The notes under the pieces were generated by a model, which searched no databases, was not told where the DNA came from, and saw nothing but the letters and a program-made list of their open reading frames with translations. 64,000 nucleotides of DNA from Daucus carota subsp. sativus (taxonomy: Eukaryota > Streptophyta > Magnoliopsida > Apiales > Apiaceae): contig NC_030387.2 of assembly GCF_001625215.2 (NCBI RefSeq), positions 29,783,606 to 29,847,605 of the forward strand. Direction: 5' to 3'. Positions 1 to 64,000 of this stretch are shown piece by piece; the stretch's first letter is position 1; every line of letters begins with the position of its first letter. The translations under genes and the position numbers were made by a program.

Positions 1-159
1 TCAGTTTTGTATAATAGTCAACATATGTATGCAACATTTATTTAAAATCTAAGATATGTCATTACAGCTTTAGGAAAGGTTTACTGTATTGTATCCATCC
101 ATTATCTTCTGAATACCCGCAATTTGAAGAAAGATTTCTGAAAATGTTTCCCATGGCAG

Positions 160-411
160 GGAGTGTTGTTGGGACTATCAAACACTGCAGGTGTGCTTGC
201 AGGGGTCTTTGGTACCGCTGCAACCGGATACATACTCCAGAAAGGTATCTTAAGTTATTGTTGGATCTAATCCTTGGGAGTTGGATGCTGTATCTTAAAT
301 TATGTTTTTGCAGGATCCTGGGACGACGTATTTAAGGTTTCCGTTATACTTTACATTATTGGAACATTAGTGTGGAATCTGTTTTCAACTGGAGAGAAAA
401 TCCTAGACTAA
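160..411 (+). CDS. PHT4;4: PHT4-family plastid anion/ascorbate transporter, C-terminal end (partial)
   Basis: Only the last two exons lie in the window. Exon 160-244 follows a CAG acceptor and encodes a segment containing GLSNTAGVLAGVFGTAATGY. Exon 314-411 follows GCAG and encodes a stretch containing GSWDDVFKV and ending TGEKILD before TAA at 409-411. These are hallmark C-terminal motifs of plant PHT4/ANTR major-facilitator transporters, covering the last two membrane helices. Family knowledge: PHT4 proteins sit in plastid membranes and carry phosphate, or ascorbate in the case of PHT4;4. The choice of PHT4;4 over its paralogues rests mainly on synteny: in Arabidopsis PHT4;4 neighbours ATI2, RLK4 and RHB1A, whose homologues are all in this window. 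The 5' exons lie upstream of base 1. Confidence 0.85.
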
Positions 412-1525
412 TTCATGCATGTGAAAGGGATGCAGCCTATAGATCAAGTGGTGATAGGTGAGATGTAAAGTTCAGAAAAGTATCCAATTTCCAAATGGCA
501 AGATAATTTTGCAGCGAACAAACGAAAGAGGCCACCATTTTCATAGTTCTCTCATCCAGTCTCGGACAACTAAGTTGCTTCTCCAAAACAGTTTTGTGGG
601 ATTGGCTTATGAAAATCATGTACTGGCCTTGCAGTTTGTTGTAATTATAGAACAATTGGGTTTACATTTTCTGGTTATTTTACAACCATAATCTCATATG
701 CAGCTAATACAGAGCTTTGCATATACACAAAATTGTCAAAGGTAATACCTGTGTATCTTTATGCCTTTTAATTCCTGTGTTTCCCGGCATTACAGAGCCA
801 TCTGCATCAAACCAGAGTTTCTGCAGTCTTCACATCCTGTTTCCTTCGGTTTTGTGCTACATGATTTTAGGGTGTGATGCTAAACTGCTAATATAAGTCA
901 TATCATATGGTTGGGAGAGGGAGGGAGGGACACGAGCCCCTCAGGCGTATTCCTCCTTTTGCTGCTCAGATTCCCCAATTCTCAAACAAAGGAGAATAGA
1001 AGAAAGCATACTTTCATTAAACATTTTAATTTAAAAAAAAAAAAATCTTGTTGAGTTACGTACTTACCTCAAAACAAAGAAACAGCAGTTTCCCCATAAT
1101 TTATAGAATCAAGCTGCTGAGGGAGGGAGGGAGACCAAATTTTATATATGCGGTCAGATACAAAATTAGCCAAATTTCAAGAGCACCGAGAGAAGCAGAA
1201 CTCTACTAAAGAAATTAGTTTCACATTACTAGAGTACTGATCCTCATCATTCATTTACAATGCAGAATGTAGTATGGCATTGATACAAGCTTCAGTCCAT
1301 ATTAGTGCTAGTATGGACAACTACAGTAAAGCATATGAAATCCAAAACCAAAGTAATACAGGAAATCCAAAACTAGAGTAGTAGTTGAGTAACAAGCAAA
1401 TATTAACAAGTAGCTTTGTTACGTTTTCAAAGGACTAGGATGTCTTTTACTCATCCTAGTAACCACAATCTAAACTTTCACTTTCTCAATTTGCCTTCGT
1501 TCTTAACTTTTTCGCCATTGCTGCC
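412..1525. other. intergenic, 3' flanks of two convergent genes
   Basis: The first few hundred bases are the probable 3' UTR of the transporter. The rest is AT-rich spacer with short GGGA runs near 920 and 1120 and an A-run near 1030. The end of the stretch is probably the 3' UTR of the minus-strand ATG8-interacting gene. I see no further gene or bounded repeat. Confidence 0.5.
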
Positions 1526-4390
1526 TTAACGCTGAGATGTGGTGCGGCCTCTGATAACTGAACCACTTTGATGGCCACCAACTAATACACTATTCAACCC
1601 GGAGAAGGGGCCCAGCATCTTGCTCATCTTCTGCAACATTGCCAAGCAAGGGTAACCTTTAATGATTAGTAAACTGAATGCGCGTAAAACTAGTAATTGA
1701 AGCAAATAAACGATGACCAGTTAAAATATTGTAGACATCTCCTTTCCACTTTGATTAGCTTGTCAATTTTCACGTGCGCTTCTAAGAGATGGTGAAAAAA
1801 GGAAACTGTTCAACTTCACACATCTATAGCATGCAATGCACATGTAACAACATACCATAAATACAACTTACATATTTGATCTAATATGATAAGATGACAA
1901 AACATACTAAATTTTTTTTTAAAATAAATTATCTAACAACATACCATAAATACAACTTACATAAACTTGTTTTAGAGCAACCCCAACCATGAAAAACCAT
2001 TACCTAAAAAGTGAATTGGCATACCAATAATAAAAAATATAGATAATCACTTGAAAATATCACACTCCAATCATACTATCCCCTTGTATTGCATGTACAA
2101 TATTTGTTTGACTTTAAGTTAGCTGTTAAATAAAACCAATTTTACTCATTTTTTTCATAGTACATATATATAATCAATACTTAAAATAGAATTCTACTTG
2201 CAAAATCTTTTAATTGAAAGTAAAAAAGAAACTGTTAATTGTAAAAAAAGAAAATTTTAAATTTTAATGTTGCTTTAATTTTACATATTTTTTTTCTTAG
2301 TATGTCATGAGATAGTACTTACAATTAAGGATTATATAATTATTTTTTAAAAATAAAATCATTCCATCACCCCCGAGCATTCCGCCTTACAAGATTCACT
2401 CAAAATAACGTTGTGAGTGTCCATTTCTATACCTTGTATCGTATTGAATCACGCTCTATGTAACAATGTGATGAACACTTGAGAGGTAAATAGATAAGAT
2501 AGAAAAAGAAGACAATTGTGTAATTGTCATATATCCCAAAAATAAATGACTTTTCTCTGATTCAATAATCTTTATAAAAAGATATAGGACTGTAAAGTTG
2601 AAGGTGCATTTAATCTAAGACAAATCCTAGAAAGAACGAACATTAACCGTAGGTTGAAAAAGAATCTGCAGTATGTACATTAGCCATGGATCTATGTACA
2701 TAGATAGACATGCAATAAGAAAACTGTCTTGCTGACTTCATCAGTTTAAGCTTATAATCTTGAAACTTTAAAAATGCAAAGCAGGATCAACACTTATAAA
2801 ATCACTTTAGTCAGGAAGTAGTCAAAGATCTGCCTTTTTCCTTTGCAATATAGGGTCTTATGTTTCTAAAGAGAAACACCCCATGTGTAACATTATCACT
2901 GGCAGACCCAAGATATATATTTAGTGGGGGATTAGTAGACTTTCTAAATGCTATAAATATGTGTAGGATAACATATAGTAGAATTTAAGCAGGATTCAAA
3001 CCCTAAAGCAACCTATCTTTATAAGTATTGTCCAGCTAACATAAAGGTGAATTAAAAATAATTGAAAACGATTTGGGGGGGAGTGGGGGTGCACAGGCCT
3101 GTTCAAAATAAAAATATAGATAGAATAGTAGCCCATCATACATCATAGTATTTAATAAAAAAGAATGAATTGTTTTGCTAGGTCTGTTTAAAAGGTTCAA
3201 AAAAGCAATCCTGTTTTTACACCTGCAAGTAAAATAGCAAAATACTTTCTGCAACTTCACAAATAAACTTGCATTTTGCAGGAGGCTCATCTGCTTTATT
3301 TGTACAAATAATAAAAGATATACCGGGGCATAACTAAGATCCTAGCATAAAAGGTTGATTGAACCCACAAATCTCTCACGTCTACAGCGAGAAAACTAGA
3401 TACATACACAAGTATGCATAACAAGTTTACTGCAGAATTTCAGTTTATTGCCTATTTGCTTCACTATATCAGAATAAGATAGCTAATGCAATTTATATGA
3501 ATTGCTAACATATAAATTAAAAATGGTATAATCTAATAAGCAGAATAGAAATTTGACTATTTATTTTTAATTTATATAAAGCAGTAACACCTAAGCCATA
3601 CCTGATCACCGCAGTGCAACTTGCGTTGCTGCCATTTGTGCCCAATAATTACAACTCCCATGACAGCTGCAGCAATGAGAATAGACCACATAGCATTTGC
3701 TTCTTTTGCTTGAGCATATAAAGAAGCAACTCTCTTCTTCCACCAAGCCTCAGAAGGCAGGTCGGATCCATCATCTTCATTCTCATCGCTAGAAGTTGGT
3801 GATCGGGAGAGATTTGATTCTAACCCTTCTTCAGATGGATCAACTGGTTCATAAAAAGTTCTCTTCTCCTCAAGTGCGGCAGATCCGCCAATGGTTGCTT
3901 CACCATGGAAAGAACTATATTTAGCAGTGTTATACATACCCTGTTCTTCATCCACCAAAGTCAACCCATGTAGTGCCAAGCCTTCTTTAAATTCTGTACC
4001 CCCCACAGATAAACTTTTGCCCTTCTCATTAACGAACTGCATCACAGGAAAGTCATCAGACATACTCAAAGCTTTAACATCCCAATTATCTCCATCCTTA
4101 GTATTCGACATGCCCCCTTCCTCTGCTACAAAATCAGAGGAATATTCGTCGACCTGCTTGGCCAGCTCACTAGAGACCACATTTTTCTCTGGGCCAAAAG
4201 GGGAATTCTCATGCTGATCCGCTTCAGGTTTATCCTCTTTATCTTCTCCAAGACGGCGTCCCTGGTTATCATCATTCAATTTAACTTGTACTGGACCAGG
4301 AGATGCAGCATATGCTGACGCAGTAAGAGATACAACTTCCCATTCATTCCCATGTGCAGGAACTTCCCGTCCTTCCACGTTATCAGCCAT
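1526..4390 (-). CDS. ATI1: ATG8-interacting protein (ATI1/ATI2-like)
   Basis: The first coding exon is 4390-3602 (263 codons) and ends at a CAG|GTATGG donor. The last exon is 1630-1526 (35 codons): it follows TTGCAG and encodes a segment containing MSKMLGPFSGLNSVLVGGH and ending in TAA at 1528-1526. The N-terminus carries NEWEVVSL, whose WEVV fits the W-x-x-V ATG8-interaction core. A long acidic, Ser-rich region follows, then WWKKR and one hydrophobic membrane segment (about residues 235-252). Family knowledge: ATI proteins are plant-specific membrane proteins on ER- or plastid-derived bodies that bind ATG8 in selective autophagy. Comparison with remembered Arabidopsis homologues suggests a short exon of about 39 nt, with a sequence like QLKW, is missing between these two exons. 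I could not place it in the 1.97 kb intron, so the middle of the model is incomplete. Confidence 0.85.
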
Positions 4391-4399
4391 CCCCGAAGT

Positions 4400-6085
4400 C
4401 TAAAGATTTTTGACGGTTGCCTAATTCACCAAAGTAGAAAAAAATATTATTAAATCCTTGACCACAGCAAGAAGAGTTTATCTGGCATATAAAAGTAACC
4501 ATTAGATATTTACTGAGAACAAAAACAGTCCATACTACCCCTATTTATATCAACGAGATTCATGTTATCTACAATCTATGACAGAACCTCAAACACGGCA
4601 ACCTTCATCCATCTATTTGCAACCAAACTCGCCTCAAGTCATTTACTAAATATAAACTTCAAATTTATTGAATTAATTAGTATAAGAATGTGGAAATAAT
4701 TAATAAGATAGGTTTTACAAGTTTTCAAAAAAAACTGCAAGTTTGGACCCTGCAATAGTTACATAGAAGTCATAATTTAGCGAACTACAAAACAAAAAGC
4801 TGAGAAGAAATGAAGAATCTTAGATAGGGAAAAAGTGAAAGATTCAAAAAGTAACAGTAAGAGGGAGCTGGAATAACTCAATCAGTATCAACTCTTGAGA
4901 ACTTCATATCGTGAACTATATGCATATTGTCAGCAAAACTATGTTTGATTTAATTTCTAGGAAATACTGAAGTCCGCAAAAACAATAACACTTTATAGCC
5001 AGGAAAAAGGCCACCATAATCTACTGAAAAAATTTGAGTTTCGGATGTAATAATAGTCGATTAATTTATACAAATTTCAACTCCGGCTAGAGCAGCATAT
5101 AGGCAAGGATATAACTTTGATTTAGATTATAAGTTAAGCGCCAAGGTAAAAAGCCGCATTGACAATTGCCATTGTCTGAATATGGTAACTGACTACAGGT
5201 ACTTGTCATTGGGGACAGGATTAGTCTTAAGCTGAGAAACTTGAACCCCAAAATGTTATAAAATTTTAACCACAGTGCAACAAGTTGGCTCCAAATAACT
5301 GAAAACTCAAAAGAAGTCGAGTGGCTTATTTGATTACAGTGACAACTCCAGCTCTCTGAATTACACTAATTCATACCGACAAACTCTACTCCAAATCATC
5401 CAAAAATAGATTATTCCACACTACTTTCAAACCTCGAAAAATAACTAACAAATTCTTTAAATTAAAATCTACCTCCAGTAATACAGAAACTTCCAATATC
5501 CAAAGAATCAGGCACACATATGCTAAAGATATATCCTTCAAATAATCAACCAATCGAGATAGTTACAATCAGTAATAAACGAAAACAGTAACATAATCAA
5601 CCAAAACCGTCATCAAACACGTCAAACATAATCAATCTCCGTTCAGCACAAATTTTACACATCCGTATCGCAATCAACCAACGACATGTACTAACAATCC
5701 TCCAAACTCCGCAAAACTAGTAGAATTTACCGTAACAACATACAAAAAGAACATATAACGATTAATCCAACTAAAATCATCACACCTACGAGTAATCACC
5801 AAAAAAAATAACACACGCACAGAAAACAACCATATAAACTGATCCACAACCAAAACATCTTCAAAAACACACGATCAATCCAATAAAACTAACAGAACCG
5901 CAATCTAAACCGTTACAGAAACGATCGGATCAAAATATCGATCAAAACAAGAATAAATACACAAAAAAAACTCGATTAAAGATAAATATAGCGTATAAAT
6001 ACACTTACAGAGAGAGAAGCAAAGAGGAGTGATGAAGAAGAAATGGAAGTGCCTCGGGAAGTGCAGAGAAGAAAGAGGAGGGAGT
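4400..6085 (-). promoter_or_regulatory. ATI1: leader (5' UTR) intron and promoter of the ATI gene
   Basis: On the minus strand a purine/pyrimidine-biased leader lies just below 6085, and a strong donor (CTCTCTGTAAGTG) sits at about 6007. Candidate acceptors (TTAG) lie within about 40 bases upstream of the ATG at 4390. This predicts a leader intron of roughly 1.6 kb without other genes. A TATAAATA box reads on the minus strand at 6092-6085. The exon and promoter positions are inferred from signals only. Confidence 0.55.
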
Positions 6086-6092
6086 ATTTATA
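6085..6092 (-). promoter_or_regulatory. TATA box of the ATI gene
   Basis: The minus strand reads TATAAATA here, followed by a GA/CT-biased leader with a GTAAGT donor about 80 bases downstream. Confidence 0.55.
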
Positions 6093-6572
6093 CTAGTGGT
6101 AACTGTTTTGGATAAAGGAGACCGGGAATACAGGTTACGTTTCAACTGCTGACTGCTTTATTTGACCGGCTGTTGGAGGTTACTTTACCGCTCGTATTTT
6201 TGGGGGTTAATTTTGTGGATTGTGCATTCGCAACCGTGTGACTCAACATTTTGTCGCATTAAATATCGTTTTATTTCTTTGTAAATGCTAGTTTAATGTA
6301 CTCCTCTCGTCTCTTTCTGAATTGACGGGGTATCATTTTTGTTTCCTTCCGTTTGGTTTCGTTCCCAGATATTCCAGATTGCAAGAATTAAAGGTTACAT
6401 CGTGCCTGATCGTGGCCTCTGAGAAAAAATGTTACATGATCATAAATTTAAATTATTTTATAAAAAATATAAGAGAATGGTGCTTCTGGTTTGGTATATC
6501 ATGCTTTTTATAATTTTTAATATTACGATAATATATTTTCTGTATTTCAAATTATATATATACTCTTCCCGT

Positions 6573-7802
6573 CTCCTAAGGGATCATCTGGTCGAAGGTA
6601 TCTGGAATCAGGTATGAGTTTCGTCCATTCTAAACCGTTGCCTCGTGTTTAGTTGAAAGAAAACAAATTTTCAAACCCATACTTCAAACTCACAAGGTAT
6701 GGTTTTTGATACCCAAATAATGAGGTGGGTAAGAAATAGGGGTATGAGTATCAGTTTTATATTTTATTTTTTTTATCTTTATTTAAGCAATTAAAATTAA
6801 TATTTAATATAAATATAATCAATAATGTGAAAATATATAACAATAATAATTTTATTAATATTTTAATTAATATAAATAACTAATATAATTGTTTTTTAAA
6901 AGTTCAATATATTGATTTCAGCGATCAACCAAACACATTATATCATATATGGGTTAATTATCAAACTCATCACTCAATTCGACAAATGATATTAACTTCA
7001 TCACTATCTACACAGCTTCTCAAGTAGCTTGTTAAACTCGCTTAATGGTATCAAACCCATCACTGTCGTTAAAAAAAGTAATGGAAGTTTAGCCGGAATG
7101 ACAGATTGGGGGTAGGGTTTGACATGTGGCAGGCCATATAATTTGAAGTTTATGTAGAAATAAAGTATGCAATCTTTTTATTAATTAAATTTTAGAATAT
7201 AATTATCTAAATAAATGCATGAAACTAAATTTTAAGATATAATTAACTAAACATCCAAGATTAACTTTTATGTTTTATTAGATTATAATTATTTTTGAAT
7301 AATATAGAAATATTTTCTCTTTTAATAAATTTTAATTATGTGAATATTATTGTTGGCAAAAAAATAATTTTAAATTTTTTTAATATCACCAACTTTTTAA
7401 AAATTTTAAGAAAAATCAAGAGATAGAATAGAAAGAAATTATTTTCGATATTCAACACTTCTATTGTTTTTACTCTTGTTGTTTACTTTCTTTATTTCTA
7501 GTTTCTACTTTTTCTTTTTTTTTATTTTCTTTCATTTGTTTTTCTTCCGTCTTTTTTATTAATGTGTCACGTATACCGCCCATATGTCATTCCGTCTAAA
7601 CTTCTGTAACTTTTTCTAACGGCAGTGAAGAGTTTGATACCATTAAGCGAGTTTAATGAGCCAGTTGAGACCTGTGGAGATCAGTGATGAAGTTGACATC
7701 ATTTGTCGACTTGAGTGATGAGTTTGATAATTAACCCATACCACCTTAACCCGATTCCTCATTACAAACCCATATCACTCCGTCAACCAAACTACCCCTA
7801 AG
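6573..7802. mobile_element. possible degenerate hAT-type element hosting a nested foldback
   Basis: The left edge reads TAAGGGATCATCTGGTCGA and the right edge, reverse-complemented, reads TAGGGGTAGTTTGGTTGAC. These are loosely similar terminal repeats of the TAGGGGT type. Both flanks share words such as CATACC and CTCATTAC. No 8-bp target duplication was found, so the boundaries are uncertain. Confidence 0.3.
6951..7737. mobile_element. Mutator-like foldback MITE with long inverted repeats
   Basis: The left end begins GGGTTAATTATCAAACTC and continues through ATCACTCAATTCGACAAATG. The right end, reverse-complemented, begins GGGTTAATTATCAAACTC and continues through ATCACTCAAGTCGACAAATG. The inverted similarity runs on for well over 100 bases each side (CATTAAGCGAGTTTAA and its complement are also present). 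The middle is AT-rich and non-coding. The end sequence resembles the 50563-51251 element, which has a 9-bp duplication, but no clear duplication is left here. Confidence 0.7.
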
Positions 7803-8640
7803 TTCTTTATGTTATTAACACGCATTTTGATGTTTCCATGTAGTATTGTTCTATATTTTTTTTAAAAAAAGATTTCTAAATAAAAGTTTGACATTTAAAT
7901 TCATATTCAAAAAATTAAAAAAAAACGTTATGAAATTATATTTTTTAAAAATATCAAAATACGTGCAAAGTAAATAACCTGCTGCTGTTAGAAAAGGAGT
8001 ATATATTAATGTCAATCATCGACAAAACGAGCTCTTTCAAAATATTTGGCCTAATTTAATATTTTTGATGATATAAATATTAATTTTAAACTAATGCTAT
8101 ATATATGTATAAGTATATTCTAAAATCTGATCATCAATCATATATATTTATTTATTCTAGAATCACATCAGTCTAGTTTCAATTTATAATCAAAATGAAA
8201 TATACAATTTTGATTACAGATCGAGTCATCTCAACTTCGATCTCAATCAATTTTATTCAATTCAAAATTTAACCGTTTTCATGATTCCAATTTATTCAGA
8301 TTTTTCTCAATAAAAACCCAAATCATTCATCATATTAAATGATAGTTAGATTAATCTTACTTTTCTAAAATAAAATTTATTTCTGGAAAATATATGAAAT
8401 TGTATTCTTTTAATAAGTCTTTTTCATCAATAATAGCTATAAAAATAACTGCTTGATATTTATAAAAAAAATTATAAAAATGAAAAATATAAATCCCTCA
8501 ATTATGGACTTTTCCGGCCCCATACACACCCCGGGTCGATAGTCAATCGCTTCAAACTGGCAGTGGCCTCACGGCAGCTGAATATACTGACGTGGCAAAC
8601 TGCTATTGGCGTTCACAACTCTTAGTCGTTATAAACATTT

Positions 8641-8783
8641 TTTTTTTTTTTTGACTAATATGGCTTATAGCCTTACAAAGTGAGTATCTGTTCGAAGATA
8701 TTCTCGGGGTGAGCCAGAGTCGAACCCATGACCTGGGACGACAGAGGATAAACCCTTAACCACTGGGCTATCCGATCGTGCTC
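8641..8783 (-). mobile_element. tRNA-derived SINE
   Basis: Read on the minus strand it starts with a tRNA-like region: box A like TAGCCCAGTGGTTAAGG and box B GGTTCGACTCT. It ends in an A-run, seen as T's from 8641. A perfect 16-bp target duplication (GTCGTTATAAACATTT) flanks it at 8625-8640 and 8784-8799. It lies 94 bases upstream of the HAD hydrolase start codon, so it sits in that gene's promoter or leader. The duplication is still perfect, which suggests a fairly recent insertion. Confidence 0.93.
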
Positions 8784-8876
8784 GTCGTTATAAACATTTA
8801 GGTGGCCGGCAATAAAAGAAACAAAATACAAATATTATCTAGTGTATAAAAAAAGATAAAAAAGCTAAAGAAAAAT

Positions 8877-11800
8877 ATGGGCGATCTCTACGCTTTGGAT
8901 TTTGATGGAGTTATATGTGATAGTTGTGGAGAGAGCTCTGTCTCTGCTGTCAAGGTCCATTTCATTACTTTCCTGTTTTTATATACTTCTTCTAGTATTG
9001 TTTTTTGTCTGATAGTAGTTGAATTTAGTTACAGTATGATTTGCTGTGATTTTAGAATTTGAATCATGGGTTTTGAAAGTGGTTTGATTTCACGTAGTGG
9101 GTATGTTTATGTTTAATTAAAGAGTTACATTAGCAGAGGTTGATTTGCTCATAGACTCAATGAATTGATTAAGAGCAAGATAGTTTGTGTTTTTAAGAAT
9201 CCATTTGTGGGTTTTGACTATTGGTGTGATTTTGTGTAGTGAGTGTGCTTTGTGATGTAGCAGGGGGTATATTTTGATATAATGAGGTTTAATTTGTTTT
9301 GCTGATGTTTATAGGCTGCCAAAGTGAGGTGGCCTAGTTTGTTCGAAAATGTGAGTTCATCTTTGGAGGCTTGGATTGTTGATCAGATGCACATTGTAAG
9401 TCCCTGTTGCAGTAGCTGTTCATTGTTTTTTTTTTGATTTGAATGAGGTTTTCATTTTCTTTGCTTCGTACTTCAGTTGCAATACTGGACTACTTCAAGT
9501 GACATTTGTATCGGAAAAGTTCAATTGACTTCGTGTTCTTAGTTTTAAACATTTTGTGAGTTGTTCCTCGCAAGTTCACATTCACCTGTGTGCTAGTTCA
9601 ATTGACTTCTTGTCCTTAGTTTTTAACATTTGAAGGTGTAGTATGACAAATTTATAACTGTGAGTACCTTTAATAAATGTAAAAAAAAAAAAAAAGTTAC
9701 GCAGTTTCAGATTTTATAGTGGCTTTTTTAGAAACAAGGATGATATTGGTGAATTCATGTCATAATCATGTGGACTTGATTCGGGGCATTCCAAAAGAGA
9801 AATATGTCATTATATTAGGGTCATTTTGTATATGTCTTGTTCTATCCACAGTCGGTTTCAAAAATTCAGAATCAAGTAACAAACACTTGTTTTGTCAAGT
9901 TGTTTATGGAGTCGCATACAGAATATGGAAATATCCATATTGCTATAAAGGTTCATCCTCTTTCTGTTGGCTGTGCATATATCTGTTTGATGAAACTTAC
10001 ATTGCAAAGATGTTTCTCTTAATACTGTCACTTGTTGATTCTGTATGATACTAAGAGTTAAATTGCAATATCTTTGCCGTCAGTTATTTTCGTAATCTTT
10101 CTAGTCTGCATTCCCCATGAGTCCCTTAAATTTTCAATCGTGCACAATATACAGATTCGTTCTTTATGTGAAATTATATTATGGTAGCTAGTGTCCTCAT
10201 TTTTCTCCTGCTTATTGGGATATATTACAAAAGGCTTGTAATGATAATATTATTTCCTAATCAGTTTTGTGTATACCGGGTCTTTCCAATATTAATAATA
10301 TATAACACTCAACTGACCATAGTAAGACAGAAAATACGTTCTTGAAAGATATATCTTTGTGTTCTGGGTACGTAAACCTTTTTCCTTGCTTAAATCATGA
10401 AGGAAATCAGACCATTGCCACTATGTTTGGAAAATAATATAATTATCTTAATATACGCCACTGGAAAGTAATCAAATTCAAATTTGTGGCAGGTGCGTCC
10501 TGTGGTAGAAACAGGGTATGAAAATTTGTTGCTTGTGAGGTTGTTGGTGGAAATCCAGATTCCTTCTCTTCGCAAATCCTCGGTGAGTACATTCTGTAAG
10601 AGAACGTGGAAAACCATGGTTGAGTTGGATAGACAAGTCGTAGAACATAAAACTGATACATGATTTCCTCACTTCTATTACTCGACTTGATTGGTTTTTG
10701 CACAATGATGAGGAAAATGAAAGTGTATGTTCTTATAACGCTTTTTTGGTTCTAATATTATTATTAAATGTGCAAGGTTGCAGAGGGACTCACTGTTGAG
10801 GGAATACTAGAGAGCTGGTCAAAACTTAAACCAGTCATCATGGAGGAATGGGGAGAGGATAAGGATACTCTTGTTGATCTATTTGGAAAAGTCCGGGATG
10901 AATGGATGGACAATGACTTGACTACTTGGATAGGTGCTAATAGGTAGCTTTTCTTTCATTATCTTTTATGACAAGCCTCCAAAATGTGGTGACCAAGATT
11001 TTTATATGAACTACACTATTTACTTTTTAGCCAGTGTAAAACTAACAAGGATTAAATCCTATTTGTACTATAAGAAAAGAGAAATCATACTGTTCTATTA
11101 CTAGTGAAATTCAAATCAAGAAGAATCAGCAAACATGTAAGAGACTTATAGAAAATGTTTCTGACTTTGAATGAGTACTTTCTATAATTATATTCTAGAT
11201 TATCCTGTCTAATTAAAACTACACTGGCATTTGACTGTTCTCTTGGAGTATCTAGAACCTGTAATTTATATACTCATCTTTCGCTTGTGTTGTAAATCTG
11301 AAATCCGTTTGGATTATGTGGTAAATCAGTGAATAACAACAGGCAATTAACTACTGTTGTTTGGACCAATTTTTGCTTACCTTTTAGCTGCAAGTGTTTA
11401 AGTATTCCATCTGCAATAGCATAGCATTTCTGTAATATGATAGTTGACCATATGAGTGGCAGTCATTTGGTGTCATAGTAGTGTAGAATGTCTTCAAATG
11501 CCCAGACTTGTTAACTCATGCCAGTCTTAAATAGTGCCTTGAAAATTGAAATATATAGTTTATGCATGCTGTTGTCTGTTCGACCTAACAATGAAAGGAA
11601 TACAACCAGTGGTCTGATAGTTCGAGTCCCTGCAGATTTTATCCAGGTGTATCCGATGCCTTGAAGTTTGCAAGCTCAAAAGTCTATATAGTTACCACGA
11701 AACAGGTATTTTTGTGACTCTCTGAACTATATTTTATTATTTTACAGATTTATGCTTATAGATCTCCCTTTCATTTTGCATTCCCAGAGTCGCTTTGCTG

Positions 11801-12411
11801 ATGCATTACTGCGAGAGATTGGAGGAATAACCATTCCCCCTGAAAGAATATATGGTCTTGGAAGTGGGTGAGTAATTGTTATTGACTCCAGCTTTTCAGT
11901 ATCATATTATCTTCATCAGCAATTTTTACACTGTCGTGTTCTTATCAGTCCCAAAGTTGAAGTGTTGAAAAAGCTGCAGAAGATCCCAGAGTATCAGGGC
12001 CTGACCCTACAGTAAGATTCTTTACTTAACTTCCGACCAGTATATTCTTCAATCTCAGTTCAGATTTTTCAAAAAAACCTTATACTGATTAACATTCATG
12101 TTTCCAGCTTTGTGGAAGATCGCATTGCAACTTTGAAAAATGTCATCAAGGAGCCTGAGTTGGATGGATGGAACTTGTATCTAGGTGATTTACCACCCCC
12201 CTCTGCTTTAACTGTGGATATTTCAGTTAGCTTTACCTTCAATCACTAATTATTATTCATATGCCTTTTTGAAACGAATTGTTAACATCTGATTTTTTGA
12301 ATTGGAACAGGAGACTGGGGTTACAACACCCAAAAAGAAAGAGACGAAGCTGCAAGCATATCTAGAATTCACCTTCTCCAGCTGTCTGATTTTAGCAAGA
12401 AGCTCAAATGA
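8877..12411 (+). CDS. HAD-superfamily (haloacid dehalogenase-like) hydrolase
   Basis: Nine exons join into a 268-residue protein: 8877-8954, 9315-9395, 10493-10582, 10777-10943, 11636-11705, 11788-11867, 11949-12011, 12108-12184 and 12311-12411. All junctions are GT-AG and in phase. The N-terminus, MGDLYALDFDGVICDS, holds the HAD motif I DxD (DFDGV, residues 8-12), whose first Asp is the usual nucleophile. VYIVTTKQ fits motif II (Thr) and the LYLGDWGYN region fits the acidic motif IV area. FVEDR may also contribute. Family knowledge: this is the conserved plant single-copy-type protein at Arabidopsis At2g45990; its substrate is unknown to me. No transit peptide is obvious. The start is the first ATG and places DxD in the normal position. 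A SINE lies 94 bases upstream. Confidence 0.93.
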
Positions 12412-13064
12412 TCATCTTATCGCTGTAACATTTTTTATAAATATATACTCATTAACCAATTTAATTTACGATTCTTGCATTTCTTAATAACAATGTCATA
12501 AAAATAAAGTTCAGTTAAATACCACACAAATTTCTTCCTTATTTACATGTTATAATTGTATTTGTTATTTTTCGAATTATAATTAATAACAATTTTACAG
12601 CACACAAGTCTGTTGCCTCATTTCTGCAAGCTTCAAATCAGATGTTAGATTTTGTGTACATGTATATGGAAGACTCAAATGGAATAAACTATATGGATGG
12701 CTAGTTTTATATGTATATAAGATGAGCTGCTAGGGGGCCTAATTATCAGGCACCTAAAACTCATCCTTGTGTTGTTCTTCATCCTTGGATGAACTGGTAA
12801 ATTGTTCCTCGTCTCTGTCCCCGTGATGCTTTCGAAAAACATCATCAAAACGAGGATCACTGGTCTTCGGAAAACCTGATCTCCTATCTTCACCTCATAA
12901 GCCTCCGGTTGACAACACAAAATCTCTGAACTGGATAGCCGACACCAGATTTTATCACTGAGCATTGTTCAATGCACAGCAGGTTCTGGCGCTCATGTAC
13001 AATATTTGACAAAAAGTATGACAAAACGAGATATCCTTTAAGATATCTTAAATTTTGACAAAAA
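12412..13064. other. intergenic, 3' flank of the hydrolase gene
   Basis: This is AT-rich spacer up to the copia LTR. It probably includes the hydrolase 3' UTR. No gene or bounded repeat was recognised. Confidence 0.5.
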
Positions 13065-13566
13065 TGTTATATAATATACTCCCTCTGTTTGTGTTTATTA
13101 GACGTTTTAGAAAAATGCACTTGTTTGTAATTATTAGTCGTTCTCAGTGTTCAATGCAATGTCAACTATCTCATTACTTAGTTGCCCTTATTTATTGTCT
13201 ATATTTATAATTAGATGTTACAAATGGTGTGTAAAATGAAGGGGCATGAATGTAAAATAGTGCCTTCTTAATGATAGTTTAACCATTCCAATAAATTTTC
13301 TTAATACCTGTGCAACATCCTTAAACGTCTAATAAATCAAAACAGAGGGAGTATACTATAAAGAGAGCAAATAGAAGAACAAATTGACTAAGAGAATGGT
13401 GAGGATTTTCATATCATTTCAAGCAATACAAAATGCCTTTATATAGGCCATGAGATATAGGTTACAAGTATAATGGAGGGTCAAGAGTCTCCTATTAATG
13501 GGAGCAAGTTAAAGGACAAAGTCATTCACAAGCCAAAGGTCACCTAAATAAAATAATTACATAACA
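13065..13566 (-). repeat. 3' LTR of the copia element (with nested MITE)
   Basis: The ends read TGTTATATAAT and ATTACATAACA. The LTR is split by a 273-bp Stowaway at 13079-13351; outside it the sequence matches the 16929-17155 LTR at all but about six positions. Confidence 0.93.
13079..13351. mobile_element. Stowaway MITE nested in the copia 3' LTR
   Basis: Terminal inverted repeats of about 30 bp start CTCCCTCTGTTTGTGTTTAT on the left and CTCCCTCTGTTTTGATTTAT on the right (complement), both continuing TAGACGTTT. The flanks are a duplicated TA, proven by the empty site in the other LTR (ATAATATATACTATAAAG). It has no coding capacity and would rely on a Tc1/mariner-type transposase in trans. 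It inserted after the retrotransposon did. Confidence 0.95.
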
Positions 13567-13710
13567 CTCCCCCTTGGATGACTTGTACTAACATCATGCC
13601 TCATTAAAACCTTACTAGGAAAAACCCGGTGGGAAAAACCCTAGTGAAGGAAAAAGAGTACATGTGTTGTACATAGTTTAAAATAATGTCTCCCCCTCAT
13701 TTTAACATAA

Positions 13711-15336
13711 CTACAAGATGTCCTGAAGTTTGCGCACTCCAATCTTGTGTACTAACTTCTCGAAAGAAGATGTTGGAAGTGCTTTTGTAAACAAATCTGC
13801 TGGATTTTCACATGAGCGAATTTGACAAACATTAATATCTCCCCTCTGCTGAAGTTCGTGAGTGAAGAAGAATTTTGGATCAATGTGCTTTGTTCGATCT
13901 CCTTTAATGTAGCCTTCCCTGGTCTTAGCCACACGCATTCCCGGCTAGTTTCATGTAGTGCCAATAATTCAGCATGATTCGAAGAAGTTGCTGCAGGAGT
14001 CTGCTTTGTAGACCTCCAAGATATTGCGGTATCACCATATGTGAATACATAACCTGTTTGAGATCTACCTTTGTGGGGATCAGACCGATATCCAACATCT
14101 ACATAACCAACTAATTCAATCTTTGAGTCTTTAGAATAAAACAAACCCATATCCATTGTTCCTCGAAGATATCTAAATATTTGTTTCACGCCAGTCCAAT
14201 GTCTTCGAGTTGGAGCAGAACTATGTCTTGCCAAAAGGTTAACAGAAAATGCAATATCGGGACGTGTACAATTTGCAAGATACATTAGTGCACCAATGGC
14301 ACTAAGATATGGTACTTCAGGACAAAGAAGTTCTTCTCCCCTTTCTCTTGGGCGAAATGGATCCTTATTCTTTTCTAAGGTTCGTACAACCACAGGTGTA
14401 CTCACAGGATATGCCTTATCCATAATAAACCGTTTAAGAATCTTTTCAATATATGAAGACTGGTGGACAAAGATTTCTTTAGATAAATGTTCAACTTGAA
14501 AACCAAGACAGAGTTTTGTTTTACCCAAGTCCTTCCAACGATGAAAGCCGTTGAACTTAAGTTTCAAACTCTCTTTTCAAATATCCAATCGTCTCATGAA
14601 GTTCATTTGGGGTTCCAATGATGTTTAAATCATCAACATATACTGTAATGATTGTAAACCCCAATTTTGTCCTTTTAATAAAAACACATGGACATATTAC
14701 ATTATTGGTATATCCATCTTTCAAAAGATATTCACTGAGACGATTGTACCACATACGACCCGACTGTTTCAATCCGTATAATGATCTCTGTAATTTAATT
14801 GAGTAAATCTCTCGGAGTCTTGAACTATATGCTTCAGGCATTTTTAACCCATCAGGGATTTTCATGTAAATGTCACTATCGAGTGATCCATATAAGTAGG
14901 CAGTTACAACATCCATTAAATTCATTCGGAGCCCTTCTAGAATTGATAAACTTATTAAAAATCTGAATGTTGTTGCATCCATTACCGGGGAATAAGTTTC
15001 TTCGTAATCAATTCCCGGTCTTTGTGAGAAGCCTTGAGCAACAAGGCGTGCCTTGTATCTCACAATTTCATTTTTCTCATTTCTTTTACGCACAAATACC
15101 CATCAATATCCGACGGGTTTTATACCTGCAGGTGTTTGGACAATAGGTCCAAAAACTTGGCGTTTTTCAAGTGATTTCAGTTCAGCTTCAATAGCTTCTT
15201 TCCATTTTGGCCAATCATTTCTTCTTTTACATTCATGATCCTCGATTTCCTCAGAAATGTCAAGTGCAGCTGCATATGCAAATATATCATCCATGACAAT
15301 TTCTTTTCTTGTTCCACCTCTTTCCTGAAATGACAT
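13711..15336 (-). pseudogene. copia reverse transcriptase-RNase H region, frameshifted
   Basis: This is the C-terminal half of the copia polyprotein. Reading from the 15336 end: a segment ending TPAGIKPVGY, a stop and frame change near 15100, then KARLVAQGFSQRPGIDYEET and the reverse transcriptase active-site motif YVDDLNIIG. A further frame change near 14560 is followed by the RT/RNase H link (VSTPV, YLANCTRPDIAFSVN) and RNase H (DPHKGRSQTGYVFTYG). Another frameshift near 13935 separates the last part, CENPADLFTKALP, which ends at 13711. The domain order is that of Ty1/copia. The breaks mean no intact polyprotein can be made from this copy. Confidence 0.9.
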
Positions 15337-16441
15337 AATTTATCGAGATCTCTTCATTGTCTACAATTTCAGGTGTTTGATCATCTTTGGAAGACGTCTC
15401 TTCAGTGATCAATTCTACGATGTCATTTGATGTTCCAACTTTATTATCAAGTCTCCTTGTTTTTCTTGGAGTTTTATCCTTGGATCCAATAGGTCTACCA
15501 CGCTTCTGGCGTGCTTTAGACTCATTTGCTAGCATGATTTTATTATCTTCTTCAGGAAGTTTAATCTTACAAGGAACATTAACAGCTGGTATATGTGACT
15601 TTGTCACATTTTTGACATCAGTAAATGCATATAATATTGCATGTCCCCAGACAGTAGTTGATAAATTTGTTCTCATAAGTAATGGTCTCGCAATTAGTTG
15701 TAGCCTTTTAATGAAAGACTCAGCAAGACCATTTTGAGTGTGTGTGTGGGCAACAGAATGCTCCACTTCAATCCCAATAGTCATACAATAATCTTTAAAA
15801 GATTGGGATGTAAATTCTCCCGCATTGTCCAATCGTATTTTCTTTATATTATAATCAGGAAATTGTGCTCGTAATTGAATTATTTGAGCAAGGAGTCGTG
15901 CAAAAGCAACATTACGAGTGGACAATAAACTAACGTGTGACCATCTTGTTGATGCATCAATGAGTACCATAAAGTACTGAAATGGGCCACTAGATGGGAT
16001 AATTGGTCCACATATATCTCCTTGAATTCGCTCCAAAAATTTTGGGCTTTCAATGGCAACTTTCATAGGAGATGGTTTTGTTATCAATTTTCCTTGAATA
16101 CAAGCAACACATGAAAAATCTTTGGACAATGGAACAATTCTATTTTTGAGCGGATGTCCATTTGAATTTTCAATAATTCTTCGCATCATTGTTGAACCCG
16201 GATGGCCTAAACGATCATGCCATATAATAAAATTTCTCGGGTCAACAGAACTTTTATTAATAGTCATATGTGACTCAACTGGATTTATGAAAGTATAATA
16301 TAATCCAGGATTATATGATAGGAGTTTTTCTATCACATGTTTTCTCCCTGAGACTATAGTTGTGATACATAAATATTCATTATCACGTTCATTTGTCGTC
16401 TCAATATGATAGCCATTGTGGCGTATATCTTTAAAGCTCAA
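15287..16441 (-). pseudogene. copia integrase region
   Basis: A 384-codon frame contains the pre-integrase zinc-binding motif (WHDRLGHPG ... CVACIQGK). The integrase core follows with its acidic triad visible in GDICG, LDNAGEFTS and NGLAESF. Its C-terminal part passes from AILYAFTDVKNVTKSHIPAV to a basic stretch (RQKRGRPIGSKDKTPRK). Part of the usual integrase C-terminal region appears to be missing, suggesting an internal deletion. No gag or protease coding is found upstream of it. Relic status is inferred from these losses and from the broken downstream region. Confidence 0.9.
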
Positions 16442-16928
16442 AAGATTTCTTTTTTATCACATCGAAATCACAGAATATCGAAATGGAGTGTAAAGACAAA
16501 AAGTAGATATCGAAAAGAGGTTTCCAGAATGGTATTGCTCATAATATTTGGAAAAATATTCAATTTACTATGAATTTTAGAAGTGTCGGCATATCAACTT
16601 GAATCATATAATCAGATTACACAAAATGCAGATTTTGACATACTTATGAGCATATTTTATAAATATGCGAAGAAAAAAAATTGTAGAGGATCAAAAGACC
16701 TTTGCAACGAGTATAAGATCAATGAATTCCGATGAACAATGAACCAAATACGGAATTTATAAGACTCAAACACATAATAAGTACATAAAGATCATACAAT
16801 TGCAAGAAAGCAAAGTAAGCTACAAGAAGTGTACTTACTTGATGGACAAAGCGAAATAACAAGAATTCCGTAGAATCTTTCTACTTCTTGGATTTCCAAT
16901 ACCTATTTACACTATCGTGCTGATAACG

Positions 16929-17155
16929 TGTTACATAATATATACTATAAAGAGAGCAAATAGAAGAACAAAATGACTAAGTGAATGGTGAGGATTTTCA
17001 TATCATTTCAAGCAATACAAAATGCCTCTATATAGGCCATGAGATATAGGTTACAAGTATAATGGAGGGTCAAGAGTCTCCTATCAATGGGAGCAAGTTA
17101 AAGGACAAAGTCATCCACAAGCCAAAGGTCACCTAAATAAAATAATTACATAACA
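16929..17155 (-). repeat. 5' LTR of the copia element
   Basis: This is the 227-bp uninterrupted LTR with ends TGTTACATAAT and ATTACATAACA. Because the coding is on the minus strand this is the 5' LTR. Just inside it the minus strand reads CGTTATCAGCACGA, the usual place for a primer-binding site. Confidence 0.93.
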
Positions 17156-17248
17156 AAAAAGAAATATTTGTTTCAGTTTGAGGTTTTTTTTATTTATCTC
17201 TTTTTCGTGAAAAATACAACCCTCAAATCTATTTTATACGGGTCTGTC

Positions 17249-17340
17249 TAATGTGTGCTCAATGGCACACAATAAATACCAAATTTGATAAGTTTATTGG
17301 TGGAATGATGTAAATGCAGGGGGTCGATTCATATTCATGT
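17249..17340. repeat. fragment of a Mutator-like MITE family
   Basis: TCTAATGTGTGCTCAATG, GGCACACAATAA and, further on, TTGGTGGAATGATGTAAATG closely match one arm of the complete element at 44290-44604, with the same palindromic tip and the same GCAGGGGG core. Only one arm is present here. Confidence 0.6.
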
Positions 17341-17434
17341 TATATATTTAATATAAGTGCATTTCCGAGAAGATTTGTATTCGTTAAAATTGGTTGGCAA
17401 AATTGGATTTGTAGGTCATTTCGTAAAATTTGTT

Positions 17435-18771
17435 TTTTTTTTGATAAGCAGTCAAATATATTAGCATCTCGGAACGTCTTACACGAATGGCACAGAAGTC
17501 CACCCCAAAAAGGCACAAGGCCAACCACAAACAAAGGAAATGAAAGAGGCCCCGAGAACAACCATAAAGACCAGCCTGAAACTAAAAGCATAGAAACAAA
17601 ATAACCTAGAAACAAAGTAAACTAGACCAAAAGATGGCGCAGCCACAAGCTAAACTCGAGACAGAGGGGTCAAACACTTGCAGCCCTACGGCCTCTCTGA
17701 GCAGCAGAAGAGATCGAACCAACACCCACGCTGCTCGTACCACCCAGCACAACCCCAGCGTCCTTAACAGCAGAAACAACCTGGGGGGAGGAACTATGAA
17801 GACCCATTTCCAAAAGCATTTGATCAATAGTCATGAACTGCTTATCCGGCGCAGGGAGAGGCAAAAACATAGGCTCGAGAATACCCAAAGTGTCCAAACA
17901 AGCATAATGTAGAACATCCTTAGCAAACAGTTCAAGCGACACATCCCCAACAGGAAGTTCTAGGTTCAGGGCCTTATCACAGAAACAAGGAGAGAAGCGA
18001 GAGAGAGCTCCAGAGTCGAGAATTGCAATGGCTTTTTGAGAGAGAGAGCCTCTGTCATAGAAGGAGTAGTTATCATAGTGCTTGCCTTTTCCTTTGTTTC
18101 CAGGTAGAGAGGCAGGAGGGATGATACTCCAAGAATGGACAGCAGCAGAGGGGTTAAGCACCACATTGTGCAGGTCAGCAGAAGGGACTAGACAGTCCCA
18201 AGGACCACCAAACTCATCTTGCTCATACTCAACACGCTTACGCTTCAAAGTGTTGCATGGCGGGTCGATGACTTCCCCAAGACCCATTAATGGCATAACC
18301 ATAATATCAGGATTGTTGAGAACTCGACCCATGTCACGGTCAAGGAAGAATTGAAGGTTACCTAGAGTCGAGTCACCAGGCAGCTCAACAGGTTCAGAGA
18401 GATGAAGACGCGCATATTCAGCCATGTAAGAGGCGGATGAGTTCATGTGCTCTGGAATCCATGAGATTTTCCGAGAGTTGTCCTCATGAGGGTCGTTGAG
18501 AGCATGAGAGGGATTGTTAGCATGAATGGAGTTGAATAGGCGAAAAGCCTCAAGAAGCTCCTCAGGGATGACAAACAGCTCCTGATTACTGATGAGTTCG
18601 AAAATCCCCATGTGAGAGGTTTCGATGTGGGTGAGTTCCAGTTGCTTTTCTTTCGCAAAGACACACGCAGCTTGAATACCCACCATGATAGCTTGCTCAA
18701 CAGTCATATCATTGAGGGGACCCAGCATTCCCCATAGTTTTTTACCTTTAGAATCCCTTACTAACGCACCT
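17435..18771 (-). mobile_element. 5'-truncated poly(A) retroposon (LINE-type insertion)
   Basis: A perfect 17-bp direct repeat (ATTTCGTAAAATTTGTT) flanks the insert at 17418-17434 and 18772-18788. The minus-strand 3' end is an A-run (T's from 17435) after TTATC. Long target duplication, poly(A) tail and abrupt 5' end are the signature of target-primed reverse transcription by an L1-type LINE. The insert holds an RNase H-like reading frame (see 17670-18771) with a 3' untranslated part of 235 bp. It may be the 3' part of a LINE with a C-terminal RNase H domain, or a processed copy of a host mRNA moved by LINE machinery. Confidence 0.9.
17670..18771 (-). pseudogene. RNase H-like (RVT_3-type) protein fragment in the retroposon
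   Basis: The frame is open from the insert's 5' edge to a stop at 17670, about 367 codons. The N-terminal part reads GALVRDSKGKKLWGMLG, then VEQAIMVGIQAACVFAKEK, IETSHMGIFELI and ISWIPEHMNSSASYMAEYA. This fits the later part of a plant RVT_3 RNase H fold. The first strands, with the first catalytic Asp, are missing, and the usual Asp of the third motif appears as Glu. About 230 further residues have no family I recognise. An ATG at 18851 extends the frame to 393 codons, but those first 26-28 codons come from flanking DNA and the target duplication, so that start is an accident of the insertion. Confidence 0.75.
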
Positions 18772-19429
18772 ATTTCGTAAAATTTGTTGAATCTCATAAA
18801 ATATCGTACTTCGATAGTATTCAAGAATGTTCCAAATTGGGGATGTGTCAATTTGGAATAATTATATTAGTGAGGTTGATTTAATTACAGTGGGTCGATG
18901 TCCATTTAATGATTCGATACTGAATAAAAGATGACACGTGAAATTTGAGAAAAAATATATAGAGTACCTCGCATTTTTAATAAAATTTAAGTTGTTATAA
19001 ATAAGATATATAATTTTATATATTTCTAGCATTTCTTGGATAGAATTTGAGATAAACATCGTAATCCTACCGTCATCGATGTGAAATTACAAATTTTAAA
19101 TGTTTTAATTACAGAATATACATGATCTCTGAGATTTTTGATAAAAAACAATTTCCAGTAAACTTTACTATGTATATGTCATAAATATTCGATTTTAATA
19201 AGACATGATTGTATTTCCTTTTTATACCTTCTTGAATTATTTAACAGGTTTTCTTTGCGTGGGCATGATAACCACAATTTATTTTATTAGCAGCCAGATT
19301 TATATCGGTATCTGGCGGATATTTTTATACATACACATCTGTCGTCAACATTATTAATGAGTCTAGTGAGAATCATCACCTCACAAAAATGGTTGTTAGA
19401 AAATTCATTTTTTAATTAATAATGATCTT

Positions 19430-19530
19430 TCTAATGTGTGTCTATAGACACACAACAACAATTTTTAATTTAGATTAATAAATTTGATTCGTGTGAATTT
19501 TTTTACATGTAGAAAATCATTATTATTAAA
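19430..19530. repeat. fragment of the same palindromic-tip MITE family
   Basis: CTTTCTAATGTGTGTCTATA followed by GACACACAACAAC repeats the tip seen at 17249 and 44290, here with a different loop. The rest is too diverged to bound. Confidence 0.45.
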
Positions 19531-19737
19531 AAAATCGGAACTGATAAAAGTACAATATTTGAATTAAAAATTCTTGTTGGGCATTTAGCCCCAAACCAGA
19601 AAATCCGAATAAATAATACTACGTGCCAACCGAAAATTAAATCACACCTGTTAAATACAGTACTCCATAATAAAAATCTCTCTGGCTATTTATCAACCAA
19701 AAAAATCTCTCTTGCACACACAAACAACGAGAGAGAG

Positions 19738-19779
19738 ATGCGGAGAGAGAGCGTGGACAGAAATCGCGCGTGTCCCTGA
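19738..19779 (+). other. candidate upstream ORF in the BRM leader
   Basis: A 13-codon ATG-to-TGA frame lies in a GA-rich, probable 5' leader about 245 bases before the BRM start codon. Whether it is transcribed depends on the unknown transcription start. Confidence 0.3.
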
Positions 19780-20024
19780 AGCTTACGATCCCACCAATTT
19801 CGTTACTCTCCGGCGACACCCAGATCCATGGTCCCACAATTCCCCCCACCCCTTCCCTTAAATTATTCATAAACCCCTCTCCCTCCTTTTATTCTTTTCA
19901 AACTTTTTTCCAGATCGTACGCACTCTTTTTATTTCACCTCTTCTAACTTCATCGATTAATTAATTATTATCAACAATTTATAATTTCTAACGCCGTGAT
20001 TTCGTGTTAATTGAGCTCGATTCT

Positions 20025-23000
20025 ATGCAATCCGGCGGCGCACATGGCCGGAACACGGCGGCGTCTGCCTCCCAATCGCCGTCGTCTTCGTCGTCCGCCG
20101 TTCCGGATCAACACAGACCCCACCAGGTTAGTTACTTGCATTTAACGAATTACTGATTTAAGTATGTGTATGTTGCTGATTTGCTTAAATGTTTTCGAAT
20201 TCATTGTTTATTTGTAGTTGCGTTTGTTGAAAATTGAGATAGTGTTATGTGTATGGAGTCGATGGTAATTGATACTCAGTGTTTGCCGGGAGAAATGTGT
20301 AAACACTGTAATTACTCAGAGTTGATTTACCCTAGTTTAGGAGAATCGGATCCAACTGTTTTAGTTTGTTTAGTTCATTGATTAGTATAGGTATCCGTGT
20401 TGTGGATAGATATATATTATTCGATTTTTTACATGCCAAATGAGTACAAACTCGCGGTTTCTTAGACTTTCGGATAACAACTTCTGATGTTGAGATTTTA
20501 CCGCCGAATATTGATATAGAAGTAGTTTTCATAATTGCATTGAATTCTGAGAATTTTAGTCATATTCCGCTTGTCAATCAGGTAAAAATGTGCTTATATC
20601 ATTCATATATACTGTCCTGATGGGCTATATTAAAGATAATATTAATTTAATAAAAGATGTTAGTTCAGTGACTGACATCAGTAGTGTGCATAGTGCTTCC
20701 ATTTTGGTGTCCGTCGGCCATGTACACCCTCCATTTTTTTTATATAGGACGCTTGACTTTTTGACACACAGTTTTAAGTCCTTTGGCCCCATAGTTAAAA
20801 TCATTATTTTTAAAATTTTCTTTTTGTCAGTTACAATATTAGTCACATATTTTATTCAGAAGATATGTAAAATGTGGTCAAAAGACTTAAAAGTGTGTTC
20901 AAAAAGTTAAGCGCCCTATATAAAAAACGGAGGGAGTAGTTGGATTTTTATCGTGACAGTCAAATGCTCTATTTGAGCTCAAAGGGTTAGAGGTTCCACT
21001 CCATACAGCTTGATCACCCACAATTCTGCAGGAATATTGGTTCTTCTATGTATGCGACATAGGCTCTTATATGTCTTTGGTACATAAATTTTTTAGGAAA
21101 TGAGCTCATTATAGAGGAAATAAGCATAAGACAAGTTTATAATGATTATACTTATTATTATATTCTTACTTTCTTTTAATTTGGCGCAGTCCTTCCATCA
21201 ACAGTTACTTAGGAAACCCGATGGGACTGAAGCTATGTTAGGATTCCAGGGTGGACTTCATGGAGAGTTGGGAGGAAATATTGGGTCAAATTCTGGCTCT
21301 ATGCTTGTACAACCTAGAAGTAGGGAGGAAACACATAATAGGAATCATGGATTTGACCTACAAATGCTGAACCCAGCACAGCACTCCTACTTGCAGTATC
21401 ACTCAGCACAACAGAAGTCAGCTCCAGGGATGCAGTCTCAGCACCCAAGCAAATTAGGAATGGCTGGGCCTTCTGTGCAAGACCATGACATGCGGATGGG
21501 AAATATACAAATGCAGGATCTGATGTCCATTCAGGCTTCAGCATTGTTATCAAACAAGAAACCAGAGCATTTTGGTCATGATGAGAAGCTAAGTGAGGAA
21601 CAGAGAAGTGATTCCAAGCCTCCTGTTCAAACATCACTTGGACAACTGATGCCTGGGAATATGACAAGCCCTATGCAGATACCACAATATCAGCAAAACA
21701 TCCAAAATATGGGTAATCAGTTTGCAATGGCCGCACAGATGCAGACAATTCAGGCTTTGGCACTTGATCGTAATATTGATATATCTGTTCCTGCAAATGC
21801 AAATTTTATGGCACAACTTATGCAAATGCAATCCAGGATAGCTCCACAGCATAATAAGCCAAATGAAACCAATTTAGGGGAAAAGTCTTTGTCCGTCACA
21901 ATGCCAAAGCAGCAGGTAACTTCCCCACAAGTTGCAAATGAAAGTTCTCCACGTGGTTGCTCATCCAGTGATGTGTTGGGCCATTCTTCTTCAGCTAAAG
22001 TGATGAAACAGACAGGTCAACCTGGCCTGTTTTGTGCATCAACTGCTTCCCTGGTTCCCAATGCCAATAACCACCCACTGCAAACATTTTCTGCTCATAG
22101 CAGTGATAGTCAGTTGTTATCAAGACAGCGTACCATGATAGATAATGGAGTTCCTCCCATGCATACTCCACAGTCATATGTTAACCAGAACCAACAAGTA
22201 GATGCTAAGCCAATCCAGCGATCTTCTCCTCTCTCAGCAGCTTCACCAAGTGAAGGGGGATTAGTGAATCCTTCATTTCAGGGTGGACCACTCACTCACT
22301 TGCCACAACAATTAGGATTTACAAAACAGCAATTACATGTTCTTAAAGCTCAAATACTGGCTTTTAGGCGTTTAAAGGTGTTTCTCACTATTTTTCTAGA
22401 AATATTTAAAACACCATCAGCACTGGTGAATTATTCCTGTCTGTTATATATATATATATATTTTTCACCATAAGATTCTATTTGCCTTCTTGCAGAAAGG
22501 AGATGGAACACTTCCACATGAATTACGACAGGCTATAGCTCCCCCACCTCTTGACGAACAGATGTTGCAGGCATCACAGCCTGGGCCAACAGATGCATCT
22601 GGTGGGAGAAATGTACGCATGGAAGATCATATTAAACGTGTGGAATGCAGTGAGAAAGATCTGCCCACTTTTTCATCAAATGACAGGCTTAGTAATGTCA
22701 AAAGAGAAGCAGTTGCTGAAGATGAGAAAAGAAATTCTTCTAGACAAATTGTACGAGCTGTACTGAAAGAGTCACCATCAGCTCCTCCTCAAGAAGAAGA
22801 GCATCAAACAACTATCTCTTCTGCTAAAGTGGAAGAGGAAGATCATGGGATTCAAGGAGATGGTATTGCAAGAAGTGATGTGCATGTGGATAAGGGTAAG
22901 GCAGGCTCTTCAGTAGCTCCTCTCTCTGAAACAGTGCAAGTGAGAAAACCCTTCCAAGTAAGCACCACACCTCAACCGAAAGATACTGGACCTACTAGAA

Positions 23001-26000
23001 AGTATCATGGACCACTGTTCGATTTTCCCTTCTTTACACGAAAACAAGATTCATATGGATCAGCAGCAACAGTGAACAAACATAACAATATGACCTTGGC
23101 ATATGATTTGAAGGATCTTCTTTCTGAGGAAGGAAAGGAAGTTCTTATCAGGAAAAGGACAAAAAATATTAAAAAGATTGGTGATCTGCTTGCAGTAAAC
23201 TTAGAAAGAAAAAGAATCAGACCTGATCTTGTATTACGATTGCAAATTGAAGAGAAGAAGCTAAGGCTCTTGGATGTGCAGGCACGCTTGAGGGATGAAG
23301 TTGATCAACAACAGCAGGAAATAATGGCAATGCCAGACAGGCCTTATCGGAAATTCGTACGACTCTGTGAGCGTCAACGTGCAGATCTCAGCAGGCAAGT
23401 TCAAGCCTCTCGAAAAGCCATTAGGGAGAAGCAACTGAAATCAATATTCCAGTGGCGTAAGAAGCTACTTGAGGCTCACTGGGCCATGCGTGATGCTCGA
23501 ATTGCACGTAATAGGGGAGTTGCCAAGTATCATGAGAGAATGTTGAGGGAGTTCTCAAAACAGAAGGATGATGGTCACAATCAAAGGATGGAGGCTCTGA
23601 AGAATAATGATGTTGAAAGGTATAGGGAGATGTTACTGGAGCAACAAACTAGTATTCCTGGTGATGGTGCAGAGCGGTATGCTGTCCTCTCGTCATTTTT
23701 GTCTCAGACAGAAGAGTACCTTCACAAACTTGGCAGTAAAATAACTGCGACAAAGAGTCAGCAGGAGGTTGAGGAGGCAGCAAATGCTGCTGCAGCTGCT
23801 GCAAGGGCTCAGGCACTCTCTCTCTCTCTCCCTCCCTCCCTCTGTGTTTGTGTGTTAATATATATGCTTCCTATATTGCGTTATTGCGTTATACTTGTCA
23901 ACTCTAAAAAAGTTTCAATAATACATTTATCTGGATCTGTTATTTTTTTTGCTTTAATTTATCACTAGTTCCTGAGTACATTTGTTGCTCACAGGGTCTA
24001 TCAGAAGAAGAAGCAAGAGCTGCGGCAGCTTGTGCTGGAGAGGAAGTAACAATAAGAAATCGTTTTACTGAGATGAATGCACCAAAAGATAGCTCCTCTG
24101 TCAACAAGTAAGCAATTCTACTGTTGACAATTGAGGCTGCTGATGTTGGTTATGAGACATTGCAATATTGAAATCTTCTAACTGCCAAATAATTGAAAGT
24201 CGTTTCTCTAGTTTTAGTATGCAAATATGCAATTTACTTGTTTTAGATACACATACACTTGCATTTATGTATCCTATGGTTGTACTTTTCCAATTTTATT
24301 TTGGGTGTTTTCTTAAATTTTGTGGTTATGTACAATGCATTATTTGTGGTTACAGGTATTATAATCTTGCGCATGCGGTGAACGAAAAGGTTTTCAGGCA
24401 GCCATCAATGCTACGAGCGGGGACTTTACGGGATTATCAGATTGTATGTCACGTTCTTTTGAGAATTCTTGTCTAAATAAAGTCTTTCCCTTGGTTTATA
24501 GTCTATCTTTTTGTTAGTAGCTTCTTTTTTTTGCCTTTTTATTCTAAAATATGGTGAATCACATTCCAGGTTGGTTTACAGTGGATGCTTTCCTTGTATA
24601 ACAACAAGCTCAATGGAATTTTAGCAGATGAGATGGGTCTAGGGAAGACGGTACAGGTAAATCATTGCCTTAATTTTTTTTGTTAAAAATAGAAAAAACC
24701 ACCTCATTATTGTTGTTATGATGGGTCAATCACAGCATTAATAGGTAGTGAAAGCAGTAACTATTTGTAGGTCTTGTGTCTTTCTTCATACTTTTTGTTT
24801 GATTTTAATGTAGTGGTACATACATTATGGTCTTTTTAAGTTGAAGTGCTTTCTATTGCTGCTTCTTTCTATAATGACCTGATATCCAAATTCTTTTCTG
24901 TTTCTTGAACTTGTTAACTTAAAATATGTTTAAACAAATTTAAAGTTGATGACTACTGCAATGTTTATCTTTATCTTTTGGGTTCATATGCTCTGATAAG
25001 CCTTCATGTGATGCAATCACCATCAGAAATAATGTTAAACTTGTTATCCCAAGTTGTTTGATCTTTGATATGCAGGTCATGGCATTGATTGCTTATCTGA
25101 TGGAATTCAAAGGCAACTATGGCCCACATCTCATTATTGTTCCCAATGCTGTGTTAGTCAACTGGAAGGTTAATTTTTTCATCAAACCATATAAATTGTC
25201 TTTTTCCCTATTTTTGGAACTGGCTAACTATATATTGTTTAACAGAGCGAGCTTCACAATTGGCTACCATCAGTATCCTGTATTTACTACGTTGGTCAAA
25301 AGGATCAGCGCGCAAAACTATTTTCACAAGTAAGATTTTCTAATATCTTATTCGCACCGTGTAAATATGTAAAAATGGCTGATGATTTTTATTTGTTATC
25401 TACAAATAGGAGGTCTGTGCTATGAAGTTTAATGTACTTGTGACGACGTATGAGTTTGTCATGTATGATCGTTCAAAACTCTCGAAGGTTGATTGGAAGT
25501 ACATTATAATTGATGAAGCGCAACGTATGAAGGACAGGGAATCTGTTCTTGCCCGCGATCTTGATAGATATCGCTGCCAAAGGCGCTTGCTTCTTACAGG
25601 AACGCCGTTGCAGGTCTGTTTGTTGCCATGTTTTTCACTCTTAACTTCCTTCACGGACTTGGTTTGGCTCTAGCTTATGCTGTGTAAATAAAGTTGCCTT
25701 TGTAATGAATGTACTTGTGACTTTATCCTGCTACCTGTACTTGTTATTGTGGAAAAACATAATTTCCTATTTAAAAATCCATGTAAAAATTTTCGTTAGA
25801 TTTAGGCATTGATTAATAATGATTTGATAACCATCACCTTTTGCTATGTGATAACCCGTTGCTTGAGAACGTTAGTTTTTTTTTTCCTGTTATAATAGCT
25901 GATGCTGGTATACCCATACTTAAGCTATTTAAGTAGAACTGCATGATGGTAACATGCTCATTTGATGTTACAAACTCAGAGTAGAAATTTTAAGTCTCAA

Positions 26001-29000
26001 ATTTGACCGCAGTACTGTTACTATGGTTACATATATTTTGGAGACTTACTTTATGTATAATATTTGACATTATTGAGTCGGCATCAACACCAGTCTGACA
26101 AGGGACAAGACAACAAGACCAGACTATTCATGTCTTCACTCAAATGAGTTTTTTTCTGGAGCCATTTTATGAATTGACTTTACATGTTAGGTAGTAGAAT
26201 TGGTTATGCACTTAAGGTCAATCCTGTCAGTATCACTGGGAATTGTAGAAGTGATTGATATTGCACACCCATTAACCTTTATGTGAGAGAACATGTAAAA
26301 ACCTCTACTCCAGAGTCCAGACTGTCTTGCATCGTCTTTCGGATAAGGTCTCACTCTTTGAAATCTTGTTTTATGACAAACTGACATTAACTCTGTGGAT
26401 TATGCCAATATCAAGAATTTTAGTTGGTGCCACCGATAACATGAGCATTAAGTCGCTACTTGTTTATTAAGGTCTTGTCTGCTTTATTCTATATTCAACT
26501 CATTTGTTATTTGTCCTAGAATTCTATTCCTACTTTGAGTAGTGGTGAAATTATCTTCATATGTTGCAGAACGATCTTAAAGAGCTCTGGTCACTTTTGA
26601 ACCTACTCCTTCCAGAAGTGTTTGATAATCGGAAAGCATTCCATGATTGGTTCTCAAAACCTTTTCAACGGGAAGGTCCTGCACATAATGTTGAGGATGA
26701 CTGGCTCGAGACAGAGAAAAAAGTTATCATTATTCATCGGCTTCATCAAATTCTTGAACCTTTTATGCTCAGACGTCGTGTTGAAGATGTGGAAGGTTCA
26801 CTTCCACCAAAGGTATGCAATTTTAGCAGGATGTGCTCGACAACTTCTGCATGTGGAGTTCTGATAATTTTATTTATTGCAGGTGTCGATTATATTAAGA
26901 TGTAAAATGTCAGCTATGCAAGGTGCCATTTATGATTGGATCAAAGCTACTGGTACTTTACGTGTTGACCCTGAAGATGAACTGCTGATGAGTCAGAGAA
27001 AACCTATGTATCAAGCTAAAGTATTTAGAACGTTAGCTAATAGGTGTATGGAACTTCGTAAAACTTGCAATCACCCTTTACTCAATTACCCATATTTTAA
27101 TGATCTCTCCAAGGATTTTCTTGTTAGATCATGTGGGAAATTGTTTGTTCTGGATAGGATCCTAGTAAAGCTTCAGAGGACTGGGCACCGAGTATTGCTT
27201 TTTAGTACCATGACAAAACTCCTAGACATTTTGGAAGAATATTTACAGTGGCGGAGACTTGTTTACCGTCGAATAGATGGAACGACTAGCTTAGAAGACA
27301 GAGAATCAGCTATTGTGGACTTCAATAGTCCTGATACTGATTGCTTTATTTTCTTGCTAAGCATTCGGGCTGCTGGGAGAGGCTTAAATCTTCAGACTGC
27401 TGACACTGTTGTCATATATGATCCCGATCCAAACCCTAAGAATGAGGAGCAAGCAGTTGCCAGAGCTCACCGCATTGGGCAGAAGAGAGAAGTTAAAGTA
27501 ATCTATTTGGAAGCAGTAGTTGATAAAATTCCGAGCTATCAGAAAGAAGATGACTACAGGAAAGGAGGTATGGTTGATTCAGAGGATGACCTTGCTGGAA
27601 AGGATCGATATATAGGTTCTATCGAGGGTCTCATACGGAATAATATTCAACAGTATAAGATTGACATGGCAGATGAAGTCATCAATGCTGGTAGATTTGA
27701 CCAGAGGACAACACATGAAGAGAGGCGATTAACCTTAGAGTCAATGTTACATGATGAAGAGAGATATCAACAAAGTGTTCATGATGTTCCTTCACTTCAG
27801 GAGGTGAATCGTATGATAGCAAGAAGTGAAGAGGAGGTAGAACTATTTGATCAGATGGACGAGGAATTTGATTGGGAAGAAGAGATGACTAGATATGACC
27901 AGGTTCCTAAGTGGCTTCATGCTAGTAGTAAAGAAGTGGATGATACAATTGCTAAAAGATCTTCCAAGAAAAAGTCATTACTTGGGGGAAATATAGGAGT
28001 GGAATCCAATGAAATTACTTCTGAAGTATCTACTCAACTTGAGAAGAAAAGGGAAAGGAACAAGGCTAAAAAGTTTCCTGTTTACACAGAATTGGATGAT
28101 GATTTTTTTGAAGAGAGTTCCGAAGAGAGGAATGGACACTCTGGTAATGAAGTAGAAGTTGAGGATCTGGAAGATGATGACTTTGTTGATTCTGGTGACT
28201 CACCTCCTGGCAATAAGGATCGCCTGGAAGATGGTTCACTTACCGCTGAGGTCTCTGAGGATCCCCGGCCTTTAGAAAGTCATAAACCTGATCATACACC
28301 AGAAAAAGCAGGTTCATCAGGGTCATCTTCAGGCAATCGAAGATTGATTCAAATGGCTTCTTCTTTATCTTCTCAGAAATTTGGTTCACTCTCTGCGCTA
28401 GATGCAAGGCCAGGATCTGCTTCCAGTAGGCTGGTATGTTGTTCATTACTTATTGGAATTTGTAATAGCACATTGGTATCTGCAAATTGCACTATCTCTT
28501 TATTTATTTGTTTGTTTACTTTCCACTGCCAGCCTGATGACTTGGAGGAAGGAGAAATTGCCCTCTCCGGAGATTCTCGGGCAGACCGCCGGCATTCTGG
28601 TAGTTGGATCCATGATCGTGATGAAGTTGAGGATGAACAAGTTGTGCAACCTAAAATAAAACGAAAGCGAAGCATCAGAATTAGACCTCGACTTACAACA
28701 GGAAAGCCAGAAGGGAAAACTGGTGAGAAATCATCTCTCCTTCGTGGTGATTCCTCTCAGATACCACTGCAGATGGGTCATAAATACGATAGAGAACAAA
28801 ATCTGGTCGTGGAGCCCAATTCTCTGAAGCTGGAAAAACGTGATTTATCATTAAAGTGTAGTAGGGCTTTAGATTTACAGATAAAATCAAATTCTGGAAA
28901 AGTGCATGCATCACAAAAGCCTAGCAAAGTCAATGTCTTGTCTGCGCCTTCGGAAGATGCCACTGAACACTCCAAAGAAAGTCGGGATAGCAAAGTAAAG

Positions 29001-30926
29001 CATGGAGCAGGGAATTCAATTGGCCATAGAATGTCAGATGGAGTTCAGCGCAGGGTATGCCTTACAACACAACCATACTTGAAGTTACACCGGAGTTGTA
29101 CATTTTAATAGTCTGCTGCTTCTTTTCTATGTTGCATAAATATTTTTTACAAAAGGCACTGCTTTTCTCTGCTGTTAAGAGACAGACCATTGAATATCAG
29201 TCCCCCCCCCCCTCCCGGTTTGTGTGTGTGTGATCCTCTGTTTTTTCCTCATGCTTCACCTTGTTTTTTAGTGAATTATTCCTCGTCTGCATCATTATCC
29301 ATGTAGTGAAGACTAATTTTGGGGACCAGTTTTAGTTTTGTACTTGTGATGCATACTCAACTTTAGGGTGATGTGCTTACATGGATATGTGTGCTTTAAA
29401 AATAGTTGTAATTAGGATTTAATTTGTGGCATTTTTTTAATGTTGTCATAGTCATAAATGTTTCATGTTTTCAGTGCAAGAATGTGATGAAGAAGTTCCA
29501 GAGGACACTAGACAAGGAAGGGCATCAAATAGTGCCACTTCTAACAGAACTTTGGAAGAAAAGTGAAGATACTGGTTACATGAGTGGGAACTGTCAGATT
29601 CATATACAAAAGATTGACTATCAGCTTGAAAACTTTGGTTATAACGGAGTTATGGAGTTTGTTTCAGATGTGCAGCTTTTGTTAAAGGGCGCAGTTCAGT
29701 ATTATAAGTTTTCCCATGAGGTATTCTTTATAAATTTCACATATGTGCTTGCATCATGCTGCTTGAGTTCTTGTGGACTTAAATGTATATCTGTAAGAGA
29801 GACGAATATGTTGTAATGATGATATAGAATAGTATAATGTGTGTGTGTGTCTATATATATATATATATCAAGTTGGTGTTACCTTTTTGATCCGAACTAA
29901 TGTTCAGCACTGACTTTCAAATCCTTTTGTGTTGGCTGAGAGTGTTGCTTTTTAAGTCGGGCATTTTACGGCAAGCATCTCTAGTGCTGATTTTCTGTTA
30001 TGAAGAATGAAAAGGCTTGCAAAATTATATTGGCGAATTTTTCTGGGTATTCAGTCTCCATGGAGAAACATAATACATTCCAGATTTTATAAGTATTTGG
30101 AAAATCTATTATATCATTTTCTTGGTACTAAAGTATATTTGTTAAGTAACAGTCTCTTTCTCTTGGTCGCATACATGAAATATATTGTATGATTGGATTG
30201 GTGAATTATTTATCTATACATCTACCTTTTCACGCCCAGTCGCCCACCACACTCATGAGAAGCGTTATTTGATTCTATGCTTTTCTATTTCATGAATAGG
30301 TAAGGACTGAAGCAAGGAAGGTGCATGATCTATTCTTTGATATATTAAAGAAGATTTTTCCAGAAACCGATTTCCTAGAAGCCAGGGGTGCTGTCTCTTT
30401 CTCGGGCCATGGAGCTTCTACTTCGGCTCCACCTTCAAAACAAATTCTTGCTGGTCAAGGCAAGCGAGCTAAACAAGCTACCATGGTGGATCCTGATCGT
30501 AGCCACAAACAGAAGCCGCTTTCTCGTGGGCTTAGTAATGAAGACACTCGGATTAGAAGTCACATGCCTCACAAAGAGACAAGGCTTGGAAATAGCAACA
30601 GGGAGCTAAACCAGCAAGAAGATTCCGGTCTCTTCTCTCATCCAGGAGAACTTGTCATATGTAAAAAGAAGAGGAAGGATAGGGAAAAGTTTTCCGTAAA
30701 GTCGGGAAACGTTTCTGCTGGCCCAATGTCACCTGCGAGTGTTGGCGGTAATATTAGAAGCCCAAGCTCAGGCTCACTGTCAAAGGATACCAGATTGATT
30801 CAGCAAGGAAGGGATAATCAGCCTCCTCATCAAGCAAATGTCAGTAGCAGCGGAGGCATTGGCTGGGCAAATCCTGTGAAAAGAATGAGAACAGATACCG
30901 GAAAACGGCGCCCCAGCCATTTGTAA
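20025..30926 (+). CDS. BRM: BRAHMA, SWI/SNF2 chromatin-remodelling ATPase
   Basis: Fourteen exons give about 2154 residues (Arabidopsis BRM is about 2193): 20025-20126, 21190-22377, 22496-23812, 23995-24107, 24356-24443, 24570-24656, 25076-25168, 25246-25329, 25410-25613, 26570-26812, 26883-28433, 28533-29054, 29475-29720 and 30300-30926. Order: Ser-rich N-terminus; low-complexity Gln/Met-rich region; QLQ domain ([20 protein letters not shown], about 411-430); HSA-like region ([11 protein letters not shown] ... [18 protein letters not shown], about 710-770); Walker [12 protein letters not shown] (about 955-965); DEAQ box ([11 protein letters not shown]); motif [11 protein letters not shown] (about 1365); an acidic basic-patch region; and a C-terminal bromodomain-like region (about 1865-1970) before the basic tail ending RRPSHL. 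BRM is the nuclear catalytic subunit of plant SWI/SNF complexes, sliding nucleosomes with ATP. Exon 3 ends at CAG|GC rather than GT (see findings). Unlike Arabidopsis BRM, exon 1 has no poly-Gln tract. Confidence 0.97.
20725..20936. mobile_element. Stowaway-like MITE in BRM intron 1
   Basis: Flanked by TA on both sides. The left arm reads CACCCTCCATTTTTTTTATA then TAGGACGCTTGACTTTTTG. The right arm, complemented, reads CTCCCTCCGTTTTTTATATA then GGGCGCTTAACTTTTTG. The inverted repeats extend about 60 bases each in a 212-bp element. It is non-coding. Confidence 0.88.
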
Positions 30927-32056
30927 CTTGTCAAGTTAGTTTCTATAGTGAAAGTAAAGGGAAAAAATAAATTGCTATCCGTCGGTGAATGTATAAATTT
31001 GCTCACATCTGCAGTCACATGTCAATATATTTTATACACCTTGTTCATTGTCCAATATTCTCGAAATTTGGATGATCTCTGGGATTGTCTAGTAAGATTC
31101 TTCTTTGCGGTAACGATTAAATTTCGTCTATTATCAGATTTGCAGGAAATACTCCTAGTTTCATATTTGTAGTATTTTGTCTTTTAAGTTTTAGTGTCCA
31201 AGGATCATTTGTTGTTTGGAGACGGCAAGGCTTGCGCAAATATATTACTAATGAATTTGTATCACCCTGCATCTGATTCAAGGAAAGCAGTTTGACAAAA
31301 TCTCTCGTATATTGATTCATTTTATATTCCTTCTATATGATTTGTTAATTATGTTTATATTAGAACCCTTTCATGAAAATTTGTAATAGACTGCATAAGC
31401 ACATATTTTGCGCTTACAAATATAGCAGGAAGCACATGAATATTAAACGCAACAATTTTAAATTCGATATCAAGCTTTATTTTCAAGTAGATACAGAAAT
31501 GATTACTTTCTAATATAGAAATATTAAGGTTTGAAAATTAGATTGAATAAATCTTTAGGGTCAAAAGTCTGTCTAGGCCTTATATTGATAATTTTAAATT
31601 CCATTCTAGATCGCTTCTTTTTTTCTTTTTTGACTAAAACCGGAAAACCTTTTCACTAAAATTCAATATTTGGCTTCAGTTCAATAAATTATAATTATTT
31701 ATTATTCAGAATCCTACTACGGCTAATATATATCATTAGAATGAAGTTAAATTTTTTAATAACTTACCATATAATAAATTTTGTATAAGTACTAAAATTT
31801 AATTTCATTTACATTCAAATACGTACCTATAATTATTTTAATTTCTAACATGTAGTCTATATGATCAAATTCAATACTAAATTCATTTTTATTTCAAAAA
31901 TAATATATACATTGTTTTATTTCTAATTTTTTTTTGAGACCAAAAATTAGGGCTTTGATTAATTCAGAGACAACTGGTTAATGAAAGCTCCGTTTCACTA
32001 GTGAATCTGGTTAGTGAAAATCTTGAAGATGCAATGGGAACCAACCTCAAGTGAAG
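30927..32056. other. BRM 3' UTR and AT-rich spacer
   Basis: The first few hundred bases are presumably the BRM 3' UTR. Beyond about 31400 the sequence is AT-rich with no recognisable gene or bounded element. Confidence 0.5.
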
Positions 32057-32300
32057 GATAAATCATTTCTTACCCTCTTCCTGGATATGCATTCTCATAC
32101 CCCTCATTCTCATTACCGGCTTCCATTCTCACTCATGATTCAATCATTCCTTACCCATACGCATTCTCATACCCCTCATTCTCATTACCGGCCTCCATTG
32201 TCACTCATGATTCAATCATTCTTTACACTCTTCCTGAATACGCATTCTCATACCCCTCATTCTCATTACCAGCCTCCATTCTCACTCGTGATTCAAACGC
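32057..32300. repeat. three-copy minisatellite
   Basis: The phrase GCATTCTCATACCCCTCATT recurs at 32089, 32161 and 32242, giving spacings of 72 and 81 bases. Each is followed by CTCATTACCGGC or a close variant and ACTCATGATTCAA or a close variant. The shorter spacing reflects loss of a 9-base ACTCTTCCT-like segment from one unit. The 99-codon plus-strand frame across it is a product of the repetition, not a gene. Confidence 0.85.
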
Positions 32301-32710
32301 ATTACCGTCTCTTTTCACATGGAGACCAAACAATGTTATCAAAATTTTGAACTAATCATAAAACATCACCTAAATCGAGTCTAAGTCAACAAAATAGATA
32401 GCATTGACACCTTTGTCCAGCTGATAGGTAACCACAAGTAATCAGATTCAATTTTGGACTACTTAGATATATTTTTTTATTTCTAGTTATAAGTATCCTC
32501 TGTGACCAGATTTAATATAAAAACATACTAAAGTGCTAGTATTTTAGCTGTTACTAGAATAGCAATTCAGAAAAAAAAGGAGATGTACAAAACAAAACCA
32601 AGCACAAACTTTACATTTGCTAAATGAAACTAATACACATACTATCTAATTTTGTGGCTTGAGCTGGATCAGGAACAAAATGTTTAAACACATAAGCCAA
32701 AAACAAGTAG

Positions 32711-35700
32711 CTAAGGATCAACTGAACCAGGATCAACTGAACCAGCCATCCCTTCATCGCTTGAGTTGGACTCAGTATCACTCGGTTCTTCATCACTTGA
32801 AATCTCTTTTAGGGCCTCTCCCACATCTTCCGCCTTGGCATATTTTTCACAGTACTCTGGAAAAAAAAAATTAAACTCTTAAGTTTTTATGTATGTACAC
32901 ATGGTCTGCTTATAATTAACCATGAGCTGAGAATAACATTGATTAAAAAGTTTACATAGTACATTTCAACACTGCTAAAGATTACTCCAATTCTTATACT
33001 AATATATTTCTGCTGATATAATCAAAAGAAATTTAATATAAAAATCACTCAGTGAAAGATGATAGCATAGCATGATAAATTAATAGACTGAATTAAGATT
33101 ACATAAATACTCAATGATTATCAATTCTCGGATTACATCTTCATGTATTTCCGGAACCACACTTGTGTGTGAATCAAGAAAAAACTGTTACTGCTGAAAC
33201 CAAAAACTTATCAATGACGACTGACCCCATATGCATCTACATCCCCTAAATGTTATTAGACGGAGCTTTAATTTTATGCTAGATTGAAACTAAACGGAGC
33301 TTTGAATTGATTCGAATACTAGCAATTTTATTAGGAAGATAGGGTATGTCAGTTGTGTTCTTAGTTTTATATAAAGCCAAGCCAAGTGATTTTAATTATA
33401 TATGAGTTTACGTTATATCTTTCTTTTCCATTAGGCTTAACTACACATAGAAATGAACCTACAAGAAAATTTTCATCCTAGCAAATTTTTAACCTTTCAA
33501 AGTATTAAGAAATATAGAATCAATCACCATGACTGGAGTCACTGGACAGGGTTTAGAGTTCTCCTAGATGCAAATAACAGAAAGGAAGTATCATCGATTA
33601 AGCTCCACATAGTTTAAGCAAATACACTGAAATATCAGAACCTAGAGAATTACAGTAATCAGAAATATAATGTTGGGTAAAAGTCATTACAATATTATTA
33701 GAAGTAAGTTGGATAAAAAAAAGTTGACAGCATTTTCTTGTGACTGGCAGGAAATATCGAAGAACCATCATAGTTTAGCAAGAATACCCCTCTTCTCTAG
33801 GAAATAAGAGGTTGAGGGATCAAACCCTGTGGAGGCATTGATGTAATTCCCTTAAGACAATAAAAACCGAAAACAGATTTTCACTCATAAATTTGTAAAA
33901 GAGGTTGGTCCTGAAGAATACGTATACATGTATGAATGATGTGGAAGTGCCAAGGAGGAAAAGACAGAAAAGTGTCCATATGGTTTCAAGAAGGTCCTTA
34001 ATCAGTTGGCAAGTATGAAAGAGTCAGGCTGTCAGCATGTATTAATTGTCAACAAGAATTGAACCATGTAAACAAACAATACGTTATACTCTTGCAGGTA
34101 TTAATCAAAGAAAGAATCGGCATAAGCAGATTTGATGTAGAAGACAACTTGCCTGAACAAGGGTGGTGACCACATTTTAGATGAATCAGTAAATCATTTA
34201 AGGGAGTGTATAATCAGAAGCATTGCTACGAAGTATCAAGTTGTAGCCATACTTAATTGAGGAATTTAAACAAAAAACAAAATTTTATGACTTAATAATA
34301 GATACAGGTGCAACCGACTCATATCTAAGTTGTGTAAATATAATAAAACACAAAAGCGTTCAAGGAGGAATTATGTTTTCAAGTGCAGAAATGAGCATTA
34401 TTCAGAGTAATATTGTCCATCATTAATCATACCATAAAGACACTAAAAGAAGAGCACGCTTCAGGACTTTAAAAACAGTAAACAAAGTTCAATACCTTTA
34501 ACTTGTTTTTCATAGGCAGCTTGATCACGTATCATTAGAGCTGCTGCGTTCCGATTCAGCGGGCTAGATGGATTGGGGTATAGAAGGAGTTGCGGGATGA
34601 ATACTTCAAACACATTTACTAGATCTATAAAGCAAAGATATCAACACCAGTCAGTAGTAACTTTTAACCTGCGACTGCAAGAAAATTCTTATTATATTTT
34701 ACAGGAATGCTATTAATATTACCAAACATGGGGCTCCAGCTTTGTTGAATAACATCCAGGCAAACTGCTCCAGACCTGAATAAAAGTTATTCACCAAATG
34801 AAATTTTTTTATATAAACATAATGAAACAGCTAATTACCTTCTATAAAAACCTACTGAACATCAGACAACTTATACTCACTTTTCATTCACATTTGGGTG
34901 ATAAATCTTATTTACAAAGACTATAGATGGAGACTTATAAGGATAATTTTCCGGAAGCTTAACCCTTATTTTCCACATGCCTCCTTGGTAAGGACCTATT
35001 AACAGATTGTAAAAATTTATATAAGAAAAGGTAAAAGAAATTAAAATTACTGTGCAATTTCTTGTACATGTATCCAGTTAAGGATAACATAATATACTCA
35101 ATTACAAAGGAAAGAAAACTGTAAATTTGCAGCTGTAATGTTTTTCTTATGGAAGAAATATATACTTATCTTACAAATAATAATAACAAAAAAAGTATTC
35201 ATTATGAAAGTGGCAATATTACTCTGTATCCTGAAAATCCCAATCCCAAATTCCAGAAAAGATGAACTGATTGAGGCCAATATCAGATAACATGAACATC
35301 CAAAATTATGCAATTTGCAATTTTCCGAAAGATCATAAACTTAATAAAAGTTTGTAATCTTTGTAAGAAAAAAAAAATTCTACTGCAAAGCAAGTGCCCA
35401 CCATATCAAAAGAAAAATTCAATGTTTCCACACAAAAAAGGGAAATATGGAGCAGTAAGATTACACAAGATAGATTCAAACTTTATGTCTAAAGTAGTGA
35501 ATAAAACAAGTATACAATCCAAAGCTGCAACAGAACTCATAATAAGCACATGAAGATCACCCATTCTGAATCAAAACAAGAAAAACCCCAAAAGTGATCT
35601 CATTCAAAACCAGATATTTCTTCCTTTAGAAACACACACACACACACTGGCACAAAAACACACACAATCATGCATATAGTTCAGTACATACATAAGATTA

Positions 35701-35937
35701 AAAAAAAACAAAAGGTGGGTATGAAGAAATTACTGTCACTAGGTCCATGGAAATAAACAAAGAACTCATGCAACCCATCATTGATCATCTCCACTTTGTA
35801 ATCACTCATCATCCTGAATGAACAGACAATTAAAAATATTAATTCATTGGCAAGAAAAGGAAAATAAATAAATAAAAGGATTAAATAACTAACAGTTTCA
35901 TCAAGTCTGTGTCTCTGCGTTTGTTTTGAGAAGACAT
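32711..35937 (-). CDS. UBC6: ubiquitin-conjugating enzyme E2, UBC4/5/6 group
   Basis: Six exons give 188 residues: 35937-35894, 35813-35734, 34995-34881, 34775-34723, 34624-34496 and 32856-32711, all GT-AG and in phase. The start [20 protein letters not shown] and the UBC fold motifs are intact. The active-site Cys is in the [18 protein letters not shown] segment, after the expected HPNVN, and [12 protein letters not shown] follows. Family knowledge: these E2s accept ubiquitin from E1 and pass it on with RING-type E3s; this plant subgroup has an acidic C-terminal extension. Here the extension is Ser/Asp/Glu-rich and ends in a doubled GSVDP, caused by a direct 15-base repeat at 32716-32745. 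UBC6 is preferred over UBC4/5 by its place next to BRM, as in Arabidopsis. It is convergent with BRM. Confidence 0.96.
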
Positions 35938-36090
35938 GGTGATTCTTGTTCAGAAAGTGAATGAGTTGTGTTTTCAGGAGTTATGAGAAAGAGGGGGAGA
36001 GATAAAAGAGAGTCTTATTGCTGAGCAAAAAGACAAGTAAAATTACTAAAATACAACTGCTACTGGCCTGGACTAGTTCATAAAAAATTC

Positions 36091-36817
36091 TAGGGCTGTC
36101 AAAAAAATCCGAAAGATCCGATATCCGTCCGAAAAATCCGTTACCGTATCCGAGAAAAAGCGGATATAATCCGTATCCGGAATAATACGGATATTATCCG
36201 TATTCGAATCCGGGGTTTGCGGATACGGATATGAATATAGGCGTATCCGTATCCGAAAATATCCGTATCCGAAATTATTATTATATGTATATAATAATAC
36301 TTATATAAATTTATTATTTACTTATATTTTTTATTTTATCATATAAATTTTGAAAAAGAATTAATATTTAAAATAAAGAAGATACATTAAGTATCTTGCA
36401 AATGGAGAAAATGGAACTATCTTCATCAAACTTTTTCTTTTTAAAATTGTTACAGATAGTGTTGTTTTGTGATTTTAAGTTGTTGAAATTAATATTTTGT
36501 TCGAAATATTTGGCCTGAATGCCCAAACTTCTGTTAAAGTATGTTATTAATTTCTGATTGGGTATACATTTGCTGTTGAACGGTTCAAAATATGTTTTTT
36601 TAATTAATCTCAGAATTTATATTTGATTTTGGTGATGTTTGAAAAAGCGGATACGGATATTATCCGTATCCGGATAATATCCGGCCGGATACGGATACGG
36701 ATCTTTTTATTCTAAAATTTGCATATCCGTATCCGGATCCGGATCCGATTTTGAGTAGGCGGATACGGATACGGATATGGGCAAATCCGTATCCGTTTTA
36801 TCCGTTTGACACCCCTA
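36091..36817. mobile_element. hAT-type MITE with ATCCG subterminal repeats
   Basis: The ends are TAGGGCTGTCAAA and, complemented, TAGGGGTGTCAAACGG. A perfect 8-bp target duplication (AAAAATTC) lies at 36083-36090 and 36818-36825. Both subterminal regions are packed with GGATACGGAT/ATCCGTATCC words in both orientations, a pattern typical of transposase-binding arrays. The centre is AT-rich and non-coding. Confidence 0.93.
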
Positions 36818-37199
36818 AAAAATTCAGTGAAACTACATGATCATGTTTATTCTCAAATCTTCCTAAATAAGATAAGAACAGAATTTCAGGGGTGTAGTCA
36901 TTATTTTTAAAATTTCTAATTTATTAAAAAATTTGATTACATTTTTGAAAAACACAAAAATGTAAAACACATCGATCTATCATTTATAGTCTCATCCGAC
37001 TAAAATCTTTGATTTAATCAAAAAATCTTCAATAAATTCTGAAAATGTAGTTCAATCAATTAAATTTTGGTTTCCGATTTCTACGTTCTCGGATGTTGTC
37101 ATTATATAATTTTATTTTATTTTGTTAATTTCCATATTTTATTATTAGTGCAATATTGATTATAAGTTATGAACATTTATTCGTATTGTTCGTGTAATA

Positions 37200-37835
37200 A
37201 GTCAAGAAGCACTTTAGAGTCTGAACTTTAAAACGTGACAATATGCATCCTAAACTTAACATTCCCATGCAAGTTGTAACCCTAGTCACTATTCCGTCCA
37301 TATCTACCGTTAACTTTAACTGTTTGAGAGGTAATTGTGTGTATATTAGTTTCTAATAACTACTTTACCCTCTGTGACCCCTCATAAATTATGTATTATA
37401 TTTTGAAATTATTTCTGAACACACACAACGATATAAAAAATTTTAAAATAATTTTAAAAATATGTCTAGATTTAGAATCTGAAAATTTATTTATTTTTAC
37501 ATAAACGATGTAACTTATTTTAAAATTCTAAAATAAGTACATATTTTAAAAATTATTTCAATTTTTTTTACATCGTTTTGTGTGTTCAGAAATAATTTCA
37601 AAATATAATACATAAACTTTGGGGGTCATAGGGGATAAAGTAGCTGTTATAAACTAATATACACATTGTTTCCTCTCAAACAGTTAAAGTTAACGGCAGA
37701 TTTGGACGGAATAGTGACTAGGGGTTACAACTTGCACGAGAATATTAAGTTTAGGGTACATATTGCCACGTTTTAAAGTTCAGGTACTAAACTGCGTTTG
37801 GAGCAAACCTAGAGGTTACAAAGTGTAATTAACTC
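37200..37835. mobile_element. Mutator-like foldback MITE
   Basis: The left arm holds CTGAACTTTAAAACGTGACA and TGCAAGTTGTAACCCTAGTC; the complemented right arm holds CTGAACTTTAAAACGTGGCA and TGCAAGTTGTAACCCCTAGT. The arms continue to CGTTAACTTTAACTGTTTGA and pair over most of the element. The right tip is GAGTTAATTACACTTTG (complement), like the 50563 element. The left tip has diverged and no 9-bp duplication remains. Confidence 0.78.
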
Positions 37836-38039
37836 ATAAATAAACAAATTTCATTAGTGCTCAAGGGATTTTGGCTCTTTTAATATTTTCATTAGTGCTC
37901 AAGGGATTTTGGTTCTTTGAGCTGTGGTGGTTCAAAATCTTCTCGTACTTGTGATATTTCCAATAATAATACAAAAAGGTAGAGCTGAATGAGCTTTACA
38001 CAATATTCTCCCCAAACAAGTTGAAAAGGTCTACACAAG

Positions 38040-40604
38040 CTAACCAAGTGAGAGCTTGGGAGAAGATGCAGCATCTCTACTTGCTTCAGACAATTGTACA
38101 TGATCACTATCAGACTGGCTACCAGCAGTTGTTGATGCTCTGTTTCCAGAATCCACTCCGACCCCGTGAAACGATTCGCCAGAAACCAATGCCTGGAGAA
38201 GCTTTGGCGGTGGTGGAACGGTTACTTCCACTACACCTTCCAACATTTTTACCACCATTCCCATCGTAGGCCTTTGTTCTTCCTCATCTTGTATACACCA
38301 TATCGCCACCATTCCCAATCGCTCGGCTTCCACGGTATTATAGACTCCGCCAAGCCTCTCGTCGATCACAGCTGCTACATTTCCAGCGATTATGTGTTGT
38401 GCAGCCCATGGAGGAAAAAACCACTTTTCACCTGTTCCATTAGCTTTGCCAAATGAAGGTGGTCCCTCTACGTTCCTTCGACCACCTATTAGTTCTAACA
38501 AAGTCATTCCGTAGCTATACACATCAGCTTTTGTAGTGATTGCCACTCCGGAGATCCATTCTGGTGCCACATAGCCCCATGTGCCCCTCATCGTGACTAA
38601 TACACGGCTAAAATCTCGACCTATTAGCTTTGCTAATCCAAAGTCTGACACCTTAGCTGAAAAATCTTCATCTAAGAGAATGTTTTCCGGCTTTATATCA
38701 CAATGTATGATGCAATTTCTGCATTCCTCATGTAAATAAGCAATCCCTCTAGCTGTTCCCATTGCAACACGAAACCTAACATCCCAACTCAAATGCTGAC
38801 CATCTTTCTTCATGTAACCACTAAGAGGACCATTTGGCATGTAATCATAAACAAGAAGCCTGTGCGTCTCTTCAGAACAAAATCCCCTTAGCCTCACAAG
38901 ATTTACATGTTGAATGTTCCCAATGGTGCATACCTCTGCTCGAAATTCTTTCTCACCACTGCCCGGTCGTTCAAGCCTTTTTACAGCCACTGGCAGAGAC
39001 GAATCAGATAGTTGACCTAAAAATACAACTCCAAAACCCCCATGACCAAGCTTCTCCGAGAACCCCTTAGTTGCGGCATGAAGCTCTTTGTAAGTAAATA
39101 CCTTCAAATTTGTCACGGCATATATAGTGTCTTTCTTTTCTTTTCTTCTCTTCATCACTCTTTTCCTTGTGATAAATAAGAGAACACCCATCAGTGTAAA
39201 TATCACTATAATCCCGCAGGTTGTGACAACATAAACAAGCGTTTTCTTCCTTCTCTTCCTGTCTATACCTTCTTTCGGCACCCTTACATGAAGCACCTCA
39301 TCAGTAGTGCTACTCAATGTAAGATTCCGAATATTCAACATTGACCCAAACAAATTCTTACAAAGATTAGACTTCACATTGTGAAACAAACCAATACAAG
39401 AACAATTATTCAAACATCTTTTCTCACAATCATCCCTACTTGCTTCAAAAGATTCCCACTTTGCCCCATCGAAACCCACAACCCCGACCTCCTTAAATCC
39501 ATCCTTAACATTACAATCCTCATCACTATCACGACGACAACCACTAGAAAAACCTCCGGCATCCCAAGATACACCATCAACCGGCCTAAAACCAATCAAA
39601 CACTTGCAAGGATTCAACATTCTAGCATTACAAAACCCGAAATTCCCACACAATCCATACACTTTACAAATATTTTCATTTTCAGGCTGTGACCAAAACA
39701 TATTCCAATTAGCAGTTTGCGGGGACCACGTAAACTGCTTCAACTGCCCAGTATAATCAAGAGAAAACCTAGTCAAGGGCGGCTTTCCGCCCTCTAATGC
39801 TGTCTCCGTGTACCCGAATGACGCATTCGGGGTCCACGGAGACACAAAATGGAACCTGTAAATATACGGAATAGACATTTCCGGGACACCGGAAAATGTA
39901 TTCATCGACCATTTTCCGGTGTCCCAATAAACATAATCACCATTATAAGTTAATACAATCTCACCATAATCTTGCGATAACCGGAGCGAATAATTCCCCG
40001 GTGCAGGATCATTCGAGCTTTTCCAACTCGTCAGCCATTTTCCGGCCGTCAAATTCATTCCCGGCAGCCACGTGTCCGCCGGATAATTAAAACTGTTCCA
40101 CACAATTTCACCCCTCCACGACAAAATTACCAAATTACCCTGCTCTAAAAGCTTCACATTAGTACCATTAAGCACATTATCACTTCTCCACACAACATTT
40201 TCCGGTGACTTCAAAGAAGTATCAATAATTTCCAAACTTCCGTCGCCGGAATATACCAAACTCGCCGCCGCTAAATTTCCGACCGGAGACTCACGATTTG
40301 CGACCCAAACGTAAGTTAGGGTCGGTATAGAAGCGTACCAAATGCCTAAATATACTCTAGATTCATCATTTGTAGAGAAAAATCCCAGCTTGAAAGTCTT
40401 GTTTGGGCTGGAAATTGTAGCGTTTCCGGTGATTAGAGTGAGGGGTCGTGTAATCTGAGCATCTGGGCCAGTTAAATTTGAGATTTTGATGGGGGGTTCA
40501 GTGAGTTTTGTGTGTGAAATTGAAGTTGGGTTTTGGGCAAATGCAGTAAAAATGTGAAAATAAGTGAGAACGAAGAGGGGAATTAAAGGCATTATTGTGT
40601 TCAT
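38040..40604 (-). CDS. SD2-2: G-type lectin S-receptor-like Ser/Thr kinase (SD2-2/RLK4-like)
   Basis: A single exon of 854 codons. I chose the start at 40604 because MNTIMPLIPLFVLTYFHIFT begins a clean signal peptide; an in-frame ATG at 40664 would put 20 non-hydrophobic residues before it. Order: signal peptide; B-lectin domain; S-locus glycoprotein and EGF-like region (CKVYGLCGNFGFCN); PAN/apple region (CEKRCLNNCSCIGLFHN); one membrane helix (about 457-480); and a cytoplasmic kinase with LGHGGFGVVFLGQL, VAVKRLE, HCDIKPENILLDE (about 633), DFGLAKL and GYVAPEW. The Cys before the catalytic Asp marks a non-RD kinase, common in immune-type receptors. Family members act at the plasma membrane; the ligand is unknown. 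In Arabidopsis RLK4 (At4g00340) neighbours ATI2 and RHB1A, as here. A CT/GA microsatellite lies just upstream. Confidence 0.95.
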   Translation of the reverse strand: MNTIMPLIPLFVLTYFHIFTAFAQNPTSISHTKLTEPPIKISNLTGPDAQITRPLTLITGNATISSPNKTFKLGFFSTNDESRVYLGIWYASIPTLTYVWVANRESPVGNLAAASLVYSGDGSLEIIDTSLKSPENVVWRSDNVLNGTNVKLLEQGNLVILSWRGEIVWNSFNYPADTWLPGMNLTAGKWLTSWKSSNDPAPGNYSLRLSQDYGEIVLTYNGDYVYWDTGKWSMNTFSGVPEMSIPYIYRFHFVSPWTPNASFGYTETALEGGKPPLTRFSLDYTGQLKQFTWSPQTANWNMFWSQPENENICKVYGLCGNFGFCNARMLNPCKCLIGFRPVDGVSWDAGGFSSGCRRDSDEDCNVKDGFKEVGVVGFDGAKWESFEASRDDCEKRCLNNCSCIGLFHNVKSNLCKNLFGSMLNIRNLTLSSTTDEVLHVRVPKEGIDRKRRKKTLVYVVTTCGIIVIFTLMGVLLFITRKRVMKRRKEKKDTIYAVTNLKVFTYKELHAATKGFSEKLGHGGFGVVFLGQLSDSSLPVAVKRLERPGSGEKEFRAEVCTIGNIQHVNLVRLRGFCSEETHRLLVYDYMPNGPLSGYMKKDGQHLSWDVRFRVAMGTARGIAYLHEECRNCIIHCDIKPENILLDEDFSAKVSDFGLAKLIGRDFSRVLVTMRGTWGYVAPEWISGVAITTKADVYSYGMTLLELIGGRRNVEGPPSFGKANGTGEKWFFPPWAAQHIIAGNVAAVIDERLGGVYNTVEAERLGMVAIWCIQDEEEQRPTMGMVVKMLEGVVEVTVPPPPKLLQALVSGESFHGVGVDSGNRASTTAGSQSDSDHVQLSEASRDAASSPKLSLG

Positions 40605-40671
40605 TTCAAGAATTTGAGAGAGGGTGAGGTACCGGCAGTGTGTAAGCAAGAAATCATGGTTCACTGTAAGG

Positions 40672-40712
40672 AGAGAGAGAGAGAGGGAGAGAGAGAGAGA
40701 GGTGTCTCTCCT
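40672..40712. repeat. GA/CT microsatellite in the receptor-kinase leader
   Basis: This is a run of GA dinucleotides with one interruption about 70 bases upstream of the chosen start codon. GA/CT tracts in plant 5' leaders are common; a regulatory role is only possible. Confidence 0.7.
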
Positions 40713-40982
40713 AATTTTCTAGAGAGAGAGTAGTGTTTTTCTTGAGGTTTGAGAGAGAAAGCAGGAGAAAGTGAGATTTTTTGCGGATATATGTTAGAAG
40801 GCTGCTGTAGTTTACTCACGGACAAGATGGTAGAGAGAGGTCGGTGAAAGTACAATAATGACCTTGTGGGCTTAGCGTAACATGACAAATGAGTATTTAT
40901 AGTGGTGTGATATAATTTCAAGTGAAATTGAGGGGTAAAAGTGGAATTAAGAAAATGAATGAGATGGTGGCAGACAGGAGGC

Positions 40983-42202
40983 TAGGGGTGAGCAAAAAAA
41001 ACCGAAAAACCGAAACCGAGCCGAAAAACCGAAAAACCACACCGAAAAAAACCGAAACCGACAAAAACCGAAAAAAACCGTAGCTCAACCGAACCGACGG
41101 TTAACCGAACCGACGGTTACGGTTTTACACCTAAAACCGAACCGAAAAACCGAACCGCTTATATAATATTATATAATTTATTATATATTATATATTTTAT
41201 ATAAAATAAATTATTACATTGGTATTATTGGTATATTATCTGCTAAGAGCATCTCCAATAGTCTCCTAACCCACTCTTAAATATAATATAAATTATTGGC
41301 TCTTAATGAATTAAAGTGGGTTCAACTCCAACAATACTCCTATGTTCACTCCTTATTTTGTTTTTATATTATTAAAAGCAAATCATGTGCATAAAAGTAC
41401 AAATGAAAGTGGATGGAGAGAGAATGTGTGCTTACAAGTATATTATAAAATATTAGTTAAGAGTGACTAGTAGCTCTTAAAAGTGAGGAGAGAGAGGAGA
41501 AATTTAGTAAATTTAAGAGCAACTAAGAGGCTATTGGAGCAAGCAAAAATCTCATCCTCCTCAAATTTTAATTTAAGAGCCACTATGAGGAGGCTATTGG
41601 AGATGCTCTAAGCAAGGAACTATCCACCTCAACTATAGTTACAAGTCAGCAAGTTACAGTAGTTTGTTATATTTAAGTAGAGAGAGAGTAGTAGAGTAGA
41701 TAGTAATTAACATCATTTTCATAAAGAGATACTGTGTAACTAAGCCTTGACTGAATTCTGATAATTTCTAAGTAATGCAAGTTCGTTTCCTTAAAAAAAA
41801 AAACACCGGGTTGATTCATACTTTACATTTTTGGATCATCTTTACATACCGTAATAGTGCTCATCTACTTCATTTCGATTATATTAATAAGTATTTATAT
41901 TTTAAATATTTTCTTTCTTATTTATTTTGGTAAAATACGTACTAATGAATAATATTTAATTAGTGATTATACCTTATTTTTTATTAAAATTTTTTTTGAG
42001 TTGATTATTAAATTTGTATAATATTTTTTATTATAAGAAACCGAAAAAAACCGTAACCAAACCGACGGTTAACCGAACCGAAAAAAACCGATTGAAACGG
42101 TTCGGTAACGGTTTTAAGGTAGAAACCGAACCGAACCGACATATACGGTTCGGTAACGGTTTTAGCTAAAAACCGAGCCGAACCGACCCGTGCACACCCC
42201 TA
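40983..42202. mobile_element. hAT-type MITE with CCGAA/CGGTT subterminal repeats
   Basis: The ends are TAGGGGTGAGCAAAA and, complemented, TAGGGGTGTGCACGGG. A perfect 8-bp duplication (CAGGAGGC) lies at 40975-40982 and 42203-42210. The first and last 170 bases or so are dense in ACCGAAACCGA and CGGTTCGGTAACGG words. A Tourist MITE is nested inside at 41247-41608. It has no coding capacity. Confidence 0.95.
41247..41608. mobile_element. Tourist (PIF/Harbinger) MITE nested in the hAT element
   Basis: Left tip GAGCATCTCCAATAGTCTCC and complemented right tip GAGCATCTCCAATAGCCTCC, flanked by TAA at 41244-41246 and 41609-41611. The 3-bp TWA duplication and the GAGCATCTCCAA tip define the superfamily. 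It is non-coding and 362 bp. Confidence 0.93.
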
Positions 42203-42718
42203 CAGGAGGCCACTCACGAGCTCGGCTGTTTTTCAACGAGGAATAATACTTACAAAAAGAAATCATAATTTATTAACTTTTAAATGAGTTCCGGTGTATT
42301 TTATGGGTTACTTTCGTCTTTCTCTTGCTTTTGTGAAAAGTTGGCACAGTGCCGTTGAAATAGATTGTGCACTTTATATTTTTATATTATTTAAAATAAA
42401 TAAACGGGATATAAATAATTTGGAGTTGACAATTTATAAGTTGAAAATATTTGAATAATTTTATTTTAAATATTTTGATAACTTAAAGAAGCCACACTTT
42501 TTTATTAAATAAAAAGAAACATCCAGTTGATGGACAGAGAGTAGTGCTATAGTAATTTACAAGGTCTGAGTTTCTTATAGTCAATCATTAATTTACTTTA
42601 TAAGAAATTATTGTGATGGAACGTCCCTGTTGAAAATACTAAAGTAACCCCTTGATTGCCATTTCTGAGCACAAATGACTGGCAACAATCAGTCAGCAGG
42701 TCCACATACCATACTGTA

Positions 42719-42977
42719 CTCCCTCCGTCTCTTATTACTTTTCTCATTTGCCTTGGACACGTTTGCCAATACACATTTTCTATCGTTAATATCTTTAGTT
42801 TCATATTAGTGTTGAATATAAAAACTTCATCGTATTAAAATACTCATAAATACGAATCCAACAAGATCACTCATGACTATATTTGGTCTCATAGATTTAG
42901 CGTAAACTAATCATTTGTCTCATGTTATGAACAGTCCCGACATCTCAAACGAGCAAAGTAAAAAGAAACGGAGGGAG
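42719..42977. mobile_element. Stowaway MITE
   Basis: Flanked by TA. The tips are CTCCCTCCGTCTCTTATTAC and, complemented, CTCCCTCCGTTTCTTTTTAC, both continuing with TTT.CTC.TTTG. The element is 259 bp and non-coding. Confidence 0.93.
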
Positions 42978-43032
42978 TAAGAAATTGGGGAGGTCTTTGC
43001 GTAAAACGGTTTCGGCTGAATAAAAAATGGTT

Positions 43033-43215
43033 TTTCTATGATGTTCCCATGGCAAACACTAAGCATCAAAATTTATGAATTTGGATGATTTCTATTGGCT
43101 TAGCTTCTTTAATTATGATGGACCCCCTGTAGTTGCAACAACCACACCAATCAAAACTCTCCAATTTTATAAATGTTAGTGCTTAGCATGTGCCCATGGG
43201 CACCCACTAGCCAAA
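43033..43215. mobile_element. Mutator-like MITE of the palindromic-tip family
   Basis: GGTTTTTCTATGATGTTCCC on the left and a complemented right end CTAGTGGGTGCCCATGGGCA mirror the ends of the 44290-44604 element. The centre has the same GACCCCCTG core and an ACCACACCAATC word resembling that element's CAATTCCACCAATC. The boundaries are approximate and no duplication was secured. Confidence 0.6.
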
Positions 43216-43247
43216 CCCATAAAAAATTATATAAATATTTAGAGGTA

Positions 43248-43894
43248 CTCCCTCTGTCCCATTTAATTCTATACGTTTCTTTTTAACTGCTCGGCACGCA
43301 TTTCAATGCTCTTAGAGCATCTCCAACGGCGTTGGTTATAATCGTTGGCTATATAGGATCTGTAAGACATTATGTAAAATTTGCTGAACCTGTGAGACAT
43401 TTTGCTTCAATGGTATTGGCTATATTGGTTGGCTATAATTTAAAAATAGTATGTTATTAATATTTTATATTGTTAAAATAGAATATATCAGTTCAATATG
43501 GTAATAAGTGATGTGCAATCTTCCTACAGATTTCTTACAGACCTGTAGAGGTTCGACAAATTTAGCCATCCATAGGAGGTTGGCTAAATTTATAGACAAC
43601 AGCTGAGCATGGTTGGAGTTGTGTTTTTCGAGCTGTTGGCTAAATATTTTTATTTTAAGTATGTCAACTCACATTTTAGCCAAGGGCTTTCAATGGTTGG
43701 AGATGCTCTTATAAAATATAGTTCCGTAACTTATTTTTGAGATTTTCTTTTTCTGTATAAAAATATAACATCCGGACTTTAATTCAGAAAAGAAAAATTT
43801 TAAAAATAGATTGCACAACTACACTTTTCAGGAGCATTAAAGTCCGTGCCGCGTCCCCGTCCCCCAATGTATACTACTAGGGGGACGGAGGGAG
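43248..43894. mobile_element. Stowaway MITE carrying a nested Tourist MITE
   Basis: The TA-flanked tips are CTCCCTCTGTCCC and, complemented, CTCCCTCCGTCCCCC. A Tourist element occupies 43315-43708. Without it the host is about 250 bp, normal for Stowaway. The same GCTCGGCACGCATT word occurs in the partial copy at 61941. Confidence 0.88.
43315..43708. mobile_element. Tourist MITE nested in a Stowaway
   Basis: Left tip GAGCATCTCCAAC; the complemented right tip is GAGCATCTCCAACCATTG. TTA flanks it at 43312-43314 and 43709-43711. It is 394 bp and non-coding. Confidence 0.92.
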
Positions 43895-44289
43895 TATTGT
43901 TTTTCGAGTTGAAAAACTAATATAAACATTTTATCATCCAAAATCTGGATTAAATGTGAGGAGAGGCGGCAAAAAAAGGTGATGGGATGGTTTTCTAAAA
44001 TTTCAACTCTTTACTTGATCTGGTAACCCACCCACTCACCTTTTATTTTTTGTTTCAAAATTGACAGCAATGGCATCCAGAGAGATTGATTTTTCTGTCC
44101 TGCTTTCACAAGTCTTGCCCCTGGAGTATTAATTTTGGCCATTATAAAATTCTAGTACTGAGTCTACTGACTAACAACATCCAACACATTAAAAAATATT
44201 TATACTCAAATTTGTCAGTGATTTCAAATCATCTACTCCTTCCGTTTCAAATTATATGTTCACTTTCAAAAAATCACATAATTTAAGAA

Positions 44290-44604
44290 CGAATTTTCTA
44301 TGGTGTGCCCATAGGCACACAATAGTCACTAACTCTCATGAAAATACTAGTTTTTTTTTTTTAACGTAGGAACCCGCAGCCGCTACCCTTCGGGTGCGCA
44401 CTGGGTAAACCCACGAGCTCACGTAATAGCCTGCAAACCACGTGAACCAAGGTAAACCGCAGAAAATACTAGCTTTTGATTGGTGGATAGATAATAAATG
44501 TTAATGGCCCCCCTGCATTTACACCAATTCCACCAATCAAAAGAAGCCATTTTTATGAGTGTTCGTGCTTATTGTGTGCCCTTGGGCACACATTAGAAAA
44601 ACCG
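44290..44604. mobile_element. Mutator-like MITE, middle layer of the nest
   Basis: A perfect 9-bp target duplication (ATTTAAGAA) lies at 44281-44289 and 44605-44613. The tips read CGAATTTTCTATGGTGTGCC and, complemented, CGGTTTTTCTAATGTGTGCC. Each then forms a small palindrome around GTGTGCCC/GGGCACAC. Each arm also holds TTTTGATTGGTGGA and a CCCCC core end. A SINE is inserted in the left arm. Other family members are at 17249, 19430 and 43033. Confidence 0.9.
44351..44461 (-). mobile_element. SINE, innermost layer of the nest
   Basis: An 11-bp target duplication (GAAAATACTAG) lies at 44340-44350 and 44462-44472. Read on the minus strand it is about 100 bases of GC-rich sequence ending in an A-run (T's from 44351). 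GCGGGTTCCTACG resembles a pol III box B. It is not similar to the SINE at 8641, so two SINE families are present. Confidence 0.82.
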
Positions 44605-45479
44605 ATTTAAGAAAAGTGAATTTTGAGAAAAAAGAGATGTATTAAGTCATTAATTGAACCCAATATGTGGTATATGGTTGATATTGGAAATATAAATTTG
44701 AAACATGTAAAGTAGAGTTGATTTTGGAAATATAAATTTACATTGAAAGTTGAAGTGAACAAGTATTTTGAAACAAATATTTTTTTCTAAAATGGACATA
44801 TATTTTGAAACAGAAGGAGTATAATCTATTCACTGGTAAAATTGTAAAACATAGATTGCTCGAGTACTCCAAGATAAATCTTTGCAATTTATACAGTAAC
44901 TGGGTGTACATTACTTTTTTGGGTCAGGAGCTAGGTGTACATTACTGAGCAAAAGGTCTTCAAGTGAAATCATCACAATTATAATTTAACTTCAATCTGT
45001 ACAAAACAACCTATTCTGCATTTTGCTAGCTTCATCATGCAGCTTCAATCACTCTTTGGCTTACAGGCAAAGAGAATCGGTAATTGTAGATTAAAAGAAT
45101 AAATCTTCCTCCCCGGAGCAGAGGGAAGGACAATCACGTATAGCAATTTGTATATACAGCCATCTGTGGAAGACGTACGACGAGAATAACAATGAACCAT
45201 TTAGGTTGTTACTGCACCTTAGCACTAGAAACGCCATCAGCGACCATTATGACACTTCAAAATCCATTTCCTGTTACACAGAGACAAAACGGGTCAACAC
45301 TTGCACATATTAATCAAGAAGAAATCAAGGCTCGGTCTCTTAGAAAGTCAAAATTAACACATTTACAAGAATACTTTAGATATAATATAACATTGGAAAG
45401 TTTTCATCATTGACAAAAATTCCGCTTAGCATACCACGTAAATCAGATAATCAGTTTATTTAGTTCACCATCAAGCTAC

Positions 45480-47125
45480 CTAAGTGCATTTCAGTAGTAT
45501 GAAAATCATCTCCTAATCTCGCAAATAATTACAGAATGTTTATCTTTTCTTTTCAATCAAAATAACTTAAAAAAATAACACTAGATCAGTATGTAAAATA
45601 AATACAGTGAGCCACAAACCTGATCGCATATGGGGCAGGTATCACTTCTTTCCATCCACTCAAGAATGCATGACAGATGGAAGTGGTGGTTACATTTTGT
45701 AATGATCTTTGGATTTTCAACATCATAATCTGCAAAAATGGCATGAAAGCTATAAGTTACAGATCTGGAATGGGTAACAATAATCACTGGAAATGTGATA
45801 AAATATTATTAATCATCACGAGAAGTTCCCTAGAACAGACCTTCAAAACATGTGGGGCAAACATCCTCTTCTTCTGTTTTTGGAGCATCAACTTCATTTA
45901 ACTTGCTCAACTCAACTCCAAGTTTGGTTGGGGAGGCAAGGTCACCAACTTGAACCTTGCAATCTAATTCCTTGTGACTCAAATAAGTGCCTTTGTGCAA
46001 GCTACTACCGCTAATTATTAGCCCCGCAAAATTAGAATCTATAGTTTGCGGATACCCTAAAACATCAAATGGAATTGGTGTAGGAGGGCGTTGGAAGGTG
46101 TCGGGGCTTGATGTATCCAGATTCAGATCAACAATAAATCCAGTTGTACGAGCAACAGCTGCACCGTCATGAGATGTCAATGACCTATGCTCTTCCACAG
46201 CTGGTGAACACTGGAGAGAGATGAGAAGACATAACTCAAATAGAATTGATAGAGAAATTCCCCTAAAGACCGAGTCTATGGACATAACAAGGAAGCAAAA
46301 AAGAAGTCTAAACAAGCACTGGAATAGTTCCTTTGATTATGTCATGTGATACATGGTGCTCCAAGAAAACTTAAGTTTTGGCATATATTGAAAAAATAAA
46401 TAGGAGATTATGGCATAATTACATATTACTTGATTTTACAACATAAACTTTTTTATATACATAATCCAATGCATATATTAGTAACAGATATTGTTCTTCG
46501 AATTGATAAAAGGACCATTTATTCAGACAACTGAAATGGTCGAGGTGAAACAAAGAGCTCAAAATAAAAGTCAGGTGCTCATACTCCATACCAGCACTGG
46601 TAAAGTGACGAGATAAAGATTCTGAGTAAAAGAGATGGAAAAACTTGAAAATTCATATATTAGATTTACATGTCGAGTCCATGCACCTGTGTCTAATTGG
46701 ATGCATATACAATGATCCTATAATTTCTACAATGAAGAGTCCGACACTTGAGTCTGCACCATGTCCGAGTCTCATACTCAAATTAGGGGTAACAGTACGC
46801 AAGTGACAGCAGAATCCATAAGTGAAGGTACACAACAGTTGCAATGCTGTTCCTTCAACATCTCAAGAGGGATTAGATAACACTATAATCTATGAATTGA
46901 AATGTCACCTAAAACAATGATGTTCGAACAGTGAATTATTATGTTCTTAATGATTAAGATGCACGTGTGCCAAAATGCTCAAACTTAAGGAAGTGAATAC
47001 ATAACTGAAAATGAGAAAAGTGAATTAAAGAATAAGCTAAAGGCAATCGCGAGGATACTTACATAATAATATATAGGTGTCCCATGAAGCTGGTTATTCT
47101 TTGTAGAGCTACAACAAACACCCAT
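45480..47125 (-). CDS. RHB1A: RING-H2 E3 ubiquitin ligase RHB1A
   Basis: Four exons give 191 residues: 47125-47063, 46210-45841, 45729-45620 and 45512-45480, all GT-AG and in phase. MGVCCSSTKNN at the start has Gly2 with Cys4 and Cys5, fitting N-myristoylation and palmitoylation, so membrane attachment is likely. The middle has LNLDTSSPDTF and PIPFDVLGYPQT. The RING-H2 finger is near the C-terminus: CPTCFE, then CNHHFHLSCILEWMERSDTC and PICDQ, with all eight metal ligands. The last exon adds only EMIFILLKCT. Length and layout match Arabidopsis RHB1A, which is next to RLK4 there as here. Family knowledge: RING-H2 proteins recruit an E2 and promote ubiquitin transfer; the targets are not evident. 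The short last exon is the least certain junction. Confidence 0.93.
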
Positions 47126-49150
47126 TTTTTGCACTTATCTTCTAATTAACGAAAAGCAACCAGAGTTAGTAAAATGCTTCACCTTCTTTAAAACGTGTAA
47201 GAATTTAGCAAAAAAGTACACAAAATACAAAGTTATTAATGGACAGAAGCAACTTCAGGAGTTACCAAAAAACATAAGGGAATACTTTTAGCAAGTAAAA
47301 TACAAAACAAGTACATATAATCAATATATACTTTCACATCTATAAGAATCACATAATGCCAGAGAAGGGACATAGAACCAATAATAAGTAATTGTATTGA
47401 ACTCTACAAAAAGGATTTTCAATATCAAAATGCACTAAACTCTTAAAGAACATAGTTGCAAACTTGCAATATTTAAAGTACCGGATTTGTTAAAAAGAGT
47501 CAGATAGCATTCGTATCAGCCTTTCTGTTATTTTCCTTTTTGGATTAGCTTTTCGGTGACAGGACCAATTAAAGAAATTAGTAACTTCAGTAAGAGCTCA
47601 AATTCAAATCCGACTATTCTTGAAGATACAGTATTCTTACTCTTACAAACTTTAACTGTATACCACAGCCCTTGATTATAATGTCCGAAGTTATATGAGA
47701 TTTTTTTCTCTCTAAACATATGTAATGACTTGGCGAAACGGTGGCTTGTGATGTTAGAACTTTGCTCTAGCTAAATGCCGGGCGGATCGGAATTGGGGAA
47801 CAATATGCAAAATCATAACATGTAACTGCCTAGGAATACTTAAATGCATATTGTTGACAGCCCCGGAAATTTACTATTAGGTTGTACACATAAGTTGAAA
47901 GAAGTCAAGAACTTTGTTGAGTTTCATGCATATTTAGAAAACTAATTATGATCTGACTCTCCTTCCGAAGCGTATCTACTGCCACCGAAATCATCATCAC
48001 AGACATTTTTTATTAAGTTCAGATGTTCATTTGTGTTCTTGTACAATCCCGCACTCCTCTAAAGCACCTTTCTTCCATTAACCACACATATTATATATTC
48101 TCCAATATCAGCAGTGGTGTTGCTAAATAAGACTTTCATGTTGATTAACGTCCCTAAGAACCACAGTTTGGGTGTCACACTTCTTTAAAATGCAAGATAT
48201 AACTGGATGGCACTCAAACTGCACCTTAGTAAACTTCTGCGAAAGCAAAGAGCTTTACGCAGACTGCTGACATGCTGTCTCTCAGTTTTCTTTGTATGGT
48301 TAGGTGCAGAAGCTCGTAAAAGACGCCTCGTCTCAGAAATATCTGTGAAGAGGTCGAAATTGGAAGAGTCACAATAGGGCGAAGTATAAGGGAGCCTTTG
48401 CCAGTCTTCCAACCAGTTCATGAATTTTCTTTTCAATCCTTACCCCTTATTAAATTCAGTTGATAAAGCTAAACTCTCATATTTGACATCTTCCAGTGTT
48501 TGTGAAGCTGAATTCTTTTCCAAGTAGGATTTGGCTACATGATCATCCTAGGAAAAATGTCTCAAACCACCACGATCATCAGAAACACAAACTAATGAAA
48601 ATCCTTCAGAGCAATAATGAATTAGAAACCTCTTGTAGTGTGTATAGCAATCACATATCCCTTTTTAGTTGGTCAATTGTTGGCAAGTGAACACTAATTA
48701 AACAAAATTTTGTTTAAATATCTTTCCCTAACCTAAACAATAAATATAGAAATATAATGCTAAATTCTACACAGCACATAAATTTTACAATTCTCTACTT
48801 CTACAAGTAAAACCAAACAAGCCCAGATGATAAAGCACCTCAAAAAGCACATAATACACAGTCAGCAGATGCATACATGTATAAACAAGGAGCAAAAACT
48901 CACAGAAAACACAACCAACAAGTCCTCTAAAAACTTGAAAAAAGAACATAAAACACAAGGATAAGAGTTTTAATCAAAAATAAATATATATTTATAGAAG
49001 AATCGATAGATAGATACGTGTAGAACAGAGATGAATACCCAGATAAAGTCTTGAGTCACAGGAGGATGAGTGTTGTTGAGTCTATGGTGAAGGAGAAAGA
49101 TGCAGCCTCTGTATACCAAATGAGCCGCCTAAAATTTCCACGCTTTATAA
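47126..49150 (-). promoter_or_regulatory. RHB1A: predicted leader intron and promoter of RHB1A
   Basis: The minus strand from about 49115 to 49039 has CT-rich leader-like sequence ending at a CTGG|GTATTC donor. A TATAAAG-like box lies at 49149-49143. The ATG exon at 47125 would then follow a leader intron of about 1.9 kb. No other gene was recognised inside it. The exon limits are inferred from signals only. Confidence 0.45.
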
Positions 49151-49374
49151 AAATAAAAATAATAATAATAATATTGGTCATGTAAACTGTAACGAATACT
49201 ATAAATAAACTTAGGATAACATACAAACTAAAGCGTACAAAGGGACTAATGAGATGAATATTTTGATGAGTTTAATATGCAAAGGTGTTTGTAGCGTACA
49301 AGTTACAAACTCCTCACCTCCCGTCCAGAGCTGACCAACATATACCTCAAAAATGGTGATTCGGATGTATCTAG

Positions 49375-50019
49375 TAGGGGTGATCACGGTCTGGTTTAAA
49401 CCGCAAAATCCGCATAAACCAATCCGATATTAATCCGATCCAAACCGAAACCGAAATGAGGTTTACGGTTTCGGTTCGACTAATTTAAAAAACCGTGGTT
49501 TGTGGGTTGGTTTCGGTTTTATATTAAATCAACCCGTTATAAAACCGAACCGCGTATTTATATATATAATATAAATATTTAATATTATATATATAATATT
49601 AATTTTATATAAATATATTCATTTTTTTAGTTTATAATTGCTAGGCTGTTGTTTAGTTACTTACCTTATCAATACCAACTACAAGTCATATCAATTCAGT
49701 AATCCACGACTTCGATTCAAGTTTATGCATTTTATTACACTAAAGTTTGTATTTTAATTTAACTACATGAAATTGTGTAAATGGAGACAAAATGATACTT
49801 TATTTTCTAGTATTATTCATAAATCCTCGTCTTTGATTATAAGCCTTAGTCATAAACCGATCAATCTGCTTAACTGAACCATCAAAAACCGCACCGCTTG
49901 GTCCGAGTTAATTGGTTTGCGGGTCATGGGTTGGTTTGAGATTTTAAAAAACCGCTAATGTATGGTTTGGTTCCGGTTCTACCTCCAACCCGAACCAAAC
50001 CAGACCGCGATCACCCCTA
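49375..50019. mobile_element. hAT-type MITE with AAACCG subterminal repeats
   Basis: The ends are TAGGGGTGATCACGGTCTGG and, complemented, TAGGGGTGATCGCGGTCTGG. A perfect 8-bp duplication (GTATCTAG) lies at 49367-49374 and 50020-50027. The subterminal regions are rich in AAACCGAAACCG and GGTTTCGGTT words, with an AT-rich centre. Confidence 0.95.
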
Positions 50020-50182
50020 GTATCTAGGTTTGTAAAGACTCAGTTCTAACCTCAGCAATTTAGTTTTGTAGTTTCAAAAAAAAATAAAAAAATTTAGTTT
50101 TGTAATGTAGTGAGATTAAATATAATAATTCTAACTAGTATAAAACTCCGTGCCACGCATCAGCCTGCATGATCTTTCCATA

Positions 50183-50440
50183 TTCCATCTCAATTTATAT
50201 GTTCCTTCTGAAAAAATTACACATTTTAAAAATATTAGGTATTTAATTTTTTTTAATTATTCTTGATAGTTGTACTGAGTTAAATGTATCGTCAGTTTAT
50301 TTATACTAGTTAAACATTATAAATTGTGTTTCAAGAATATTTTAAAAAAAATCATTTAAAATATTATTTTGAAAAGAGAGAGGCACAAGTATTTTGGGAC
50401 AAATATTTTTTTTTCAAAATAGACATGTAAATTGAGACGG
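50183..50440. mobile_element. diverged Stowaway-like MITE
   Basis: The left arm has CCATCTCAATTTATATGTTC and the complemented right arm has CCGTCTCAATTTACATGTCT. They match in inverted orientation, like the 44236 element. The outermost tips and TA duplication are eroded. Confidence 0.55.
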
Positions 50441-50562
50441 ACAAATAATATTTTGATATAGCAACTTTATCTTATATATATGATATATTTTAATTTGATT
50501 AGTTTCTTAATATCTGAAATAATATATGCACAACATATTTTCTTTATTTACTAAAAATTGTA

Positions 50563-51251
50563 GAGTTAATTGCAATTGGCACCCCTTTGGTTTCGGCTTA
50601 TTGCACATTGCACCTAATAGTTTTGGAAAATACACTTTGCATCCCCAGACTTTTAAGCCGTAGACACTTTGCACCCTTTCCGTTAATTTCTGTCGTTCCC
50701 GTATACTTTTGCAGGGGCATTTTGGGAAATTTAATTATATTTAATTAAAATCAGACCTTTATTTAAATTTTCTGACCATCTAAATGATATTTTTCGGAAA
50801 AACTTAAAGAACGAAAGTTGTAGAGAATAAAAAGATCTTTTTAGAATAATAAGGTTCAAAATTTAAATAATTATTTAAAAATGATTGTTCATTTTTACAA
50901 GATTGCTAATTTTTGAAATTTTTAAAAATAATTATAAAAAGAATTACGAAAATTTTGAACCTTATAATTCTAAGAAGATCTTTTTATTCTCTACAACTTT
51001 CGTTCTTTAAGTTTTTCCGAAAAATATCGTTTAGATGGTCAAAAAATTTAAATAAATATCTGATTTTAATTAAATATAATTAAGTTTTCCAAAATGCCCC
51101 TGCAAAAGTTAACGGTAACGGCAGAATTTAACGGAAAGGGTGCAAAGTGTCTACGGGTTAAAAGTCTGGGGATGCAAAGTGTATTTTTCAAAATTATTAG
51201 GTGCAATGTGCAATAAGCCGAAATCAAATAGGTGCCAATTACAATTAACTC
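50563..51251. mobile_element. Mutator-like MITE with long inverted repeats
   Basis: A perfect 9-bp target duplication (AAAATTGTA) lies at 50554-50562 and 51252-51260. The left tip is GAGTTAATTGCAATTGGCAC; the complemented right tip is GAGTTAATTGTAATTGGCAC. The inverted repeats continue through TTTGCATCCCCAGACTTTTA and TTTGCACCCTTTCCGTTAA on each side. Most of the 689 bp pairs with itself and it is non-coding. Confidence 0.95.
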
Positions 51252-51754
51252 AAAATTGTATAATATAAAAATTATTGAATTCAACCGTTGAGTGTGGAAA
51301 GCATGCTCTCTAAGTATAAATAACACTAGGGAATTGCCAAATATAATATTTTTTGAATCTTATTTACAAATATACAATTCTCTCTAAAAATTTTCAGATA
51401 TACTAATTTTTTTAATCTTATTAGTAAAAACGCTATCTTCTCTGATTCAGCTTTTCATTTGTTTATTATTTATCTCTTGTCCTCCCTCACCTCGCTCTCT
51501 CTCATTCTCATTTTTTTCATTTCCCGATGTCTCAGATCGTATATGCCGAGGAGTTGCCGACGACACTCACTTTCTTTAAATCTGTCTTTTTTCTTAAGCT
51601 TCTCTGATTTGACTCAACATTTATTATTTCCCTGAAGCTTCGTTTGCTCAAAAATATTGTTATTTACTATAGACACTAAACATTACAACACATATCCTTA
51701 TGGAGGATCATCTTTCTCACACAACATCTGATGTGCGTAGAGCATGAGCTAGTT

Positions 51755-53160
51755 CGGCTCGGTTTTCGGATAAAATTAGAACCACAACCATATATCATCG
51801 GTTTATAAAGTTGAAAACATAATCTCAGGTCCGGATTCGGTTTCAGTTTAAAAACCAAGTTCAGTTATAATCGGCTCGATTTCGGTTACAAAACCGATAA
51901 TTATAAAATTGAAAAAAATAAAATAGAGACAAATTGAAATGCGCAATCTAAAAATAATAATTGATTAATATATTCCGAAACTTAAATAATGCTTAATGTG
52001 ACCAAAAAGCCTTTCTCGAATAAAGATGCAGGCATGCAGCGAAAGTTTAATAGACCTTAACAGATACTAGCAGTAGCAGATAGGTTCATTACAAACTGCA
52101 GTTTTGGAATCAATGTAATGGTTTTTTATTCTTGCTTGCTTACTGGAAGGGGCTTAGGCTCTCGCAATGCAAGCTAAGGCCATCTCCAACAGTGGAACCA
52201 GTTTTTGGCCTAAATCTTGGTCCAAATTTAGACCAAACCATCTTTTCATTCCAACAGTTTGGCCTAAATTTTGGTCCAAATTCATATATCAATATTTTAT
52301 TCTTCTAACTATCTTTATATTATTATTTTAATATTTTAACAATAATATAAGATTTCATATTAATATTAAACTCAATATCTGACAAAAAAAAATAAATTAA
52401 ACTCAATATATTCATTAAATTAGAAAAACATTACATTTAAACAAAAATTATAATATTTTTTTAATATTTTACTTAATTAACTAAAATAAAATTACAAAGA
52501 TTCAATAATACTCTGAATTAATATATTGTTCCCACAAATGCTCAATTAATGCATCTCGGAGTGCCATATGAACTTTTTTATTTTTAAATTTTCGATGTCG
52601 TCCAAGAAATTGTTCAATTTTATTATATTTCATAATTAATAAATATATATAATTATTTAAGTAAAATATTCTAAATATAATTTTTAACTATTTAATAATT
52701 ATATTAACATATAATCCAATTAACTAAATATATAAAAGATAAAAAATTATTATTATATTATTTAAAAGATCTAGGCCGGTGAATAGTGCCGGCCTAAATT
52801 TAGGCCAGTACTGTTCACCGGCCTAAATTTGGACCAAAATTTAGGCCACTGTTGGGAAGATTTAGGTCGAAACTGGTCCAAATTTGGACCTTTAGGCCAC
52901 TGTTGGATTTGCCCTAATCAATTTTAAAAACTGCATGGCTAAAGAAGAGTAGACTAACTATAGAGCATAATATATATTTATATATAGTATTAATTACTTA
53001 ATTATTATTCTAATTACCAGTTCGGTTTTTATTGGTTCGGTTGGTAGGTATAACCGGAACCCAACATTTAAATCGGATCGGTTTTTATTTTTCGATTTCA
53101 GTTATATTCGGATCAGTTTTTTCCGATTTTGGTTTGAAATCGATTTTTTGTTCAGCCCTA
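51755..53160. mobile_element. degenerate CGGTT-rich hAT-like element with nested Tourist
   Basis: Both flanks of the nested Tourist carry GGTTCGG/CCGATTTTGG-type words like the subterminal arrays of the intact hAT MITEs. The right end has TTCAGCCCTAG, a relic of the TAGGGCTGAA tip. The left tip and the duplication are not recognisable. Confidence 0.45.
52178..52914. mobile_element. Tourist (PIF/Harbinger) MITE
   Basis: Left tip GGCCATCTCCAACAGTGG and complemented right tip GGGCAAATCCAACAGTGG, flanked by TAA at 52175-52177 and 52915-52917. The inverted repeats are long, with words such as TTTGGACC and GGTCCAAATTTGG repeated. It is 737 bp and non-coding. Confidence 0.9.
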
Positions 53161-55800
53161 GTGTGCACACACTACTGCATCATAAAAACGAAGGAAAATA
53201 GAAAGATATTAATGGGATTTTAGATATGGGTGCTATGGGATTATAAATAAAGGGGATTATGAAGGTTGCTTTTGAGTTGATTTCTATTTTGTTGTTTTAG
53301 TTATTTTCTATGTTGTAATGTAGATATTAGAATTGGATCCGCATAGATATTTTTCGGCCTTTGCAAACACTTGCAACTTATTATGCAAAATGTAATTTTC
53401 AACCTATTCTTTCATAGTTGCATTTCTAGTTGCATATATAACTGCTAGCCATTGCATATATGATTGCATATCCTCCCACTATATTTTTGTAAATAATTTC
53501 ACGAATATAGTATTTTTACAATTTGTTTTAAAAAATGACAGTATTTTTGTAAAAATCTTTTAAACTTATAAAAAAGCCTATAATTTATTACACAAGATAT
53601 ATTGTTCAAATCCATCCAGTACATAAATAATTTTTTATATTAGCAAAAAAAAGCGTGACATTTTTGTTATTTTAAAATAAGGGAGAGTATATTAGTAGTT
53701 TCATAACTATTAAAAATCCATCTAGTAATATAAATAATTCATTTTTTTAACGGTAACAAAAGATAAGTAATATAAAGATAAGTGTTATTTTGAAATTATA
53801 ATTTTATATTCTATATCCTAATTTTTCTATTTTGTTTGATTTTTTTTTATCAAATTGACCAAAATTTTATTAAAATTTACGGATACAAGAAAATTGATAA
53901 AATTTATGAAAAATATATTTATGAGACACTATATTTATTTCATGCACCTTCTAGTTTTTAACATGTAAAAATAATATTTATTATCAATCAAAATTTAGTT
54001 AATATAATATAAAAATTTGAAAAAAAACAAACTGAAAAAAAGAGGGAATCATTAAAATTTAAAATTCCACTTTTGCTGAATGACGCACAGCCTCGCAAAC
54101 AAAAGCAAAATTTCTCAGCCACCACCACCCACTTAATTTATTTCATAATAATTCACTACCAACCTCCCTATCTAAAACTAAAGACCCCGTCCCACTTTGT
54201 AATAATTTCAGCAAATATCATGTTTCGAATTCAGAGTGTCCCCGCTATGTGTTAAAATAAATGTAAGTCCCGAAAATAAATAAATACCCCCATCCTTGAT
54301 CTACCGACTTGGTTGTCTAGCTACCTGCTACCAGTATCTGCTTCTCGTTTAAACATGTAAATTTTGTAGTTCATGTCATCTAATCCTACGTGCGGTCCAT
54401 TTTTTATCATTTAAGGAACACCGCCGACAAAAAATAATATACACTCCCTTAGTTCATTTCCATAAACTTCAACACTTTTATAAAATATAATTTATAAATT
54501 ATTTTAATTTTATTTAAACAAATATATAAATATTTAAATATTTATCAAACAAAAATTTTAAAAATAAATTATGAAATCATATTTATATGGCCATTAAAAT
54601 GTGGGAAGTCGCAGCAAAAATTGTAAAAAAAAAATAGTGGATACGATAAAGACAGGTAGAGGTTCGGTTCAGTACGGTTTCGAAAAAAAGACTAATTCGA
54701 ATTTCGGTTTTCTCGGTTCGATTCAAAGGTTCAGTTCAAAACCGACCGGATGCTAAGCCCCGAAGATAGGATAAGACGTGCTTGCAGTAAAACGATATTA
54801 GCAAATGACATTTTTTTTGTTATGAGACTGTTTCCTTGGGTTTAAAACCTAGACTTTAAATCATTTCTGATTTTAATCTGAAAAATATTTGTTTGTATAT
54901 TTATAAGTCAGAAGTCGTTTTAAAGTCAGAAATACGACAGAAACTGACTTAAAACCAGAATTTAGTTTGAATTTTTTTTTTTCGGTGACTTATTTTTTTG
55001 ATAAAAAAATACTCATAAATCATAAGTGATCCATAAACCAAACTCTTAACTTATGGGGATGAGCTATCATTATTGATATCATGTGTTTGGTTGAGTGATG
55101 GAATGAATAATATATTGAATTTAAATATTTTTAAATTATTATTGTTTATTGATGAAAAATAATTTTATAATTTTATTTAATCTAATTTTGAGTTGTTGAT
55201 TTAATTTTGTGTCAAGCATTTGATGTAATTGTATATAAAATAAAAATATTTTTGATTCCTCATACCCATGTTCAATATCCACCTCCTCCTAAGGTATAAA
55301 AACCCATATTTTGGGGGTTTGAGGTATGAGTTTGAACGAATAAATTTTTCTAACCAAACATCAGATATGATGAACCAAACTCATAGCTGATACCTGAAAA
55401 GGCTGAACCAAACGACCCCTGAATCGTTATAAGTCACCTTAAGTCAGTACAAATCATAAACTCTGTATCATTGAGTTTGTGAACATAAATAAAATTAACT
55501 TAGTACGTACATACATCATTTTATCGTTCAGTAAGAAATCCAAATCATTCCAAACTCCTGAAATTGTTATCAAAAGAAAATATAAAAAAATACACCAAAA
55601 ATTTCTGAAAATAAAGTGGAAATAAATTAATCGATACAATATTTCACTGCATCAAGCATCAATTAATATTAATATACCAAAATCATCACTCAAATATCAC
55701 GAAATGAATGTCAAACTTTGTTTGTGATTTTTCTCTTTTCATCTGATATTTTGTAGTTAGTCAAAAATACAAGACAATAAAACACTTCCATAGCAACTAA
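53161..55800. other. AT-rich intergenic DNA with eroded repeats
   Basis: No gene recognised. A CGGTTCGGTT-type relic lies at about 54655-54760. A TTTGGTT-rich region at about 55030-55425 ends in ACGACCCCTG and may be an old hAT-type MITE. Boundaries could not be set. Confidence 0.4.
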
Positions 55801-55815
55801 CTGAGAGCCTAATGA

Positions 55816-56316
55816 TCAAAAAACAGGAACCGAATTGTATTCACTATTGTTATAATCATCATTGATCCCACAAGCATCCCACAGTCGTTGATTAAACACA
55901 TCCTGCAATCCAAACGGCACAAAATTGGTCCTGCACAATGGACATGTCTTTTGATCATGGTCCATCCAGCGGTCCAAACATCCCATGTGAAATATGTGTT
56001 TACAGTTTGACAGCCACCTGATCTCCTCCCCTTCCTCCACTTCATACAAGCAAACAGCGCAACCCTGTGGTGACTCTCCGCGGGCTTCTTCGAATTTTAC
56101 CACAGGCAGGAGCTCGCGGATGAGGGTGGCAGAGACGGGAGGGTATAAGATTGTGGGGTTTTCGTGGTAGGGGAAATGGTCTTGTTGGAGGAAATGGCGG
56201 AGGCCCAGGTGGGCTAGGATGGCGGAAATGAGGGCGCGGATGAGGCCGAGAAGGGAGAGGAGGTGGATGAAGAGTTTGGGGAAGAAGACTTGGGTGTAAG
56301 CTGTGGGGAAGCCCAT
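55816..56316 (-). CDS. BRH1: BRH1-like RING-H2 E3 ubiquitin ligase
   Basis: An intron-less gene of 166 codons. MGFPTAYTQVFFPKLFIHLL starts a hydrophobic N-terminal segment (to about residue 40). The RING-H2 finger follows: CAVCLYE, CKHIFHMGCLDRWMDHDQKT and CPLCR. The C-terminus has VFNQRLWDACGI. This closely follows Arabidopsis BRH1 in length and motifs. BRH1 is known as a brassinosteroid-responsive RING-H2 protein; XERICO is a related family. It is likely a membrane-anchored E3 with unknown targets. A TATA-like box lies about 85 bases upstream. Confidence 0.93.
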   Translation of the reverse strand: MGFPTAYTQVFFPKLFIHLLSLLGLIRALISAILAHLGLRHFLQQDHFPYHENPTILYPPVSATLIRELLPVVKFEEARGESPQGCAVCLYEVEEGEEIRWLSNCKHIFHMGCLDRWMDHDQKTCPLCRTNFVPFGLQDVFNQRLWDACGINDDYNNSEYNSVPVF

Positions 56317-56400
56317 GGTTTTTGGAGAGGGTGAGAGTAGAGAAACTGGGAGAAGTGGTTTGATGTTTTTGTTTGTGACAAAGAGAACATGTTTGATGGA

Positions 56401-56408
56401 TTATATAC
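56401..56408 (-). promoter_or_regulatory. TATA-like box of BRH1-like gene
   Basis: The minus strand reads GTATATAA about 85 bases before the ATG, at a usual distance for a short leader. Confidence 0.45.
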
Positions 56409-56828
56409 ATAAATGGAGCTCAAAATGAATGGATGAAATTTTGTATTGTGGAGATGCATGATTCAAAATGTGAAAAAGAGTAGAAAGGTTGTAATACTAT
56501 AAATACATTTCTATTTTGTATTTTGTATTTTGGATATTGGCATTGCTCCGCTGTCAGGAAATATTTCATATATCAATTTTTTTTTCCAACTTTATATTGC
56601 ATATGGTTGCTTTTATATAAAACTTATCAAAATTCGATGGTAGTTTTTAGACATTTTTCTAAAATTTTAATCTTCAAAATTTCACCGATTTATCAATTAT
56701 ATTATAAATTTGATTAAAAAAAATTCAATTTATCCAAAAACTTGTGACAAATCAATTGTAAATTATGAATGGCAGGTCAATTAATCAGTCCAGATTTCTA
56801 TTGCAGAGTGATTAGAAACATTACTGTA

Positions 56829-57121
56829 CTCCCTCCATCCCATTTTAAGTGTCTATTTTGCCAAAAAAAAATTTCCCAAAATATGTGTCATACTCTTTAA
56901 CCCATGCAATTTTTTACTAGTTCCAATATAGTATTAAATACAACCAACTTTCCAATATGAAGAAAGGTCAAATACACAATAGGAGTGGTGCTATATGTGA
57001 TTAATATTTATAAAAACCAAGGTGAATAGGTGTGTGAAGATAATGATAAAAACATTACATTAATTGTTTCTTAAGATGTGTGAAATTTGCAAAGTGGACA
57101 CTTAAAATGGGATGGAGGGAG
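56829..57121. mobile_element. Stowaway MITE
   Basis: Flanked by TA. The tips are CTCCCTCCATCCCATTTTAA and, complemented, the same CTCCCTCCATCCCATTTTAA, both continuing GTGTC. The first 25 bases are perfectly matched, so this is a well-preserved copy (293 bp). Confidence 0.95.
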
Positions 57122-59197
57122 TAATAAATATGTGATAATGTAATTGGTTAGGATGCATAATCTATAAAAGAGTTAATGTATGAGGGGTTTGTCCTTAATT
57201 CCACTGTGATGATTGCACGGGTGGTGCTAAGTGCTAACCCTGCCCAACTAGCAGCCTATCGTGGCTCGACACAAAGCTCTCCTCCCACTCTTCATATTTT
57301 GGAGTTTGTCTAACCAGTCCATAACATGCAGACCCCAGTTGCCTTTCTCTCCTATCACTCTCCGCTCCTCCCCATCCTTCTTTCCCCCACACCTTTCACA
57401 TTTACTCATTATCCTACACATGCACCCCACTGTTAAATAAATCTCGACCTAATTAAACATGGTAATTACAATCTCGATTTCTCGTCTTCGCGACTGACGG
57501 GGCTAATCTAGACTACAGTCCCGACATATTTACAAAAATTGTTCATTTTTTTATATAAGCGTGTCCTACTCCTACCCGGAAAAAAAAACAAATTTTTAAG
57601 AAATTACACATCAATGTATGAGAAACAACTAGAAGAGCAGGGGGCATTGGGCAAAGAGATGTGAGTTTAGATGAGTTCTCCTTGTCTTTCATAATGGGCC
57701 TCCAATTGACTGTTGATTTGGATCTTGTATTAGTTGTCTAGTTGTATTGTTTGGTGGTGGGCCTAATGACCACCCATCTTGTTTCCTTTTCATGAGATAA
57801 AGTTGAATTGATGTAACATGCTTTTTAATCCTTGTCCATCTAACCCATTTTTCAAGCCCTGCAAACTACAAGATTCCTGGATTCTCATTTGTCATGTTTG
57901 TATTGTACTTATTTACTAAAGCACCTTATTTAACGCTCCACTGGCCCCTTTCTCCCCCACCTTTACACTGGAATCTACTCGTCTCTGTTTTCTTGTCATT
58001 GTTATATTCTTCTCCCTCTTTTATTTTTTTATTTTTAGATTATTTTCCGATAAAATCTTTATGAAATCCTTGTCATATATTCAAATCGGAATCATATTTT
58101 ATTGCATATATCATATATGATTCTTGATTTTGTTTTATAATACTTGAATATATATGCATCTTCTAATAACCGAAAATAATAACTAACTAATTCATTATAG
58201 CTGAACTTTAATTAAATGATAATCCATATAATATTAAAATAATATTTTCTTCTGTGCTAGTATTATTTTAGAGCTACATTAGAGTGATTTGCCTAAGGTG
58301 ACATGTGGTAAAATAAGTGTTCTATACTCGCGCTGCCTTACCAGGAGTCATGCTAACCCATGTTCGAATGGGCCTGGCCCTGGGGACGACCGAAATAGGC
58401 AATTTACTCGGCCTAGAGAACATGTTTGTCGGCACGGTGGACATATAGTCCATACAGTAACTAATTTTCTATTACTACCGATTTACACTACATCCCGTTT
58501 AATTCCATTCGGTAAACTTCGAATTAAAACTTATATTGATTTAATATGGTGAGCCTAAATTGTGTCTTTATATATTCTATATCATAAATTGATGTATATT
58601 ATTGATAAAAAAGCCTTTTTTTTTATCTATTTAACTAATTATAAATTATATTTTAAAAAATAATGATAGAGTTTTTGTCACGGATATTTTTAGTTATTGA
58701 AATTGTTTAATGATATAAGAGTAAGAGAGGTATACAAGTCGTAGAGTTTGATTTTTTCTTAGGATAGACTAAATCCAAAAAGATAAAATTACCATGTGGC
58801 TTACGTATAGACATAGTTATAAACAGAGAATTTTTAATATTATTTTTTTTATTTTTGAATAAAAATAATTTAGAGACGATCAAAAAAGCATGATCATCCC
58901 AAAAAAGCACAACCAAATTATACTCAAACTTATAATATACTATAGATTTTGAAATGTCGATAAGCAAAGGCTAAGGTTAGAATAAAAACAGACTAGCAAA
59001 ACGAATATCTGAAATTCTTCGGAATCTAATTCACAGTGAACCGAAGTTTTTCAGAGCAACAAACTAGATGATCATACATTAAAACATAAATTTATTGAGA
59101 TCATCATGAAACAATTACAACACTGTTTCTTTAAAATACTTCACTTCTGCACTTAATTCAGAAAATTCTTTCAATTAACAAAACATCAGAAGAAAAA
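57122..59197. other. intergenic DNA, 3' flank of the FRO gene
   Basis: AT-rich spacer with no gene recognised. Short plus- and minus-strand frames are not supported by motifs. The last few hundred bases may include the ferric reductase 3' UTR. Confidence 0.45.
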
Positions 59198-62100
59198 TCA
59201 CCAACTGAAACTGATGGACTCAAATTCAAGATTTTCAGCCAAACCAGATGCACATATGTTCGCAACCTCATGTCTCATCATCTTTGGTCCGCTCACAAGT
59301 ACTCCAACTCTCGATTCTTTTCGCTCAAACAAATATCCTGCAATTGTATTTTCAAAATATAATTTAGTCCCAGTCGAAAAGAGGATTCCTCACTTCTTTC
59401 TCTCGTTCAAAACCGTGCATAATAAATGAAAATAAACGAGACAAGTACAGAAACAGAACTGAACTTACTCTTTAAATCAGGCCTTTCACCATAGTACACA
59501 TTTGTGGATTCAACAAGTGATTGCTGTGGAAGGCTTTCGAGCTCTCTTTCCGCATTGTAGAAGGCAGAGTTTGGAGAGGCCACTGGCGTTGCACCCTCGA
59601 TGCTCTGTATCTGTGTGCTTTCCATGGCATTATTTCCCTTGTTCCACAGAAAAGCCGCGCTAGAAGTTAAGGCTAAGGAGATGCATATGAGTAGCATACT
59701 TAATGAGCCTCGCGCTGTGTATGAGTAGATGTGATCAGTGTTATGGTCGATAGGGTAAATATAGAAACGAGTCACGATCCCCATTAGTATGAGAAATAGT
59801 ACAAAAGATGAAGATATGACTGCAGCAAGCCAAAGCCAGCTATTTTGGCCTAGAGCTGGAGTTATTTTTGAGTCTGAAGGACGGGGTTTGAACCATACAG
59901 ATCTTATGTTCTTTGTTTCAGCTGTTGCTTGCTTTTCTCTTGTTACATATGCTTCAATTTGTAAATCCAGCTTGGAAAAGTTTGAGGGGCCGTCGGATAC
60001 TGAGAGTAGTAGGTCAAGCATGGTGAGGTCCGAAGAAGTTTTGAAAGAAGTGATGAGAAGAATTTTGGGAGTTTTGCAGTTTAGTGTTTCACACATGTAT
60101 ACAAGCTCCCGGAAAATGGAGATGAATGGAGTGATTCCACTTCCTCCACTTATCATCACAAGTGCGTCGTGCCTGAAATGTCATATTTATTGTATCAGAA
60201 CACGAATTGTCATGACAGGTTATCAAGATTACAGTGAAATCCAAGAAGATAAGTTCACAAAACATGTTATAAAGCCAAAAAACTATTCACTATGTTAACT
60301 TGAAAAAATTACACATGGTTATACTATTTAGTCTACCTTAAAAAGTTAGTTGAAGCAGGGCCATAAGGTCCTTCAACAGAGACATCAAGACGATCAACTG
60401 AAGAAGGTGAGTTGAGCGTCTGGAAAAGGCGCTTAGACCAAGTTCCATCGCCTTTGATCATGACGCTTATCTTCTCGGGCTCCAGTTTACTACTTGAAGT
60501 AATTGTAAAAGGATGCCATTGTGCCCTGGATATGCTAGGCACATTCACAAACATAATGCTTGTTGGAGTATAACTCAGCCCTGATCACGACACAGTTGTC
60601 AAAATCATCGATTAGTAATTATTCAAATCAATGAAGTTAAGGAACTACTCAGCTAATAAGGTTTATGCATACCTCTGGCCTTGGAGAAGTTAAGCTCGAC
60701 AGTTTCACATGGTAGGAGGCGAGCTGAAACCAGACGAATATGTTGTCGTGATTGGAGAAATCTAAGGAATCGATCAATCAAGAAGAGGTAGAAGCCAGGG
60801 AGTATGGTGCAGGCATATGAGAAGCCAACATGGAATACAAAGAAGACTATAAAGACAATGTAAAGATGATGAGTGTAAAAGAAGAGCTCGAATATCTTGC
60901 GTCTGATACGAGGAATTGTTGTCAACCACATCAACAGTCCCGAAACCAAAGCTACTTCTCCAGCTACAACTGATATGTCAGCTTTAGCCCACTGCCGCAT
61001 CTGCATGCAATAAATATAAAAGAAAATGTAAAAAAAATGATTCAAGAACATGAGTCCATGACAAAAATCATAAAAGATCATGATATTTTATCATCAATTA
61101 TAATTTTTGGTTCAATATATGATTAATCTTCTGAAGACGATATACAAAGTTAATGCTAGGAGATACCTCTACAAGAGTGTGTGTGTAACCCCAGACGAAA
61201 ACGTAAGAAATGCCATGAGCCGTGAAGAGGGTCATAACAATGTGACCGAGCCATATGTGATACTTGACACTTCCCTCTGAGGTGATTCCCAACAATGGTA
61301 ACACAGACGATCCCCGAGTCACTGGAAAAAACAGAAATGCTAGACATATGTTTCCCGTTAGCCCAAGAATGAGTCCTGCATTAGCTAGTCTCGATTCCCA
61401 ACTGCCCAAATGAAAGTCATAATAATGCATTAGCTACATTAAATTAACGGTACTGTAAACAGTTTGAAATCAAGCGTAGAATAGAAAGGGGCTCGATTCT
61501 TACACTGTTTCACCCCACATTGCAGCCGATTTTGCAGTGATTTTAGCGAAGCTAATTTCCAAGTTAACTGAGAAAGACCAAATCAAGAGGGCAATGAACA
61601 TGAGAAAAAAGGAAAGCTCTATTCCATTAACTATTCCCATTCCTTTGATTATCATTGGCCTCTTCAATGCATCCGAACCTTGTTTTCTGCATTATCATTA
61701 ACGAAACAAGAAATTCACATTTCACAATATTCAGCTCAATTCTTTCGACAGTACTAGTGCAGATTTTTCATACCCTTCGACGTCTTTCCCTCGAGCCTTC
61801 TGCACGAAATGAAGATAAACACAGCCCAATACAGCAATGAGAAGCACAGGAAACGTGTTGATTAGCATTGTTGCACCTGCAGGATCAACTCAAAAATTTT
61901 AAAATAATTCGACAAATATTATAGCATACTCTATAAAATACTCCCTCTGTCCCCTCAACTATGTTTACATTAGGGAACAGGAGCTCGGCACGCATTCTAA
62001 TACTCTCATATATTTGATAAATTATTTTGAACATTTTTTTCTTCACGGCTTAAAATACGAGCAATGAAAAAAAATGTAAAGTAATGAAAGAGACATAAGG

Positions 62101-62287
62101 CCTAATATATAATATGATCATATAAACCTTGTGTTCCAAGGTAAGTAGACATGGTCTCGGCTCTAATTTTGAGGAGCCAATCTTTTTGGTAGAGATCGGT
62201 GGGCAACATCACCCATATGAATACATAGCCAACAAAAACAAGCATCACTGCAATCTTAATGACTGCTTGCATTCTATTTGACTCCAT
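59198..62287 (-). CDS. FRO: ferric reduction oxidase (FRO family)
   Basis: Eight exons give 698 residues: 62287-62128, 61876-61774, 61686-61504, 61401-61167, 61000-60673, 60580-60337, 60172-59469 and 59337-59198, all GT-AG and in phase. The order is an N-terminal membrane anchor; the ferric-reductase membrane domain with GHIVMTLFTAHG and FFYTHHLYIVFIVFFVFHVG, whose His residues are the expected haem ligands; the FAD site HPFTITSS; an EGPYGP motif; the NAD(P)H site ISGGSGITPF; later hydrophobic segments; and a C-terminus containing VGVLVSGPKMM. Family knowledge: FRO enzymes pass electrons from NADPH across a membrane to reduce Fe(III) or Cu(II). The length is closest to FRO4/FRO5; the exact paralogue is not decided. 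A TATA box lies about 55 bases upstream. Confidence 0.96.
61941..62060. repeat. truncated Stowaway fragment in FRO intron 1
   Basis: It begins CTCCCTCTGTCCCCTCAACT after a TA and contains GAGCTCGGCACGCATTCTAA, shared with the 43248 element. No matching right tip is seen before the exon. Confidence 0.6.
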
Positions 62288-62339
62288 GCTTATGTGTATG
62301 GATGTGTGAGTATGCAGAATGGAATCTGAATGGGGTGTC

Positions 62340-62347
62340 TATATATA
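62340..62347 (-). promoter_or_regulatory. TATA box of the FRO gene
   Basis: TATATATA on the minus strand about 55 bases before the ATG, followed by a short pyrimidine/CA-rich leader. Confidence 0.6.
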
Positions 62348-62349
62348 GG

Positions 62350-64000
62350 AGGAGGAAACTTAACGGAAATGTATTATTTGTGTAGTTTTTTTTACAACTA
62401 GAGACGAAGAAGCAGCACGCAGTAAAAAGAGACGAACAAGTAGCACGCTTCACGCTTCTGCGTATTAGAATGTAGAATGTAGAGATTCATTTAACGTTTT
62501 GATTAGGTTTTGACTCGTACTATCCTTTTTTAAGTAAAATATAAATGTGGAGTAATTTAGAATCTAAATATTCTATGTATTTTTATGTACTTACAAAATA
62601 CAAGTTTCCGTCTGATAGAACATCGAGTCCCGGTAGAAAGATCCCCTTTTTCAACCCAACGCGGTGGATACAAATTACATTGAAAACACATAAATTAAAG
62701 GTAAGTGTTATATATTCAAAAAATTGTTTTCAATTTTTTTTTCCAGATTTGATTTGTTTCGTTTACCATAATAATAATGAAACATATATCTTATATGCAA
62801 ATAAATCACTCAAACTAAATTAGGGTTAAGTTTGAAACAAGATTTTAATTAGGTAGTTTACAAATATACATGAGTCCCATTAATGAATAAAATCAATTAT
62901 ACATTATCAATAAAATAAAGATTCCTGAAAAATTTAGAAATTTTGAGCATACTATAAATAAACCCTTAACTAAAAACTTGACATACTATAAATAAAAATT
63001 AACTTAGTTGACATACGATAAATAAAAATTATAGCCGGTGTTTTTAAAAAACAACAACTAAAAAGTAACTGACAATTCCGTGATTTCATTGAAGGACCAT
63101 AAATAAATTATTTTCACCACTAAAGCTATGATTAATAATTGAGATTTCCTCGGTAAAACTATAAACGACTAACACATTAATAATGTACATTAAATACATA
63201 TCATCAAAATATATATTGTTAGTATTTAATTTCATGATAACCGTGATGCTTGTACTCCATATAGAGTTGCGCGATTTTTAATATGAGTTGCTAGAGATTT
63301 TTTTGTCAAAGGATTTGCTGGATCGATTTTGCTAAGAAGATGTGAGTTGAACCGGTCAGAAATATTCTCAGAAACATGTTCTTGAGTCTGAAATATTTAA
63401 TATATCATTAATACCATATAGCAATTAAGCAATAAAAATTATATAACAATTTATCAAAATTATTTATAATAAAAGTAGAACATTATTTATCAATAAACCC
63501 TTTTGGATGAATATAGTTTCTCGGTCTGAGTTTACTACAATTAAAATGATTGAATATCGTCCTTACAAAAACAAAATGATTGAATATCGTCCAAAATCTG
63601 GCTACACTGTTATATACATACCAAACAAACAAGTCATTTGTTATCTTCACCACTATTGATGGAGATAAAATATACTTCTTCTATTTTGAATAACATAATT
63701 TGTTTGATTTTTAATACGTATTTTTAAGTCACCATATAACTAAAAACTTTATTTTAAATACAATTAAATAACTAAAATTATTATTTAAAAAGATATTATA
63801 AAAATAATTTTAAATATTCCATCAAAAGATTTAGAAAGATTTAAAAATGTGTTGTTTCCCTAAAAGAAGTAATCTGGTGACGAGTTTGATGGTTTACTTT
63901 CATAAACTGCACACTTCATGCAGAAATGAGTATATCCTAAAAGTTGATAAATGGAATTATGCATGCTTTTCGTGTGCCGGCTCGTGTTAATCAGTTGATG
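62350..64000. other. AT-rich intergenic DNA
   Basis: No gene or bounded repeat is supported. The short frames lack motifs. It includes the distal promoter region of the FRO gene. Confidence 0.5.

Follow-up and report, generated by a model that had tools for sequence, protein, structure and literature searches.

Analysis of the window (the whole 64,000-nucleotide stretch of Daucus carota NC_030387.2 considered here, which is plant nuclear DNA) reveals a single run of genes in which families kept by Arabidopsis on different chromosomes are interleaved. We consider it likely, with a probability of roughly 0.85, that the window retains an old eudicot gene order, and that beta and then alpha duplication, together with fractionation, gave rise to four Arabidopsis blocks.

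From left to right the window contains the 3' end of PHT4;4, followed by ATI, a HAD-like gene, BRM, a UBE2H-class UBC, a G-type lectin kinase and RHB1A (Table 1). All seven genes named in the original prediction are present in the proposed order, PHT4;4 being represented by its last two exons. Beyond position 49,150 the same run continues with a BRH1-type RING gene and then a FRO ferric reductase. Gene calls combine open frames, exon joins and Pfam matches. The exon-join script connected the parts of the UBC gene at 5 of 5 places (one exon was shortened by hand) and those of RHB1A at 2 of 2, and it found no junction at the one place in PHT4;4, the one place in ATI, 3 of 8 places in the HAD-like gene and 4 of 8 in FRO. 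Curated Pfam cut-offs are exceeded for four of the seven families (the helicase parts of SNF2, UQ_con, the lectin kinase domains and RING), and the names PHT4;4, HAD and ATI are largely tentative, the MFS_1 and HAD family matches falling below the cut-off. These three names, like RHB1A, are those we take the genes to bear. Searches of the window with Rfam (gathering threshold) and ARAGORN (bacterial code) gave no match.

Table 1. Genes of the window, in nucleotide positions of the window, with the basis of each assignment
Gene	Position	Strand	Basis and remarks
PHT4;4-type transporter, last two exons	1..411	+	MFS_1 below cut-off (E=8e-4, 18.9 bits against 33.4); name tentative
ATI-type (ATG8-interacting) gene, approximate	1526..4390	-	No Pfam family (search up to E=1: only SAB at 0.23, below cut-off); name tentative
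HAD-like gene, nine exons, approximate	8877..12411	+	PF00702 below cut-off (E=7.9e-4, 20.3 bits against 26.4); name tentative
BRM-type SWI/SNF2 ATPase	20025..30926	+	QLQ, SNF2 and Helicase_C above Pfam cut-off; bromodomain slightly below (20.3 against 21.7 bits)
UBE2H-class ubiquitin-conjugating enzyme (UBC4/5/6 class)	32711..35937	-	UQ_con, 1.8e-40
G-type lectin receptor kinase, one exon	38040..40604	-	Lectin kinase domains above Pfam cut-off
RHB1A-type RING gene, 3' end approximate	45581..47125	-	RING by Pfam; subtype tentative
RING gene, putatively of BRH1 type	55816..56316	-	Outside the range of the original prediction
Ferric reductase, FRO family, ends approximate	59201..62287	-	Outside the range of the original prediction; sequence used for Pfam omits exons 2-4 and the end

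The intergenic regions contain several other elements. Between HAD and BRM lies a Copia-type retrotransposon (13352-17155), the 215-nt terminal repeats of which are 97.7% identical, so that the insertion appears fairly recent; its coding part is broken into three open frames. An open frame of 398 codons on the minus strand (17673-18866) shows weak similarity to the RNase H-like family RVT_3 (E=0.012, under the cut-off). Directly downstream of the UBC gene there is a tandem array (32085-32296) of 2.8 copies of a unit of about 72 nt, and positions 37202-37802 hold nested inverted repeats whose three pairs of arms measure 81-102 nt and are 84-89% complementary; they resemble a hairpin or a MITE-type element. 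Near RHB1A, a fragment on the minus strand (48188-48439) matches the PORR plant organelle RNA recognition domain (E=4e-10) and is preceded by stop codons in the same frame; it looks like a decayed copy.

The class of the UBC gene follows from the ranking of PDB sequences. Five sequences lead it, with values from 1.6e-58 to 2e-47: E2-24 kDa, a "putative" E2, two entries for UBE2H, and "ubiquitin carrier protein 4". UBE2D1 follows at 1.8e-27, which places the gene in the UBE2H class. According to the published excerpts, this class comprises UBC4, UBC5 and UBC6 in Arabidopsis, and the window gene could be any of the three.

The Arabidopsis loci agree for the most part with the published text, as far as the excerpts extend: ATI1 is At2g45980, ATI2 is At4g00355, UBC6 is At2g46030, and At4g00340 is a G-type lectin kinase (the label SD2-2/RLK4 for the window gene was adopted from the original prediction). 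At4g00370, At2g46020 and At4g00335 appear as homologues in a table of sesame genes (PMC10750367). The assignment of HAD to At2g45990 found no confirmation in these excerpts, where one table gives ribosomal RNA small subunit methyltransferase G and another no name. At4g00305 is given as a RING/U-box protein, and FRO2 (At1g01580) stands in tandem with FRO1 (At1g01590). Besides PMC10750367, the published excerpts come from PMC5604286, PMC9549997, PMC3547818, PMC5889549, PMC9569852, PMC6359015, PMC10951710, PMC3485569, PMC5458102 and PMC5539139.

The locus numbers bear out the proposal that a chromosome 2 set and a chromosome 4 set are interleaved in the window, each retaining its order, the one in the forward and the other in the reverse direction. 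Order within the blocks is kept, being monotone for both chromosomes, and at least two blocks interleave, as judged from the window order and from locus numbers given in papers, with those for HAD and BRH1 tentative. By Arabidopsis locus numbers, both sets are monotone in 28 of the 5040 orders of seven genes, in 18 of 720 if HAD is omitted, and in 48 of 40320 when At4g00305 is assigned to the BRH1-type gene; these counts are illustrative only, since the loci were picked by the original prediction. BRH1 itself we take to be At3g61460, and At4g00305 is presumably akin to it.

Sesame, which has a genome duplication of its own, shows the same order in an independent species. Table 4 of PMC10750367 covers 79 annotated genes that carry variants within three QTLs, given by gene number and with no positions, and the portion relevant here gives the following Arabidopsis homologues: At3g53740 for SIN_1009951; At2g45880, At4g00440, At1g01650, At3g61415 and At1g01610 for SIN_1009952-956; and At4g00370, At2g46020 (BRM), At1g63800 (UBC5), At4g00335 (RHB1A) and At1g01580 (FRO2) for SIN_1009957-961. 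Thus, like the window, the last five sesame genes comprise homologues of At4g00370, BRM, a UBC, RHB1A and FRO2, with all five shared families in window order by gene number. For nine of the 11 consecutive numbers (SIN_1009951-961) the homologues lie in the Arabidopsis neighbourhoods At1g016, At2g45-46, At3g614 and At4g00; the two misfits are SIN_1009951 (At3g53740) and SIN_1009959 (UBC5, At1g63800, versus UBC6). Unlike in the window, there is no free number between 957 and 961 for ATI, HAD, the lectin kinase or the BRH1-type RING gene, and the sesame run extends further to the left (GPAT4, SPPL4 and others). We read the missing genes as lost in sesame, a reading made from gene numbers that carry no positions. 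In the literature on other species with this gene order, the sesame paper (PMC10750367) was the only one found.

These data bear on two ways in which the pattern could have arisen without an old shared order. Large families (RING, kinase, E2) are involved and three of the gene names are tentative, which could mean that family members merely happen to sit in these regions, by chance or through mistaken orthology; we regard this as extremely unlikely, as it is at odds with the order found in both the window and sesame, and with the clade of At4g00340, which in the published excerpt holds one gene per species. Alternatively, the interleaving could be derived, a chromosome 2-like and a chromosome 4-like set having been joined by rearrangement in the lineage of the window. 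This is very unlikely, given that in sesame five genes from three Arabidopsis chromosomes stand in the same order, and that ATI, CYP86A and PIP1 are common to both Arabidopsis sets, as for duplicates of one segment.

The number of Arabidopsis blocks involved can be judged from genes retained in more than one of them. In a published table, CYP86A4 (At1g01600, chromosome 1) has CYP86A2 (At4g00360, chromosome 4) as its alpha partner and CYP86A8 (At2g45970, chromosome 2) as a beta partner. The PIP1 genes are found in four places, namely PIP1;1 (At3g61430), PIP1;2 (At2g45960), PIP1;3 (At1g01620) and PIP1;4 (At4g00430), in ancestral blocks N, J, A and O, respectively. Among the genes present in more than one block, the excerpts date CYP86A (alpha and beta) and give no dates for PIP1 (four blocks) or ATI1/ATI2; of the literature found to name all four PIP1 loci, none, in the text available, also gives either duplication phrase. 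FRO2 and FRO1 adjoin CYP86A4 by number on chromosome 1, as expected if the intervening genes were lost there. The CYP86A pairs, the presence of PIP1 on chromosomes 1-4 and that of FRO2 on chromosome 1 together suggest that Arabidopsis probably has four blocks of this segment, and that those on chromosomes 2 and 4 are probably beta cousins. In the simplest reading chromosomes 1 and 4 carry one alpha pair, and chromosomes 2 and 3 would carry the other.

A single duplication yielding two sister blocks on chromosomes 2 and 4, and nothing else, is therefore very unlikely. The original prediction placed all seven families in these two regions, and papers mostly agree with that placement, but the published dating of the CYP86A alpha and beta pairs contradicts it, as do PIP1 in four blocks and, in the sesame run, FRO2 and other homologues from chromosomes 1 and 3. 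On the published data seen, chromosomes 2 and 4 do not hold sister blocks to the exclusion of others, and the description of the segment as two duplicated blocks is not supported, as chromosomes 1 and 3 hold pieces too. The claim that only ATI is kept in both regions also fails on these excerpts, which place CYP86A (At2g45970, At4g00360) and PIP1 (At2g45960, At4g00430) in both as well. Jointly, the regions At1g01580-01650, At2g45880-46030, At3g61415-61460 and At4g00305-00440 hold the window families in a consistent order (some loci being tentative); unlike the window, each holds only a subset of them. The merged gene order is monotone on all four chromosomes, which is a consistency check and no test, as we placed the merged order ourselves with tentative loci for ASK20, GPAT8 and BRH1. 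The first two of these we take to be At2g45950 and At4g00400, respectively.

The position of CYP86A is the point at which the orders differ. Locus numbers place CYP86A2 between ATI2 and PHT4;4 on Arabidopsis chromosome 4, and the interval between PHT4;4 and ATI in the window (411-1526, about 1.1 kb) contains no open frame long enough for CYP86A or a P450, which counts against an identical order. Tentatively, and with more doubt than confidence, we suggest that CYP86A was ancestrally absent here and entered between PHT4;4 and ATI on the Arabidopsis line before the beta duplication. If true, such an insertion would account for its presence in three Arabidopsis blocks, its apparent absence from this place in the window and the lack of room for it among the sesame numbers.

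Starting from the gene order seen in the window, the five-gene order seen by number in sesame, and the alpha and beta pairs taken from papers, we infer descent of the segment through four blocks with the following losses. The ancestral eudicot order would have been PHT4;4, ATI, HAD, BRM, UBC, lectin kinase, RHB1A, BRH1-type RING and FRO, and would be mostly kept in the window. In the Arabidopsis lineage the segment would have been doubled by beta and then by alpha, giving blocks on chromosomes 1, 2, 3 and 4, each of which would have lost a different set of genes by fractionation: chromosome 4 would have retained RHB1A, the lectin kinase, ATI2 and PHT4;4, chromosome 2 ATI1, HAD, BRM and UBC6, and chromosome 1 FRO. 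Genes scattered in Arabidopsis would interleave in the window because losses differed from block to block. The original prediction had compared the window to an unfractionated ancestor; the evidence supports an interleaved, less fractionated relative, a descendant with less loss and not the ancestor. Counted against the proposed history are the misfits SIN_1009951 and SIN_1009959, the HAD match below the cut-off, the different name given to At2g45990 and the lack of room in the sesame numbers.

Nine neighbouring genes in the window would explain what Arabidopsis seems to carry in pieces on four chromosomes, and the segment provides a worked example for rebuilding the gene order that preceded the Arabidopsis duplications. 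It would aid the assignment of positional counterparts, e.g. among FRO and RING genes, and leaves the general view unchanged. In double-conserved synteny, duplicated blocks of one species interleave, each in order, in one segment of a relative following whole-genome duplication. The window resembles this pattern in the interleaving of several blocks with their order kept, and only the locus is particular; it is a tidy, ordinary example of a well-known process and is not new in kind.
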